From positions 1 through 64,000 of the forward strand of contig JASAMV010000350.1 of the NCBI GenBank assembly GCA_030248065.1: a stretch of DNA of 64,000 nucleotides, read 5' to 3'. The stretch comes from Rhynchonema sp. JSB1_4. Taxonomy: Eukaryota > Nematoda > Chromadorea > Monhysterida > Xyalidae. The notes under the pieces were generated by a model. The model worked only from the letters and a program-made list of their open reading frames with translations. It was not told the origin of the DNA and did not search any database. Position numbers and translations under genes: made by a program. Below, one piece after another: positions 1 through 64,000 of the stretch. Position 1 is the first letter of the stretch. Each line of letters opens with the position of its first letter.

Positions 1-2
1 AA

Positions 3-863
3 GGCACTGCCCGTACTTCATCGAAGCGACAACCACGCGAACGCAGCACGTCGAGCATCAAAAGCACGTCCAGTGAGAGAACGTCGCAAAACACGGACCA
101 CAATTATCGACGGCCACGCGAAAGCAGCATCTCTCGCCGAGGCGATCAAGCCACAGCACAACCCGGACGCAGACAGGAACCGCAGGCAGCACAACACCAG
201 CCAGCATTACATCGCAGCACGTCACGAAGCTCGTATCACACGACCGGTCCCGAACAGGAACCAACTCGTGACGCGTCGCTTTGTTACTGCAGGGACTGCC
301 GTGGTAGGGTGCCGCATCCAGTGATCTACCATGCTCAATCGACCGGATATGTGATTGGACAACAGCCAGTGCAGCCAAACTGTCATCTAGCGAACCAACC
401 GAGCCAGGCAGCACAAGCTCAACTTGCAGACCAGCGCAACAGGCAAATGGCAACAGGTGTGCAACAACATCCGGACCAACACCAGCAGCAGGCACAAGCT
501 CATCAGGTGCCGCAACAACAACATGTGCAACCACCACAACAGCAGCTGCAACAACAGTTCATTCCAGCGCCACAACAGCAACTGCTACCCAATCATATGC
601 ACTACATGCCAGATACACAAACGCCAATCCCGCAACAACAACAGCAGGCGCAACAGCTGCAACAACCGCAACAACAGGTGCACCAGCTTCAACAACAGCA
701 AACATGGCAGCCGCAATTGGCTCAACAACCAACAGTGAACATCAGACGCTCGGGGCTGGATGATTCGGAGTTGTTCAATGCAGGTCGAGGCCTTGGTGGC
801 CAGGAGCAGTACTACACAGCGACGGAAATGAGGGTCGTGAATCGGCCAAGCAGAAGTTTGTAA
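3..863 (+). CDS. glutamine-rich protein, 3' part (5' end off window)
   Basis: This frame is open from base 3 to a TAA at 861-863, about 286 codons, so the gene begins left of the window. The first third is Ser/Arg/Gln-rich. A small Cys motif (CYCRDC) is encoded near base 285, followed from about base 360 by a long tract of Gln runs mixed with Pro and His. The last 45 codons are less biased. CAA and CAG are mixed within the Gln tract, so it is an amino-acid bias and not a simple microsatellite. It lies just upstream of a Gag-like frame in the same phase, but several stops separate the two, so they are not one continuous ORF. It could be an upstream ORF of a retroelement or a host Gln-rich gene; I do not recognise the family. 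Confidence 0.5.
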   Translation, partial: GTARTSSKRQPRERSTSSIKSTSSERTSQNTDHNYRRPRESSISRRGDQATAQPGRRQEPQAAQHQPALHRSTSRSSYHTTGPEQEPTRDASLCYCRDCRGRVPHPVIYHAQSTGYVIGQQPVQPNCHLANQPSQAAQAQLADQRNRQMATGVQQHPDQHQQQAQAHQVPQQQHVQPPQQQLQQQFIPAPQQQLLPNHMHYMPDTQTPIPQQQQQAQQLQQPQQQVHQLQQQQTWQPQLAQQPTVNIRRSGLDDSELFNAGRGLGGQEQYYTATEMRVVNRPSRSL

Positions 864-910
864 AGAGGTACAATTTTAATACACGTGAGATTTTTAATTG
901 TGTCACAGGT

Positions 911-1015
911 TTTGATACAGTTGGCTCACTAATTTCGACCAGCGTGAAAGTTTGTCCCCTTCACCTAATGAACATTTGTTAAGCTGGCCGAAATTAGTGA
1001 GCCAACCATATCACA
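911..1015. repeat. hairpin-forming inverted repeat
   Basis: The arms at 911-943 and 983-1015 are about 33 bp each and separated by 39 bp. The core GTTGGCTCACTAATTTCG at 920-937 is matched exactly by its reverse complement at 989-1006. It lies between the Gln-rich frame and the Gag-like frame, and looks like a small foldback element or a strong RNA hairpin. Confidence 0.7.
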
Positions 1016-1061
1016 GTGTGGCGCACAAAGAAAAACCTCCTTAACATAGGCGCGCGTGTAA

Positions 1062-2561
1062 TTTGGGTGTGCTGTAACGAAACAGCACGTCACCGTGGTG
1101 GCCTTCGGAGCCACACTTTGCCCGATTCAGAGACGCCCCTCTCTCCGTCGCAAAGGGCAAGATACATGGAAACTTTCGCCTGAACGTCGAAGGGAGCTTC
1201 AGAAAGACGTCGTCAGCTACATAAAAGGAGGTACCGTGCACGTTTACAACGGCGTTGGCAGTACACAACATTATTCGACATTCAAGCGCGATGTGATCGA
1301 ATTGTGCAACAATATTGGAGTTGTCACCAGCGAGGAAGGCGCATTTGTTTTTTCGTTGATGATGGGTGCCAACATCAAGAACTACTGGGAGAGCCAAGGA
1401 GCAAAACGATTCAATTTCAACGAGATAGTGACGTCATTGGGCAAAATTTTCGGCGAGGACAGCAGCATGTACAACGCCGAACTTCGACTGAAAACGCACG
1501 AATGGAAGGCAGGACATGACACAATTGAGACGTACCTGCAACGATCGAATGAGCTGACGTCGGAGTTGTACCCGAATTGCACCAGCATCCAATTCCAGGA
1601 GCGTGTTGCCCAGACGTTTGTGCGAGGCCTTCCGGAAATGTTCGTCGCGCATCTCACCGATCACAGCGTCAACATGAACGACGTAAACGATATGGTGATC
1701 AAGCTGCGCTCATACATGTGGGCTCGCGCAACGCGTGGTGAAGGTCTAACGTGGCACGACCTAAACCCCAGGGCATCACAAAAGGTCCGAGGGAGCAGAG
1801 GACAAGTCGACCGAGGAGCACCGCGTGGCAGAGGCAGGGGCTTCTATAACAACAACAACCAGGACCAACGATCCGGCGGGGATTTCAACAACCGATTTCA
1901 ACGAGGTCGTGGCCAATTCAGGGGTCGACGAGGCTTCCGTGGACGTGGAGGAGGCACCGACCCGCGCACGTGTTTCAAATGCAACCAACAGGGCCACATT
2001 GCGACAGAATGTTTGAACGACGTCAAGCCAGACAAATCTACAACCCCGCGTGGAGGAGGAACTACGTCGCAACAATCATCGGACTTCCGTTGTTACAACT
2101 GCAACGAGGCTGGACACATGTCACGTAATTGTCCACAACCGAGAAAGGACAGGCCGAAAAATGAAACATCAGCCGGAACGACTACAGTAGTACACGAGAA
2201 ACAGCAAGCAGCACCACCGCCAAGCAGCGACAACACGTACTACCAGTACTGCTTCACATGTGGATTGGAGGATCCATGGTGCAAATGTGTGATGAATCAC
2301 CCGAACACCAATCCACGCTGCAATATAGCTACAGTACACCCGCAAAAGAAGAACAAAGGACCCTACTTCTGGAAGAACAGGCAGAAACAAAAGCAGAAGC
2401 CATGTGACCGCCCAGCTTCAGCGAAAACGGATCCACAAGTGCCAACGGACGAGTTCGTGTCGCAACTGCCGGAACGTCGGTTATCAGACTACGAAAAGGA
2501 GTTGATCCCCAAGATTGCACACAAAGTGCACGAGGAAGTTCTACAGTACCGAAGGTTGTAG
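1062..2561 (+). CDS. Gag-like retroelement protein with two CCHC zinc knuckles
   Basis: The frame is open from 1062 (after a TAA) to a TAG at 2559-2561, about 500 codons. It has no in-frame ATG near its start, so the true start may lie in an upstream exon or be lost. The N-terminal half resembles the retrotransposon Gag capsid region: a leucine-rich helical stretch, then ETYLQRSNEL and FVRGLPEMFV. An Arg/Gly-rich linker follows at about 1780-1950, a typical nucleic-acid-binding spacer. Two zinc knuckles of the form CX2CX4HX4C follow: CFKCNQQGHIATEC (about 1972) and CYNCNEAGHMSRNC (about 2092). A further Cys cluster, CFTCGLEDPWCKC, begins near 2251. No protease, reverse transcriptase or integrase follows. 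It is either the 5' part of a truncated LTR element or a solitary gag gene. The frame is undamaged over 500 codons. Confidence 0.8.
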   Translation, partial: FGCAVTKQHVTVVAFGATLCPIQRRPSLRRKGQDTWKLSPERRRELQKDVVSYIKGGTVHVYNGVGSTQHYSTFKRDVIELCNNIGVVTSEEGAFVFSLMMGANIKNYWESQGAKRFNFNEIVTSLGKIFGEDSSMYNAELRLKTHEWKAGHDTIETYLQRSNELTSELYPNCTSIQFQERVAQTFVRGLPEMFVAHLTDHSVNMNDVNDMVIKLRSYMWARATRGEGLTWHDLNPRASQKVRGSRGQVDRGAPRGRGRGFYNNNNQDQRSGGDFNNRFQRGRGQFRGRRGFRGRGGGTDPRTCFKCNQQGHIATECLNDVKPDKSTTPRGGGTTSQQSSDFRCYNCNEAGHMSRNCPQPRKDRPKNETSAGTTTVVHEKQQAAPPPSSDNTYYQYCFTCGLEDPWCKCVMNHPNTNPRCNIATVHPQKKNKGPYFWKNRQKQKQKPCDRPASAKTDPQVPTDEFVSQLPERRLSDYEKELIPKIAHKVHEEVLQYRRL

Positions 2562-4800
2562 CCGGGTGTTGGACGGTTGCAGTCGGGCGTCGATGCTGGC
2601 TGAAGTTAAACAAGCGAATGTTTAACTTTTTGCGAGTCGAGCTGCCTTTTTGCTGGTCGTCCTGAGCTGGTCGGCACGGGTTCACTTCAGCGGCAGTCCA
2701 AAATTGTCGTTGATCAGGCGACTGGCTGTTGTTGATGCTGTGGTCGACGTTCCTTTTCGGAAGTTCCACCACTTTTTGTGCAAAATGGATTTTTAGGTCC
2801 AAGTCACACAAAAAAGTGGCTACGGGGCGAAAAAACGACGAAACAAGCTCCAAACGGCAAGTGGTGACGTGCGTGCGGGCGAAAAAATGATCAATTATCG
2901 CACAAATTGACCAAGACGGCTGCTGTTTGTCGTTGTCGTTGTCGTTTTACTGGATAAATTTCCAGTAAAACACTCCTTTTTCGCTTTTGTTGATCGTTTC
3001 CTCGCTGCTGCTTCCTATTTCGATCCAAAAATCAACGCTGCAAACGGGTGATTGGTCCTTGTCAGTTCCGAGAAAAAAACGGTCAGCCGGTTTTGTGCGG
3101 CGTGTTTGTTCGTCCGCCCGGGGCGTCGGCTGCCTTGTTGTCCTTCGTCTGTTTGACGTCCTTCGCTCCTTTTGCCGTCAAACGAAGCTCCTTTTTCGCG
3201 ACGTTCAAGCACTGAACTCGCACTGACGATGACTGAGAGCTGAGGACGGAAATTTATGGTTTTTGCACTAAAAAATGCAAAAACCCGCAAAAATGGCTCT
3301 CAAATTTTTCAATAAATTTTTATTTTGTGCTTGTTTGCACAAAATACTCCAATCGATTTACTTCTTTTTATTCCGGATTTGCTATAAAATACTTTTCAGT
3401 ATTTTAAAGCTAAATCCTACAAATGCGGCCGAAGATCCTGGTCGCTTGCTCCTCGTCGTTTCGTCCGTTAGCTCCTTTCGCTGCTCCTTTCGAGTTCGTT
3501 CCGACGTTCGGGGATGCGATGCGATGTTGCGACGCGTTGGCCGTAGTGCCCGTTCGATTTGCCCAACGGTGGCGCCCGGACAGCCTGTTCTTTCTGCCGG
3601 TGAAGTCGTGGATCCACACACCACACACAAGAAAACAGAAAAAAATAGAAGCCCGGATAAACTCAGTACCTAGTCAAAACTTACCTGTTTTTGCTCCGGC
3701 TGCAGGATAGGTGTGCCCCTGCTTCGAGCCGAAGTGTCGTCTCCCTGCTACTTTGATCAGGCTGCTTTTCCGCTCCGCTTCGCCTTCACGGCCCAGTCTG
3801 TCCGTCGGGATCGATCAATAAATTGCTCGCGAATTGCCCCCCAAAACGACGAAAACGGCAGTTTTTTGCTTCGCGGCGGTCGATTGCGTGTGGGCCCGGC
3901 GTCGGTTGCGCTCGGCCCGGATCGGCAAATGTGCTTTAGGCGTTTGCGGTGCTAGATCTAGCAATTGGAAGAGAGGGGGATTTTTGGAAGCCCCCAAAAT
4001 CTCTCCCCCCAAAACCTCCAAACCACCAAAATCCCTCGCGTTCGCTCAGTTGGAGCTCACCAAGTGTAATCGTAGGGCGAGGCGGCACTCCACACGGCTT
4101 CCCCACCCAACGATACGGCCTTGCACTGCACGGTAAGGCCCGACCGGCGTGACTGGCGACGGGGTGCGGTCACCTAAGCTTCAAACACGGTTGAATACAC
4201 AAAATGCACAAAGACCAAACCTCAACAAAAGGCCCCGCCGAGTGACGCGCGGTCAACTCCGGGGTTGCGATTCACGCCTTTCACGTCCACAGATCGATCC
4301 CACTTGTCAGTTCTCGATATCACGTTTATCAACACGGGTTAGCGCAATCTCACAAAACTCAAAGCACACACGAAAAACACAAGAGAACACCTAAAAAGTC
4401 ACCGAGCCAATCTCTTTCTTTTCTTTCTGCCTCAGCCAGGGGAGGACTTTGTTCAAGCCGGCCACATCATGTGCTTCATGTGGTGCAACGGAGAAGAAAT
4501 GCGGTGGTGGTCCATTATTTTGTACGGAACAGACAGAATTGCAACATCAGACGAATGTGAGCACCTGTTTCTGTACGTGAAAGGCGATTTCTAATTTTAC
4601 TATGTGTGCACTTTTAATCTGTGATAGAGGCTTCGGCCTCCCTTACTTGCATCGTCAACACGTCCAGACGTGCGTGGCGATGTGGTGATGGTGCAAGTAA
4701 CCTCACCAGCATGTGGCTTTGTTCACGTGCATGTGCATAAAAACAATACACAAAAGTTCCACATTTTAACGGCATAATACTTATGGTCAACCATGCTTTT
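2562..4800. other. no supported gene; GC-rich block with one strong minus-strand splice donor
   Basis: No recognisable coding exon, LTR pair or retroelement pol sequence is visible here. A perfect 11-bp hairpin (GTTTTACTGGA and its complement) sits at about 2944-2971. At 3400-4300 base composition turns GC-rich. On the minus strand a consensus donor (CAG then GTAAGT) falls at 3685/3684, preceded by an open stretch at about 3686-3810. This could be an early exon of a minus-strand gene, but I cannot extend it to a product. Confidence 0.4.
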
Positions 4801-4802
4801 AA

Positions 4803-5280
4803 TTTTTGCAGTTGGTCCCTCTCTTTCAGCCAATCAGCGCGCAGTAGGAAAAGCATTAAAAAGGAACTTGCTCAATTCTCTTCATTCTCCCACAGCGCAT
4901 GCAACAGGTTGAGCAAACCATTTTTGCAGCTGGTCCCTCTCTTTTAGCCAATCAGCGCGCAGTAGGAATAGCATTAAAGGACTTGCTCAAATACTCGTCA
5001 TTCACCCATAGCGCATGCAACAGGTTGAGCAAACCATTTTTGCAGCTGGTCCCTCTCTTTTAGCCAATCAGCGCGCAGTAGGAATAGCATTAAAGGACTT
5101 GCTCAAATACTCGTCATTCACCCATAGCGCATGCAACAGGTTGAGCAAACCATTTTTGCAGCTGGTCCCTCTCTTTTAGCCAATCAGCGCGCAGTCGGAA
5201 AGGCATTAAAGGACTTGCGTTGCTCAATTTTCGTCATTCCCCCTTAGCTCCCACAGTGCATACAACAGGTTTACAAACCA
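4803..5280. repeat. 116-bp tandem repeat array, four units
   Basis: Units begin at 4803, 4921, 5037 and 5153, each opening with TTTTTGCAG, so the period is 116-118 bp. Units 2 and 3 are almost identical, while units 1 and 4 carry several changes. A decayed fifth unit starts at 5281. Every intact unit contains AGCCAATCAGCGCGCAG, which includes a CCAAT box, and the palindromic GCATGC. The same CCAAT-bearing core occurs in a hairpin at 25972-26081. Confidence 0.9.
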
Positions 5281-5300
5281 TTTTTGCTCCGGGCCCCAAT

Positions 5301-5761
5301 TCGGTTGGTCCCTCACTTGTTGCCAATCAGCAGAAAAAGCATCAAGTTTCGTTTCTTTCATTTCTCATAGTGCATGTAACAAAAATAAAGGGACCACAAC
5401 GTGCGCTAGTTAAGCCCAATTACTAAGTATACCCCCAGCGATGGTCCCCATTTAGCCAATAAATAAAAGCAGCATTCAGCGCGCGCGCAAAACGCCGGCC
5501 CCCATAACAGCCAGCTGAACACTGCATACCTGTGCATTGCGCTTGTGTGCAGTTACTTCTCGCGCTTGCTGTTTAGCTGCTTCTGCATTCACACACCTTA
5601 TGTATGTGCATGAGCTTCATGGCTGTTTTGACAGTGCACTTAAGCCTGATGCAGCAAGGTGACCCACGTGTTACAACTGGCCAACTTTTTACACATGAAC
5701 TTTCAGACATGTACACGTGACATCTTTACCTATGTATACCACTTTAAGACGTAATGTAGTG
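5301..5761. other. no feature seen
   Basis: Non-coding sequence between the tandem array and a tRNA-like fragment. I see no exon, inverted repeat or RNA gene here. Confidence 0.5.
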
Positions 5762-5849
5762 ACGACTTGATGGTCAAGTGGATAAAGCATTGAACAAAAT
5801 GATGCTGACGTCCTAAAACCCCGAGCGAACCCGGGAAAAAAAAAAAAAA
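5762..5849 (+). repeat. tRNA-derived SINE head or tRNA retropseudogene with poly(A)
   Basis: An A-box, TGGTCAAGTGG (5771-5781), fits the pol III consensus. About 40 bp downstream, GAGCGAACC (5823-5831) matches the B-box except for one T-to-G change. A run of 14 A follows directly at 5836-5849. This order (tRNA-like promoter, then A tail) is that of a SINE or a retroposed tRNA. No cloverleaf with paired acceptor arms can be drawn, so it is not a functional tRNA. Confidence 0.5.
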
Positions 5850-5850
5850 C

Positions 5851-5945
5851 AGAAGAGACCGGGGGGCCCCCCCCCGACACCCCCCCCCCCCGCCGCCCCC
5901 GCCCGGGCGGGGGGCGGGCGCCCCCCCCGCCCAGAAAGCACTTTT
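5851..5945. other. extreme G/C homopolymer block
   Basis: About 90 bp made almost wholly of C and G runs of 4 to 13 bases, directly after a poly(A) run and unlike everything around it. It has no coding value. It may be a sequencing or assembly artefact, or a genuine G-quadruplex/i-motif-prone tract. Confidence 0.6.
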
Positions 5946-6148
5946 CCCGGTAACAAGTCACATTGGTGATATCGGGTCTGATGATGCGACCTTTCAGGTA
6001 CCCTCAATCTTGAGATAACCATGCTGATGCCACGTTAGTTCGACAGGCGCAGAATTTGATTTGTGACGATGCTGGTGGCCCAAAGCATTCAGCGGATCTC
6101 GGAGTGCGCAAAAAGTCGATGACAGCTGCCACATTGTGTTGTCAACTG

Positions 6149-6551
6149 TCAAGTTTTAATGCTTGATGGCCTGTTTCGGCACGTTTTGACGTGCGAGGTG
6201 CCATGCCTCGTCTTGCGCCAATTTGGCTTTCCTTGTGCATCGACACTGGCCGGACTTCCAAACATGAAAGTTTTCATCCCATCCCAACTCCAACCTTGCG
6301 TGCCGTGCGTATACCCATATTGTACGAGTGTGTCCATTTGTATTTGACACAACAGCGGGTAGACGTACTGCATCCGCTTCAACATATCGTGTCCACTACG
6401 TTCCATTGCGTCGACCATTTGAGGCTGTTTCTCCGCTGAGTGGATCGCATCAAGTATTGATTGCAACACAGCTGGAAATTCGGTGGAGGATAATTGTATT
6501 GTGGGTGACGCACGTCGTTGACCAATTGTACTGACGGTATCTATGTTTTGG
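6149..6551 (-). CDS. C10 (C12orf57/GRCC10) family protein, exon
   Basis: Read on the minus strand, this exon encodes about 134 residues ending at a TGA. The core matches the C10 family (about 126 residues in human): LSSTEFPAVL near the start, a helix with DMLKRMQYVYP, then QIQMDTLVQYG. The family's pattern of D-M-x-K, Q-x-V-x-P, Q-I-Q and Y-G is kept with matching spacing. A TTTCAG acceptor precedes the exon at 6552-6557, and the only in-frame ATG lies inside the core, so at least one 5' exon is missing upstream (above 6551). The C-terminus (WRKTRHGTSH onward) does not match the family and may be read-through past an unseen donor. C10 is a small intracellular protein of poorly known biochemical role that is linked to brain development in vertebrates. 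Confidence 0.7.
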
Positions 6552-7845
6552 CTGAAAGGGCGCCGTTTCAACGAGAAAGTTAGACGAGATTTTCAACCAC
6601 TCAGGCTCGAAGCTTGTGACACTTATAGTATGTGTAAAAACTATCCCAACAGACCAAAAATCATTAAATTTGGACAACACTAAAGTTATCCAGCATAAGT
6701 TTACGCTTTGCGGTTGCCATATCAGGACACATTCGCTCGCACCGACGATGACCTGGCGCACCGCTGGTCGAAACGAAGTGTTGTTGCTCTTGGCACAAGA
6801 GAAATGATTAATTTCATTCCTTTTTTCTGCGCCCTGGGCTGTCTGGGTGGAGGGAGTCACAAGAACCTCAAATCAAACTCATCCCGCAACTTGCCTTTTG
6901 TGTGCGAGGTAGTGCGCTCATGCGAGTCCATGAAGCTCCTGGATTTCGGGTCGACTTGTCGATGTTGTGTCAAGCCATAATTATATATGGAAATGCGTCC
7001 ACAAATACATCATCAAAATTCCGACGTTGTACTTCCCAAAAAACGGCCGCAATGCCAGTGATGCTATATTTTCTCGTCGTTCTCAAACCCGCGCTGTTCA
7101 GGACAGACTGCAAGAAGCAAAAAAATGTTTCAAGGCTACGCAGCCAGCGTGATTGCCTTTGCAACAGCGCACACATTTCTGTTCTATTGGGTGCCGGCAA
7201 AGAGGATGGCCACACTTGGCACGAGGTGGGAATATTTTGCGAGCGGGATACTACCACCGCACGCACGCGCAAACGCAATAACAAGGGAGGGGCGCTAAGT
7301 CGCAAAGTCTCTTTCTGTATGTGTCCATGCGGATGCTTTTGGCGCACCCGTTGGTAATTGGAAAAAGGATACTGAAAGTAAACGTCGTGGAGCGGGACTG
7401 AGGAAATTAGAATGCCGTCGCTGAAATGTGCCTTCTTTCCATGCCGGTTTTTGTGCTTTGGTGCTCAAAAGAATGACAATTTTTTTCTGGCTTCCGTAAG
7501 TGATGGGGGAACAAAAAGACACTGCCCGTGATACAGTTGTATAGTGTATTATTTTGTACACTTTGGGTTGTCTTATTGTGACCATTCATGAACATGTGAA
7601 CAGTAATCTGAGTGAGCATGTGAACAGCAAGTACTATCATATCATCTTGGCATCGAAACACAACAGCAAAATAATTTACTGATGGGGCTTTGAGGTGTGT
7701 GATTTTGCTCTTTGTGGATTTGTGACTCGTGTATGCCCGCATGTACCTAATGTAGTCTGATACTTTATGCCATGTACAGCAGGTGTGATACTGTCATGTG
7801 GACGACAATGAAACATCAGCAGATTGTGTAACTTTGTTAAAAAAA
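6552..7845. other. no supported exon; probably upstream part of the C10-like gene
   Basis: The missing 5' exon of the C10-like gene should lie in or beyond this stretch on the minus strand, but I cannot identify it. A copy of a dispersed motif lies at 6739-6764. On the plus strand, 7126-7297 encodes a 57-residue frame with a hydrophobic N-terminus (MFQGYAASVIAFATAHTFLF). It lacks a convincing splice context or relatives and is left uncalled. Confidence 0.4.
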
Positions 7846-7851
7846 ATTTAT
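7846..7851 (-). terminator. polyadenylation signal of the small secreted-protein gene
   Basis: TTTATT on the plus strand is AATAAA on the minus strand, about 200 bases past the stop codon at 8052. Spacing and strand suit a 3' UTR end. Confidence 0.5.
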
Positions 7852-8051
7852 TTGTTTTTATGCGTTTTACTTAGTTTACATTTTCAAAAATAGCACATAA
7901 ATATCATCTGATCGAATCCAAAGCAGAAAATAAAAGGACGAGATCAATGTCGTCAAGACTTCAACATTTGCATTACACAAAACAGTTAAGCGGGTATGCT
8001 TGTCTGAGCCCAACCCTACACCAGATCTGAATCAAATATTCGAATCCGGGC

Positions 8052-8886
8052 CTATAGGTTCCTCGACCATCTGGTATTTCTGTGACGATGTCGCCTGTTC
8101 GTATGATGGTGTCTCCTCACTTCCGCATCCTCAACACTCAACGGCACAAACTCGGGATCGTCAAATTCAATCGACGAATCCGGCATTTTCTTCGGCGAAT
8201 TTTCGCGTTCGTCACTCCTGCCGTAGTAGAAATCGTCCTCCGCGTATTTCGTACGGCACATTTCCGTCTGGCATTTTGGCAGGCGCTTGCGAATGTCTGA
8301 ATGGAGGAAGAGAAAATTTGAGCATGCCGGATAAGGTTTCAACTATATTGAATCAGACATGAGCTCGCGAACACCGAACTAAAATTTATTTTTTTCGCGT
8401 AATCACGGCAGGGTTGGGCAAAAAACGACGGCGTTTTTTCTTGAAAAAAAGACGATGTTTTTTTTAAAAAAACGTCTGGGTCGTTTTTTGTTTTTTTTAA
8501 TCCTGAATTTCCTTTAGAACCGGGAACCGGGATCCGTTGCCTTATCTGTTCATGCACGCTTGAACATCGCGTCACATTTTAGATAATATTATTTCTCGGA
8601 TCTCAAACGTGAAATCAAAGCTTCAACTTTTCCTCAGCCACTGATGACCAGATCATCGTCAGTGCCCAATCGTCACATCACGATATATAGGTACTAGATT
8701 GCATCTCTCACAGCTCAAATATAAAGTACGTCACTGACGATATATAGGTACTAGATTGCATCTCTCACAGCTCAAATATAAAGTACGTCACTGACCTTTT
8801 CTGATTTTGCCTTCCGAAATTCCCATTCCAGCACATACGACCAACAACAGCACCAAGCGAAGCGCCACCGCGCGCCCTCCTATCAT
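8052..8886 (-). CDS. small secreted protein, family not recognised (2 exons)
   Basis: Exon 1 is 8796-8886 and exon 2 is 8052-8296, joined from a GTCAGT donor to a TTCAG acceptor. The junction falls inside a codon and keeps frame, giving 111 residues. The first 26 form a clear signal peptide: MIGGRAVALRLVLLLVVC, then AGMGISEG. The mature part is basic then acidic: KIRKDIRKRLPKC, an EMC giving the only second cysteine, an Asp/Glu-rich middle (EFDDPEFVPLSVED), and a His/Arg tail (HHHTNRRHRHR). The two cysteines, six residues apart, could form one disulphide. The charged, low-complexity mature part with basic clusters could suit a peptide precursor or a metal- or polyanion-binding secreted protein, which is inference only. 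The 499-bp intron holds a transposon fragment and a tandem duplication. Confidence 0.65.
8409..8516 (-). mobile_element. truncated hAT-like MITE (one end only)
   Basis: It begins with the terminal sequence CAGGGTTGGGCAAAAAA and matches, base for base with few changes, the reverse complement of the right-hand 110 bp of the element at 35359-35870. The other end is missing, so this is a relic. It lies in the intron of the secreted-protein gene. Confidence 0.75.
8681..8794. repeat. 57-bp perfect tandem duplication
   Basis: Units 8681-8737 and 8738-8794 are identical. The second ends one base before the intron's donor GT (minus strand, 8795-8794), so the duplication supplies the first bases of the intron and duplicates potential donor-flanking sequence. 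Confidence 0.9.
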
Positions 8887-10949
8887 CCTGAGGGAATTGA
8901 GTGAATCGTCAAAACTTAGCTGATTATTTTTCGGATTATTTGAAATGAATCTTGGTGCAGTGCATTTGGGCGTTTTCTTTCGCTGTATGTCCTGTACAGC
9001 GCGTGCTTGGTGCAAACGTAAAAACTGTGCATGTTTTACAGAAGGTGAAAACTTGCGTGCGGCGATGCAGCCGTTATGTACAAAGCAGCGCAGAAAGCAA
9101 CTGGTTCCTTGGCGTTGCATGTGCACACAATTCACGAGCGTGTGTGCAGTTATTCAATGCAAAATGTTTTATCTTGCCGTCATGTGCACACAATTTTGTT
9201 CGAAATCAATGTCAAGAATAAAAAAATGTTTCAAAAAACGATAACGAAAATAAGTCAGTTTTCGGCTGCATTACAGTAAAGGCAAGCTACACCACCATAA
9301 GCTCGATTTCGCAGCTGGCCGAATGGTGAAACATTCTGACGTGGCTGCTGATTTGGGAAATGTTACACGTTGAAGAAAAAGTGCCGGCATGCATCATTTT
9401 CTCTTTCTTTTTTTTTTAAACCCCCACCCCCCCAAAACGGGGTCGTGGGCAGTACCTATATACCTGCATTGTCATGAGCTGCTTTGAGGACAAGGAATCA
9501 TACTTGGATCAAATTTTGTGAAACAGCAGCTCACGGCTGGATATACCATATTTGGTCATGGTTCATGGAACACCTGTGAAACATCATTGTTGAAACGCAT
9601 GAAATGAATTTAGGGTGCAACTGAAACAACGTGTTCTTGGTGACAAGATGTGAAAAGGTTTCAATTCCGTTTTTGAGTACGGCAGTGCATGTCTAGTTTT
9701 TTTGCGACTATTCTTCATGTGAAAACAAGGCAGTGAATCATGTCTCATTTAGGTTATTATAGAAATAATAATCAACAACACATGACTTGCGAAAACTTTT
9801 TTCTAAAATTTGCAGCAAAAACGCGGGCAGAGTATTTATTTGTTTGTTGATGCCTTGCTAAATGTTGATGTTCTAATTCAATCATAATTATTACGTTACT
9901 TATCTCCCCATTGTTTCTGTCGTTTATCCCTATGCCTGGTTCGGCGTATTATGCATATTTACTGAAGATTTACAACCGGTTTCACTCTGCAGTAAACATC
10001 CTTCGTTTCATGTTATGAAGAATCAATTGATAATACAGCCAATCTGATAAGAAGTGTCTGTTGCGAGTGTTATTGTGAGCTTGGTCGGCAGCCCTTGTAC
10101 ATGAACGTGTTTTGTCTATAATGCCAGACACAAACCGGTGGTTGATAACTTCATGGTTGGGTGCATATTATAGGCAGCGCGTCCGCTCTGAGATTACCAA
10201 AGGTACAGTCCACTGGAGCTGTGTGAAAAGACGTGGTTCAGGAAAAAAATCTGTTTCAAATTCGCAGAATGTTTTAAATCGTTTCAATACATAAGCATTT
10301 TTTGTTCAAAATCCTTATCAAAATGGGTACGACATCAGAATGCAGTTGGTTTGTGACGACCCAAATCCGTTTTATACCCAGAGCGAAGTGTATCAAGACT
10401 GTGCCGCAGTTTTTCATATAAATCCCCCGGGGGCTCTATTCGGGAACTGTGGGAAATCGGCTTGTTTGTTTCAGACACCGGAGGGCGTTGTATGCGACTT
10501 ATCGGTAACGCTGCCCATCAACCGCTTTCTATAAACGTGTAATTCGATCTTGGGTTTGAACAGTTGATATGCTGAAAAAAGGGAGAAAATCCTGCTTTGG
10601 GATGAAAATCCTTGCCTTTTTGTTAAAATCTATCTATGTATTTGTTGAAATTCATGGAATCCATTTTTCTAAAACAGGGCCACCTGGGGCTCCATTCGGA
10701 AACGTGTCCGGGTGATGGGTGCTCTGCATGGAAAACAACGGTGATATTCTGTACGTGTAATGTGCTTATCAGTGTTTCTGTTATTTGAAACATAGACCAG
10801 CTTACAAGCTGCTGCATTACGCTTGTCTGGTGTATTCTGCACGAACTTTTATTTTCGCTCCTGTAAAGTTCAGCTGACGATTCAATCATATATCAATCAA
10901 GAAGCAAATACCATTTACCAGACGCGATTTTTAAGGAATATCGGGAATA
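8887..10949. other. intergenic, no gene seen
   Basis: The span lies between divergent neighbours (secreted-protein gene on minus, PTR gene 1 on plus) and so should hold both promoters. I see no exon. Homopolymer tracts occur at about 9405-9440. Two copies of a GGGGCTCTATTCGG module lie at about 10430 and 10685, and one TGAAACATCA motif at 9577. Confidence 0.5.
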
Positions 10950-13900
10950 ATGCCGCAGATTTCCAGAAATGAACCCCGAGGACTGAAATGGCCCTGTTTG
11001 TATCTCACGAACGGATATCGCAAAATGCTGGGTGCACTCGGGGCCAAGGTGGCCAGACACAGAGTGGTGGCCATTTTGGGATCATTGCTGTTCACGTTGT
11101 GGTTAGATTGAAATTAAAAAAGTTAAATTAAATTTTAGATTTTTAAATTTGTTTTTTCTGTTATACAATTTGCAGTTTGTAGATGCATACACGAGTAGAA
11201 TACTAATTTACGGTACGTTGAGACAAATCAATACAGTCGTCATTTCCTCGACAAAAAGTGACCATAGTGGCTTCATGCGAGTGGCATTTTTTTTGAAATG
11301 TGCCATATGCTTTGAGAATATCGTGCTTTGGACAAAATAAATACAAATTTCATTCATCTTCATCGCGATAACCCGATTTCCAGCCTTTCACCCGGTCTGC
11401 TATTCGTTCGGTTGAATGAAAACCTCAAACACGGCTACACGCCGAGCGATGCCCCATCCGTTCATGAACTGTCGGCGTGGCGTCGATTCCATCGAAAAAC
11501 CGGCGAACCGCAATTATTTGGCGTTTTCGTGACGGCGGCCTCGTCAACACGCAAAACGCGAAACCGTGCCGCACAATCGCTTCTTAACATTGCGGATCTG
11601 AACGAGATATGGCACGTTTTTGAACGAACAGTGAATGATGTCAGCGTGAATCATAAAGGAAGTGAATGGAATTACCGGCGATTGCGAGCGAAACAGTATG
11701 AACTGCTGAATGAGCCTGTGAATCTGGTCAGGGTTAGTTGCGTTATTGGAGTTCGTGTTGATTTTCTGCGATATTATCGGTGATCGGTCCACCGGTCTTG
11801 CCTTGGAGCTTGGACACGTGATCTGTTGTAAAGTAGCATGTACACATTTCGCAATTTATACTGATGCTGCTAGTTTTGACCACCGCAACCACCACCCAGA
11901 CAGCTGATGAAGATCTTTGCCGCTGGACGAAATTAGAGACTTCAGTGATGCTTGAAGTTTGACAGTCCAAGGCAAGACACGACCGATCATCACGTTTGAT
12001 ATCGTCATTTGCATGTCTTTGTCATATTTGATGTTATCGCTCGCAGATCACGTCGTGCCCTTGAATAACGTCCGGGGCTGGAATCACAACGACTGTATTT
12101 TATGAAGCTTATTCCGTTTCCAGCAACTGCTCTCGACAAACGCGTCCGCCCATATCCATTTCCCGATCAGCTACTACGCCGGTCAACGTGTGAATCTGGC
12201 ACTGAACCTATTCGGTCCGCAGACCACCGCCGACATCGAGGAGACCAGCATCGACGCGCCGGTTCTGACCGGCATCGAGATGGTGGCCTTGTGGTACCGA
12301 ATCGACATAAATTCGACCGAAACGCGTGACATTGTCGATAAATGGGAGCACGCAATGATGGACATGACACTGGCCTATAATGCAAACAACAGTGAAACAT
12401 CACCTGGCCTGAGGCTGGTGCCGTTTGGCGAGCTCATCATCAACTCCGAGGTGAAACACGCCGGTCTGGCCAGTGCGCCGAATTTTGTGATCGGCGGCGT
12501 TGTGTTGGTGGTGCGTTTGGTTTCCTGGATTTTCGTTAAATGTTGTTCTTTTATTGCCAAAAAACCCAGTGGTCAGTTTCAAGCGCCACCACAATTTCGA
12601 AAACCAACACTGGAAGTCATGCGTGATTTCAGCTAAATATTATGCATTTACATATTAGCGGATCGCACTGACCAACTGTGCACCAGGCCATTATCAGTGC
12701 TGTGAACCTTTTCACCACCACAGAACATCAGGGTACCGAACCGTTGGGGTGGAGAAAGATGTCTGTTTGGGGCTGTGCATGCGAAAAATGGCCGTTTTCG
12801 GACCGGCAACTTTCGAACCGGCCGGTCCGAGGCACTAGTTGCCGGTCCGCAAGCAACTCAGCTGTCCTCACAACAACCGGCGGGTGCACCAGGTGCTCAT
12901 CAGTCTTTTTCATCAGCTGTTCGTCATCAGCGTGGTGGCCATTCGTGCGCACATTGACGGCGCGCTTCATTGGCACCTGTTGTTGGTCGTATTGGCCACT
13001 GTGACGTCACCCATCCTCGCGTGCGTGTCGACAATTGGACTGATTCTGCTGTGCGGCCTGCATCTGAATGTTATGATTTTGGTCGTGCCTGTGCTTGCGA
13101 TGGCCATCGGTTAGTGCAGGTAGTGACCCTCATTCCATAGTGATTTTTTAACCGACTTTTGATTCGGATTCCGCCCCATTAACTATCAGGTACAGGGTTG
13201 TTTCAAAAAAAAGTGGTTAATTTAAAAAAAAATTTAAAAAAAAAATTTTTTTTTTGAAACTCAGATTTTGCTTTTTTTTAATAAAAAAAGTTGCCCAAAA
13301 TGGGCTGAAATGTCCAAAAATGGCCTTTTTCGAGGCAAAAAATTGGCACTTTTTTTCTGTGGACGGGACAATTTTTCCAAAATCGCGCCTGCGGCGCCCT
13401 GTATTGTCCCCAAATCCGTACAGGGATGCGCGGGGCTGGTCTTTTAGAGTGATGTGGCACCGATAATGTACTACTGCATGCTGCTACACATGTATAGATG
13501 CAGGTATGGTGCAAAACCGGGCGCGCAAAGTCGATCTGACACGCAAGATTTGGGCTGTAATCGATATTTTGATGGTCGTATATCAGATATTCGGCATTAG
13601 ATGCATTAAAATACGTTGTACAGCATGCTACAATATATTAGAGTAACATCGTTAGTGAACATCAACCTCACATTGGTCGGAGACCATAGAATCTGCACAA
13701 TACTACCGGGTGTCACCGCACAAGTTGGGTCTCAGGCGAAAATTTTTCAATTTTTGAAAAATATGTTGTATCGATTTCATTTATTCTGAAACGTCGTTTG
13801 CAACACTTTTTCTAATAAAAAAAATTTTCGTCAAAAAAAATCAAAAAAAAATTTTTTCTTTTAAAAAAAAGCTCGTTAATAAAAAAATTTATTTTTTCAA

Positions 13901-16900
13901 CCCTGATCAGGTATAGATCGGAAACGCTGAGTTCTGATGGTGTCCACTATATAATGCGGAGAGCAGGTTTTTTTCAACCAGCACAATTCAAGTTTCATCT
14001 TGAAAGAAGAATCTATGAGAACGGATATCTGTGAAAAAAATCGTTGTACGTCGCTCGACACGAACCTATCTATACTACTAAAACAGGAAGACGTATGTGG
14101 GTATGTGTGTGGTTGGCCCCCTCCCTCGGAGGTGCGGAAAGGTCAATTTTCAAGGGTAGCTTTGGGTATGCTAACGGGTGTTCGGGGGGGGGGGGGGCAC
14201 GGCACGGGCGCGGCGCTGTAGCCGGGCCGTAGGCACGGGTCCCGTCTGGTTTTCAATAAATACAGTACCAGCTGCAACTTTGGGTGAATTCTGCACGTAC
14301 GCGTGCGTACGCATGCACGCCTTTGACGACTGTGGGCACAATGTATAACCACCCAGCGGTGCACGCGCAGTGCACGCATACGCACGCGTGCGTACAGTCC
14401 AACCACGAACTCATGAGACGACTTATTTTGAAGTTGACTTGTACGGATCCAATAATGTTCCGGTTCCACGTAATGAAAGAAAGAGAAACGCATGTATTTT
14501 TTAAAAACACGCTCTTCGGTGCGTAAATTCCCTTTTGACTCCCAAAACATTTGTGTGTTGAACGACGCTGCTGTTCGCGTAAGCACGCAACAAATTGAGG
14601 TCAGCCAGCTGGAACTTGTCATCATCTCTCTCGGCCCAATCTCTGTCTTTTGTTTGCGAGAACCCGCGTAACCGGCGCATTTTTTATTCTGGTCAAGCAA
14701 GCTTTAAAGGGTGTGTCTAACGTCTCTTAACCCCATGTTTTATGAGGTGCAATCGAAAGATGACCTCGACAGGCCGGCGTGTGCAAAAAACCGCGTCTTG
14801 TAACTCGCTAAATCGCGAAATCTTGAGGGTTACTTTTCGAATTAAATCAATTTCCGGACACAAAACTCCAGGCGCTTTTGAGTCGGCGCTACTCACGTTT
14901 GGCATTATTCCGCTGAAACATTGCATGTTTAAGCGCGGCTCAGCCGCCTACACAATGCACGTAGACGCTCAACGCACACCGCTCTGGCTGCTGGCTTGAC
15001 TGTGGACACAATGAATGTTTCATTTAACACATAGAAGCTGGTTTGTGTGTGTTTCGCTTCGCAGCTTTTTTCCGTCAGCTCAGTCTGAATTTTGTGTCCG
15101 GAAATTGATTTAATTCGAAAAGTAACCCTCAAGATTTCGCGATTTGACTAGTTAGAAGACGCGGTTTTTTGCACACGGCGGCCATTCGAGGTCGTCTTTC
15201 AATTCCACCCAACAAAACATGGGGTTAGGAGACGTTAGACACACCCTTTAAAAAGAGTCGTCTCATGAGCACGTGGCTGGACTATACGCGTGTACCGCGT
15301 GCACGCCTTTGACCTTTTGAGCACCGTGCACGCGGCGATTGTGGTGCAGTCGGCCTCCTATACTTTTGTGTGCGCAGGCGTCAAAGGCGTGCATGCGTGT
15401 ACGCACGCGTGCTGCACGCGTAAAGGCAGAATTCACCCAGAGTTGCAGGTGGTACTGTAGGTGACAACAATCATTCTAACGCTCTCACATCCCCGCAAAT
15501 TCCAGGAGTGGACGACGCCTTTCTCCTAACCCATTCCTGGCGCCTGAATCGGTATGGTCACGTGACCGGCCAGCCAATCAGCGCTCAGCACCGACTACGG
15601 CGTGTTTATGAAGATGTCGGGCCATCGGTATCGATAAGGTTCGATACTGGCCGAAGACTTACACTTAAAGCCTTGGAAGTAAAGTGGCCGTATGGAATGA
15701 GAATCCCCATTTAGCCTCCGCAACTATAAAGTTGAAGTATAGATGGTTTGTTTATCTTCGGTATAAGGTATGGAATGAATGATTTACAATGAAAGAATGC
15801 TATTTATAGCATTCCCCACTCCTCCCCCCGCCAGGGAGCCTAGGACAAGTGGTTCTGGGGAGAAAATGACGGGTTAAAATCATCTTTTATGGATCACTGT
15901 ATCACGCGCTTATATATAAGATCAGTGTTAATTCAACTGATTTAAAAATGTCCGTAACGTCCTTTTTTCATCGTGTGGCTTGCTTCAATCACACTACCAT
16001 CTCTACTTCAAAGTCCACCATTGTTTCTCACTGTATTTGCCAACATCATCACTCGAAGCTGCAGATCTTTCCGGCTAGTCGTACTCCATCCACAGTCTTC
16101 TTCTCGGCTTCTCGGCCACATAATCAACGTTGCACGTCGGCCAATCATCGCGGCATATCGGCTCGCTTCATCATCAAAGTTTAGTCCACGACGCGATCGG
16201 TCCGAAATTTTCTTCATCCAAATTTAGTCCACGACGCTATGGTCCAAAGTTTTCTTCACGGCACGACGGCAAAATCAGCGCACTCCACGGCGCAGGGCAA
16301 CTCCATGGCCCAAACCCAATTCGGGGCTCTCCACGGCCCAATAACGGCAAAGTCAGTGAGGGTCAAAGGGAATAATTTAATGTCCAGGCAGCTTGGCCAT
16401 AATTGGACTAAAATATCAGCAGAGGCCACGACGTAGGGTTACGGTATTTTTCGGGCACTGCGCGAGGGTGTAGGGGACACACGATATCCCGCAGAAGTCC
16501 GCCAGTTGAAGTATAGATGGTTGTTTATCTCCGGTATAAGGTATGGAATGAATGAAATACAATAAAGGAATGCTATTTATAGGATTCCCCACTATAAGTA
16601 GAAACGTTTTCTAGTTTACTACTATGTACATACGTCGCTAGTCTCAATAGTGGTTCCTGACCAGTTCCCAGCCCTGCCGTGGTGCACCGGCACATCCTCA
16701 GCCTTCAACACATGTTGATGTTTCAGTTCCCTAACCAACGTGCTGGCATTCGCCATCGGTGCGAGTGCCCCCACACCCGAGCTGCGTCTGTTCTGCGTGA
16801 CCGCCAGTCTCGCGATGGCCTTTGACCTGTTCTACCAGTTAACTTTTTTCGGCGCCTGCCTCGTCGGTGCGAACGAGCTGGCGGTGAACAAACGTCATGC

Positions 16901-19852
16901 ATCTTCAGTAATGTCAAATGGCACTGCCAGTTTCTACAGTGTCGCCACAACGGTGACTAGTGATTCGAGCAAAGCTGGTTGGTACAGTCTCGGCCTGTCT
17001 GTCTTCAATCATCGCAATATTGACCACCTTAAGTTCGTGGTTTTGTGAACATTGAACGATCTCGTGAATATATGCTATTTCATTTCTATCCGGTTAGCGC
17101 ATTCTGGCGATGACCTGGTGCTCCGCCGACGTCAAAAATGGGTGCAACCCCACAATTACGAAATCGGATCTAACTAATTTGCAATCAAATATTCACAGAC
17201 AATTGGTGCACCCGGGCATCGTTATAATAACACTAACTTTCAGACCTTCTAGTCAACGGCACATCGACCTCAACCGAAATCGTTGTAATCGAACGCAAAA
17301 CCATCAGCTTTGACTGGCTGTCTTCTTTTTATTGCGATCTGATAATGAGCACATGCACAAGATTCATTGGATGTCTACTGCTGATCGCTTATTGGACAGT
17401 TTCCATCATTGGTTGGATGGCTGATTTTGAATACTTTAAAATTGACCGGTTCTGTTCCATAGACGGATCATACAGTCAAGCTTTTTCGACTCTCTTGTTC
17501 GCATTACCGATCTGCTACAAGCTGGTTTAAACTGAACATTTTTGACGCGACCAGTCGAAGTTCCGAATCAAGTCACAAGGAAAAAGAGTCGCAAAGAAAA
17601 CAGCTCGCACTCCATGCACACTCCTTTATTTGTCTCGCACAGGTCTGGTGTCAATGAAGTCGACGATGGACCCAGCGATGATGGTGCATTCCGATTCAAT
17701 CCTGCTCGAAGCACACCAGCTTCATGAGCGATACATTTGGTCGCAATACAATCCGATATCAATAATCGTATCGAATTGTTCGAACCAATTCCGTCAAAAT
17801 TTCACTGAATTTGAATCTATACTCGCTCAAGTGGAATCGCTGCCAAATTCGAACGGTGTGAATGGCACTGAGATCTGGACCCGCGACTATGCGCAATACG
17901 AAAGAACTTTGAGCATGGTTGATGATTTTCTCTTCGATTTTTGGGACGATGAAAAAGAAGAGAGAAATATCACCCCCCAAAGTGTAAAGAATTTTGATCG
18001 ATTACCGGAATTCCTCGAGTCCGCCCAGTATCAGCACTGGAAGGACGCCATACACTACACGGTGGACAGGTTGGCTGTGATGGGTTCATTGAGCTTGTGA
18101 TGTTTCAAAGCGGATTTGGATTTGAGTCGCTAACCTGGTTGGTCAAGGCCAGTACGAACTGAGAAACCTCAAAACCGGTGTGAAACTGTGTGATCGGTCT
18201 TGTCTTTACATAATCAATCAACTTTTTCCAGGCGACGAAATAATAAAAAGGGGGCTTACGTTAAAATTTAAAAAAGGGTGGTCTACTTTTTAAAGAAAAA
18301 ACTTTTTCATACAGTACTTAGCAAACACCCTGATTACGGGTATTTCGTAATCTACTGACGGCACTAACTCCTCCCATAGCGTAAAAGTTTGAGCAACCGA
18401 GCCGATCGCAAAATTTGCTCCATTATAATCAATGTCATATCAAATTCACCTCCCCCTCGCCATAATTCCAGCCGCACCCGGCGCGTGATGGTGCACAGTT
18501 TCGTGTTCCACGTCACATTCGGCAACATGACGGGCGGTCTATCCGATCAGGTTACGGTATTGACACAACTGCGTCAACTGACGGCCCGGTGCCGGACTGA
18601 GACAGGCATCGACCTAACTGTGTTCAGCATGAACGCACTATTCTGTGACGTCATCATCAATGCCCGACCCGTCACAATCAGGACCATGTGCATCACGATT
18701 GCCACTATGTGTGTTGTTTGTGCACTGTTTCTGGCCAATTTGACCGGCACAGCGATTGCCACGATGGCCGTGGCCAGCATTTGCACCGGTCAGTTGCTGG
18801 AAATCGAATTTTTTGGAAATTTGCTTGACTGTTTCACTATTTTGAATAGCTCGTTCGTCATGTGCTTCTGATCTTTCGACTGCTTGTCAGCCAAAGTCCG
18901 TGATTCTTTCCGAATTTTCAGCTGTTTTGAGTGGGATGTGTGCGTACGCAATCAAATTACGGTATTTGAATGTATGGGCATGATGACAGTTGCGGCAATA
19001 ATGCAAAAGGCTAAACATGAGCTATATAAAGTTTTCGGTAGCACGTTTCATGTTCTCGCAGACGCGCATTGCACCAACTGCTTTGAGCACAAGTAATTTG
19101 CGCACACCTGCTCCCAACCATAATTATTGGGCACGATCTCTGGTCAACCAATTCGCGCCTCCTCCGCTCTACACACAGGTGTGATCGGCTGTCTGCATTG
19201 GTGGCGCGTGTCGCTCGATCCCGTCACGATGGCGTTCATGTTGATGTCGGTCGGCTTCAGCGTCGATTTCATCGCACACATTTGCTACCATTTTCACGCA
19301 CTCCAAGCGCCACACGCGTGCATCGACGACCGACTCAGACACACGCTCGATGTTGTCGCTTGGCCGTTGCTGCAGGTGCACGCGGCAAATCAATATTATA
19401 CTTGAATGCACACAAAGCTTGTGTAGGAAAGTTCTGTGGCTTCAGGCAAGCTGCTTGGGAATGCCAGAAAAATGTGCCTGTACCTGCCCATATGTGGAGT
19501 GCTTCTGCTCTTATGGGTCTACAAGAATAATAGTTCAGCAGAAGTGCGTTTTCGGCCGTCTTGCTTTTGCTGACTTGGCGGTGCACCAAGACATCTCAAT
19601 GTGAATTGGGTTCTACTATGTCAATAATCTTTAATCCAAGGGCTCTTCAACCTTTTTCAGGCCGGTCTGTCCACCGTGTTGTGTCTACTGCCACTCTATT
19701 GGGCTCCATTGGGTGCATTTGTCGTGCTTGTCAAAACAATAGTGCTCACAACAGCACTGGGTCTCGTGCATGGTCTGTTTGTTGTGCCACTATTATTGGC
19801 CATGTGTAGTGACTTGAGGCAAACGCTGTGTTCCGCGAAACTAATGCCTTAA
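10950..19852 (+). CDS. patched-related (PTR/PTCHD-type) 12-TM protein, gene 1
   Basis: Twelve exons: 10950-11101, 11384-11732, 11900-11944, 12124-12510, 12893-13109, 15506-15638, 16727-16977, 17244-17411, 17643-18069, 18472-18788, 19179-19375, 19661-19852. All junctions keep phase; total 2,835 nt, 944 residues, a normal size for the family. Order: TM1 at residues 37-60; extracellular loop with YTPSDAPSVHE; sterol-sensing domain TM2-6 with GVDDAFLLTHSW (about 384); TM7 from about 550; second loop; TM8-12 with GFSVDFIAHICYHF (about 841) and WPLLQAGLSTV. Both RND-type membrane Asp positions (GVDD and GFSVD) are kept, consistent with a proton-coupled transporter; PTR proteins act in membrane and cuticle traffic of lipids or morphogens. 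The least certain boundaries are the ends of exons 3, 4 and 7. The start ATG gives a 36-residue cytosolic lead before TM1. Intron 5 carries two transposon insertions. Confidence 0.92.
13193..13905 (+). mobile_element. hAT-like non-autonomous element, copy 1
   Basis: A 713-bp element with ends CAGGGTTG and CAACCCTG, flanked on both sides by the 8-bp target duplication ATCAGGTA (13185-13192 and 13906-13913). An 8-bp duplication plus CAG-type ends is the hAT signature. It has no transposase and long A/T runs inside each end. It is nearly identical, in opposite orientation, to the element at 58252-58956. It lies in intron 5 of PTR gene 1. Confidence 0.88.
14263..15457. mobile_element. Tc1/mariner-like foldback MITE carrying a second insertion
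   Basis: The ends CAGTACCAGCTGCAACT and its near-complement form inverted repeats of over 30 bp, flanked by TA (14261-14262 and 15458-15459). Arms of about 170-200 bp rich in alternating CG/TG/CA (possible Z-DNA) read inwards. A related stretch lies at about 32880-33258. Its middle is interrupted by a separate TTAA-flanked element at 14708-15247. It lies in intron 5 of PTR gene 1. Confidence 0.8.
14708..15247. mobile_element. piggyBac-like MITE nested in the Tc1-like MITE
   Basis: A 540-bp element with about 165-bp terminal inverted repeats starting AGGGTGTGTCTAACGTC, flanked on both sides by TTAA (14704-14707 and 15248-15251), the piggyBac target. The copy of the host element at 32.9 kb reads straight through this position (TTAA at about 32936-32939 on the other strand) without the insert, which shows the boundary directly. 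No transposase is present. Confidence 0.85.
15731..16594. repeat. pair of about 90-bp direct repeats 0.8 kb apart
   Basis: 15731-15821 and 16505-16594 share GTTGAAGTATAGATGG and a following run of about 75 bases with few differences, in the same orientation. They bracket some 680 bp with imperfect short repeats (AGTCCACGACGC and similar, 16180-16330). This layout could be a terminal-repeat miniature retroelement, but I see no primer-binding site. It lies in intron 6 of PTR gene 1. Confidence 0.55.
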
Positions 19853-19970
19853 TTGATTTTCTTCATTGATCTTGTTCTGGCCTTACATATGTCGTTCAAT
19901 ACATTTACATGTGCATACCTAAGGATTTTTGCGCAATGTGTTTCATGACGATATGCATACCATAAATGTG

Positions 19971-19976
19971 AATAAA
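19971..19976 (+). terminator. polyadenylation signal of PTR gene 1
   Basis: An AATAAA lies 119 bases after the stop codon of PTR gene 1, inside the 266-bp gap before the stop codon of the convergent PTR gene 2. The two 3' UTRs therefore probably overlap or abut. Confidence 0.6.
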
Positions 19977-20118
19977 ACTTTAGTACATATATATGTACCC
20001 GCATTTTTTCATTTTTATGGTGTATTTTATCAGTGGCACGGCATGGAACACGTAAGGGTGTATAATAACAAAAACTAGACAATTTCGAATCAAATAAGCC
20101 CAATTTCTTATGTAGCAA

Positions 20119-23100
20119 TCAAAGGCTAACCACGGTAACATTATCATGGTTAATGACGTCAATACTTACAGTTGATCTAGAATTCGTATCATCCTCGATT
20201 ACTGTACTTGCAATACTAGTCACCGAGTCGACGTGCGGTGTGTAGATAATCTCTTGAATAATCGGCCTTGCTGAATCAGGGCGCAAGAGAGAGGTCCGCC
20301 TTGCTGAGTCAGGCTGCATCAGGTACATAGTTCTTCTCGGCTCAATAGCGGTGAACGTGATAAAAGCGGTCGGAAGGAAAACATGTGAATGGAAGACGGC
20401 CAATATCGCGACTAATAGGACGGTCTTCCAGAAGACTTGCACAATATAGGCGTTGACTAGAATCAGTGGTAGCATCCCGAACACATTGCTGGTGATGCCC
20501 TGCAGAATGGGCCAGCCCGCCGATCGATAGGTGTCCAACAAAAGAGCCACCCTCAAATCTAGGACATTTTGTTCGGATAGAAGTAGTTGTCGGGTTTTGC
20601 GTAGTGTTCTCAGATGCGGATGCGTGAAGAAATGATAGCAGACGTGCGCTGTGTAGTCGACGGTCACGCCGACAGCGAGTAAGATTGCGATCATCGGGAC
20701 ACTGTCCAACCCGACCGACCAGATTTGTAGGTAACCAATGGTGCCGACGCCGATACTGAACAGAGATTGGATCACCCAGAATGAGGCGCTCATGTCGCGA
20801 ACGAAGATGAAGACCAGCACGGCCATTAGCACGACAGCCGCGCCTGGAAAGGGGAGGGATCGATGTTATGCACTCAAGAACCAGATCCTGATGTGAATAA
20901 CTTAGTGGCGTTTCAAAGGTAAATGATGAGAGGTCGGGCCCAATGGGTCGAAGTTGATGTTGGAACACGAAAACTTTTGCTAATATCACTTGCACCTGTG
21001 CCGCTATGAAACATCAGCCAGCAGCATGCATGCATCCTGTAAATGAGCATTTGCTTATTCATACATGAACCAGTCGGTTAATTCTCCAGTCGCAGTGCAG
21101 TTGAGCCCAACGAACACTGTGCAACCAGAGAATGTTCTAAAAAGACGCAAATAAAACATTGTTCAGTATGCCCACCTGACGTCTGCAAAAGCTTGCTGGG
21201 ACACGTTTCGAGAATATCAGCGACTTTGTCCAGATAATGGGTGCCGATCACTTGAAATTCAGGGTACTCCTTCGTGATGGCCCGTCTCGTGTCCAGCAGT
21301 ATCCTCAAGTCAAGCATGTCGCTCATGTTCTGATAAGTGGTCGTCCACCAGAATCCCTCAATCGTCACATCGCCAATATCAGTCGATGTTTCATTGTCTT
21401 GCGACAATCTGAGCCAAGAATGCGGGAATAGTTGTGGCTTCATTGTAAGCACGGCGTACTGCGTCCAAGCTTCCGTCTCGTTGCCAAAGAAGGTGACCAC
21501 AGCGTTGTGTTGACGCACCCACAGACGCGTCGCGGACTCGCCGATGCCATAGGCAGGGATGGTCTCGAGACGATGCACCTGATTGTCAAGGTAACTGGTT
21601 ACGGTAGTTGCAAGGAAGTGATCCACGATATCTAAATTTAGTTATGTAGATGATTCGGTTAGGTAATTCGGTACGGACCCGTTTTTTATCTTCGATAAAG
21701 CCATCGTCGAAGCAGTTATGAGGGATCTACATACTGTGAAACCCAGCCAGCTGGCCATATGAACACAGAAGTTGTCCAGTGAAATTTGAACAGCAACGGC
21801 GTTCTGTCATCCTTTTGGAAACTTCAGTTGTATAAAACAAAATATGAAAGTATACCATTTGCAAAAATCGCTCGCGCACTGTGGCGTTGCCAAAGTCGGG
21901 GTACATCGGGCACATGTAATTGACCGTGTAGGCTTCCTGCACAAGCACATATGTATAAACCGTTTGTGGCAAATTGCAGTGGTAAATATCAATAAGTTTT
22001 AATTTGTGTTGCATTAAAAGATCCGTGTTACTTTTTCGAGCACACTCTTCACCGAAACACCCTGTGAAACATCAGCCAGCACTAACATTCAAAGTTTGTG
22101 CCTCCATCTTGGCAGTGGTTTGTGCCATACGCGATGTGGCAATGAACATCTGAGGCAGCGTGAATTGCGACGTGCCTAATGATGCGCAGTAGACTGCCGC
22201 AATTAGATGCGCAACGTACATCAACATGATGAAAGCTGTGCAGATGAGGCGCACAAGACGGTTCTCCGGCGCAAGCAGGTACCTGTATTGAATTTGAAAC
22301 ATTAGGTTTTTCATTTCGTCGCATTACAGGTATATGTATGTATGCCCTCTTTGCAGTAACATGATCGAAAGCAGTGACTTTTTTGGTCAATGATATAAAG
22401 CGTCCTGTATTATATCACAAACGTGCTGCTTTGGGACCGAACTGCGTTTGCATTTTTACCTTAAAACAAGGACTAAGATGGGTCAACTGAAACCACAATG
22501 GGTTTCTGGTCTCCCAAAAGCATGGCGATGGAAGCAATCTGGTTACATCAAAAGTGCCCTGAGTTGCCTGATAAATCAAGGCAAACGAACCTGAGTAAGC
22601 AGCGAAATTCGTGAAACAACGAGAATGACACCACGTTCACTTCGGCGTCCGAACATCGATCCCCGGATTCACTCGACTCTTCACTCGAGCTCGGCGTGTG
22701 AATGACCAGTACGGGCAGGGCCTTTTCGGACAGACTTTTGTCCAGCTGTGGTCTGACGCGATGACGTTTCAGGAATTTGGTGAGAAAATTCGCCGGATCC
22801 CGCACTCCACCGCCGGCGGACTGTGTTTTCGAGCTCGATAAATTGGATTTGCCGGATACACGCAATGTTTCGGTCGCCCGCACCTGAAAGGATGGTGAGT
22901 GTTAATCAGGTGCACATGCAATATCAGCACCGGCTTTGATATCGCATAGTGCATGTTTGAAGAACACAAAAAACTCTTAACCAAGATCGGACTGCATCGT
23001 CATCGTTTTCTGCTTTCAATTGGATAGTACTATGCATGTGCAGGTCAGTCTGATGGGCATGATAATAATACATATCGTGGACTAATTTTCGATTTCTCAA

Positions 23101-26100
23101 TTGTTACGGATTCATACCAAGCTCAGAGCAATATATGTTTTTGTGTCACACACGCACAGAGTATATGTTGGTTGCAGCATGATTGTTTTTGTCAACCGAG
23201 TGTCGCTCGTCTATGGGTGATATTTTCGAAACTGTGTAAAGGTGAGCTGGATGTAAAGGTTGGTGTAAGCTGCTCAATCGAAAGCTCAGTCGGTGTCAGC
23301 TCGGTGTAAACATGAAACATTGCCTGTTGTTAACGTGGAATGTTCCATGTTTACACCGAGCTGACACCGACCGAGCTTTCGACCGAGCTTACACCGACCT
23401 TTACACCCAACTGAGCTTTACACCGTTTCGAAAATGCCACCCTATGTAGTACCTAAAGCTTGATGCATTTGGAAGCAATTGACAGTCGACTGTGTCGTCT
23501 TAGGTATGTACATACCTGTCTGCGTCCACAATACGTCATGACGGCAATGAAGAACGTTAACTGATAGACGTAGTCGAATGCCAGCGCCACGGCCGTGTAC
23601 GTACTGAAGAGTCTGACCACGGGCACCGAGGAGAAACAGCCGACCACAAAACAGAGCACATCGGTCAGGGATGTGATGGTCACAGAGGTACCCGCATGCG
23701 AAAGCGATTGAGCGATTCTTTCCGGCACGGCAAGGTTGACGTCGGAATCCCGCCAGCCGGCCAGCAGAAGGAAACCGTCGTCCATTCCTGAACGGGCAAG
23801 GAGGGCACTGATGGGAAGGATAAATTTCATGTTCGCCGCACTTCTCTTTTTTTGAGTGACCTATAGTTGTTTACAGTTCATTCGCACTGACGATGACATG
23901 GGTGCACCGCCCCGCCCGCAACTATGCAATAAATGCCGTTTGGCGTGCTCGATTGGCTGATCTTACCAATTTGGGCTTCTAGTGCGTGGACAAAATTTCG
24001 ATACGCTTTTTCGCAGGCCTGCAGACAGCACAGATTTATCGTCCGTACGAACAAAGACATTCTTATTGTCTATAAGTAGAAATAAACTGGTACAAAAACC
24101 TCACACGCACCGATAACGAGCACCAGAAACGGCATCACCGTGAGAATGTTCGTGTAGGCGTATCCGGCCATCCAAAGGTAGCCGAACGTACTGACCAGTG
24201 CCAGACTAGGACCCACCACATTGACCAACCCCTCAATGTGTTGACTGTGGGTCAGGGGTAGTCTCAGCAGGGTGGACACCGAGAACACCAAGAGAATCGG
24301 CACCGTTATACCCAAGTAGGGCAGCACGGTTGTTGGAACGGCGTTTTGCGCCTCGACATCAGCCATCGGCGTGTAGATGTACATTTCGAGATTTCGCGAT
24401 TCGGAATTGAATCGATCGACACGCGCGCGAATCTTCTGATCGAAATCGTCGGCGATCGGATCCGAGTACAAAACGGTGTAGTGGAGGATGATTAGACTGA
24501 AGTCGGTGATGATTCGACGATTGTTCAATGTGAGCCCGCCGAGCGAATAGCCGAGAAAGACGTCCTTCTTGTAGATGGTCGACTGAAATGCGATTGGCAA
24601 AGGAAGTTTGGACACAGTTTCGTTTGTTTATTTGTTTTGCAGCTGTGACATCGTCTCGAATAGTCACAAGCTTTGTACAGAAAATGGATTTGGTGATTAA
24701 TGTACACATGGCAGATATTGGGAATAAAATTGTTGAACAAATTGAATTTGTTCCCCGATACCACACAAAGAGGGTGCTCCACAGCTTGCTGCCCTTCCAA
24801 ACTGCTTCTCTTACCAGTGAAGAGCAGGTCTGACCTGAGAATGAACAGCTTTCATTATAAAATCGTGTGGATTATCTGACCAGCCATTGCCCATTTAGGG
24901 CGAACTTAGAGGTTAAATCCGGAATCCGGAAAACAGAAATAATCTGCATACAAAAATACAAAACATCTCCGGCTCCGGAAATATTTCCGGATTCCGGTTT
25001 CCGGATTCAACGTAAGTCCGACCTAAGGCCGGCCCCTAACACCGTTTTTATTCCTATTTCACACAAAAATATGCATCCAGAATCGCAAGAGTCCATGCGA
25101 GCCCCAAAAGATCTTTCTACTTCATCGCCGGAAAATTGCGGAAGTTACAAAGTTCTCAATTTTGTTGTGGATCTAATAATCCAATAAAAATTTGTTGTCA
25201 ACATGCGGGCGCAGTCGTTTCTTATGGTCCTGGCGTTCAGTGATCGTTAATCGTAAACGCCGGATGTTTCATGCAAAGCGCGTTGACATATTTGAACTTA
25301 CTGCGTTGATGTTCAATATTGCGGTTTATCACTTTAGGTGTACACAGTATATGGTGAGATCGGTACAGTGTGCAATGAATGGTCTCCAAATTATGCATGT
25401 ACATGCCGTTCGAAAATGGTGGGCCCCTTGAATTGCGTTTGGAAAGTTTGAAAAAACATTCCAAAACTTATGACAAGCCTTTTTTAATCGCCTAACAAAC
25501 CTGCGGAAAGTACATGATGAAGTTCGGGTCGCTCGGACTTTCGGCATAAAGCTGGAGAATCTTGAGAAAATTGTTGTTCTGCGCATCGTTGGTGCAGAAT
25601 TTGCCGCAAACCGACAAATATGAGTGCGCATAAACCGTGTTCGTTTCGGAATCCAGCCAATTTATGGTTAAATTCTGCTCAATTTCCGTATTAAAGTCGA
25701 TAATCTCATCGATAAATCGTTCGTGAAATAACGATGTCGCGCGCTGCTTGCCGAAATGCGCCACCATGCGTTCGTTGCTTTTGCGTTGCACGTAGATTTG
25801 AACCTGCAAATTCAGTGGCGGTTGGAACTTTCTTCATTTGTGATTTGCGGCACTAATCGATGGGCATGATAACAAAACGTTAATAGAGGAATGGCAAATT
25901 CAGTATCTGTCTCACAGGCCTAGGCGTTTGCTCGATTGTACATTTTGACCAGCGTAAAGGTCACTTTTCACTTTGTCTCGATGCGATACACGCAACATTT
26001 TCTGATGCGCTGATTGGCTGCTGGTCGCGCATCAGCCAATCAACGCGCAAGAAAATGTTGCGTGTATCGCAACGAGACAAGCGGCCTTGATAGCAGTTGT

Positions 26101-26688
26101 CTGGCATTACATTCCTGAGAAAAATATTTCACGCGGATATGTAGAATTCTCCCGTCTCACTCATAATAATAACAAGTCAATAATTTCCATTTAGACAAGC
26201 GCACAATAGTCCTTTATAACGGGAGCGTTGCGTTCCTAAGAATGCTCTGCGGACAAAAAACTGCTTTCTTCGACGGGGGCTCGAACTCAGGTCCTCCGCC
26301 CAACTGGGGTTGCTCTACCAGCTGAGCTACATACATACTTATCGAAGTACCTTGGACGCAAAATTTTTGGTCATGATGGGATTACATACTTACATACACA
26401 CGCAATATAGCCAATAATAGCTGGCCTGAGTGCGCTGCAACATGCAGTTTGACCCACCCTGTAATATCCCTTGCCGGTGATCAATTCAAACGGTTCAGCG
26501 GTCCGCTCCTCCACCCGTGTGATCAGATCATCCGGCGCGAACAGGTCCCAGACGTCCATTTTTTGATGGAAAAACCAAACGCCGACCAAACTGACGCCCG
26601 TGATGACCATGGGCAGAATGAAGAACGGCAGCGGATGGCGAGCTACGAATCGACCGTAATGCCAGAAACAGCGCTCGACGAAACGCAT
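20119..26688 (-). CDS. patched-related (PTR/PTCHD-type) 12-TM protein, gene 2
   Basis: Nine exons in coding order: 26458-26688, 25501-25803, 24111-24582, 23516-23787, 22591-22883, 22087-22282, 21735-21936, 21176-21631, 20119-20843. They total 3,150 nt and 1,049 residues with all phases consistent. It starts MRFVERCFWHYGRFVARHP, then TM1 (residues 21-41). The first loop contains VCGKFC. The sterol-sensing domain holds TVMPFLVLVIGMDDGFLLLAGW (GMDD at about 336); a Ser-rich cytosolic insert (TPSSSEESSESGD) precedes TM7; the last exon carries TM8-12 with GVTVDYTAHVCYHFF (about 867). Both RND Asp positions are present. The 80-residue tail after TM12 has a repeated PDSAR motif and many Ser/Thr. Exon 7 could end at 21856, but only the 21735 end (donor GTATGT) keeps frame; it adds a Cys-rich segment (RRCCSNFTGQLLC) unusual for the family. 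It is clearly diverged from gene 1, so this is not a recent duplication. Confidence 0.92.
23215..23442. mobile_element. 228-bp foldback MITE, copy 1
   Basis: A nearly complete palindrome: arms of about 95 bp from GGGTGATATTTTCGAAAC to its complement around a short AT-rich centre. It is flanked by TAT on both sides (23212-23214 and 23443-23445). The arms hold short internal repeats around GGTGTAA. A second copy is at 41852-42076 with AAT flanks, and a diverged one at about 44002-44512. It lies in the intron between exons 4 and 5 of PTR gene 2. Confidence 0.85.
25972..26081. repeat. 110-bp hairpin with paired CCAAT boxes
   Basis: The arms are CTTTGTCTCGATGCGATACA onward (25971-26020) and its complement (26032-26081). 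They are about 90% paired over 50 bp with a short loop. GATTGGCTG and CAGCCAATC face each other near the loop. The core AGCCAATCAACGCGCA resembles that of the tandem array at 4803-5280. It lies in intron 1 of PTR gene 2. Confidence 0.75.
26270..26336 (-). pseudogene. tRNA-like pseudogene or SINE head
   Basis: On the minus strand a perfect A-box, TAGCTCAGCTGG (26318-26329), and D-arm are followed by a near-perfect B-box, AGTTCGAGCCC (about 26277-26287), at tRNA spacing. The acceptor and T stems do not pair and the anticodon stem is poor, so it should not fold as a working tRNA. It lies in intron 1 of PTR gene 2. Confidence 0.5.
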
Positions 26689-27075
26689 TGTTACGGCGTG
26701 ATTTATTGATTAATGATATTATTAAGGTCGTATTCTGTCCCGGACATTCTCAGGGATTCAAGGATTTATCCGAATTTGCTGCAGTTCATGGATGAAAAGT
26801 CGCTTAGCCGATGAAACGACACGACTTTTTGATGCAGAATGCTGATTAATTTCTCGCAATTCTCAATTAATTTCCTCGGCGGGCTCGGCGTCTGGGAATA
26901 TTTTTTCACGTCGTTTTCTGCAAATAAGAAAATGAAATTTTAGTCACGTTTCCGTAACCGCTATATTTGACAGTACATATGTAGTTGTGATATCGCACAT
27001 TATTACCGATCGATCAAGCATGGGCCGCACCACATTGAGCTTTTTGCTGGTGCTTGTTCTCACATCACAATGATA

Positions 27076-27338
27076 TTGGTCGCACAATGACTTTATAAGA
27101 ATTGGTCAATTTTTTTTCCTGAATCGTAAAGAGGGAAAGTGACGTTGCGTTGCGCGATCGCACACAAACCATGCAGTCACCAAAATGTTTCAGACTCACA
27201 GCAACGTGGGTGCTCTGCTGGATTATCTTCAGGTGAAAATGTTTTGTGAGAATCACAAATAGCACAGTGGTTAAGAGTGACTGTACGTGAAAATCAGGAT
27301 TGATTTGATGAATTCTTATATGGTCATTGTGCGACCAA
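27076..27338. mobile_element. Tc1/mariner-like MITE, TTGGTCGCAC family, copy 1
   Basis: A 263-bp element with about 30-bp inverted ends starting TTGGTCGCACAATGACT, flanked by TA on both sides. The second copy at 44646-44910 is in the opposite internal orientation. Inside is TAGCACAGTGG, an exact match to the pol III A-box consensus; the other copy has TAGCATAGTGG. It has no coding capacity. Confidence 0.85.
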
Positions 27339-27340
27339 TA

Positions 27341-30300
27341 CCAATGTAATGTTTAGGTACAGAAGTTTTCCACATAAAGCTCCGCGGGTTTCAAGCGGAG
27401 ATTGGTGAAAAAATGGACACTCCGACAAAAAAAGGAAAAAATCCAGTTTGAGCCCACGGTGGCTTTAGAAAACATTTTCGCTTACGGCCCTGGAAAGCTT
27501 TTAAGGGGAAAATTGGGCGTTTCAAGATGGTCAACATGGACACAGCATTCTGGTATTCCGCTGCTTTGAATCTGATTATAACAATCGTGGCAGAACAGCC
27601 GAAAACAGCCGAAAAAATCCATATTTCGGTTGCTGATGCTGATTTAAACGATATGGCAAGTTTATGGTTAAAAGGATGAAATTTGGACAGTTGCCAAAGA
27701 AAATAAATCCAGTTAGAGCCCCGGGGAGGCTTAATCTGGAAAATTTTGAGTGGGCTCTATTCGGGGGGAGGGGGATAGTGATTTAATTGTTTCACACAGG
27801 AACCTGAGCTGTGCGTAACTTACTGTAGGTACATTATTACATTTGTCACAAACAACGACGCTATATACGTATAATACAGTCGACTCTCTCTGTTGTGAAC
27901 CTTTATTTTGTGATTCCTCTGGTAAACGAATTTTTGGTCCTTAAAACCACCGTTAACCTCCCAATTATTGCTCTCTGTATAGCGAATGTTCCACCATAGT
28001 GAACAAATACCGATCCAGTATACAGAGCATTGACTGTAACATTTAGACTATTACTTATAACGTGGTGACGAGCAGAACTTTCTGGAAGAAACATTAAAAG
28101 GTAATTTACAGGAATGAAGCGTCATTTTAGAATTCATACTGTAAGCTGCCTTTGCAAATACTGTAAAGCATATTGATCGGTATTGGTGTAATTGAACACA
28201 CTTCTATGAGTTGATTATTATGGTGCATGAGCACTGTATTCCCGAAACAAGCACTAATTCTGTTTTGTATCCGATAATTATTTGTCGAAACTAGTTGCAA
28301 CTGATTGCAATGCAATACAGTGCGCGTTAACAAGCTGTACATGGCAGTACAAATTCTTAGATGAGCAGTATAATGTAACGCGTGGAGCAGTGCGTTGTAA
28401 AAAGGCAACGTCACATTAGCGTCAACGTCAGACAGTTTTTGTGCAATTTTATAAATGGTACACGCATTCCTCAATACCTGCCAAGCAAATGAAAAAAATG
28501 AGAGCATGGCCCTGGTTTGCACAAATTATCAACAAACACTGAAGAACTAAAACTGTGCAGTCGTTGAGATGACAGTCGCTGTCTAAAAATGGTGACGGAT
28601 GGATTTCTAAAAGAAATCAAGCAAACGCGAATTTAAATGCTGTCTGTGTAGGTTATTGGATGCATAATAGTTTACACTGCCTAGTTCTTTCCTCTGACAG
28701 AAAATGTTCATGTACATGCACAGTACCGCAAATGAAGATGTGTGCATTACCTGATCTACTACATTTCCTTGCAAGTACTTGGCTCGATTTTAATTGTTCA
28801 AATGTCCACAGGTGTGGCATTCATCAAATAAAAGCTTGTCAGTAATTATGAACGTGCGAGCTGAATGGGAACAAACTGTAAAGCATTATTACAACTTAGT
28901 TAAAGTCCTTCCGATTGTGCGTGTGTAATAATGCAATTATTCTCGCAACTGCCTAACGGGAGGAAATGTTATAGATTGTCAAAGAAGTACTATTTCGGAC
29001 GGCAAACAAGTAAAAATCGCGCATTAAAAAAGATATTATTTGTTCAACATTGTCCTTACAACTGACTAAGCAAAGTACAGTATAGTGCATAATTAGGCAA
29101 ACACGCATCAATCAAATGCAGTTCTACCGAGAAAAAAACTCGACATGTAAATAAAAAGAAGGTGTTCAAAGGCGTTATATAGAGCACAACACGTATGAAC
29201 ATAATATTCGAACAAGGGGATTTCCAAACTTTATTTATACAGTCAAATCATTGCAGAATTAACAGAATTTGCCGCAATAAAACTTTTGTTCCACGGGCGG
29301 AACCTTTTTGCCTGGATTTTAGACTGAGCAACGCTCAATCTAAACAAAGTAGTCATGCGCAGCCGTAATGTGCATTACCCGCGCATACAGTCCCTTCTCT
29401 TTTTGGTGACACATAATCGGGACACGGAATTTTCGGTGGCTAAAGAATACTCACATGGTTTATAGAACACCGGAGGTTTCTGCATAAGGCCCCGGCGATC
29501 TAAGTGGAAAATGAGGCTTGTGTATTACTGTGGTCAAACCAAGTCGTCAGATCACTCGCACCATAATTCCAGTCCATCAAAATTCTGACAATGATTTCCC
29601 GCGACATTTCCCGTCCTTCAAAATCCCGAGCATCCATTTCCCGCAAAAATTCCTGGACTCTTAGGGAAAACGGGAAATTTCTCCAACATTTCCCGTTCTT
29701 CAAAAACATATTCCGCGCGAGTCCTACACCAGAAATCTTCCTAATCATCAACAACCATACCAGCTGTGATGTATTTGAACAAAATTCGTTTGCTGATGCT
29801 GTTCACACTGTTTATGCTGAACATCGCGTTGATCATATTGAAGGACACGCAAGATCAGGCAAGGTTAACAACGAACAATAAACCATGAAGAGCAAGGGTA
29901 GACTGTAATGTATTTGCAAGTGCAGATATGTATGTACAGACTAACACAACAAGATAAGTACCACGTAATATATCATACTGGTAACTTCGACAGGCGCTGT
30001 ATGTATTTTTTTATGACAACATGATGCATGCATCGGTGGACAAACTTCAGATTTGCGGGTACTACATACATACGATATCTTAGTCTGATAAAAATAGAAA
30101 AATCGCGATAAAACGCTCTGGAACATGTCATAAAAGTTTGTGGGAAATGGGTGTGATGAGCTGACACGCGCAGCAAAGATGTCTGTACCAGCAATGTACT
30201 GTGGTTGTATGGAAAGATGGCGGATCAGATCAGAACAAAAGATGCCCCTTGAATATCAGGCTGGCTTCACATTACCCATTTGACTGCGGTTTTAAAACGT

Positions 30301-32860
30301 TTTAGTTAATGGCATATAGCATGTCCAACATGACTGGTGTTTCAGATGATGGAGGTTTTGGACACCGAGGATACATACTGCATATGTACATAATGTTTTG
30401 CCACCAATGTGTAACTGGCATGCAATTTCCGTACATCACATCACTTTTGTGCGTGTCACCAAGAACAAAGTGAGTAAGCAAGATACGATAAGTCATCCAT
30501 ACATATTTGGGTGATTATTTCCAAATAATTAAAGGTGATTAAAAAAATTATCCACAAACGTACACCTGTGGCACACATGTGCGGACATTAGTGGAGCATG
30601 TGCATGTTAAATCAGATTCAGACATGTTGTAGTGTACTGCTATGTACATACCGTTGTAACAGTTCGTAGTTCAATTTAAATTAGTCGGACTTAGGTGCAA
30701 ACTTTGAAACTGCAGTTTTCTCCTTCACCCTTTTGACCATCCCACGAGAAATAACAGTTTTTTAAGTTGTGCAATAAAGCAAAAACGCCAACAAGGCTTA
30801 TGTACGTATTTGCCAAGTTGCAGCGGGTAAAGTAAAAATCGGTTTTAAAATTGTTCCATGCTTCAACAACGAAGTCTCACGAGGACTTTAACGACGAGCG
30901 GTACAGTTACCAGCGCAGCTTTCTTTTGTAAATTCCACCTGCATGTTGCGAAAGATGTTCATTTTTTCCTGAGGAAAAGTAACGAAGCGCCGGCCTGATG
31001 CGAGAGCGAGACTGCTTGGTGGGTGGGAACCGCGCGACTATTAATTGATACATTTTTTGAAATTTTTTACGATGATCAAATCAGCAAATTTCATGCGCCT
31101 CGGTAAACAAACAGTTTTTGGCAGGAGAATGCAGCAGTATTTCAAACTGTTTGAACATTACAACTATTTCATCATGATGTTTTGCACGCAAATTAACAAA
31201 ATCGTTCGTTATAATGAAAAAAATGGAGCACAAAGCACGAAAAAATGCTTAGGCAGACAAGTTGTCTGCGAGTTCGTCAGTGCGCTGTAAGTTTCATTGA
31301 AAGAAACGAAACTTACATTTGCAACAACAACTTTACATCAGAGCGTGCGGGTTATCAACTGCAGTGCGGGTACTGAATTGTCCTTCACCCCAAAGACAGT
31401 TTTTTTGCGCCGAAACATAAGCTCCAAGTGCACATTAACACGATGGTACTTGTAACAGATCAACATGTTTAAAACTTTTTTTCAAAAAAGCTGTTGCACG
31501 ATTGCTTCGGCTACGCCTGTCATGTCAAACTAATCGCTTGCAATAACTGTACACCGTCTTGTACCGCATTTTGTACACTATCAAAGGGTCAAGGTACCAT
31601 CTACATGTTGCGTGCGCTTGTATAAATGCGGTGAAACTTTTATCCGGAAGTACGTGTGTAGGTACAATAATGTGCCGGAGAATGCCAGACAACTCCCCAC
31701 TGGGGGTAAATTCGGAAGTACAGTGTGAAAAATTTCAATTCAACGACGTACCACAGATTGCACAATAAGTCACTTGCTGTGGACATTTTCAGTGATGTTT
31801 CATTCAGAGGGCTTATTTGGAAAACGCTTGCAAGATTTTAAACTCCAAATCCGAAGCCCGACCCAAATAACCCCCAGGGGCACCGATTTGGCATTCTCGG
31901 GCGGCACATACGAGTGGCAGGTGCCGCGCAGCCATCAACACGCAAAATTGCAAAATCGATGATTTGTTATTGCGAGAATTTGTCGCGATCAACCTGGCGT
32001 ATTACATAGGTCTCTTGGCCGCGCGTGCAAAAATCGGGACTCTTGGGCTTAATCCGATTTTGTTCATGAATGGAAACACAAAATTAGTTGCACACAGTAC
32101 CGTACTGGGGAGAAACAACACGAAGTTTCAAGGGACTGGGTAGTGGAGTGAGGGTAGTAGGTGGAGTACATAGTTTTTAGAGGTGTTCCTTTTACGAACG
32201 ATGACGACAATCAATACAAGATCTTTTGACGAAATCCAAAAAGCTTTCTCCGCTCGATTTCTAAATCGATTACGTAATATTAGGCAATGTAAAGGCTCAG
32301 AAAGTATCTTAGAGTCAACAAATCAGCAGAACAACTGAGAAGACGAACAGGTTTATTGTGGATTTGACAAAGAATATTGAAACTCGGCTGGAAAATAGTG
32401 TAAACACACCTGGAGCTTGCGCATGTGTGTTGCTGCGATTAAATCTGGATTTTATTTTCAAGTTGTTGGACATTACTATTCGAATTAGGAAGCACAAGAA
32501 GTGCGTGTGGAAGAAACAAATCCCCAATTCCCCATGCAGATTGCAGGATCTTGTAATTACGTCATTGTGTTGCCAAATTTAGTGGGAAATAACACCCAAT
32601 TTTAACAAAAAATACCTGAGGCTTTCGTCAACAATAAGCAACGAACAAGATTGAACAGGAAGAACTACATATGTATGTATGTAATGAGCACCTACATACG
32701 TGCAAGAGAAGACAACGTTTACGCAATAGCTACTAATGTCTTGTGGGCTGCGTGTGCTGCTGCAGCAAAAGGACTTGCTTAGCCATATCCAATGTGGATA
32801 ATGTGCCAGTCAATAAAGCTTCAGCTTGGGCGAAATTTTGTGCAATATTTCGTTATTGCG
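27341..32860. other. intergenic desert, no gene seen
   Basis: 5.5 kb of AT-leaning sequence without exons I can support. Scattered GTATGTACATAC-type microsatellites occur, with copies of the GGGCTCTATTCGG module at about 27760 and 31700 and one TGAAACATCA motif at 31793. Confidence 0.5.
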
Positions 32861-32879
32861 CAAACACGTCAAGTTCTTT

Positions 32880-33258
32880 TGCACAGGCGTGTACGTGCAT
32901 GTATAGTCCAGCCACCAGCTCATGAGACGACTTTTTTAAAGCTTGCTTGGCCAGATTAAAAAATGCACCGGTTACACGGGTTTTCGCAAACAAAAGAAAG
33001 AGATCGGGCTGAGAGACATGATGACAACTTCCAGCTGGCTGACCTCAATTTGTTGCGTGCTTACGCGAACAGCGACGTTGTTCAACACACAAATGTTTTG
33101 GGAGTAAAAGGGAATTTACGCACCGAGGTAGAGAGCGTGTTTTAAAAAAATACATGCGTTTCTCTTTCTTTCATTTCCGAAATACGTGGAACCGGAACAT
33201 TATTGGATCCGCACAAACCAATTTCAAAAAAAGTCGTCTCATGAGTCCGTGGTTGGAC
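32880..33258. mobile_element. Tc1-like MITE fragment, unoccupied counterpart of 14263-15457
   Basis: The reverse complement matches 14380-14707 joined directly to 15248-15290, including CTCATGAGACGACT arms on both sides. It lacks the 540-bp TTAA-flanked insert, so it is an empty-site allele of that nested structure. Its right arm is broken by the foldback element at 33264-33437. Confidence 0.8.
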
Positions 33259-33263
33259 TATAC

Positions 33264-33437
33264 ACTCTGGCAATTCTTTTCGGAGAAACTTTTCAACCGC
33301 GTTGCCTGATCCGTAAAGCGCGTTATGCGTGCACTGGCTACAGAAGTCACGTGACCGCTATAGCCAGTGCACGCATCATGTGCTTTACGGATCAGGCAAC
33401 GCGTTTGAAAAGTTTCTCCCAAAAGAATTGTCGGAGT
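33264..33437. mobile_element. 174-bp foldback element inserted in a MITE
   Basis: The arms begin ACTCTGGCAATTCTTTT and pair over about 75 bp around a short centre containing GTCACGTGAC. The direct flank ATAC (33260-33263 and 33438-33441) is a likely 4-bp target duplication. The left flank is the Tc1-like MITE arm GGTTGGACTATAC, so this is a second nested insertion. Confidence 0.75.
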
Positions 33438-33441
33438 ATAC

Positions 33442-35350
33442 AGGGTGCGCCAAAAGCGGTACACCTCGGTTAAGGATATGGCGTGTGTGTGAGAAACTCG
33501 AACGAAAAGGCTTCAAGAAACACGAAAATGGGCTCAGTTTTGCAGTCAGAACATTTTTTGTCCAACAATTACAAGTCCCAATTTTTGGACCCATATTTGA
33601 CGGGCCCTTTTTCTTGGACCGAAAATGCCGGACTAAAAAATTAAGATAATTTTCGGATTCTCAGCGCCCGAAAACTCCTGTTACACAATTTTCGGCCTTT
33701 TTGGAGCCTTTTCGTAAGAGTTTCGCCACGCGTCATGCTTAACTTAAGGCAGCTATTTCTTAGCCATCCTGGACTTTCCCTTCCGTCAACCAGTGAAAGG
33801 TTTAAACTTTTCAGGAGTGTTTATATAAAGTGCAAACTATGGGGGTTGAACTGAGAGACAAACAATCACGCAGCAAAATTGGACCAACAAACACTGACAC
33901 TGTGTTACAGCGACTGCTCTTTACTTTACTTCTGGCTTTTTGTCATGCACGCTCAACGTGTGAAAAATGTAATGTTTTGTTTCAAGTGTAGTTTGCAGCC
34001 ATATTAGTGAGAATTTAAAGTGCAAATTCTAACTAAACTGTGATGACATCGGTGACTGCATGATTCTCTTGAGTTAAAATATTTCCTTGAAATCACACAA
34101 TTTTAATAGGCAAACGTTTCAAAATGGAAATGATCATGTATGATCTACATAATGAAAAACGCGAAACACGCACGTGAGCATAGGAAGCTCATATCGTAGA
34201 AGCATGAAGTGCCTTTTTCAAAAAGCCGGTTTTCTGAAAGGTTCTGCGGAAAAGTTAAAAAATATTTTCACTTTCTCGCGCATGGAGTCGTGGTACGATG
34301 CACTACGTAAAACTCTGAAGCCGTGTCGTCAATCATGTTTCGAAATTTTCTGTTGAGCAGAGCACACGTACATACATAGGTGAACGGTGTTCAAAGTGGC
34401 CGATATTAGACAATATATTGTGACCATGACTTTATATGAACAGAAAAATGTTGGAGGAAAAATAAAAATCGGTCATGAGGTTCATGCTCTGAGACCAGGA
34501 TGGACGACAAGGAATTACTGCGAATCATCCGGAAATAAATGAGAACAGATTGCGCGAGAAAAAGTTGAAAAAGACTTGAAAATTTATTCATTCGCAAAAA
34601 AACTGTAGTTTTTTTACAGATCAATCACTTGTAATGGTGCAAACGGCAGGTTGTGATAATTATCCGGTAAAAAAGTGGTTCGAACAGGCGATTTCGCAAA
34701 AATTAGGGTCTTGATTCAGCACCTATATGTGCATAGTACAGATAAAATAATGTTATACTGATGGACTAGGGATTGGCAAATACCACGCACGAAAAAATAA
34801 AATGAACCATGACGAAAGGGAAGAAATACATACATACCTACATTACACAGACTTGTCAGCGTCTGGAATAAACTCAAAAACCTTGATCAACAGTGCAGCT
34901 AAGGTTGATGTGAAAAATTTTTAAATTTCCGTTATTTCGTTTCCGTTCCGCCGCTCCTGCTAAGTAGTACTTAGGGCAAATATTACTTATGGTGTCTTTG
35001 ACGTCTGTTTGCAGTCAAACTACACAACGGCAAACCAACCGCTTTTCGGGAACATTTTTTTGTAATTTTGACCTTGATTTGCGCATAACGCAAAATTTAT
35101 GAAAGGAATCAAGCGCCACAAGTGACTTCAAACTGCACAACCCCAAACACAGGCAGATGTGGAACATGGCGCACGTGCTAGAGTGAAATGTGTACTTAAT
35201 ATGTACTTACAGCACTGCACCAGGAACCGCCTGAAGTCTGGGTTTGGTTCGAAACCAGAAACGGTATCGATCCCAGACTAGAAATCAAAGACGGAATGTT
35301 TTAGGAAAGTTGATTTATAGCGGTACGTGCCGGTGCGAAGAAGACGGTGA
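33442..35350. other. intergenic, no gene seen
   Basis: No exon, RNA gene or clear repeat apart from short AT-rich tracts. Confidence 0.45.
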
Positions 35351-35358
35351 CATGGCAC

Positions 35359-35870
35359 CAGGGTTGGGCAAAAAAGGTTTTTTTCCCGAAAAATCGTTTT
35401 TTTTAAAAAAAGGTTTTTTAAAAAAAAACGTGTTTTTAAAACGCCCAGATGACCAAAATATGCCACCAAAAAAATTGGAAAACGCTCATGTTGGGAAGAA
35501 AACGTGGTTAAATGAAGTAATTCTATGTGTTCTGAGGCAAAATAAACGGGTTTCAACCCTTTTCTAGCGAGTTCTTAAGATCCCATAGCAGACCCGCATC
35601 ATGGGACCAACTTTGGCTGGGGTCATCATTGAAAATCAAACTCCGTATGTCGACGTATCTCGTCAAAGTAAAAATTGGTCGAAAATTTTTTGAAAAAATG
35701 GGACAAAAAAATTGATTTTCCTTGATGATCAGGGTACTTTCCCTGAAAAATCAGGGAAAATCAAGGAAATTCAGGATTTAAAAAAACGAAAAACGACCCA
35801 GGCGTTTTTTTAAAAAAAAACGTCGTTTTTTTTAAGAAAAAACGCCGTCGTTGTTTTTTGCCCAACCCTG
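35359..35870. mobile_element. hAT-like MITE, CAGGGTTGGGC family, complete
   Basis: A 512-bp element with perfect 17-bp ends, CAGGGTTGGGCAAAAAA and complement, flanked by the 8-bp duplication CATGGCAC (35351-35358 and 35871-35878). The inner ends are runs of A and T broken by ACG. A truncated relative lies at 8409-8516. It has no transposase. Confidence 0.9.
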
Positions 35871-35879
35871 CATGGCACA

Positions 35880-38800
35880 CGGGTTTTTCAGGGTTTCTTG
35901 TTCACAGGCATGCAAAAACAACGGTCGTTTTGGGTGAAATGGCCTTGTGTTATAGATACAGGTATACAGTTACTTGAGCAACACAGTATTATCAAGTAAT
36001 TTGGTTGTCAGGTGTGGAAACATTGCGTACGTTATATTTCGAATTTTTGGGTTTTGGCTGCATTTTTCTAATGCCGATAGCCTGATGTTTCACGTGGGCT
36101 ATACAAGCGATATGCATCGAAATTAAAGAAACAGTCAGGTTAAGCTACGTGATTAAGCTATCAACTACATTTGTATACACAAAGGCATGAACTTACTTGA
36201 CAACAAATCTTGACAGCATCATTAAAATTGCACTTTTGTGTTTTTGTCTGGTTTTTCACCACCAGGTCTTGCAAGTACCACTACACTGCAAGGAGACACT
36301 TTTTTCAGCACGCAACCCATGCCAATCAAAGTGTACCTGTATACGCTCGGAATGATTTTTCTGCTTGCCGTATCGGTTTATTAAATGAATTAGTTTTTAT
36401 ACACCTAATCAGAATGAGTTACTTGTTTTATGGCCACGGCTATTTTTTGATATTTGATTATTATTGAAGGTGAAATAATAGGGACACGTGCACATGTTTG
36501 TATGTTGCATGCGATTGTGTAATGTCCTTGTGTGAGTGTGACACACGGGAAAGCAAGCAAGCGTATAGTCATAGGTGATGCCAAAATGGCACATAGTCTG
36601 GCGGTGATTGCGGTGGTTTTCGCACCGACGATGCTCTGGTGCACCACTTTGAACGCGAACGAGAAGAAAACAAAGGCAGAGTAAGGAAAATAAAATATAT
36701 TAAGTTTCGCCATAATTGGGAAATATCGGCCGCTATTCCCCAAAATGGAGAGTGAACCTACGCCTCCCACCTGCGCGGAGCAAAACGGCTGGTTTTCTCT
36801 CTGTGTGGTCGCTTATATGTTGGACCGTTGGCCTAGGCTTGAGTTTAGGGTCAGGCTTATGCTCAGGCCCACACGACCCCAAGCAGACATCTATGGTATT
36901 TACAGCATGTTACACCAGCTGCAATTTTTGGGCGATTGAGCGCAACGTCTGCAGCCTCCACATGCACAGAACAACCTCGCGTCACAGGGGCAGGCCTCAA
37001 TCAGTCAAAAAATGCAGCTTGACACTTTTTTTGGCCGCTGCTTTGTGAAAACCCGCTCTTTTATCCCTGACACGACATGGTTAACGCTAAAAAAGGGTGA
37101 GCAAAAAAGGAAGGAAGAAACATGAAGACACGCCGCACAATAATTAAGACGAACAATTTCTGAAAAATCATGCGAGTGTTCCCGGGGAAAATTATGCGCC
37201 TTCAAACGCTTGACCTACGTACAGTATGATGACTATATTTCTGAGGAAGCATAAGCGGTGTACGCAGACTGCGTGACTGGTTCAGAATATTAGTGCCAAG
37301 CGCATTAACAATACGATGTATTCTGCAACCTTGGGGTATTGAACAGATTTGCATGTGAGACTTTAAAATTTTTCATATTATACGCTTGTAAGTGCAATGT
37401 AGAAACTTTTCTGGATGCAAGCACTTACCAAGCAACGACAGCTGCATGTGTAGCGTCATTTGATGACAAAAATGAAACATAATCATGTGTGATGAAGAAG
37501 TAATCAGCAAGGTTTTCACGCAAAAACGTGTCAGACACGTCACACTGTCTGTGCGTGCGAGGAACACTCTATTCTGAGTATGCAATACTTTTGCCAGAAT
37601 AATAATTGATTGGTGGTCAAAATATTTGTCAATGTTCTGGGTCACAGGTTCAGGTTCTGAACAGCTCGGAACCTGAAAAATGCGGCCACGGTGCAAACGC
37701 ACGTCTATTGCACCAAAAAAATAAAAGAAGTTCCAAAGCACGTGGGAAGGGCAAAAACAGCGTTGGGAAATACCAAGCGGAAAAATATTCACGAAAAAGT
37801 GTAACTTCTTCACAACGATTTGCCTTTGCTCTATTGTCCCCCATTAGTGGTCAGTGGGTTTTCACTTTGAGGTATCAAAGACCATTTAATTTTATGCACT
37901 TACTCACACGGGCGTTCAATTTGCTATCTTGCATTTTCAGAACAAATTTAAAAAAGTTGTTGCGTGACTTTTTGTGCGTGTACAGTGTTTCCTTTCCTTT
38001 GTGAACTTCGCGTGTGTGAAAATCACAGCGAGAAAATCATGAGCATTTAAACTTTTTTTAATAGTGCGACAATAAAAAAGTCTCAAGTGCAGTTTTGCAA
38101 TGACTTTCCAATTGTTCACGTGTTTGAGAAAGATAAATTTATCGCTTTGAAGTGACCCTGAGTGTCGAATGAAAGAAAAAAGGTTTATCAAGATTGTATG
38201 CACAGTTGAGGAATGATGACAGCGTGCTTTGCAACGTGTTTAATAAAGGTGTGGCATTTGGGTTGTGATCTATGATGCTTTTAATATTGTATTTTAAGCT
38301 TTTTTAAAAAATTAGATACTCAACGCAATGTTGCGCATTTCTGGTCAGGAACCCGAAGGTAGTAAGCGCAAATGTGGACGCGACTCAAATAATGTGTGTC
38401 CATCAGCAATACCACCGCATTTGCATGTCCGAAAAATAGTCTTCGGCAGAAAATATAAGTTTAAAGCTTCTTCTATGATGAAGATATAAAACAAAAGTAT
38501 ATTAATTAACAGCCGCTTTAGTTAGTGCAGAAAAATCGATAGTAACGTAATGTTTTCCGGGATCCCAAAAACACAGGGACGAGTTTTTACAAACATTTCC
38601 GCAAGAACTTACGGAATAAAAAATGAAAGACTTGTTTTTTATTAGTATACAAAGCAGCCCAACGGAAATTTGTCTGCACAAAAATATCCAGGAAAAAACT
38701 ATCCATGACCAAAAATGTCGATGTTTTGAAATAAATGTGACCAAATATGTGACGAAGTGCAAAATTTGTTCATATGGCGACATCCCCACGAAAACAATGC

Positions 38801-40005
38801 TATTTCATAACAGCAAAGCAAGGTTGCAACACTGAAGCGCGCCGTGTTTTCCGAAAAAACACTACGGCAATAGCACTGGTCATATTCCAATATTATGCAA
38901 CCATGCAAACAAGCTTGGACGGGAAATTATGTTGCAAAAGACGAAAAGTTACAATGGACTTAACTACACGTACATATACTGTATGTACATGTACATAGGT
39001 AGTCCAAACGTATTACATTTCATAAGAATTTGCTGTTTTTTTTCTGGCAAGTCCAGGGGGTGATTTTTTCTCACACACATGCTGGTTCTGTATACGACAT
39101 TTCACTATGTGTACAAAGGGTGGTCCACAAAACTGCTACGCAATGTTTCTAAGGTTGGAATATTTTCTGCTTTCCATGAAACACAAGAAGGCCTACACAT
39201 GGGCGATTGTTATCGCAAGTTCAAAACATAAGTGGTGGCTGATGTTTCACGAAATGTACATATGCACACAAAACAAATCATAATTACAAAACATTGTGTG
39301 TTGGCACTCAGTGTCCACCCTGTATATACTTCGATCTGTATTTGTAACAAAAACCGGTGTGAGAAAGATCTGCATTGTCGGGCTGTCTTATTGACAACAA
39401 TATTTTGTCCAAAAAAACTGCCCGGCGGCCAAATATTTTCTAGCGGTTGCGCAAAAATGAGCAAGTTATGCGTATTGCGAAAGAAGATCTGAGAAGACCA
39501 GAATACGCGCGGTTTCGGGCAGAATATCAAGTTTGCACACTCGTCAAAATATTGAGTCCGCTGCACCAGATGAGTTGATATGAAATAATTGGAGAGAAAT
39601 TTCGGTTTGAAGTCAGGAACCTTCGGTTTCCGCTTTATTTTTTGAAATTTATTAATTTCAAATCGACTGAACAGCCAAGGAAACTTCGCCACAAAGGTTT
39701 CATCGCAATTTTTTCTCACACTCCGATCGATTTTAAAATTGCTGAAATCTGAAAAAATTCCTGCCCTCCGGCTGCACTCAGGTGTAGTGAAAAAAACATA
39801 AAGTTATGTAACACGCGAGCGAGACTTATTGCCATAACAAACTTGTAGAACATAAGTTACAAGTGAACACTGAGTTCTATAGTAGAACCAAGCCGAAACA
39901 AGATCCAGTTCCCCAACATGCACAATTTTACCATCTTGGGTACCTGCACTCCTTAAACCGAGAACTGGAACTAAAATCAAAATTGTTCGGTTTCTCAACA
40001 CAGAC
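35880..40005. other. intergenic, no gene seen
   Basis: No convincing exon. A degenerate stretch of TTAGGC-like units lies at about 36830-36870, a dispersed motif copy at 36622-36647, and TGAAACATCA motifs at 36083 and 39240. Confidence 0.45.
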
Positions 40006-40009
40006 CAGA

Positions 40010-41160
40010 GTGTTCCATATAAACCCCCGGGCTCTATTAGGAAAATGGTGGAAATTGGCTTTTTCCAAACATTTCTCCGAATAGAGCCCCGGAGCTGAGT
40101 TAGGAAACGTTTCCGAATAGAGCACCATGGTTTTTGGGTACGTTCTTCCAACCCCTAACGTCATTGAATGTTATCACAATCGTTTGTGTGCGTTTCAAAA
40201 CATGCGTTATGTAATTCGGTCTTAGAACAGATTCTGCTGTAAAGATGTGCGAAAATGAGCTGTTTGTTCCTGTTTTGTGAACGTGTCTACCCTTTCTGTA
40301 GAGTCTTGGAAAACGTTTTACCCCAAATGGAGCCCCGGGCTCTATTCGGAAACGTTTCCGACTAGAGATCTCGGAAGGCTCAAGTCGGTTGGGGGCTGTA
40401 TATTGAAAACTCCGGTACCTACAGTACATATGAATTATATGACGAACAATCATACATCAAACCACACATTAGTCTCAATTCACTCAGAGGCGGCAGGCAA
40501 GTGCATAATGATGACAAAGTCAACCCAAATTTTCGAAAATTGTATGTATAATGCATCGAACTGCTTTTCTGACTTATTTTGAACGATAAACTGAACTTGA
40601 GTCTTACAGACGGAGTCAACATGATTGGGAATATTTTGGTAATCCGTGCCAGGTCTGTGATAGTCCTGGCACGGATTACCAAAGTCTATGTACCGGAGTT
40701 TTCCGGTTACAGCCCCCCCACCGAACAGAGCCCCGGTGGGGCTCTATTTTTGGAACATTTTCCAAATAGAGCCCCATGGGGCTCTATTCGGGATTTTTTT
40801 CGTTTTCTGGTACCCATTTTGTGATCTAAATGGACCGATAAAAAAGGAGCAAAACGAGCTATTTTAGATGATATTTCGTAGTTTTTGGTCTAAATCTTTG
40901 CCTTCCATGCACATAGAACCAAATACAGTCTATACAAAGCGTCTGTAAGACACGAAAACGTGTTGCAATTAGGTATGAACCATATTCAAAACGTACAAAA
41001 ATTTTACATGGGGCTCTATTCGGAAGATGGTTCGAATAAAGCTCCATGGGGCTCTCTCTATTTGGGAAAAAAATAATTTTCAAAATCCGACTTCCCACCT
41101 ACTACCGAATAGAGCCCCAGGGGGTGTAACCGGAAAACTCCGGTTACACCCCCTGGGAAT
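40010..41160. repeat. cluster of palindromic GGGGCTCTATTCGG modules
   Basis: At least nine copies of a module read GGGGCTCTATTCGGAAA or its complement, at about 40027, 40080, 40120, 40335, 40726, 40738, 40770, 41010, 41045 and 41106. Neighbours are often inverted so that they form palindromes such as GGAAACGTTTCC. Two perfect 18-bp-arm hairpins lie within it, at 40636-40682 and 41116-41157. Isolated modules occur elsewhere (about 10430, 10685, 27760, 31700). Confidence 0.75.
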
Positions 41161-41850
41161 CCGCTCTCTTTAGGTGATAGAAAAAAGGGACCAAAACTCT
41201 TCGATGGCAGGAACTTGACCATTTTTCATTTTCTGCAAAGTATCGTCACTTTTCAGGCCAGATTCGAAAATCAGCTGATGTTCAGTTGGTGTGGCTGTAT
41301 TGCATATTGAAAAAATTATTGAGAAAGATTTTATGACGAATATAGGTAAATTGGAGCGATCACAAAGTCTGATGTCGTACAATACACTTGTATGTATATG
41401 TATATCCACCGTAATTTCACGCGTGGGCTAATTTGTTGTCTGTGTCCGAAGAACTAAGTGCTGACACTCTGAAGCAAAGTGCATATATAGGCTGTGTTGT
41501 GTAATGTCAGACGAGCCCAGTCTCACACATCTCACAGAAAATCTGCATTTATTTCATGTGTACAAAATATCAAAATGCAATAAATTTCTGTATAAAATTA
41601 AGGAAACGTTCCAGTACAGTGCATTCTCCGTCCAAAACACGGCGATTCATGTGGGAGGGGGCAATGGGCAGTAATGTGGACCTTTGTAGTGGCAGTCCAG
41701 CACTGTTGGTCGCAGAATGACTATAACGAGAATCCATCCAAAAATTTTTCCTGTCTGACAAAGCAGAACACCAGTGTCCATTTATAGTTTTTCCAACACA
41801 TTTCTAACCGTATTACGGTCAATGTTGTCTGAATGCAGTGAGCTTGATAA
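41161..41850. other. no gene seen; one MITE end
   Basis: A single degraded end of the TTGGTCGCAC MITE family lies at about 41709-41745. Nothing else can be supported. Confidence 0.45.
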
Positions 41851-41851
41851 T

Positions 41852-42076
41852 GGGTGGCATTTTCGAAACGGTGTAAAGCTCAGTTGGGTGTAAAGGTCGG
41901 TGTAAGCTCGGTCGAAAGCTCGGTCGGTGTCAGCTCGGTGTAAACATGAAACATTCCACGTTAACAGCAGGCAATGTTTCATGTTTACACCGAGCTGACA
42001 CCGACCGAGCTTTCGATTGAGCTTACACCGACCTTTACACCCAACTCACCTTTACACCGTTTCGAAAATATCACCC
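41852..42076. mobile_element. 225-bp foldback MITE, copy 2
   Basis: Same family and length as 23215-23442, with ends GGGTGGCATTTTCGAAAC and complement. It is flanked by AAT on both sides (41849-41851 and 42077-42079). The differing 3-bp flanks of the two copies show that TAT and AAT are target duplications and not element sequence. Confidence 0.87.
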
Positions 42077-42079
42077 AAT

Positions 42080-44000
42080 GTCAGCGTCAGAAACGTTTTG
42101 GAAATAGAAATAGAAATATGCATTGGTGAGGATCAGCAGAGCGATGTGCTTCACAATTCAGGCAAAAAAGTTTTAGATGGATTCTCAAGCAGTCGTTATG
42201 TGACCAATACATACCTTACTTTTCTGAAACTTTATTTTGTTTGCCGGCAATACACCCGAGAAATGAGGAGAAATAAAAACTAGTGGGAATTATCAAACAT
42301 AATAAATGCTCAGACATGATACGCGGATTGGGGTCAAGTTACGCTGATCTCATCCCTCATACTGAACACTTGGAAGAAACTTTCCAAGAGATTCTACGCG
42401 AGAAGACCAAGCTGAGGCCATGATACGCCACACAAACTGATGTTCTATGTTTCAATGCAACGTAAAATTATGACGTAATACTTTCGGTAGTAAACAAGAG
42501 CGCACAAAAGCACTTGTCAAAATTTTCTTATTTTTGTCATGGCTGTGTGTCGCACTGTGTTTCGTGTCTGGTAAGTTAGAAGTCTGAGGGGTAATCACAG
42601 AGGTGTTAAACTCCCGGTTGTTTAACGCCCACTGGAGAAGAACAAAGAAGTGGATGGGCTAGGAAGGTTATGGTGCATTTGTATTTTTATTTATTTGTAT
42701 TTCATTTCACGCTACATTTAATTCGTATGCGCATGCAAATGTGGTTTGTGGGTGGGACCGAAAACTGAAGAAATATTTTTCTGTTTCATCTGCATAATTT
42801 GCACAAAAGTTCCTAATCTAAAACATGCGTGAGGTACCCTAATATTTGTACCACAAGCAAGGAAACTAAATGCATTTATGCACATGCAAACGGAACGATT
42901 CAGAAATTCGCCAGCTTTCACAATGACGTGATAAGTTTGCGATTGAAAATATACATTGTGCAGAAACGTCACACTTTTTAAAAAAAACCGACCAAGTTCC
43001 ACGCTTGAGGTTTTGTTTTCGTGCTACAGACAAAAAATACGCGCAATGTTTAGTTAGTTTTAAGATTTTTAATAGTAATCGGAATCTAAAGTTCATCATA
43101 TCCATGACAATTATCCTGAATAAGCAAAAACAATTTTCCACGTCAGAGTTTGTTTGTGGCGAACACTGAGGACTTGTCACTCAGGACATTTGCTCACGGG
43201 TCACAGGTGCGTAAATATGGCAGTTTTTGCGTATTTGCAAGCTTAGTCATTATTTTGCGTCAGCATAGACTGTTTTAACGTGTCATTGTCGGTGCTTGAC
43301 AGTTTCAGATCAATCAACCTCAATCTAAAGAGCACGAAATGCAACAATAAGAGCACAAAATTTAACCATTTTCATAAGCAATGAGTGCGCCGCAGGTGTC
43401 ATAATAAGCATATTCAACCGAACATTCGCTTGAAGCTCAGTTTATATTTCTGATTCTCGCGCAGTAGTTGAAGGTAAGACAGTGACTGCTTGTTGTGATT
43501 GTCTGCTCCTCTCTGTCCGTTTGAAATATAAATCGACCTTTACAGGCATTTTATGGTGACTCACAAACACGTGCATGTGATATACATAGTGTAATACCGG
43601 CACTTGGCAATGGAACCGGTTTCGAAATTGATGTTCAAATTTCAATTGAATCTACATAAATATTTTAAACATGCTCAATTCGAAATCACATAACACGTTG
43701 AGGTCGACCCACATGCGTATACACCCCCGCAAGTGGTCACGTCACGGCTTGGCGTTTTTTTTCAAATAATGACAAAGGCATCCGAGTTGCGTCATTTTAT
43801 CACCGCGGGCACGCTTACCAGACAATCACTTTTTTCCATTGTCAGAGTAGCGCGTCGAAATTCAATATCTCACCATGGATACTGTTAGCCCCTTTGTAAA
43901 TTTATCACAAAGATCTAATGTTTTCGATTTCGTCATATCAGTCACATCATCAACTTTTCGAGGTTCTTTTTGACTGATCAGCTGTCACATTGGGAGGGAG
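42080..44000. other. intergenic, no gene seen
   Basis: I see no exon or RNA gene here. Confidence 0.45.
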
Positions 44001-44001
44001 G

Positions 44002-44512
44002 ATGGGCGTAAATTTGAAACATTGCACGCTGAGCAAGCAGCAGGCGCGCGTTTCCAAAGGTCAACTTTGACAGCCTGCTGTGCAAGTGTAAATCGTTTGT
44101 TTGCAAGCTGGTTCGTTTAAGCTGGTTGCACAAACGTTTTAAAGGAATATTTGTAAGTTACCTAACATTTCGCCGCAAGGCTGTTGAGAAATTGAACATT
44201 CATTGACGGCGGTGCCAAAAAAACTTGACGTCGCTAACTGATCGCAGCACGAAATCAAAATGGCTCAATGAAAGAATAAGAAACTCACACATCGTTTGTG
44301 CAACCAGCCTAAAACCAATGTTGGAAACAAATGATCTACGCTTGCGCAGCATAGACTGTCAAAGTTGACCTTTCGTTTAGAACGCGCGTCTGCTGCTTGG
44401 TCGGCGACGGCGTGCACTGTTTCAAGCTTTCTCACACCGAACTTTCCCACGCCGAGCTTTCCACCGACCTTTACACACAACTGACTTTTGCATCGTTATG
44501 AAAATATCACCC
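44002..44512. mobile_element. diverged foldback element related to the GGGTG family
   Basis: Arms of about 120 bp (around 44016-44140 and 44288-44412) pair with scattered mismatches. Both carry GGTCAACTTTGACAG and GGTTGCACAAACG or their complements. The right end (TATCACCC at 44505-44512) matches the end of the 23215 and 41852 elements, while the left end is worn. The interior is longer than in those copies. Confidence 0.6.
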
Positions 44513-44645
44513 ATAACGGGGATGGCGTTGAATGAAACTTCTGACCACATTAGGCTTGTGACGAACTCTTGATAATTCTTGTGGCAGAAAAAGGAGTGTT
44601 TAGAAAAGCCAAATCACAAAATCGAAAAAATTAAAAAACTGTGTA

Positions 44646-44910
44646 TTGGTCGCACAACGACTTTATAAGAATTCATCTACCCTGATCTTCAGGTTCAACC
44701 TTAACCACTATGCTACTTGTATTTTTGACAAAACATTTTCAGCTAAAAATAATCTAGCAGATCAACCACGTTGCCGCAGGTCTGAAACATTCTCTTTACT
44801 ACATACTTTGTGTGCGATCACGCAACGCAACGTCATTGCCCCGTAATTTTCCCTCTTCACGATTCAGGAAAAAAATTTGACAAATTCTTATATAGTCATT
44901 GTGCGACCAA
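44646..44910. mobile_element. Tc1/mariner-like MITE, TTGGTCGCAC family, copy 2
   Basis: A 265-bp element with TA on both sides (44644-44645 and 44911-44912) and the same inverted ends as 27076-27338. The interior is reversed relative to that copy, consistent with a palindromic-ended element that inserts in either direction. Confidence 0.85.
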
Positions 44911-45429
44911 TACCAGGGCGCGTCTTTTGGTGGCGCGTGCAGTCATATACCACGACCTGGGAACTGGTGGGAACTTTTCAAAACATTTTCCAGCGACCGA
45001 GACTTGAGGGGCACAGAAAATGTTTTGTCATTATATTAAACTTGAGTGACAAAGTGTTTTGAAAAGTTCCCAAGCTCCCAGTTCCCTGTATGACTACAAG
45101 AGCCCGGAGCATCGAAACTTGTTTGTTTCATGGCTTTCCTTGTGTATACTGTATTAATGTGCCCAACACGCATTTTAGCACTCCATGTGGAACTTCAAGA
45201 AAAGCTTTCAAAAACTGTCGGTCGAACACTTTCATTTTTAGAATTATGTATGTACAATGATTTCCCATGTAACAAGCAAATCACAAAACTTTTTTCGCTT
45301 TTTTATTGTGTTAACAACTCATCAAGTTTAAAAATTCATCATGACCGTCCATAAAAACTTTTCAGCACATCACTGACGTAACATTTCCTAACCCGGTTTT
45401 TGTGCATTTTCTGACGCTAGTATTTCTGG

Positions 45430-46360
45430 AACAGCCTAACACATGGCTACCTGTCTACGTAATGCCTTGTGCGTGGCTTGTTCGCCATTTGTCACACAGT
45501 AGTGGATGACTTGTTGTTCACTGCGTTGCTGCGTGTGTTGACTTGTCGTTGCTCCGTGTTCCGTGTAGATAATTGCGAAGTACATAAGTTACTTGCAGGT
45601 TTATCCCAAACAGGAGCACAAAACCGTGTTTCAGCAAAGCATATTCAACGAGTGAAAGTACCAAGTTTGGAGAACTTTACAATAGAAGCTAAAGCAGAGA
45701 ATCACCTATGCAACCACTTCATATGCAACACACATCCTACTTTCGAACAGTCCATTTCTCTCATTATTCTCCCAACGCTCGCCCATATCTTATAACAAGC
45801 GACGATCGCACACCAATCAGTTATTTCCCTGTGGAACGATCCGTTCCATACACCTTGCATGGCACCAGGTACTGTAGGAAAGTTTCATTCTTAGTTTTGG
45901 ATCATTAAAATTGCATTTTATGGTGATAATGCAAATTTGCACAAAACTGAGGCATACGCTTTTTTCAACATTAATGTAACATGTTTTTGTTTGAAACCGC
46001 AGTTGGTTTTTTCTACGGTCACAAAATTGCTGTTCACAGGTGAGAATTACGGGTTTGTCAAATTACGAGTTCAACTTCGGGATGAAAAAGAACAGTCGTT
46101 AAATACTGCTCATGTATTATGTAGTTTGCAACCGAAGCCAAATTCACAGAGACATTTTGTTCGAGTTTATATTATTTCGTTCTTTTGGCATCCTAATATT
46201 TCGATCGTCTTACAAAGTCGACTTCTTTCATGTCAACGCTGCATTTCAAGTGAATCAGTCACTGTCCAGAGAAACTTTGATTGAGAAAAATACTGTAGGG
46301 TTTCGCAAGTTTCTTGGTTAGCTATAGTTTGCAACTACTGTATTACCGATTAAAAATAAA
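45430..46360 (+). CDS. candidate gene 3' end, product unknown
   Basis: Possible exons end at 45865 (before GTACTG), run 46012-46048 (between CCGCAG and GTGAGA), and begin again after TATGTAG at about 46121. A canonical AATAAA lies at 46355-46360 on the plus strand. The first candidate exon encodes ITSDDRTPISYFPVERSVPY. All three frames after 46121 stay open for 25 to 65 codons, so I cannot fix the final frame. No family is recognised. The splice sites plus the poly(A) signal are the only support. Confidence 0.25.
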
Positions 46361-46610
46361 GACTGTGTTTTTTTCGTGTCACCCACTTAAGTACTAGATT
46401 TATTTGCTGAGGGCAGTGTAGGCCCCGGCTTAAGCCTAAGCCCAAGCGTAAAGCTAAAGAGTACCCACTGGTTCGTCCACCGCTGTTTTGTCCGTACTCC
46501 ATTTTCAGATGTGTTCACTGCGATACAGCAAAAAATTGAAAAATTTTCGTTTTTAAGAACAATTCCCAAAAATTAAAGACACATTTTGTTCCTCGAAATC
46601 TACGAAAAAT

Positions 46611-47545
46611 ATGTTCTTGAGCTGCTTCTTCGTCCTGGCGCTGCTGCACTGTCTGGTAACTTTAATTGTTTTACTTTTATTTATTTACGTGTGTATTACC
46701 ATTGCGTTTGCGGCAACTTGTTTTGCGTTACGCTCCATCAAATGGGCATGATACAAGACAAGCACACCAACCATTCCTTAGCTTTTCGCTGTCATTGTTT
46801 ACTTTTCTAAACAATTCCAGTGCATTCAGTCGACACACGCTCAGTCCGTGAAATGCCGTTTCTGCAAGTGGAAACTGGGTCGGGATCTCTGTTCTGATTA
46901 CGGAGAATGGAACGTCAGCGAATATGATTGTGCGCTGCTGGTTGATGGTGGGCTAGGGGCAAAGCTCGGCGGGATATGGTTCATTTCGGGATTTAACCTG
47001 GTTACCTGGGTACCCTGTATCGATCTATGGTAACCAAAGTGCATTTAGGGTCAACCAATTCAGGCCCGGCCGAGATTTACAGAGTCAGCCTGAAGCTTAC
47101 CTGTGAGACTGCTGTAACGCTAAGTCAAATTCTAGAAATGTCATATTCAAAGGATGAAAAGGTGTTTTTGACCGCCTTCACAAATATGGATTCCAGCATA
47201 AAAATCCGGCTTTTTAAAAAATGAAAAAAATAGATCTGCCTCTGGTCTAAAGCTGGTCGCAAAGTTTGCCAAGCTAATTTCTCAAGGCGAAACAAAAGTC
47301 ACTCGATTTCCTTTTTATGCCAACGCGGAACTTTTACAACAAACAATAGGAAGTTGACCGCATTCTATTCCCAGAAACCACTACAATGCCACCATGGGCG
47401 CGAGAACCGGTGAATTTCCGTGGTACCGCCACCGAACAAATAGTGTTACCGGATCGGATCCTCGGGGTACCCGATTACAAAACTACGACACCTGCACCGG
47501 TGCAACCATCGAGGAACAATCCGGCAAGGGGTATGTTTGAATGAC
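46611..47545 (+). CDS. candidate secreted cysteine-rich protein, product unknown
   Basis: Exon 46611-46655 encodes MFLSCFFVLALLHCL and ends at a GTAACT donor. An acceptor (AATTCCAG) opens the next exon at 46821 in the same phase, continuing CIQSTHAQ, a likely signal-peptide end. VKCRFCKWKLGRDLC and SEYDC follow. The early CxxC, then spaced cysteines, recall Ly6/uPAR-like small secreted or GPI-anchored proteins, but the family's later cysteines and terminal CN are not visible. If unspliced, the frame stops at 47033. A further possible exon at 47380-47542 (after TTCCCAG) encodes a Pro/Thr-rich stretch, TTTMPPWAREPVNF onward. Exon joining after 46900 is unresolved. Confidence 0.35.
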
Positions 47546-47999
47546 GATGTTTGTATATATACTGCGGTTGTGTATCAGCCAGCTGGTTCGGTGTGTGCGC
47601 ACTGTCCTGCGCTAAAGTGGCGCTAATGCATCGCACTCACGATGGGTTGGAGTGATAGTACATACTCAAGTCAAACTCACTGATGTTTCACGGGGCGTGT
47701 GCAGGTATGTACTTTAGGTTCATGGTACTCGTGCGGTTTTCACTCGCTCACAAAAACAAAAACCACTCCGTAGAGTTGCCCGTTTCGAATCACTGTAGCA
47801 AGCAGTCAGCCGGAACGCGTCACGTGGCTCCAAAAATATACCGACCTAATTGTCAAAAAATTAAATCACAAATTGATAAATTAATATTAGGTGAGAAAAT
47901 TCAGTCTCAATCCAGACCCAACACCGATCTACCGAGGCCGGTGCCGTGACCGCGATGCCGATTGTGCGTATCTCGTGTCGCCGCTTCTTTGTCAGAAAC

Positions 48000-48524
48000 T
48001 GAACTGCCTAAGACGGTCTTGCCGACTTTCGTGTCAATTGTGCACGCCATATGACAAGTGATTTGGCATTAATGCTTGTTGAACACTATTTTGATTTTAT
48101 GGTGACCCGCCATGATAATGATGGTGAAACCCTCCCTCGATTCTTTGTGTACCTACACAGATTTTATTGTTCCTAAAGCTATTGTTCAATCAAAAGTTTC
48201 ACTCCAGGGATTGCTGACAGTAAATCATTTAGTCAAATTTGTTTTATTTGTCTTGTTCGTACCACTTGCTGATGCTGATATAGATGAAATGGAGCCTGTC
48301 TTCTCATACTTCCATTCCGATATTTTTTGTGATATTGCATTTTATGACCGGGTATCGTTGGTTTGGTATGGGTCCCGTGGACTAAAGTATGACGTACATA
48401 AAACAATGGCAACATTTTTTTTATTTTGTTTTGCGATGTGTTTCATCATATTTTATGTGCGTTATTATGATTGTTTGTCATTATCAATGACAAAAAATAT
48501 GATGTGGAATTTCAACAAATAAAT
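48000..48524 (+). CDS. candidate 3' exon with possible NTR/TIMP-like segment
   Basis: An open stretch ends at a TAA (48520-48522) that overlaps an AATAAA at 48519-48524. Within it, a hydrophobic stretch KFVLFVLFVPLADA could be a signal peptide. HSDIFCDIAFYDRVSLV and GLKYDVHKTM follow, faintly reminiscent of the start of a netrin-like (TIMP) domain (H-x-F-C ... R-x-x-V, then Y-D/E-x-K). The diagnostic N-terminal Cys-x-Cys is absent and a second hydrophobic segment follows. It may be a decayed or unrelated frame; the family assignment is weak. Confidence 0.2.
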
Positions 48525-49673
48525 ATAAATTTGATGTTTAAAAACAATGGCGTTTTACATTCTTTAATAACAGAACAACAGAGAACACTAAGCGCGACAC
48601 AGCACGAAACAAAAAAAACAGAAAACAGAAAATTTTAATAATTCCCAAATTGTGCATATAGATAAATTGTCACACTCACGAAGGGAAGGCAAGTGAAATG
48701 AATACTGCAGAGAAGGTATGAGTATGAACGCTTGGAAAACGGAGAAGCAAAATAGAAAAGGTTACAGGTCAATATTTCGTGTCACGGACAAAACATCTGG
48801 TGGACAAAACAGCCGGTTGCATATTCCCAGAAGAACAACCCTGAGAAAGTTGAAAAACTGAAAGAACGAGAAAACAAAAAACAACAAAAAAACTGTAGGA
48901 AAATGTGCAGGTTAAGATTATCAATCACGAAATAATCGAATATCAAAGCAAGACAACTTCGTGATACGAATGCATCGTAAAAGAACTCGAATCAACAATA
49001 TTTTGCGTACAGCGGTGACGGATCCTGCTTTTGGCCATGGAAGAGACCAAATCCACAAAGTCATTTTATCTGATGCTTGTCTCGTTTTGAAAAGTCGTTG
49101 TCATCTACTGCTTGTTTAAAATTTTAGGTAAAATACCATAATATGACCATTATGAGCGCGTGCGCGGGCGAAATTTTTGCAGTTGCGTCGGCAAAGTTCA
49201 TGCAAAACGGACGTGTATGCAACTATGCGCGAAACGCGCGATTTTAGGACTATTGAAAAGTGTCAAAGTGAAAATCCCTCGATTGGGTCGTTTTTAGCCG
49301 TTCATCCGAAATGGTCACCCCCTTTGACCCAGTGACCCCCTGGATCCGCTGGTGACGTCATGGGACACCTGTCTTGGTTGCGGGATCTCTTCAACGATTG
49401 AATTATTTATAATGTCATTGATGAGCCACAGAAACATTCGGCTGAGGCAGTTATGAAATCAGATCGGATGTGATTGGATCTAATCGGTCTACCTGGTCAC
49501 ATTACATCAATGTCACTGGGTGGTCCAGTCCGATCCGATCACCAAAGTTTGATATCGACCCATGTGCATGCAATGCACCGACTGTGGCTGCAACTGCGTT
49601 GTTGCAAAGAAGAAACATTTCAGGGCGGCGCAAGACCATCGTAAAATTTTTGATCGATGCAGACTTCAGATTT
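48525..49673. other. no gene seen; downstream flank of the anion exchanger
   Basis: An A-rich stretch, then mixed sequence beyond the exchanger's stop codon at 49674. No clear AATAAA on the minus strand close to the stop, though TATTAAAA overlaps the stop itself. Confidence 0.45.
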
Positions 49674-52600
49674 TTAATAAAAGCTCGACAATCTAGACAG
49701 CTGAACACTCTCGCCCAGTGAAGCCGCCGTCAGCACGCCCTCGATTTTGGTCGTCGTTTGATCGTGCGTTTCGTGGTCTTCGTTAGAGTCCAACTGTAAA
49801 TGGAATGTTGTGAATATTAGTGCCGTGTACACAAGCATACTTACAGTGAATAGAGGTGACTCTCTCCTGTTGTGTGACTCGGGTTGTCGGGTTATCATGC
49901 CCATTGCAATCCAAAATTGTAAAATATGGATCAAGCAATAATATCTGCTGGTGGGGCTTTTTGAAGGCAAATTTGCCAAAGGTGTTGCCAAAGGCCTGGC
50001 GCCTCGGTCTGTCTGCGAAAGCAGGGCGAAACAGACCAACACTGCTGCACTCAGTGCATTTTATAATCCATGCAAATCCCTGATCCGGCTATAGTTACAT
50101 TCATACACCTGTTGTCAACATGTTTAATTCAGTTACGTCTTCTCAATGAACTTGTCATGTCAGTGAACGTCGATAAAAAAAACATTGCCAGAAATAATCA
50201 GCCAAACTGAGGTGATTTCCTGCGAAAATAGCTAACCGCATCCAGTTCGGTATTTGTGAATATTTTCGTCAAGATGCCCGATCTGACGAACGCCAATATC
50301 AACAGCGCAAACGGAAAGGCCAAACGGGTGTGCTTGAAATGTTTCACTGAGTACACGGCACACAGACCCAACAGCTGGATGACCGTGTACAGGTGCATAC
50401 GCGTGCGTTTCACCTGAAAATCAGGGTAGATACAGACTGCAGGATCCTATTGTCGCAATTCGCATGTGAACCTGGGAATCGAAGATAAAGATACACACGT
50501 CTTCGCTGGTGGAAATACTGTAAATTTTAAAGCGCACAAACGCAAAAATTTCCCCGCGCACCTCCTTACAGTACGGCCGATCCGGGTAGTACTTCTGCGG
50601 AATGAAGAACAACATCATTCGTGTCAGGAATTCGACACCCACGAAGTTCATCAGCGCCAAGTACAAGAAAACGCCAAACAACACGGCCAGGGGCAGATGC
50701 GAAATGTAGGCACCCATGAATGCGCAGGATCCTGCAAGCCGAAATTTGGCTGAATTGTACAGGAGTGCGGTGTGTTTTGCACTGAAGATGACCTGGTGCA
50801 CCGCCATCGTGCCAATACAACAAGCCTAAGGCTGTCACAGCACAACAGGCTCACACGGCCGATACTGCCAAATGCGATATCGCACAACTTTTCGTTGATG
50901 TCAAATTTGATCAAGTTTGATACCGGCGCAGTGAGACCAGAGGCAATCCCCTTTAAGCTTTGGCTTCGATTTGTACTCAAACCCCAACTCACCAACGAGC
51001 AGCGACACGAGAATGTTCGTGACGCGTTGTTCAATCACATATTCCACCGTGGCACGTTCGCCGGGTGCCGGTCGGTTCCAGACGGTTAGCGACGCGCAAT
51101 GGGCCACAGACTGGGAACAAGAACGTTGTATCTGTTGTGATGTTTCACGATGGATACCAAACATTGCTTAGTATTCATGGTTCGATTGCAATCTGTTGTG
51201 TATCTATATTTGTGTGCCTATCAGGGTCGTCTGAAGGTACATCGATTGCTGGTTGAAAGCCGATTTATTCAAATGATCCTGAGTCGCCAAATCCAATCAC
51301 TGCACTAGCTATTTGGCTGTAATGTGGCAAATTTTGTTACCGCTAAGATCAAATTCTGAATCAGTCTTGTACCGTTGGGCATGATTACACGGGTATGACA
51401 AAATTGCGTGCATTGGCATTGTTTATTGATAAACTACGCTTGTGACACAAATGATGAATTGACAGTCATTTGTACACAGCAGGTCAAAACCTGATGTTTC
51501 ATACAACCTAAAAGTTCACACACCTGTACAGCAGCGACGCACATCCAGGGCAGCCTGAAGACACCACACACAACGCACAACACACCGGACAGGGGTATGT
51601 CCCAATGGTGGCCACCGTTGCCTTTGACAAGACCCCGCTCGTGTCGACGGAGAAGCAATCTGCAAATCAAAATTAAGAGAATTATTTATGTATCCTGCAT
51701 AATGCGGGGTGCACATTTTTACTGCTATGTATGGTGATTATGTCGGGTTTCGGATTATATAACCATAGGCTGGCTGTTGAAAGACGCCTGCTACACCCCG
51801 TTTCCACCACGACCAAACGGAACCATGTTTCAGAACCGAGGATCGTTGTCATGACCATGAGGATGAAACTTCCAATACTGCGCATCCACTTTACGCGCTG
51901 ACTCGATTGGGATACCAGAGTATTTTCGGTGATCATAAAGTAAACATAAAAATGACTCAAACTGGAGGTGCCGCAGTGAAAGCGTGAACCATATGAAGTA
52001 TGAACACCATTTAACCATGCAGTTGAGAAATTCAGATCGAACAACCGAATCGGTCATGTTAGAATAAAACTAACTCGGTGATCTGTGTTTCGACAAATAT
52101 GAGCACGTAGAGCAACAATCCCGGCACTATTGCGAACCAACAGGCCCAGTACTGGCCGTCTTCGAACCAGAAATCGGCGATGATACGGTAGGAGCCGGAT
52201 GTGTGCGCCAGGTTGTGTGGCATGTCAACGTGCTGGAATAAAGTGCAGCTGGGAGGAGGCTTATTCCAATGTAGTCTACGCGCATGCGCGTATGGTATTT
52301 CGTGCCAATACAGCTGGACAACAGTGGCGTGTACAATGTAGTTGGGCAGGTGCTATAACACGCTTGGATAGCGCGACGACTAAAGCGTTGACGACAATAT
52401 AGACACTCTGCTTTGCGTTGGCACGGTAAGCGCACATGCGTGTAGACTACAACAGAATCAGCCGGCCGAATTGTGATCTCTTGCGACATCAGGTATGCGT
52501 GCCAGCTTTCCTTTCACATTCAGGGAACAAGACAAGCATTAAGGTCTGGGTGTACTCACTTGAATGTAGACATGGCCGACGATGAAGTGCCCAACGACGG

Positions 52601-55600
52601 ATGTGATCGCAATCGATATCAACATGCCCAGGTCGCAAATCGCCAGACGCCACTGAAATCAAGGATGATGTTTCATTTGTTACATGAACTGTAAGCATAG
52701 GAAGGACTTGCAAAGCCATCCCGAAGAAGCGTGAATGTCATCAATGGGCATGATAACAGAGAAAAATCTCATCATAAGGGCACATCTCATCGCTGTGACA
52801 CCTCTGTCAATTTGATATCCGCAAAGGCATTAAAACGGGCAGATCGCATATCGATCGTTTTCGTGATCAAATATTTTTTATGATATTCTCTCGTAGCTCA
52901 TGCCTGACCATGTGTTTGACGCGTTTATTTATTTTTATGCGCGCTTCTCATAATCAAACTGAGAGTGAGAACACAACATAGTGCAAAGATTGAAAGAGCG
53001 ACCCACCACTCCAATTGTGCACATCTGAGAAAATTACATTTGACCGGTAAAAACATTATAAAAAAACTTGTGTTAAAAATAGCAAGACACACCATGGACC
53101 ACAATTTTCTAATTGATTAAATCTCTGATGATGAAACATCACCCAGGTGCACATATCGGTATACCTTTCGTCCAAAGTACATTTTGTTCCTGAGCACTTT
53201 GAATGCGTAGCACAACATGAACGTTGCGACCACATAGCCGATGCTGACGACGCCCGTGTCCGGCTGATGCCAACGATGTTGACATTCATGCACCGAACCC
53301 TGAATCAGGGACGGGGGGAATTTGAATTTTCAATATTTTGAATAGTTGAGCTGTATCAGCTGATGCTTAATGCCACAAATACTGCGCCACAGCGTTTTTT
53401 GATGTTGGGCAGCACAACATGGCCAGTGTCAAACTTGGAGATCGGATTGGCTCTGTCGAGCATTCTTGAAAAGCACTAGGTGCACTCCATGGATGGAAAT
53501 GTAATAAAAGGTCACTGTTTGAGGCAAAACCGGACTTGGACAGCGATCCATCAAATTGATGTTAACTAATGTTTGCAGAAATCTGACCAGTCAAAATAAC
53601 GGGTCTTGAAAGTTGAGTAACGTGAATCCCGACACCTGTATCATGTCATCATGATGTTCATGCATGCCGTGTACCTGGCCAGGGGCGTATATATCGCTGG
53701 AGTAGAACGCGTACAAGGCTTCCACATATGATGTTTCATTCGTGGTGCCGTTTAGCTGTTGCGCGTACGATTTGACACACAGCGCGTGCTGACGGATGTA
53801 GTAGTCAATGTTACCGATTGGGTTTGTCTCGAGAGTCTGTAGGAAAAAGTGTGTGTTTGCAAATCAGAAACCATGAGTGAATATGAAAACCAAATAAACA
53901 CACATTCATCATGAACTTGACACTTTCGCCGATGAAAATCGCCGAAATCAACGTCGTGAACACATCCTCGGTGAAACTAGAAAACTGTGGTATTTGGGGG
54001 TGTTAAATTAAAAGAACAAACAATGAAATTGAAAAAAAGAATACTGACACCGTTACCAACCGTGTGATGTATTTGAGCAAAACTGCACCTTCGAACGCAG
54101 TGGTGACGATGGCGGCCAGGAACAACCACAGCGACGCCCACACACGCATGGTTAGGAAGTTGAGATCGAGGTAGTCACACACCTGGGTGTAATTTTTTGT
54201 TGCAAAAAATTAGGATCGTTGCAGGAAGATAGTTTGGGGGGAATTAGCTGACACAGTTTGAGTGTGAGATAATTGGCTAATTAAGTGCAATCGTCAAGAT
54301 GTTGGTCTACATACTGCTACCGACAACCACGACGCACTTAACATACGCACATTCATTGGTGTGTAACATCGATAGTCATCAACTATTTTGTGGTTCATTC
54401 GTTGTACACAGGCGACTGTTTACATATCCAGCTGATACTACCCAATGTTGTCTGCGTACTGATGAAAATTGCACAAAAACATTTTGGTGACTAAAAAACA
54501 GGCCGGAACACAGAGACGAAAAAACCGCTCCTCACCGCATACAAACTGGCCTCAAATATGAGCACCGGACCAGTGGCGGAGACAATGTGTAGGGGTTGAG
54601 CACTGAACAGTCCCCAAAGCATACCACAGATGCATTGAGAGAACAGCGTTTCGATGATGCCGATTTGATCGTGCGTGTACGAACCTGTGGCGAGAAGATC
54701 AGAAATTGTACACTAGCAGAGTGAAAAAGTACACTCACTGAGTGTGAAAATGTACCCTTCCAAAAATTATTGTCTCCGACGTACAACCCAGTGAAATCAA
54801 CTCAAAACAGAAATGAACAAAAATTACTGACGCAAGGTGTAAAATAACTCCGTACTTCTTGCTGGTGTAAAATTTACACTGTGAAATGCAAACTCACCCA
54901 ACAGTCCGCCGAACGTGATCGCAGGCGCGATGGCCGCGAAGAACAGAAACAGAATTGATGTGAGACATTGGAATGGGTCGTGCAGCACATCAGTGAAATC
55001 GGATTTGAAATACGGCGGGAACCGCTCACGGAAGTCCTCGATGAAACCGCCTGATTTTGCAAGGGAATGATATTGATGTCTGATGAACCATGCACCCAGT
55101 TATGATGTATTCAATTAGAAACCCACCAAACAGCCGGCCAGTGCGCCTGAGCGGATGTCGGAAACCACGGCTGGCAATTGAGTGTGCGCGTTTGATGCTG
55201 CCTGTATTATGACACACCTGGTTTAGATTTGAAAAGAGCAATAGATTTGCTAATGTATGCCATTGGTCGGTTGGTGCACCTTGTTTAGTATTTTACCAAC
55301 CGAATATTTGCGTCAACCACAACAGCACTTCAACAAGTCTTCAGGACCGCAAGCGGGTGCCAAGACAGGTCAAACATGACTGTCATGTTCATTGACTGAC
55401 TCACGTTTGCGATCCCGCTCACGGAGATTGTTGACCCTGTTCTGTTGTCGGATGTATTTCAGCACATCGTCCTGCCCGAATATCGGATCGCGTTCAAAGT
55501 CGCCCGGCGGAATCACCGTGCTGGAGGACAGAAAGTGACTGAGTCCTTCTTGTAGGTCCTGGCGGACGAGCGCTTGGTTGGCGACTTTGTGGAAATGCTG

Positions 55601-58600
55601 CAACGAATGAGAATGTTATTTAAAAAAAACAGTCCATGGTTATTTTTCAAGCTTGAATGGGCGCCAAAAAATGAAATGCAATTCGATATTTTTACAGACA
55701 GCTTTGCAAGCATCTCTAATGGGCATGATAACAAGATGACACCATTCTATTCGCGAATGGGGGCATTTGATGACACCTGCCTTTGAGGTCGGCATATGCG
55801 TGTTCTCTATTTCATCGTTTACAATGTAATTTTGCTGGTAACAAACGCGAACATAAAACGAATGAACTTCATGCCTGATTGGCCATCAGTGTCCCGACGG
55901 ATCGACCAATCTCGTGATATTGCGTTTGCGACTTGGTCGGTGGGCCAATGATGGCGAATATGAAGCGGATGGGTAGGTCTAAAAGTTAGGTGTACTTATG
56001 TTCAGTGTAGTTCCTGGTCCGGAGGGGGAACAGGCGGTACCCCCTTTTTTCGGAGGGGGAGCAGACGTATACCCACCTGGGGGAGGGGAAGGGGGAGGAC
56101 CCAATTTGGAGAAAAGTGATTTTTTGAGGTCGAAAATTTGACTCATTTTTGCCCCTTTTTGGAAAAAATCTCAATAAAAAGGGTATTTTGACGATTTTTG
56201 ACGACATTGACCTAAAAATCACTCATTTTATGCCTAAAAATGCCTATTTTAGGCCTAAAAATGCCCATTTTAGGCAAAAATTGGGTGAGCAGACGTACCC
56301 GGGGGGGAACAGTGGGGCAGGCGAACCATGGAGGGGGAACAGACGTACCCGAGGGGGGACCCCTCCCCCCCAGGAACTACACTGCGTATGTTTGCACAAT
56401 GTAACTGGGATACGAGAGCGGAGATATACACACATTGATTACACACATCAGGACATGCATCAATCTGGTGATTGGTAAACACTAAATAGAGTATATCAAA
56501 TAGAACAGTGAAAATAAAATATGAGGAAAAGAACGAAAGGTATAGCCAACCAGGGTTGAGCTGCGGAATCACGGCTGGCTTGTGTAGCCGGACCATTATG
56601 AACATTTCGGTTTGGATTTCGGGAGTTTCGGCCACCAGAATCTGTAAGTATATGGAAATCAATCTTGTGTTTAGGCAAAATCCTGATGTAATTAAGGCTC
56701 AGGGAAATAAATTTAAGGCCTGCGCGACGACCAACCTGCGTGATTTGACGATTGGTTCGAAACCTGAACTCGTTATTCGTTATCGTTGGTTCGGAATAAA
56801 CGGCACTCGGATCCTTCGAAGAAGACGTGTCCTGAAAACAGCACCAAACGTACAGTATGCATCATGAGCCCGGACAACAGCTAACGCAGAATTTCACTGG
56901 CGTTGCCTGATTCGCCAAGCACATGGGCAGCGAGATTGGAAACTTACTACACGACTGCGAATGTCTCTTGAAGATTTCAATCGAAGAAGCCGGTGCGGAT
57001 GGGCGTGATAATAAGAAGTGTTTTCCAGAGTGAAAGGCGGGTCTTTCCCCCAGCGCTTCTCATCTGCGCAAAAGCTCGCTGATGTTTCATTCACTGCATG
57101 CATGGATATACAGTATAACCTGGACGGCCAATTTCCCATCATGTGGCCCCATAGAGCAGCGCACATTGGTGAAATTGCGTGTCACTTGATATTGCGGTGT
57201 GAAGCTTTCGCTACCAAGCCAGGACACCGATTTTGTCGTTCGCATTGTCGGAGGATTTGGGTCGTCTTCCTTGACTGATGACATATGTTGTTTCCTAAAG
57301 AATGTCACGTCGCTTTTATGATTTTTAGTATTTTTAGTTTAAGAATCGTTCTTGCAGACGTGTTGATTGAAATGAACGTCGTTTTCGATCTCATTATGTA
57401 GAATGTTTGTTCCGTCATTTAGGAAAAAACGGGAATTCCTGGTTCCGTCAAAAAAGCGGGTAACCGTAAACTGGATGGAATTACTGCAGATTTGACTGTG
57501 TTTCGACCAACGCGGTCTATTGTACCTTCTCTTTCCAGTGACAAACGGTCTTGCGGTGTCTTAATAGATGGGACAAAAAGTCCATTTTTACTGTGGACAA
57601 TAAAGGGTGTGTCCGAACGTCTCCTATCACACCCCTATTTAGTGCGGTGTTATTAAAATGTCCCACACACTCTTTAATGGTGAGCTGTGTTCATACTAAC
57701 AACAATTTGTTTGAGACTAACAATTTTTTTCGCGCCTCCGCTTCAGCATCAAATCGAGATTGATTTTTGGCCATTTTGTCGTTTCGGGTTGTCGACGACG
57801 TCACGTGACCGTTGGCCACTCGGCTGTTTTGCTGGCTGCAACATTTTGCAGAGAAGCAAGTATAGTTCGGCCTTTATAGAGTGTGTGAAACGTGACATCA
57901 TCATACCTTCTGCTTACAATGAGTCGACTATCCACGCCAAAGCAAGTGCGGGAAACACTGCTATAAAAACTGACTGACTACTGACATATTGCGATATCAC
58001 AATATCACTGGCTAAATTGTACTGCCGTCAAATCATGCAACAGAGCCCCCAAATCAGTGCGAGAAACAATACATGTGATTTGACGACAACATCTGACGAC
58101 ATGATTTGACCACACACTATAAGAGATGTTACTGCCTTCAGTCGGTCACTTTATTGAGGTTCGCGCACCCAATGGCTGAAATTCACAAAACCAAGTCAAG
58201 CTCACCGTCAACTGCAAAGTCAAGCTGAACTGTGTTGATTACGGTATAACGCAGGGTTGAAAAAAAATTTTTTTTTATTAACGAGCTTTTTAAAAAAAAA
58301 TTTTTTTTTGATTTTTTTTGACGAAAATTTTTTTTATTAGAAAAAGTGTTGCAAACGACGTTTCAGGACAAATGAAATCGATGCAACATATTTTTCAAAA
58401 ATTGAAAAATTTTCGCCTGAGACCCAACGTGTGTGGTGACACCCGGTAGTATTGTGCAGATTCTATGGTCTTCTACCAGTCTGAGGTTGATGTTGACTAA
58501 CGATGTTACTCTAATGTATTGTAGCATGCCGTACAACGTATTTTAATGCATCTAATGCCGTATATCTGACATACGACCATCAAAATATCGATTACAGCCC

Positions 58601-61600
58601 AAATCTTGCGTGTCAGATCGACTTTGCGCGCCCGGTTTTGCACCAGACCTATGTATATACATGTGTAGTAGCATGCAGTAGTACATTATCGGTGCCACAT
58701 CACTATAAAAGACCAGCCCCGCGCATCCCTGTGCGGATTTGGGGACAATACAGGGCGCCGCAGGCGCGATTTTGGAAAAAATTGTCCCGTCCACAGGAAA
58801 AAAGTGCCAATTTTTGGCCTCGAAAAAGGCCATTTTTGGACATTTCAGCCCTTTTTGGGCAACTTTTTTTATTAAAAAAAAGCAAAATCTGAGTTTCAAA
58901 AAAAAAATTTTTTTTTTAATTTTTTTAATTAACCACTTTTTTTTGAAACAACCCTGGTATAACGTTGTGAAGAGGCTAGTTTGGTTGGCCGACAGCTTTT
59001 TCCATTCCCATTGCAAGCCTGACGTTGAACTTGACGGTGAGCTTGACTTTGTTTTCTGAATTCCACCCATTGTTGTCAGGGCGGACTGTATCACATAAAT
59101 ACCTGTCTTCCTGAACAGCTGCATTCTTGCTCTGCTGAATCGGCGTGCTGTTGTGCTGCTGCTGGCCGGTGGAATGGGATGCACATGGGGCACCACTTCG
59201 TGGTCTGGAAGAAAGATATCATTTTTGTTTATGAGTTTCGCTTGATACGATACCTGTATACATCGTGATCGTCTGTAATGCAGATACACCTACAGTACCG
59301 GGTGCAGTTTCGGGCTGAAGGCACATGTATATGTGGAAGTGGACGTGCACGCTGTCTACTTTCGCAAAACATGTCGCGAAGTTGCAGTGCTTCGACAGTT
59401 TTTGTAAAAATGCGCCTTGCACGAAAAAGTCGCTATAATTGCACCCCAAAAATCGCACTCGATACAGTTCGTTGTGAGAGCACCGCTTCTTTATCTACAT
59501 ACAAGGTAAAGTATTAAAATACCGAATATTCCGAAGGGCAACACTACTTCCAGGCCCGGTTAGTGTAAGCACCGAAATATTTTGAAAAATATCCGCTCAA
59601 ATTTACGATATCTCTTGAAACACGAACGAACTAACTCGACGTGCACCCTGTTGTATTTGAGTTTCACCCTGATCGCCGTCTGTTGATTCAGACTCAAATC
59701 GCACTCCTCCGCCAACGCCTGCGCCATCCGATCGCATAGTGTTTCAAAGTCGAATGACTTCTCGTCCAACATCAAAACGCCTGAATTTTCAAGCAAATCG
59801 GCTATGGTACCCGGTCAAAACCTTCGATGTTACTGTGCTCTAAATTTTATTGTTCATCATACTCTGACACTTGCACCACACAGACATCGCACGATTTAGA
59901 CCTTCTGAGTGAACAGGTTTTACTGTTTCGGGTTTCAAGCCATCACCGGACGTTTAGGCCCACAATCTCCTAAGACACTGCGGTCAAACGGTCACAATCT
60001 AATTGTGCGGTGCATATAATGACAAGAAAATGCTTAAAAAATACATTTTTGCTGCTTTTTGCGAATGTATGATGGTCACGTGATCCCAAAACCTCTACAT
60101 ATCTTTACACTTGACAGTGCTACTTTAATATATAGCTCCCGAAAACAATCACAATAAGCAATAATATCAGTATATATTATGAAACATCAGCTCACCAACC
60201 TTGAGTGAAACATTTCTTCAGTTCGAGCAACGAATGCAGCGCCAGAAAGGCAACGTGTGGTCGACCCCATTTCTGATCCACCCCCTCCACCACTTGCTCG
60301 TATTTTATCCATCTGCACTGTTCGTGCCACGCGAACGCAGGTGCAGCTGGCTGATGTTTCACCGCGCACGGCTTCAAACCGTACAGCACGACCAGGCCCT
60401 GCGCGAAATTTGTTGGATAAAGTATGTAAGGTATTCTTTGCAGAGTGACCCTAATTGCGAAACTGTCTGGCGAATATTTTTTTACATTTTGCTCCTCCAC
60501 CCACCATCTGCATCGATCCTTAGATCTGAAATAATTTTTAGCGAATCCTCTTTACGATCAGGAAGATTGATCGCGTCACTATGTGAAGAGAGGTGACACT
60601 ACAAACGAGGGCTTATGATGTTGCGCTTGTTTAGGCTCATGATGCATGCGCCTACCGATCAGATGGGCATGGTAACACAACATGTGTTCGAAATTAAAAA
60701 AAACGGTGAGTGAAATCGTTCCACCGAGCGGTATAGCTACCTCAGTAGCAAGCGGTTTCGGCGCCTTTGCATTCGCGATCAGTACACTTTTGCGCGGCTT
60801 GACCGGCGCATTCGGCTCAGCATATTCATCAACGTTGCGCACTTTGGGCGTACGACCACTAAAACATTAGAATATTTAGTATGGGACTGATCACAAGGTT
60901 GCAAATCATGTCAACCTTTCGCATGTGCGAACAGAGGCGCAGCTTTTCCGTTTTTTGTTGTTCATTTTTGCCGTCGGTATTTTGTACACAGGGTTGAAAC
61001 TGGACCAATGTGAATTGTACAGCAATGTGCTTTTTGGTTGCCCGCTTCGACCTGCTTTCGCAGACGGGCGGTGCACCAGGTCATCGTCAGTGCGAATGCA
61101 CCAGATGGCCACGGTGACCCCAAAAAGACACACGAGCTGGTTTTATGCTCGCGTAAAACATCACTGTTTTGTGCAAATGCACAAAACTTCGTCAGACTTC
61201 GCCTTCGTGGGGCGTTCGCCAAACAGTTACTGGATGGTATCGGTCCAAGAATGAGCAATGTGTCACGCGAAACATCATCCAGTTACAGGGACCATGGTGT
61301 AACAAAACTCACCCAGGCGCAGTGACAGTCAGATGATGCTGATCATAATACGAATTGTGTTCGCCCTCACCGAACGCAAAGTGCGCACCGATGGATCGAA
61401 GTGATGCGTTGAGTTTGGAGAATGAAGAACGTACTGGAAATTGATGACACTGCGCTTGGTCTTGGCGGTACAGTCTACCCTCTCTACAGTGGCACTCTAA
61501 TAGTACAGTCCTCTTTTTGTGTCAAAGCTTTCAGATTCCGAATTTTCACGTGTTGCCCTCTATGGTGTAAATTTCTTTATTGTATGTTGACACACTTTGC

Positions 61601-63963
61601 CCTCGGAACGGTACCTTGACATCTGAAACATCTCTTTTTGTGGTGTCAAGAATGTGAGCCACCGCAGCAGTGTTCACAAATGAGAGAAAATGGAGGTCGC
61701 ACTCTATGCCTCAATTACGAGGCTTTAACACCAGACTCAAACGCGTCTGCTCTTGGTATCGTGGTGTTGTTTCTGCATCTTTACATGTAAAATGACGCCA
61801 AGCACATTCATGACTCACAAAACGCACTACATACAGTATGTACAGAAAATGGTAGTACTATGACTATTGATATAAGCCCAAATTCCTGTAAAGTGAAAAA
61901 ACACACATACTCGAAATGGATAACTGCGTCAACAGCGATGTTTCCCGTCCGGCTTGTTGGCCCCCGTGCTGCTCCTTGTTCTTGTTGTTGTTGTACAGAT
62001 GTGAGCGGACACTGCGTAGTGGGGCACTTGGGTCAAACAGGGCAGGCACAAGGAGACGACGGAAATGGGGTGTTGATTGCGAGCGCTGTGGTGGTGCCTG
62101 GTGAAAGACATCAATGAGATTTTTGGTTTGTGGATATTGTCGGCGGTTTAATTAACTAGCTACTGTACATATGTAGTGACATCGAGCAAGCCACTCTTTG
62201 TTTGGCATTAATGGCGACTGTAGAGGATAGTGAACAGGTACGTATAAATCAAACACCAAACGTTTGTCTCACGCAAATCATTCTGAATTTGCAATTATTC
62301 AGTTTTGAGCTGTAAAATGATAAAACCAGTGAGTTTGATATTTGTTTACATGAACACAACTTTTTCACATTCAGGTACATAAGTACCCTATCATGTGGTC
62401 GCCTTGCCGACTCAGGGTCTTTCTCCTCTGAAATAAAATGTTTAGTCAAACCTGAGTACATGAGTTAGCAAGGCATCATCAATGAAGTCACCTCAATCGA
62501 ATGCCCAATATACAAATTTTACTCAAAGATGCCATGATATTATACCTTCACACTAAATCCATTCTCCTGCAAGTGGCCCAATTCATTTCTCGCATTTGAC
62601 ATCTGCTGCCGCAGTTGTCTGAGCCCATTCGAACTCTGCGAGTGCTGCATTTCAGCTGCACTACTGTCACCATTTTCGATTTCACATCCATTGATCAAAA
62701 TGGCGATATGGGACCCTCCGCCGCGATCGGTGAATGATGGTGCCTCTAAGGTGCTGGTGTCTTCGGACGCCGATTCTGATACTGGAATATGGCAGAATTT
62801 GAATCAAAAAGTCTTTCCACACTCAGAGACTTCGCGGGATACTTGTTTTTGAATAAAAACAATTCCACTTGGAGCCAAGCGGGGTCAATTCGAATGAAAG
62901 TATTTTCCGATAGGTACTTTTGAACGTTGATGTTCATTCATGCAAGTGTGAAGCGAATATTTTTTCAGTGATAAACTCTCTCTGCTGTCGGGGAAAGCAG
63001 TATTGACTTTTCATAATAATCACCTCCGGTTACCCCAGTGGCTTTATGTCAAAAATAGCTATCTGCCACAAGAGCAAAGGCTCAAGAGCAGAACAAGGTG
63101 GTACCTTGTATTTTATGGGAAAAATCCGAAGGCGCCAGCTACCACGAAGCCTAGTCACCTGCGCTCGTAACGTCAGCAAGCTTGCCGTCTACGTCTATGA
63201 CTGTGGGTTGAAGACAGTCAATATAGTGTGCAATAGCTGTGCATCGTATGTTTTGTGTGTGTGACGAAAAAAAGGGGCGGGAAAATGAAAAAAGGAAGTC
63301 CGATACACACAGGGAATTCTTTTTTGAAAATAACCACATCCATGTGTGACTGTGACAAAACGTAACAGGTCAGGCGGTTTTGCCTATTTTATTATTAAAG
63401 TTGTCATTTATGCTTGTATGAATAAGCGTTTGAATCAAAACAGAAAATGTTTCCATACAGAATGGAAAGGAACAACCGTGTATTCTTGGTCCATGCTTGG
63501 TAAGTACATATCTTCCACAAACAACGAAAGTAAATGAAAACAAAGCGCTCATAACGCACAAATGAAGTTGTCGGAACCTTTTTTTCAATGAAAATATTTT
63601 GGATACAAAACTTTGGAGGTCGCGTATAATAATTTTGTATTGCCACAGAGCCATCTTATTCAACGTTCGGACCGTATTTTTTCAGAAGAAAGATTCCAGA
63701 AACCGGCATGGTGGCGTTTTTGTCAATTAACAGCAATGGGCAAACTTTTGCGACATCCCATTGGTGTGTGAAACGACACGTGACTCTCTCGGACCGCGAA
63801 CTATACTTGTATAGTCAGCAACAACATCAACAAATTAAGAAAGTGTGAAACATCAACCGACTTGACGAACAGGCTTCATTCTCTTCCGTGTCCTCAGCGA
63901 TGGTGAAGTAGGCGCGAGTCTGACCAGCACTCGATCGTTGCGACTCGAGGTCGTAGTCTGAGG
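49674..63963 (-). CDS. SLC4 anion exchanger (AE1-3 type), 5' end off window
   Basis: 26 exons in coding order: 63862-63963, 62546-62781, 61911-62097, 61313-61433, 60741-60858, 60200-60398, 59607-59780, 59103-59204, 57120-57274, 56551-56641, 55875-55978, 55405-55597, 55127-55201, 54898-55050, 54536-54684, 54049-54182, 53904-53976, 53675-53836, 53165-53299, 52560-52652, 52075-52232, 51524-51659, 50993-51110, 50562-50731, 50237-50413, 49674-49793. All phases agree; about 1,210 residues. The cytoplasmic domain has CRWIKYEQ, WGRPHVAFLALHSLLEL and PIRFIFAIIGP. The membrane domain starts GRLFGGFIEDF, with AIAPAITFGGLLG, the TM5-6 loop NGTTNETS (two N-glycosylation sites) and SVAHCASLTV. VLIFVETQITE keeps the Glu (52089-52091) typical of Cl/HCO3 exchangers where Na-coupled relatives have Asp; RMHLYTVIQ and LAFPF...LTKIFTNTELDALDSNE are also AE-like. 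The intron after 55875 uses a GC donor. Confidence 0.93.
56003..56384. mobile_element. hAT-like MITE in an exchanger intron
   Basis: A 382-bp element with perfect 15-bp ends, CAGTGTAGTTCCTGG and complement. The flanking octamers CTTATGTT (55995-56002) and CGTATGTT (56385-56392) differ at one base, fitting a slightly aged hAT 8-bp duplication. The interior has G-runs near the ends and repeated CCTAAAAATGCC. It ends only 24 bp before the exon at 55875-55978 on the minus strand. Confidence 0.82.
57604..57673. repeat. 70-bp mini-element related to the TTAA MITE
   Basis: It begins AGGGTGTGTCCGAACGTC, close to the end of the 14708-15247 element, and ends ACACACTCT followed by TTAA; the left flank is ATAA. 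It is probably an internally deleted relative with one mutated flank. It lies in an exchanger intron. Confidence 0.5.
58252..58956 (-). mobile_element. hAT-like non-autonomous element, copy 2
   Basis: A 705-bp element flanked by GTATAACG on both sides (58244-58251 and 58957-58964). Its reverse complement matches the 13193-13905 element along its whole length with only small differences, mainly in homopolymer lengths. It lies in the intron between the exchanger exons at 59103-59204 and 57120-57274. A long open frame crossing it is an accident of its base composition. Confidence 0.9.
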
Positions 63964-64000
63964 CTGGAAAATTTTTTTTGGAGAAAACCATGAAATCAAA

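What the first reader, a model, noticed from the sequence alone, without database searches (positions are those of the whole stretch)
2162..63855. TGAAACATCA occurs 20 times
Exact copies (either strand) start at 2162, 7809, 9577, 12393, 18098, 21007, 22065, 31793, 36083, 39240, 47681, 51138, 51492, 52666, 53132, 53729, 57080, 60180, 60352 and 63846. About 0.12 would be expected for a random 10-mer on both strands of 64 kb. Flanks often extend to GTGAAACATCAGCC but no longer element surrounds them. Nine lie in or beside the anion-exchanger gene, several within 40 bases of a splice site (18098, 22065, 52666, 51138, 60180), and four inside coding exons in unrelated frames. It could be a splicing or transcription signal, a recombination or replication motif, or the target or remnant of a mobile element.
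Basis: seen in the sequence. Interest (0 to 1): 0.8.

Follow-up and report, generated by a model that had tools for sequence, protein, structure and literature searches.

The report
Genome-wide snRNA-type promoter motif
A ten-letter DNA word that recurs about 37,500 times through this probably roundworm genome matches the switch in front of its spliceosomal RNA genes, so it may mark thousands of tiny scattered promoters, much like the promoters of genome-defence RNAs known in roundworms.

Summary
No longer repeat surrounds the copies examined.

Read on the other strand it is the core of ctGGyTGGCTGATGTTTCACa. A matrix of dispersed copies finds its best hit at a fixed place upstream of snRNA genes: about -45 in U1, -47/-48 in U2, -56 in U6. 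That is where the proximal sequence element (PSE), the SNAP complex site, lies. TATAAA 6-9 bases downstream is 12.8 times commoner than 26-29 bases downstream (306 vs 24). Core positions show no excess of one-mismatch copies.

I conclude it is a dispersed PSE-type promoter element, closest to the nematode Ruby/SNAPc piRNA motif in its scattered layout. Tiny-RNA output is inferred only: no YRNT initiator near the expected start was found, Piwi could not be settled, and copies are not depleted in long open frames.

The parts
2162..2171 (-). motif copy, TGATGTTTCA read on the strand given; inside the CCHC zinc-knuckle ORF 1062-2558
7809..7818 (-). motif copy (TGATGTTTCA on strand given)
9577..9586 (-). 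motif copy (TGATGTTTCA on strand given)
12393..12402 (-). motif copy; inside open frame 12106-12636 (no Pfam match)
18098..18107 (+). motif copy at the end of open frame 17546-18100
21007..21016 (-). motif copy at the edge of open frame 20342-21013
22064..22077 (-). full 14-mer GGCTGATGTTTCAC
31793..31802 (+). motif copy
36083..36092 (+). motif copy
39237..39250 (+). full 14-mer GGCTGATGTTTCAC
47681..47690 (+). motif copy
51138..51147 (+). motif copy among SLC4 exon matches, antisense to the gene
51492..51501 (+). motif copy near the SLC4 exon matched at 51703-51521, antisense
52666..52675 (+). motif copy among SLC4 exon matches, antisense
53132..53141 (-). motif copy directly behind the SLC4 exon matched at 53269-53150, same strand as the gene
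53729..53738 (+). motif copy among SLC4 exon matches, antisense
57080..57089 (+). motif copy about 1.1 kb beyond the outermost mapped SLC4 exon match
60180..60189 (-). motif copy
60349..60362 (+). full 14-mer GGCTGATGTTTCAC
63846..63855 (-). motif copy

Best explanation
The word is the core of a dispersed promoter element of the snRNA type (a proximal sequence element, PSE, bound by the SNAP complex), read as ctGGyTGGCTGATGTTTCACa. Shown here: it equals or closely resembles the element at the PSE position of this genome's own U1 genes, resembles those of U2 and U6, and keeps a fixed distance (mostly 7 bases) to a TATA box in a subset of copies. Inferred: the SNAP complex, or a nematode derivative of it, binds many of the ~37,500 copies on both strands, inside and outside genes, and starts short non-coding RNAs about 45 bases downstream. 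The most likely products are piRNA-like tiny RNAs, as for the Ruby motif of other nematodes, in the scattered (Pristionchus/Plectus) layout. I put the PSE identity at about 0.8, tiny-RNA output at about 0.45, and true Piwi-bound piRNAs at about 0.3.
For: (1) A weight matrix built from 48 dispersed copies only, run over 108 bp upstream of snRNA genes, has its best same-strand hit at one place per gene class: U1 8 of 10 (-44/-45), U2 7 of 7 (-47/-48), U6 4 of 5 (-56). Seventeen of these 22 regions score at least 6.8 bits; of 5,000 random stretches 4.3% reach 7 and 7.8% reach 5. Exact TGATGTTTCA stands at -45 in two U1 upstream regions, L054 and L057. (2) TATA at fixed spacing: TGATGTTTCAN{6,9}TATAAA 306 genome-wide against 24 at N{26,29} and 3 for the reversed pattern; in 45 such sites N=7 in 27. 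U1-like L057 has the same motif-7-TATAAA layout, with the U1 5' end 45 bases from the motif start. (3) Binding-site-like constraint: 49 exact copies against 1.8 expected, yet at core positions T3, G4, T5, T6, C8 one-mismatch copies are 17 against 19.8 expected. (4) The GTTTC core and the kinship with the snRNA motif are what is described for nematode piRNA and SNAPc motifs (PMC6436959; sections 8, 9, 10 and found passages read). (5) The genome has 15 TTR-52 family exon matches, a family that I recall as essentially nematode.
Against: No initiator or 5'-T signal at a fixed distance near +45. In 67 copies YRNT reached 0.16 against 0.07 at +38 (z 2.8), but in 170 copies this was not among the five highest offsets and the peak was 0.12 against 0.07 at +65, whereas nematode piRNA loci show YRNT. 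Few copies have TATA at +16 to +19: 3 of 49 unselected and 10 of 79 14-mer-selected. The PSE 3' part seen in U1 (GAATGAC) is absent from dispersed copies (0 of 168). Copies are not depleted in long open frames (8 of 46 against 8.2 expected, a crude stop-to-stop measure), although intragenic piRNA loci of Pristionchus are 97% intronic (PMC6436959, passage). Piwi_N gave no match (inconclusive). U2 and U6 elements differ from the dispersed core at 2-3 of 10 positions in most copies, and many of these genes are near-identical to each other.
Confidence: 0.5

Rival explanations
1. The word is the site of another sequence-specific protein (architectural, pairing-centre or repressor type) that merely resembles the PSE. 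The 37,500 copies organise chromosomes rather than start RNAs.
For: Fairly even spread over 10-kb tiles (26 tiles, mean 1.8, variance 2.7), both strands equal, no depletion in long open frames, no start signal near +45.
Against: Fixed position upstream of U1, U2 and U6 and fixed TATA spacing are hard to explain without transcription.
Confidence: 0.2
2. A mixed population: a minority of full-length copies (GGyTGGCTGATGTTTCACa, more often with TATA) are working PSE promoters, and the bulk of 10-mer copies are held or generated by something else (for example mutation or conversion bias, or decoy sites).
For: TATA-like TATAWA at +16 to +21 in 6 of 71 GGC...C copies against 0 of 59 others; TATA at +16 to +19 in 10 of 79 14-mer-selected against 3 of 49 unselected copies (difference not tested). 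The 5' extension GGyT is strong in 14-mer copies and weak in unselected ones.
Against: Lack of excess core mismatches over all copies suggests that the bulk is maintained too.
Confidence: 0.2
3. Relics or targets of a mobile element or tandem repeat.
For: The sister form AATGTTTCA does occur in several dispersed repeat families.
Against: No flank position is conserved in 67 copies with distinct flanks; no excess of one-mismatch copies at core positions.
Confidence: 0.03
4. A splicing signal or intronic enhancer.
For: Some copies lie within a few tens of bases of exons, for example 53132 and the exportin-1 site in L001.
Against: Copies inside the SLC4 gene lie on both strands, TATA spacing, presence upstream of snRNA genes.
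Confidence: 0.04

Closest known systems
Nematode Ruby motif / SNAPc-derived piRNA promoter (Plectus sambesii, P. murrayi, Pristionchus pacificus; Beltran et al. 2019, PMC6436959, sections 8-10 and passages read)
   Same: GTTTC core; kinship with the species' own snRNA promoter motif; many dispersed copies on both strands; bipartite form with an extra 5' half in the full copies.
   Different: About 37,500 exact core copies here; a TATA box at fixed spacing in a subset (the paper reports none at piRNA loci of Plectus); no YRNT found; copies also in long open frames; Piwi not established.
PSE/PSEA of animal snRNA genes bound by SNAPc
   Same: Position about 45-56 bases upstream of U1, U2 and U6; strand; PSE with TATA as in U6-type promoters.
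   Different: PSEs as I know them belong to few genes (recalled); this one is scattered in tens of thousands. The gap from the 10-mer to TATA is mostly 7 here and 15 in this genome's U6 genes.
Highly iterated words of bacteria (HIP1, uptake sequences; recalled, not looked up)
   Same: Short word, fairly even spread, in and out of long open frames, no longer element.
   Different: Eukaryote; linked to snRNA promoters and TATA.

Membership tests
snRNA proximal sequence element (SNAPc site) | Fixed position about 40-60 bp upstream of snRNA genes, same strand | tested here: met
   U1 8/10, U2 7/7, U6 4/5 best hits at -44/-45, -47/-48, -56 (2 of 9 U2 and 4 of 9 U6 hits left out, 5' end not recognised)
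snRNA proximal sequence element (SNAPc site) | Fixed spacing to a TATA box in the TATA-bearing promoters | tested here: met
   306 vs 24; N=7 in 27 of 45; this genome's U6 has a longer gap
snRNA proximal sequence element (SNAPc site) | Bound by SNAPc | not testable with these tools
   needs binding data
Nematode Ruby-type piRNA motif | GTTTC core, many dispersed copies, related to the SNAPc motif | tested here: met
   definition from PMC6436959
Nematode Ruby-type piRNA motif | YRNT initiator with a 5' T at fixed distance (about 42 nt) | tested here: not met
   weak peak at +38 in 67 copies, gone in 170
Nematode Ruby-type piRNA motif | Piwi (PRG-1) in the genome | tested here: inconclusive
   54 Piwi-domain exon hits, which fit Argonautes in general; Piwi_N no match with zero candidates and no control ringing; exon letters not available
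Nematode Ruby-type piRNA motif | 21U-RNAs downstream | not testable with these tools
   no RNA data
Dispersed mobile element | Copies share a longer consensus | tested here: not met

The most novel reading that the evidence does not exclude
In a nematode outside the groups where piRNAs are known, tens of thousands of snRNA-type promoters (SNAPc site, some with TATA) drive tiny RNAs without Piwi-type 21U rules: a separate small-RNA system built from snRNA promoters, or the ancestral form from which Ruby-motif piRNAs arose.
Probability: 0.2. Interest if true: 0.85.

Novelty: new variant of a known kind. Interest (0 to 1): 0.66.

Why it matters
It would extend snRNA-derived, genome-scattered promoters to an animal where they do not follow the known 21U pattern, at a density of about one per 5.4 kb (37,556 in 203.9 Mb). 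It gives a direct test of how nematode piRNA promoters evolved from snRNA promoters, and of whether TATA-bearing versions make a Pol III class of tiny RNAs.

Tried and rejected
piRNA start signature by offset (T, YR, YRNT, TTTT and others): in 67 copies only weak peaks, among them YRNT at +38; in 71 14-mer copies A at +11, T at +18 and +21, A at +22; in 130 copies TATA at +17 to +19. The 170 copies include 40 picked for TATAAA, so the TATA there is by selection; otherwise nothing stood out near +45. An apparent T at a fixed offset behind AATGTTTCA proved to come from dispersed repeats. PSE 3' half near dispersed copies: absent. Depletion in long open frames: none overall, although four tiles of Ig-rich long frames (L022-L025) hold 0 copies. 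SL1 RNA family: no match, and the control rang nowhere, so it shows nothing. Rfam on the window at gathering thresholds and tRNA search: nothing. Papers holding the word in either reading (listings, 20 of 48 and 20 of 60 papers shown): none shown is about it by its title. COX1 tree: the query falls with 14 unnamed sequences and the phylum is not settled. PMC6436959 was read in sections 8, 9 and 10 and in found passages; all other papers were seen as search listings only.

Rows dropped: U2 hits L038-L039 (2 of 9) and U6 hits L045-L048 (4 of 9) were left out because their 5' ends were not recognised. Copies with the same flanks were counted once. Of 100 listed 14-mer sites (1,689 in all) 60 were fetched; of 100 listed TATAAA sites (306 in all) 40 were fetched, in listing order, leaving out 5 already held, 3 with letters identical to an earlier site and 1 by oversight.
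Full report
OBSERVATION. Shuffles that keep dinucleotides give 0.57 on average, at most 4. In the whole assembly (203.9 Mb, 5,747 contigs; the window is contig C208:1-64000) there are 37,556 copies, equally on both strands, against 345 for the word read backwards. The 14-mer GTGAAACATCAGCC occurs 1,689 times against 0. Twenty tiles of C281 and C17 (197.4 kb) hold 28 copies; the two contigs were picked for length from the motif listings, the tiles then taken by place. Copies per 10-kb tile have mean 1.8 and variance 2.7 over 26 tiles.

WHAT ANIMAL. The genome has 15 matches to the TTR-52 (transthyretin-like) family, which I recall as essentially nematode. Its mitochondrial COX1 reads with the invertebrate code; among the 120 best of 7,999 hits the named ones (arthropods, an onychophoran, the nematode Heterakis) are 62-65% identical, and one unnamed protein is 76%. 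A COX1 tree of 31 rows puts it with 14 unnamed sequences, apart from the named ones. I take it as a nematode, perhaps an early branch, without proof.

SHAPE OF THE MOTIF. Read on the opposite strand, the 49 unselected copies give GC-TGATGTTTCA-C with weak flanks. In 66 copies of the 14-mer a further 5' part appears: CTGG(C/T)T-GGCTGATGTTTCAC-A, with G 0.68, C 0.64 and T 0.74 at -6, -5 and -4. Nothing further upstream or downstream is conserved apart from the TATA described below. One-mismatch copies are in excess at positions 0, 1, 2, 7 and 9 but not at T3, G4, T5, T6, C8, where 17 are seen and 19.8 expected beside 49 exact copies. Decayed copies therefore do not linger, as expected of a maintained binding site with a GTTTC core. 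The sister word AATGTTTCA is also frequent, but many of its copies lie in several dispersed repeats.

LINK TO snRNA PROMOTERS. U2, U6 and U1 genes were located by their Rfam models and their upstream DNA was read. U1 upstream regions carry, for example, GGCTTATGTTTCACGCGCGAATGACTACCCC; two carry TGATGTTTCA exactly, one of these followed by TATAAA seven bases later. U2 genes carry GGCTGGATGATGTGACAGCC or, in a divergent copy, ATGTTTCAC; U6 genes carry GCGCTGATGCTACAGG and, 15 bases after the 10-mer, a TATA-like box. A matrix built only from 48 dispersed copies finds its best same-strand hit at -44/-45 in 8 of 10 U1 regions, at -47/-48 in 7 of 7 U2 regions and at -56 in 4 of 5 U6 regions. Two of these hits are weak (L031 1.3 bits, L058 3.3 bits). 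L052, L056 and L044 have none at such a place. Several genes are near-identical copies of each other, so the independent promoter types are fewer than the counts. This is the position of the PSE, the site of the SNAP complex.

TATA AT FIXED DISTANCE. In 130 copies the strongest downstream word is TATA starting 17-19 bases from the motif start (12 against 2.1). Genome-wide, TGATGTTTCAN{6,9}TATAAA occurs 306 times and TGATGTTTCAN{26,29}TATAAA 24 times. Of 45 such sites read (40 fetched, 5 already held), the gap is 7 in 27, 9 in 9, 6 in 5 and 8 in 4. No base downstream of the TATA box is strongly conserved in them. One lies beside an exon of the exportin-1 gene (L001); by eye the exon starts about 20 bases after the motif.

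WHAT IS MISSING. No initiator, 5' T or YRNT at a fixed distance near +45; a weak YRNT peak at +38 in 67 copies (z 2.8) did not hold in 170. No PSE 3' half of the U1 type (0 of 168). No general depletion in long open frames: 8 of 46 copies against 8.2 expected, and no significant correlation over tiles (rho -0.19, p 0.35). TATA at the right place in 3 of 49 unselected and 10 of 79 14-mer-selected copies. Piwi: 54 exon matches to the Piwi domain, which Argonautes also have; the N-terminal domain of Piwi proteins gave no candidate, and the tool warns that this does not show absence.

MECHANISM. Shown: a genome-wide element with a binding-site-like constraint that equals or resembles the element at the PSE position of snRNA genes, in a subset with TATA at fixed spacing. 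Inferred: binding by the SNAP complex or a derivative, and short transcripts from about +45. Beltran et al. 2019 (PMC6436959; sections 8, 9, 10 and passages read) report that the nematode piRNA upstream motif derives from the SNAPc motif, keeps GTTTC, has an extra 5' part in Plectus, and is scattered in introns in Pristionchus. The present motif works most like that. It does not meet the YRNT feature, so I do not file it as a Ruby-type piRNA motif; I file it as a dispersed PSE-type promoter element.

NOVELTY. Searches for the word, for Ruby motifs and SNAPc in nematodes (listings only, each showing 10 to 20 papers) showed no paper that by title reports this motif at such numbers; most subscription papers are not in the library.

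Noticed in passing
window and L009-L028: AATAGAGCCC is another short word in strong excess (23 copies in 261 kb against 0.2 expected), with mismatched copies concentrated at two positions.
   Followed up: partly
window 4802-5218: Tandem array, 3.6 copies of a 116-bp unit that contains GCCAATCAGCGC.
   Followed up: no
window about 23313, 41947 and 41974; L010, L035, L036: Inverted-repeat-like dispersed element CTCGGTGTAAAC...TTTACACCGAG carrying AATGTTTCA, which looks like a MITE (window positions converted by hand).
   Followed up: no
window about 9327; L010, L019, L045, L046: Dispersed repeat with CCCAAATCAGCAGCCACGT before AATGTTTCA.
   Followed up: no
window 1062-2558: Single-frame 499-aa ORF with two CCHC zinc knuckles; the few homologues are matched over 13-18% of its length.
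   Followed up: partly
window 23456-24627 (-): Patched/sterol-sensing domain exons.
   Followed up: no
C17:10001-50000 (L022-L025): 40 kb with Ig I-set-rich very long open frames (titin/twitchin-like by recall) and no copy of the motif.
   Followed up: partly
genome, e.g. C38/C491, C84/C792, C319/C357: Pairs of contigs with identical motif, spacer and TATA suggest that part of the assembly holds both haplotypes.
   Followed up: no
L057 (C3984): U1-like gene with motif plus TATAAA and an altered 5' end AAACTTACTT: perhaps a U1 variant with a TATA-type promoter.
   Followed up: no
L040: Tandem repeat with TACACCCAGAAATGTTTCRATTA in the same locus as a U6 gene.
   Followed up: no
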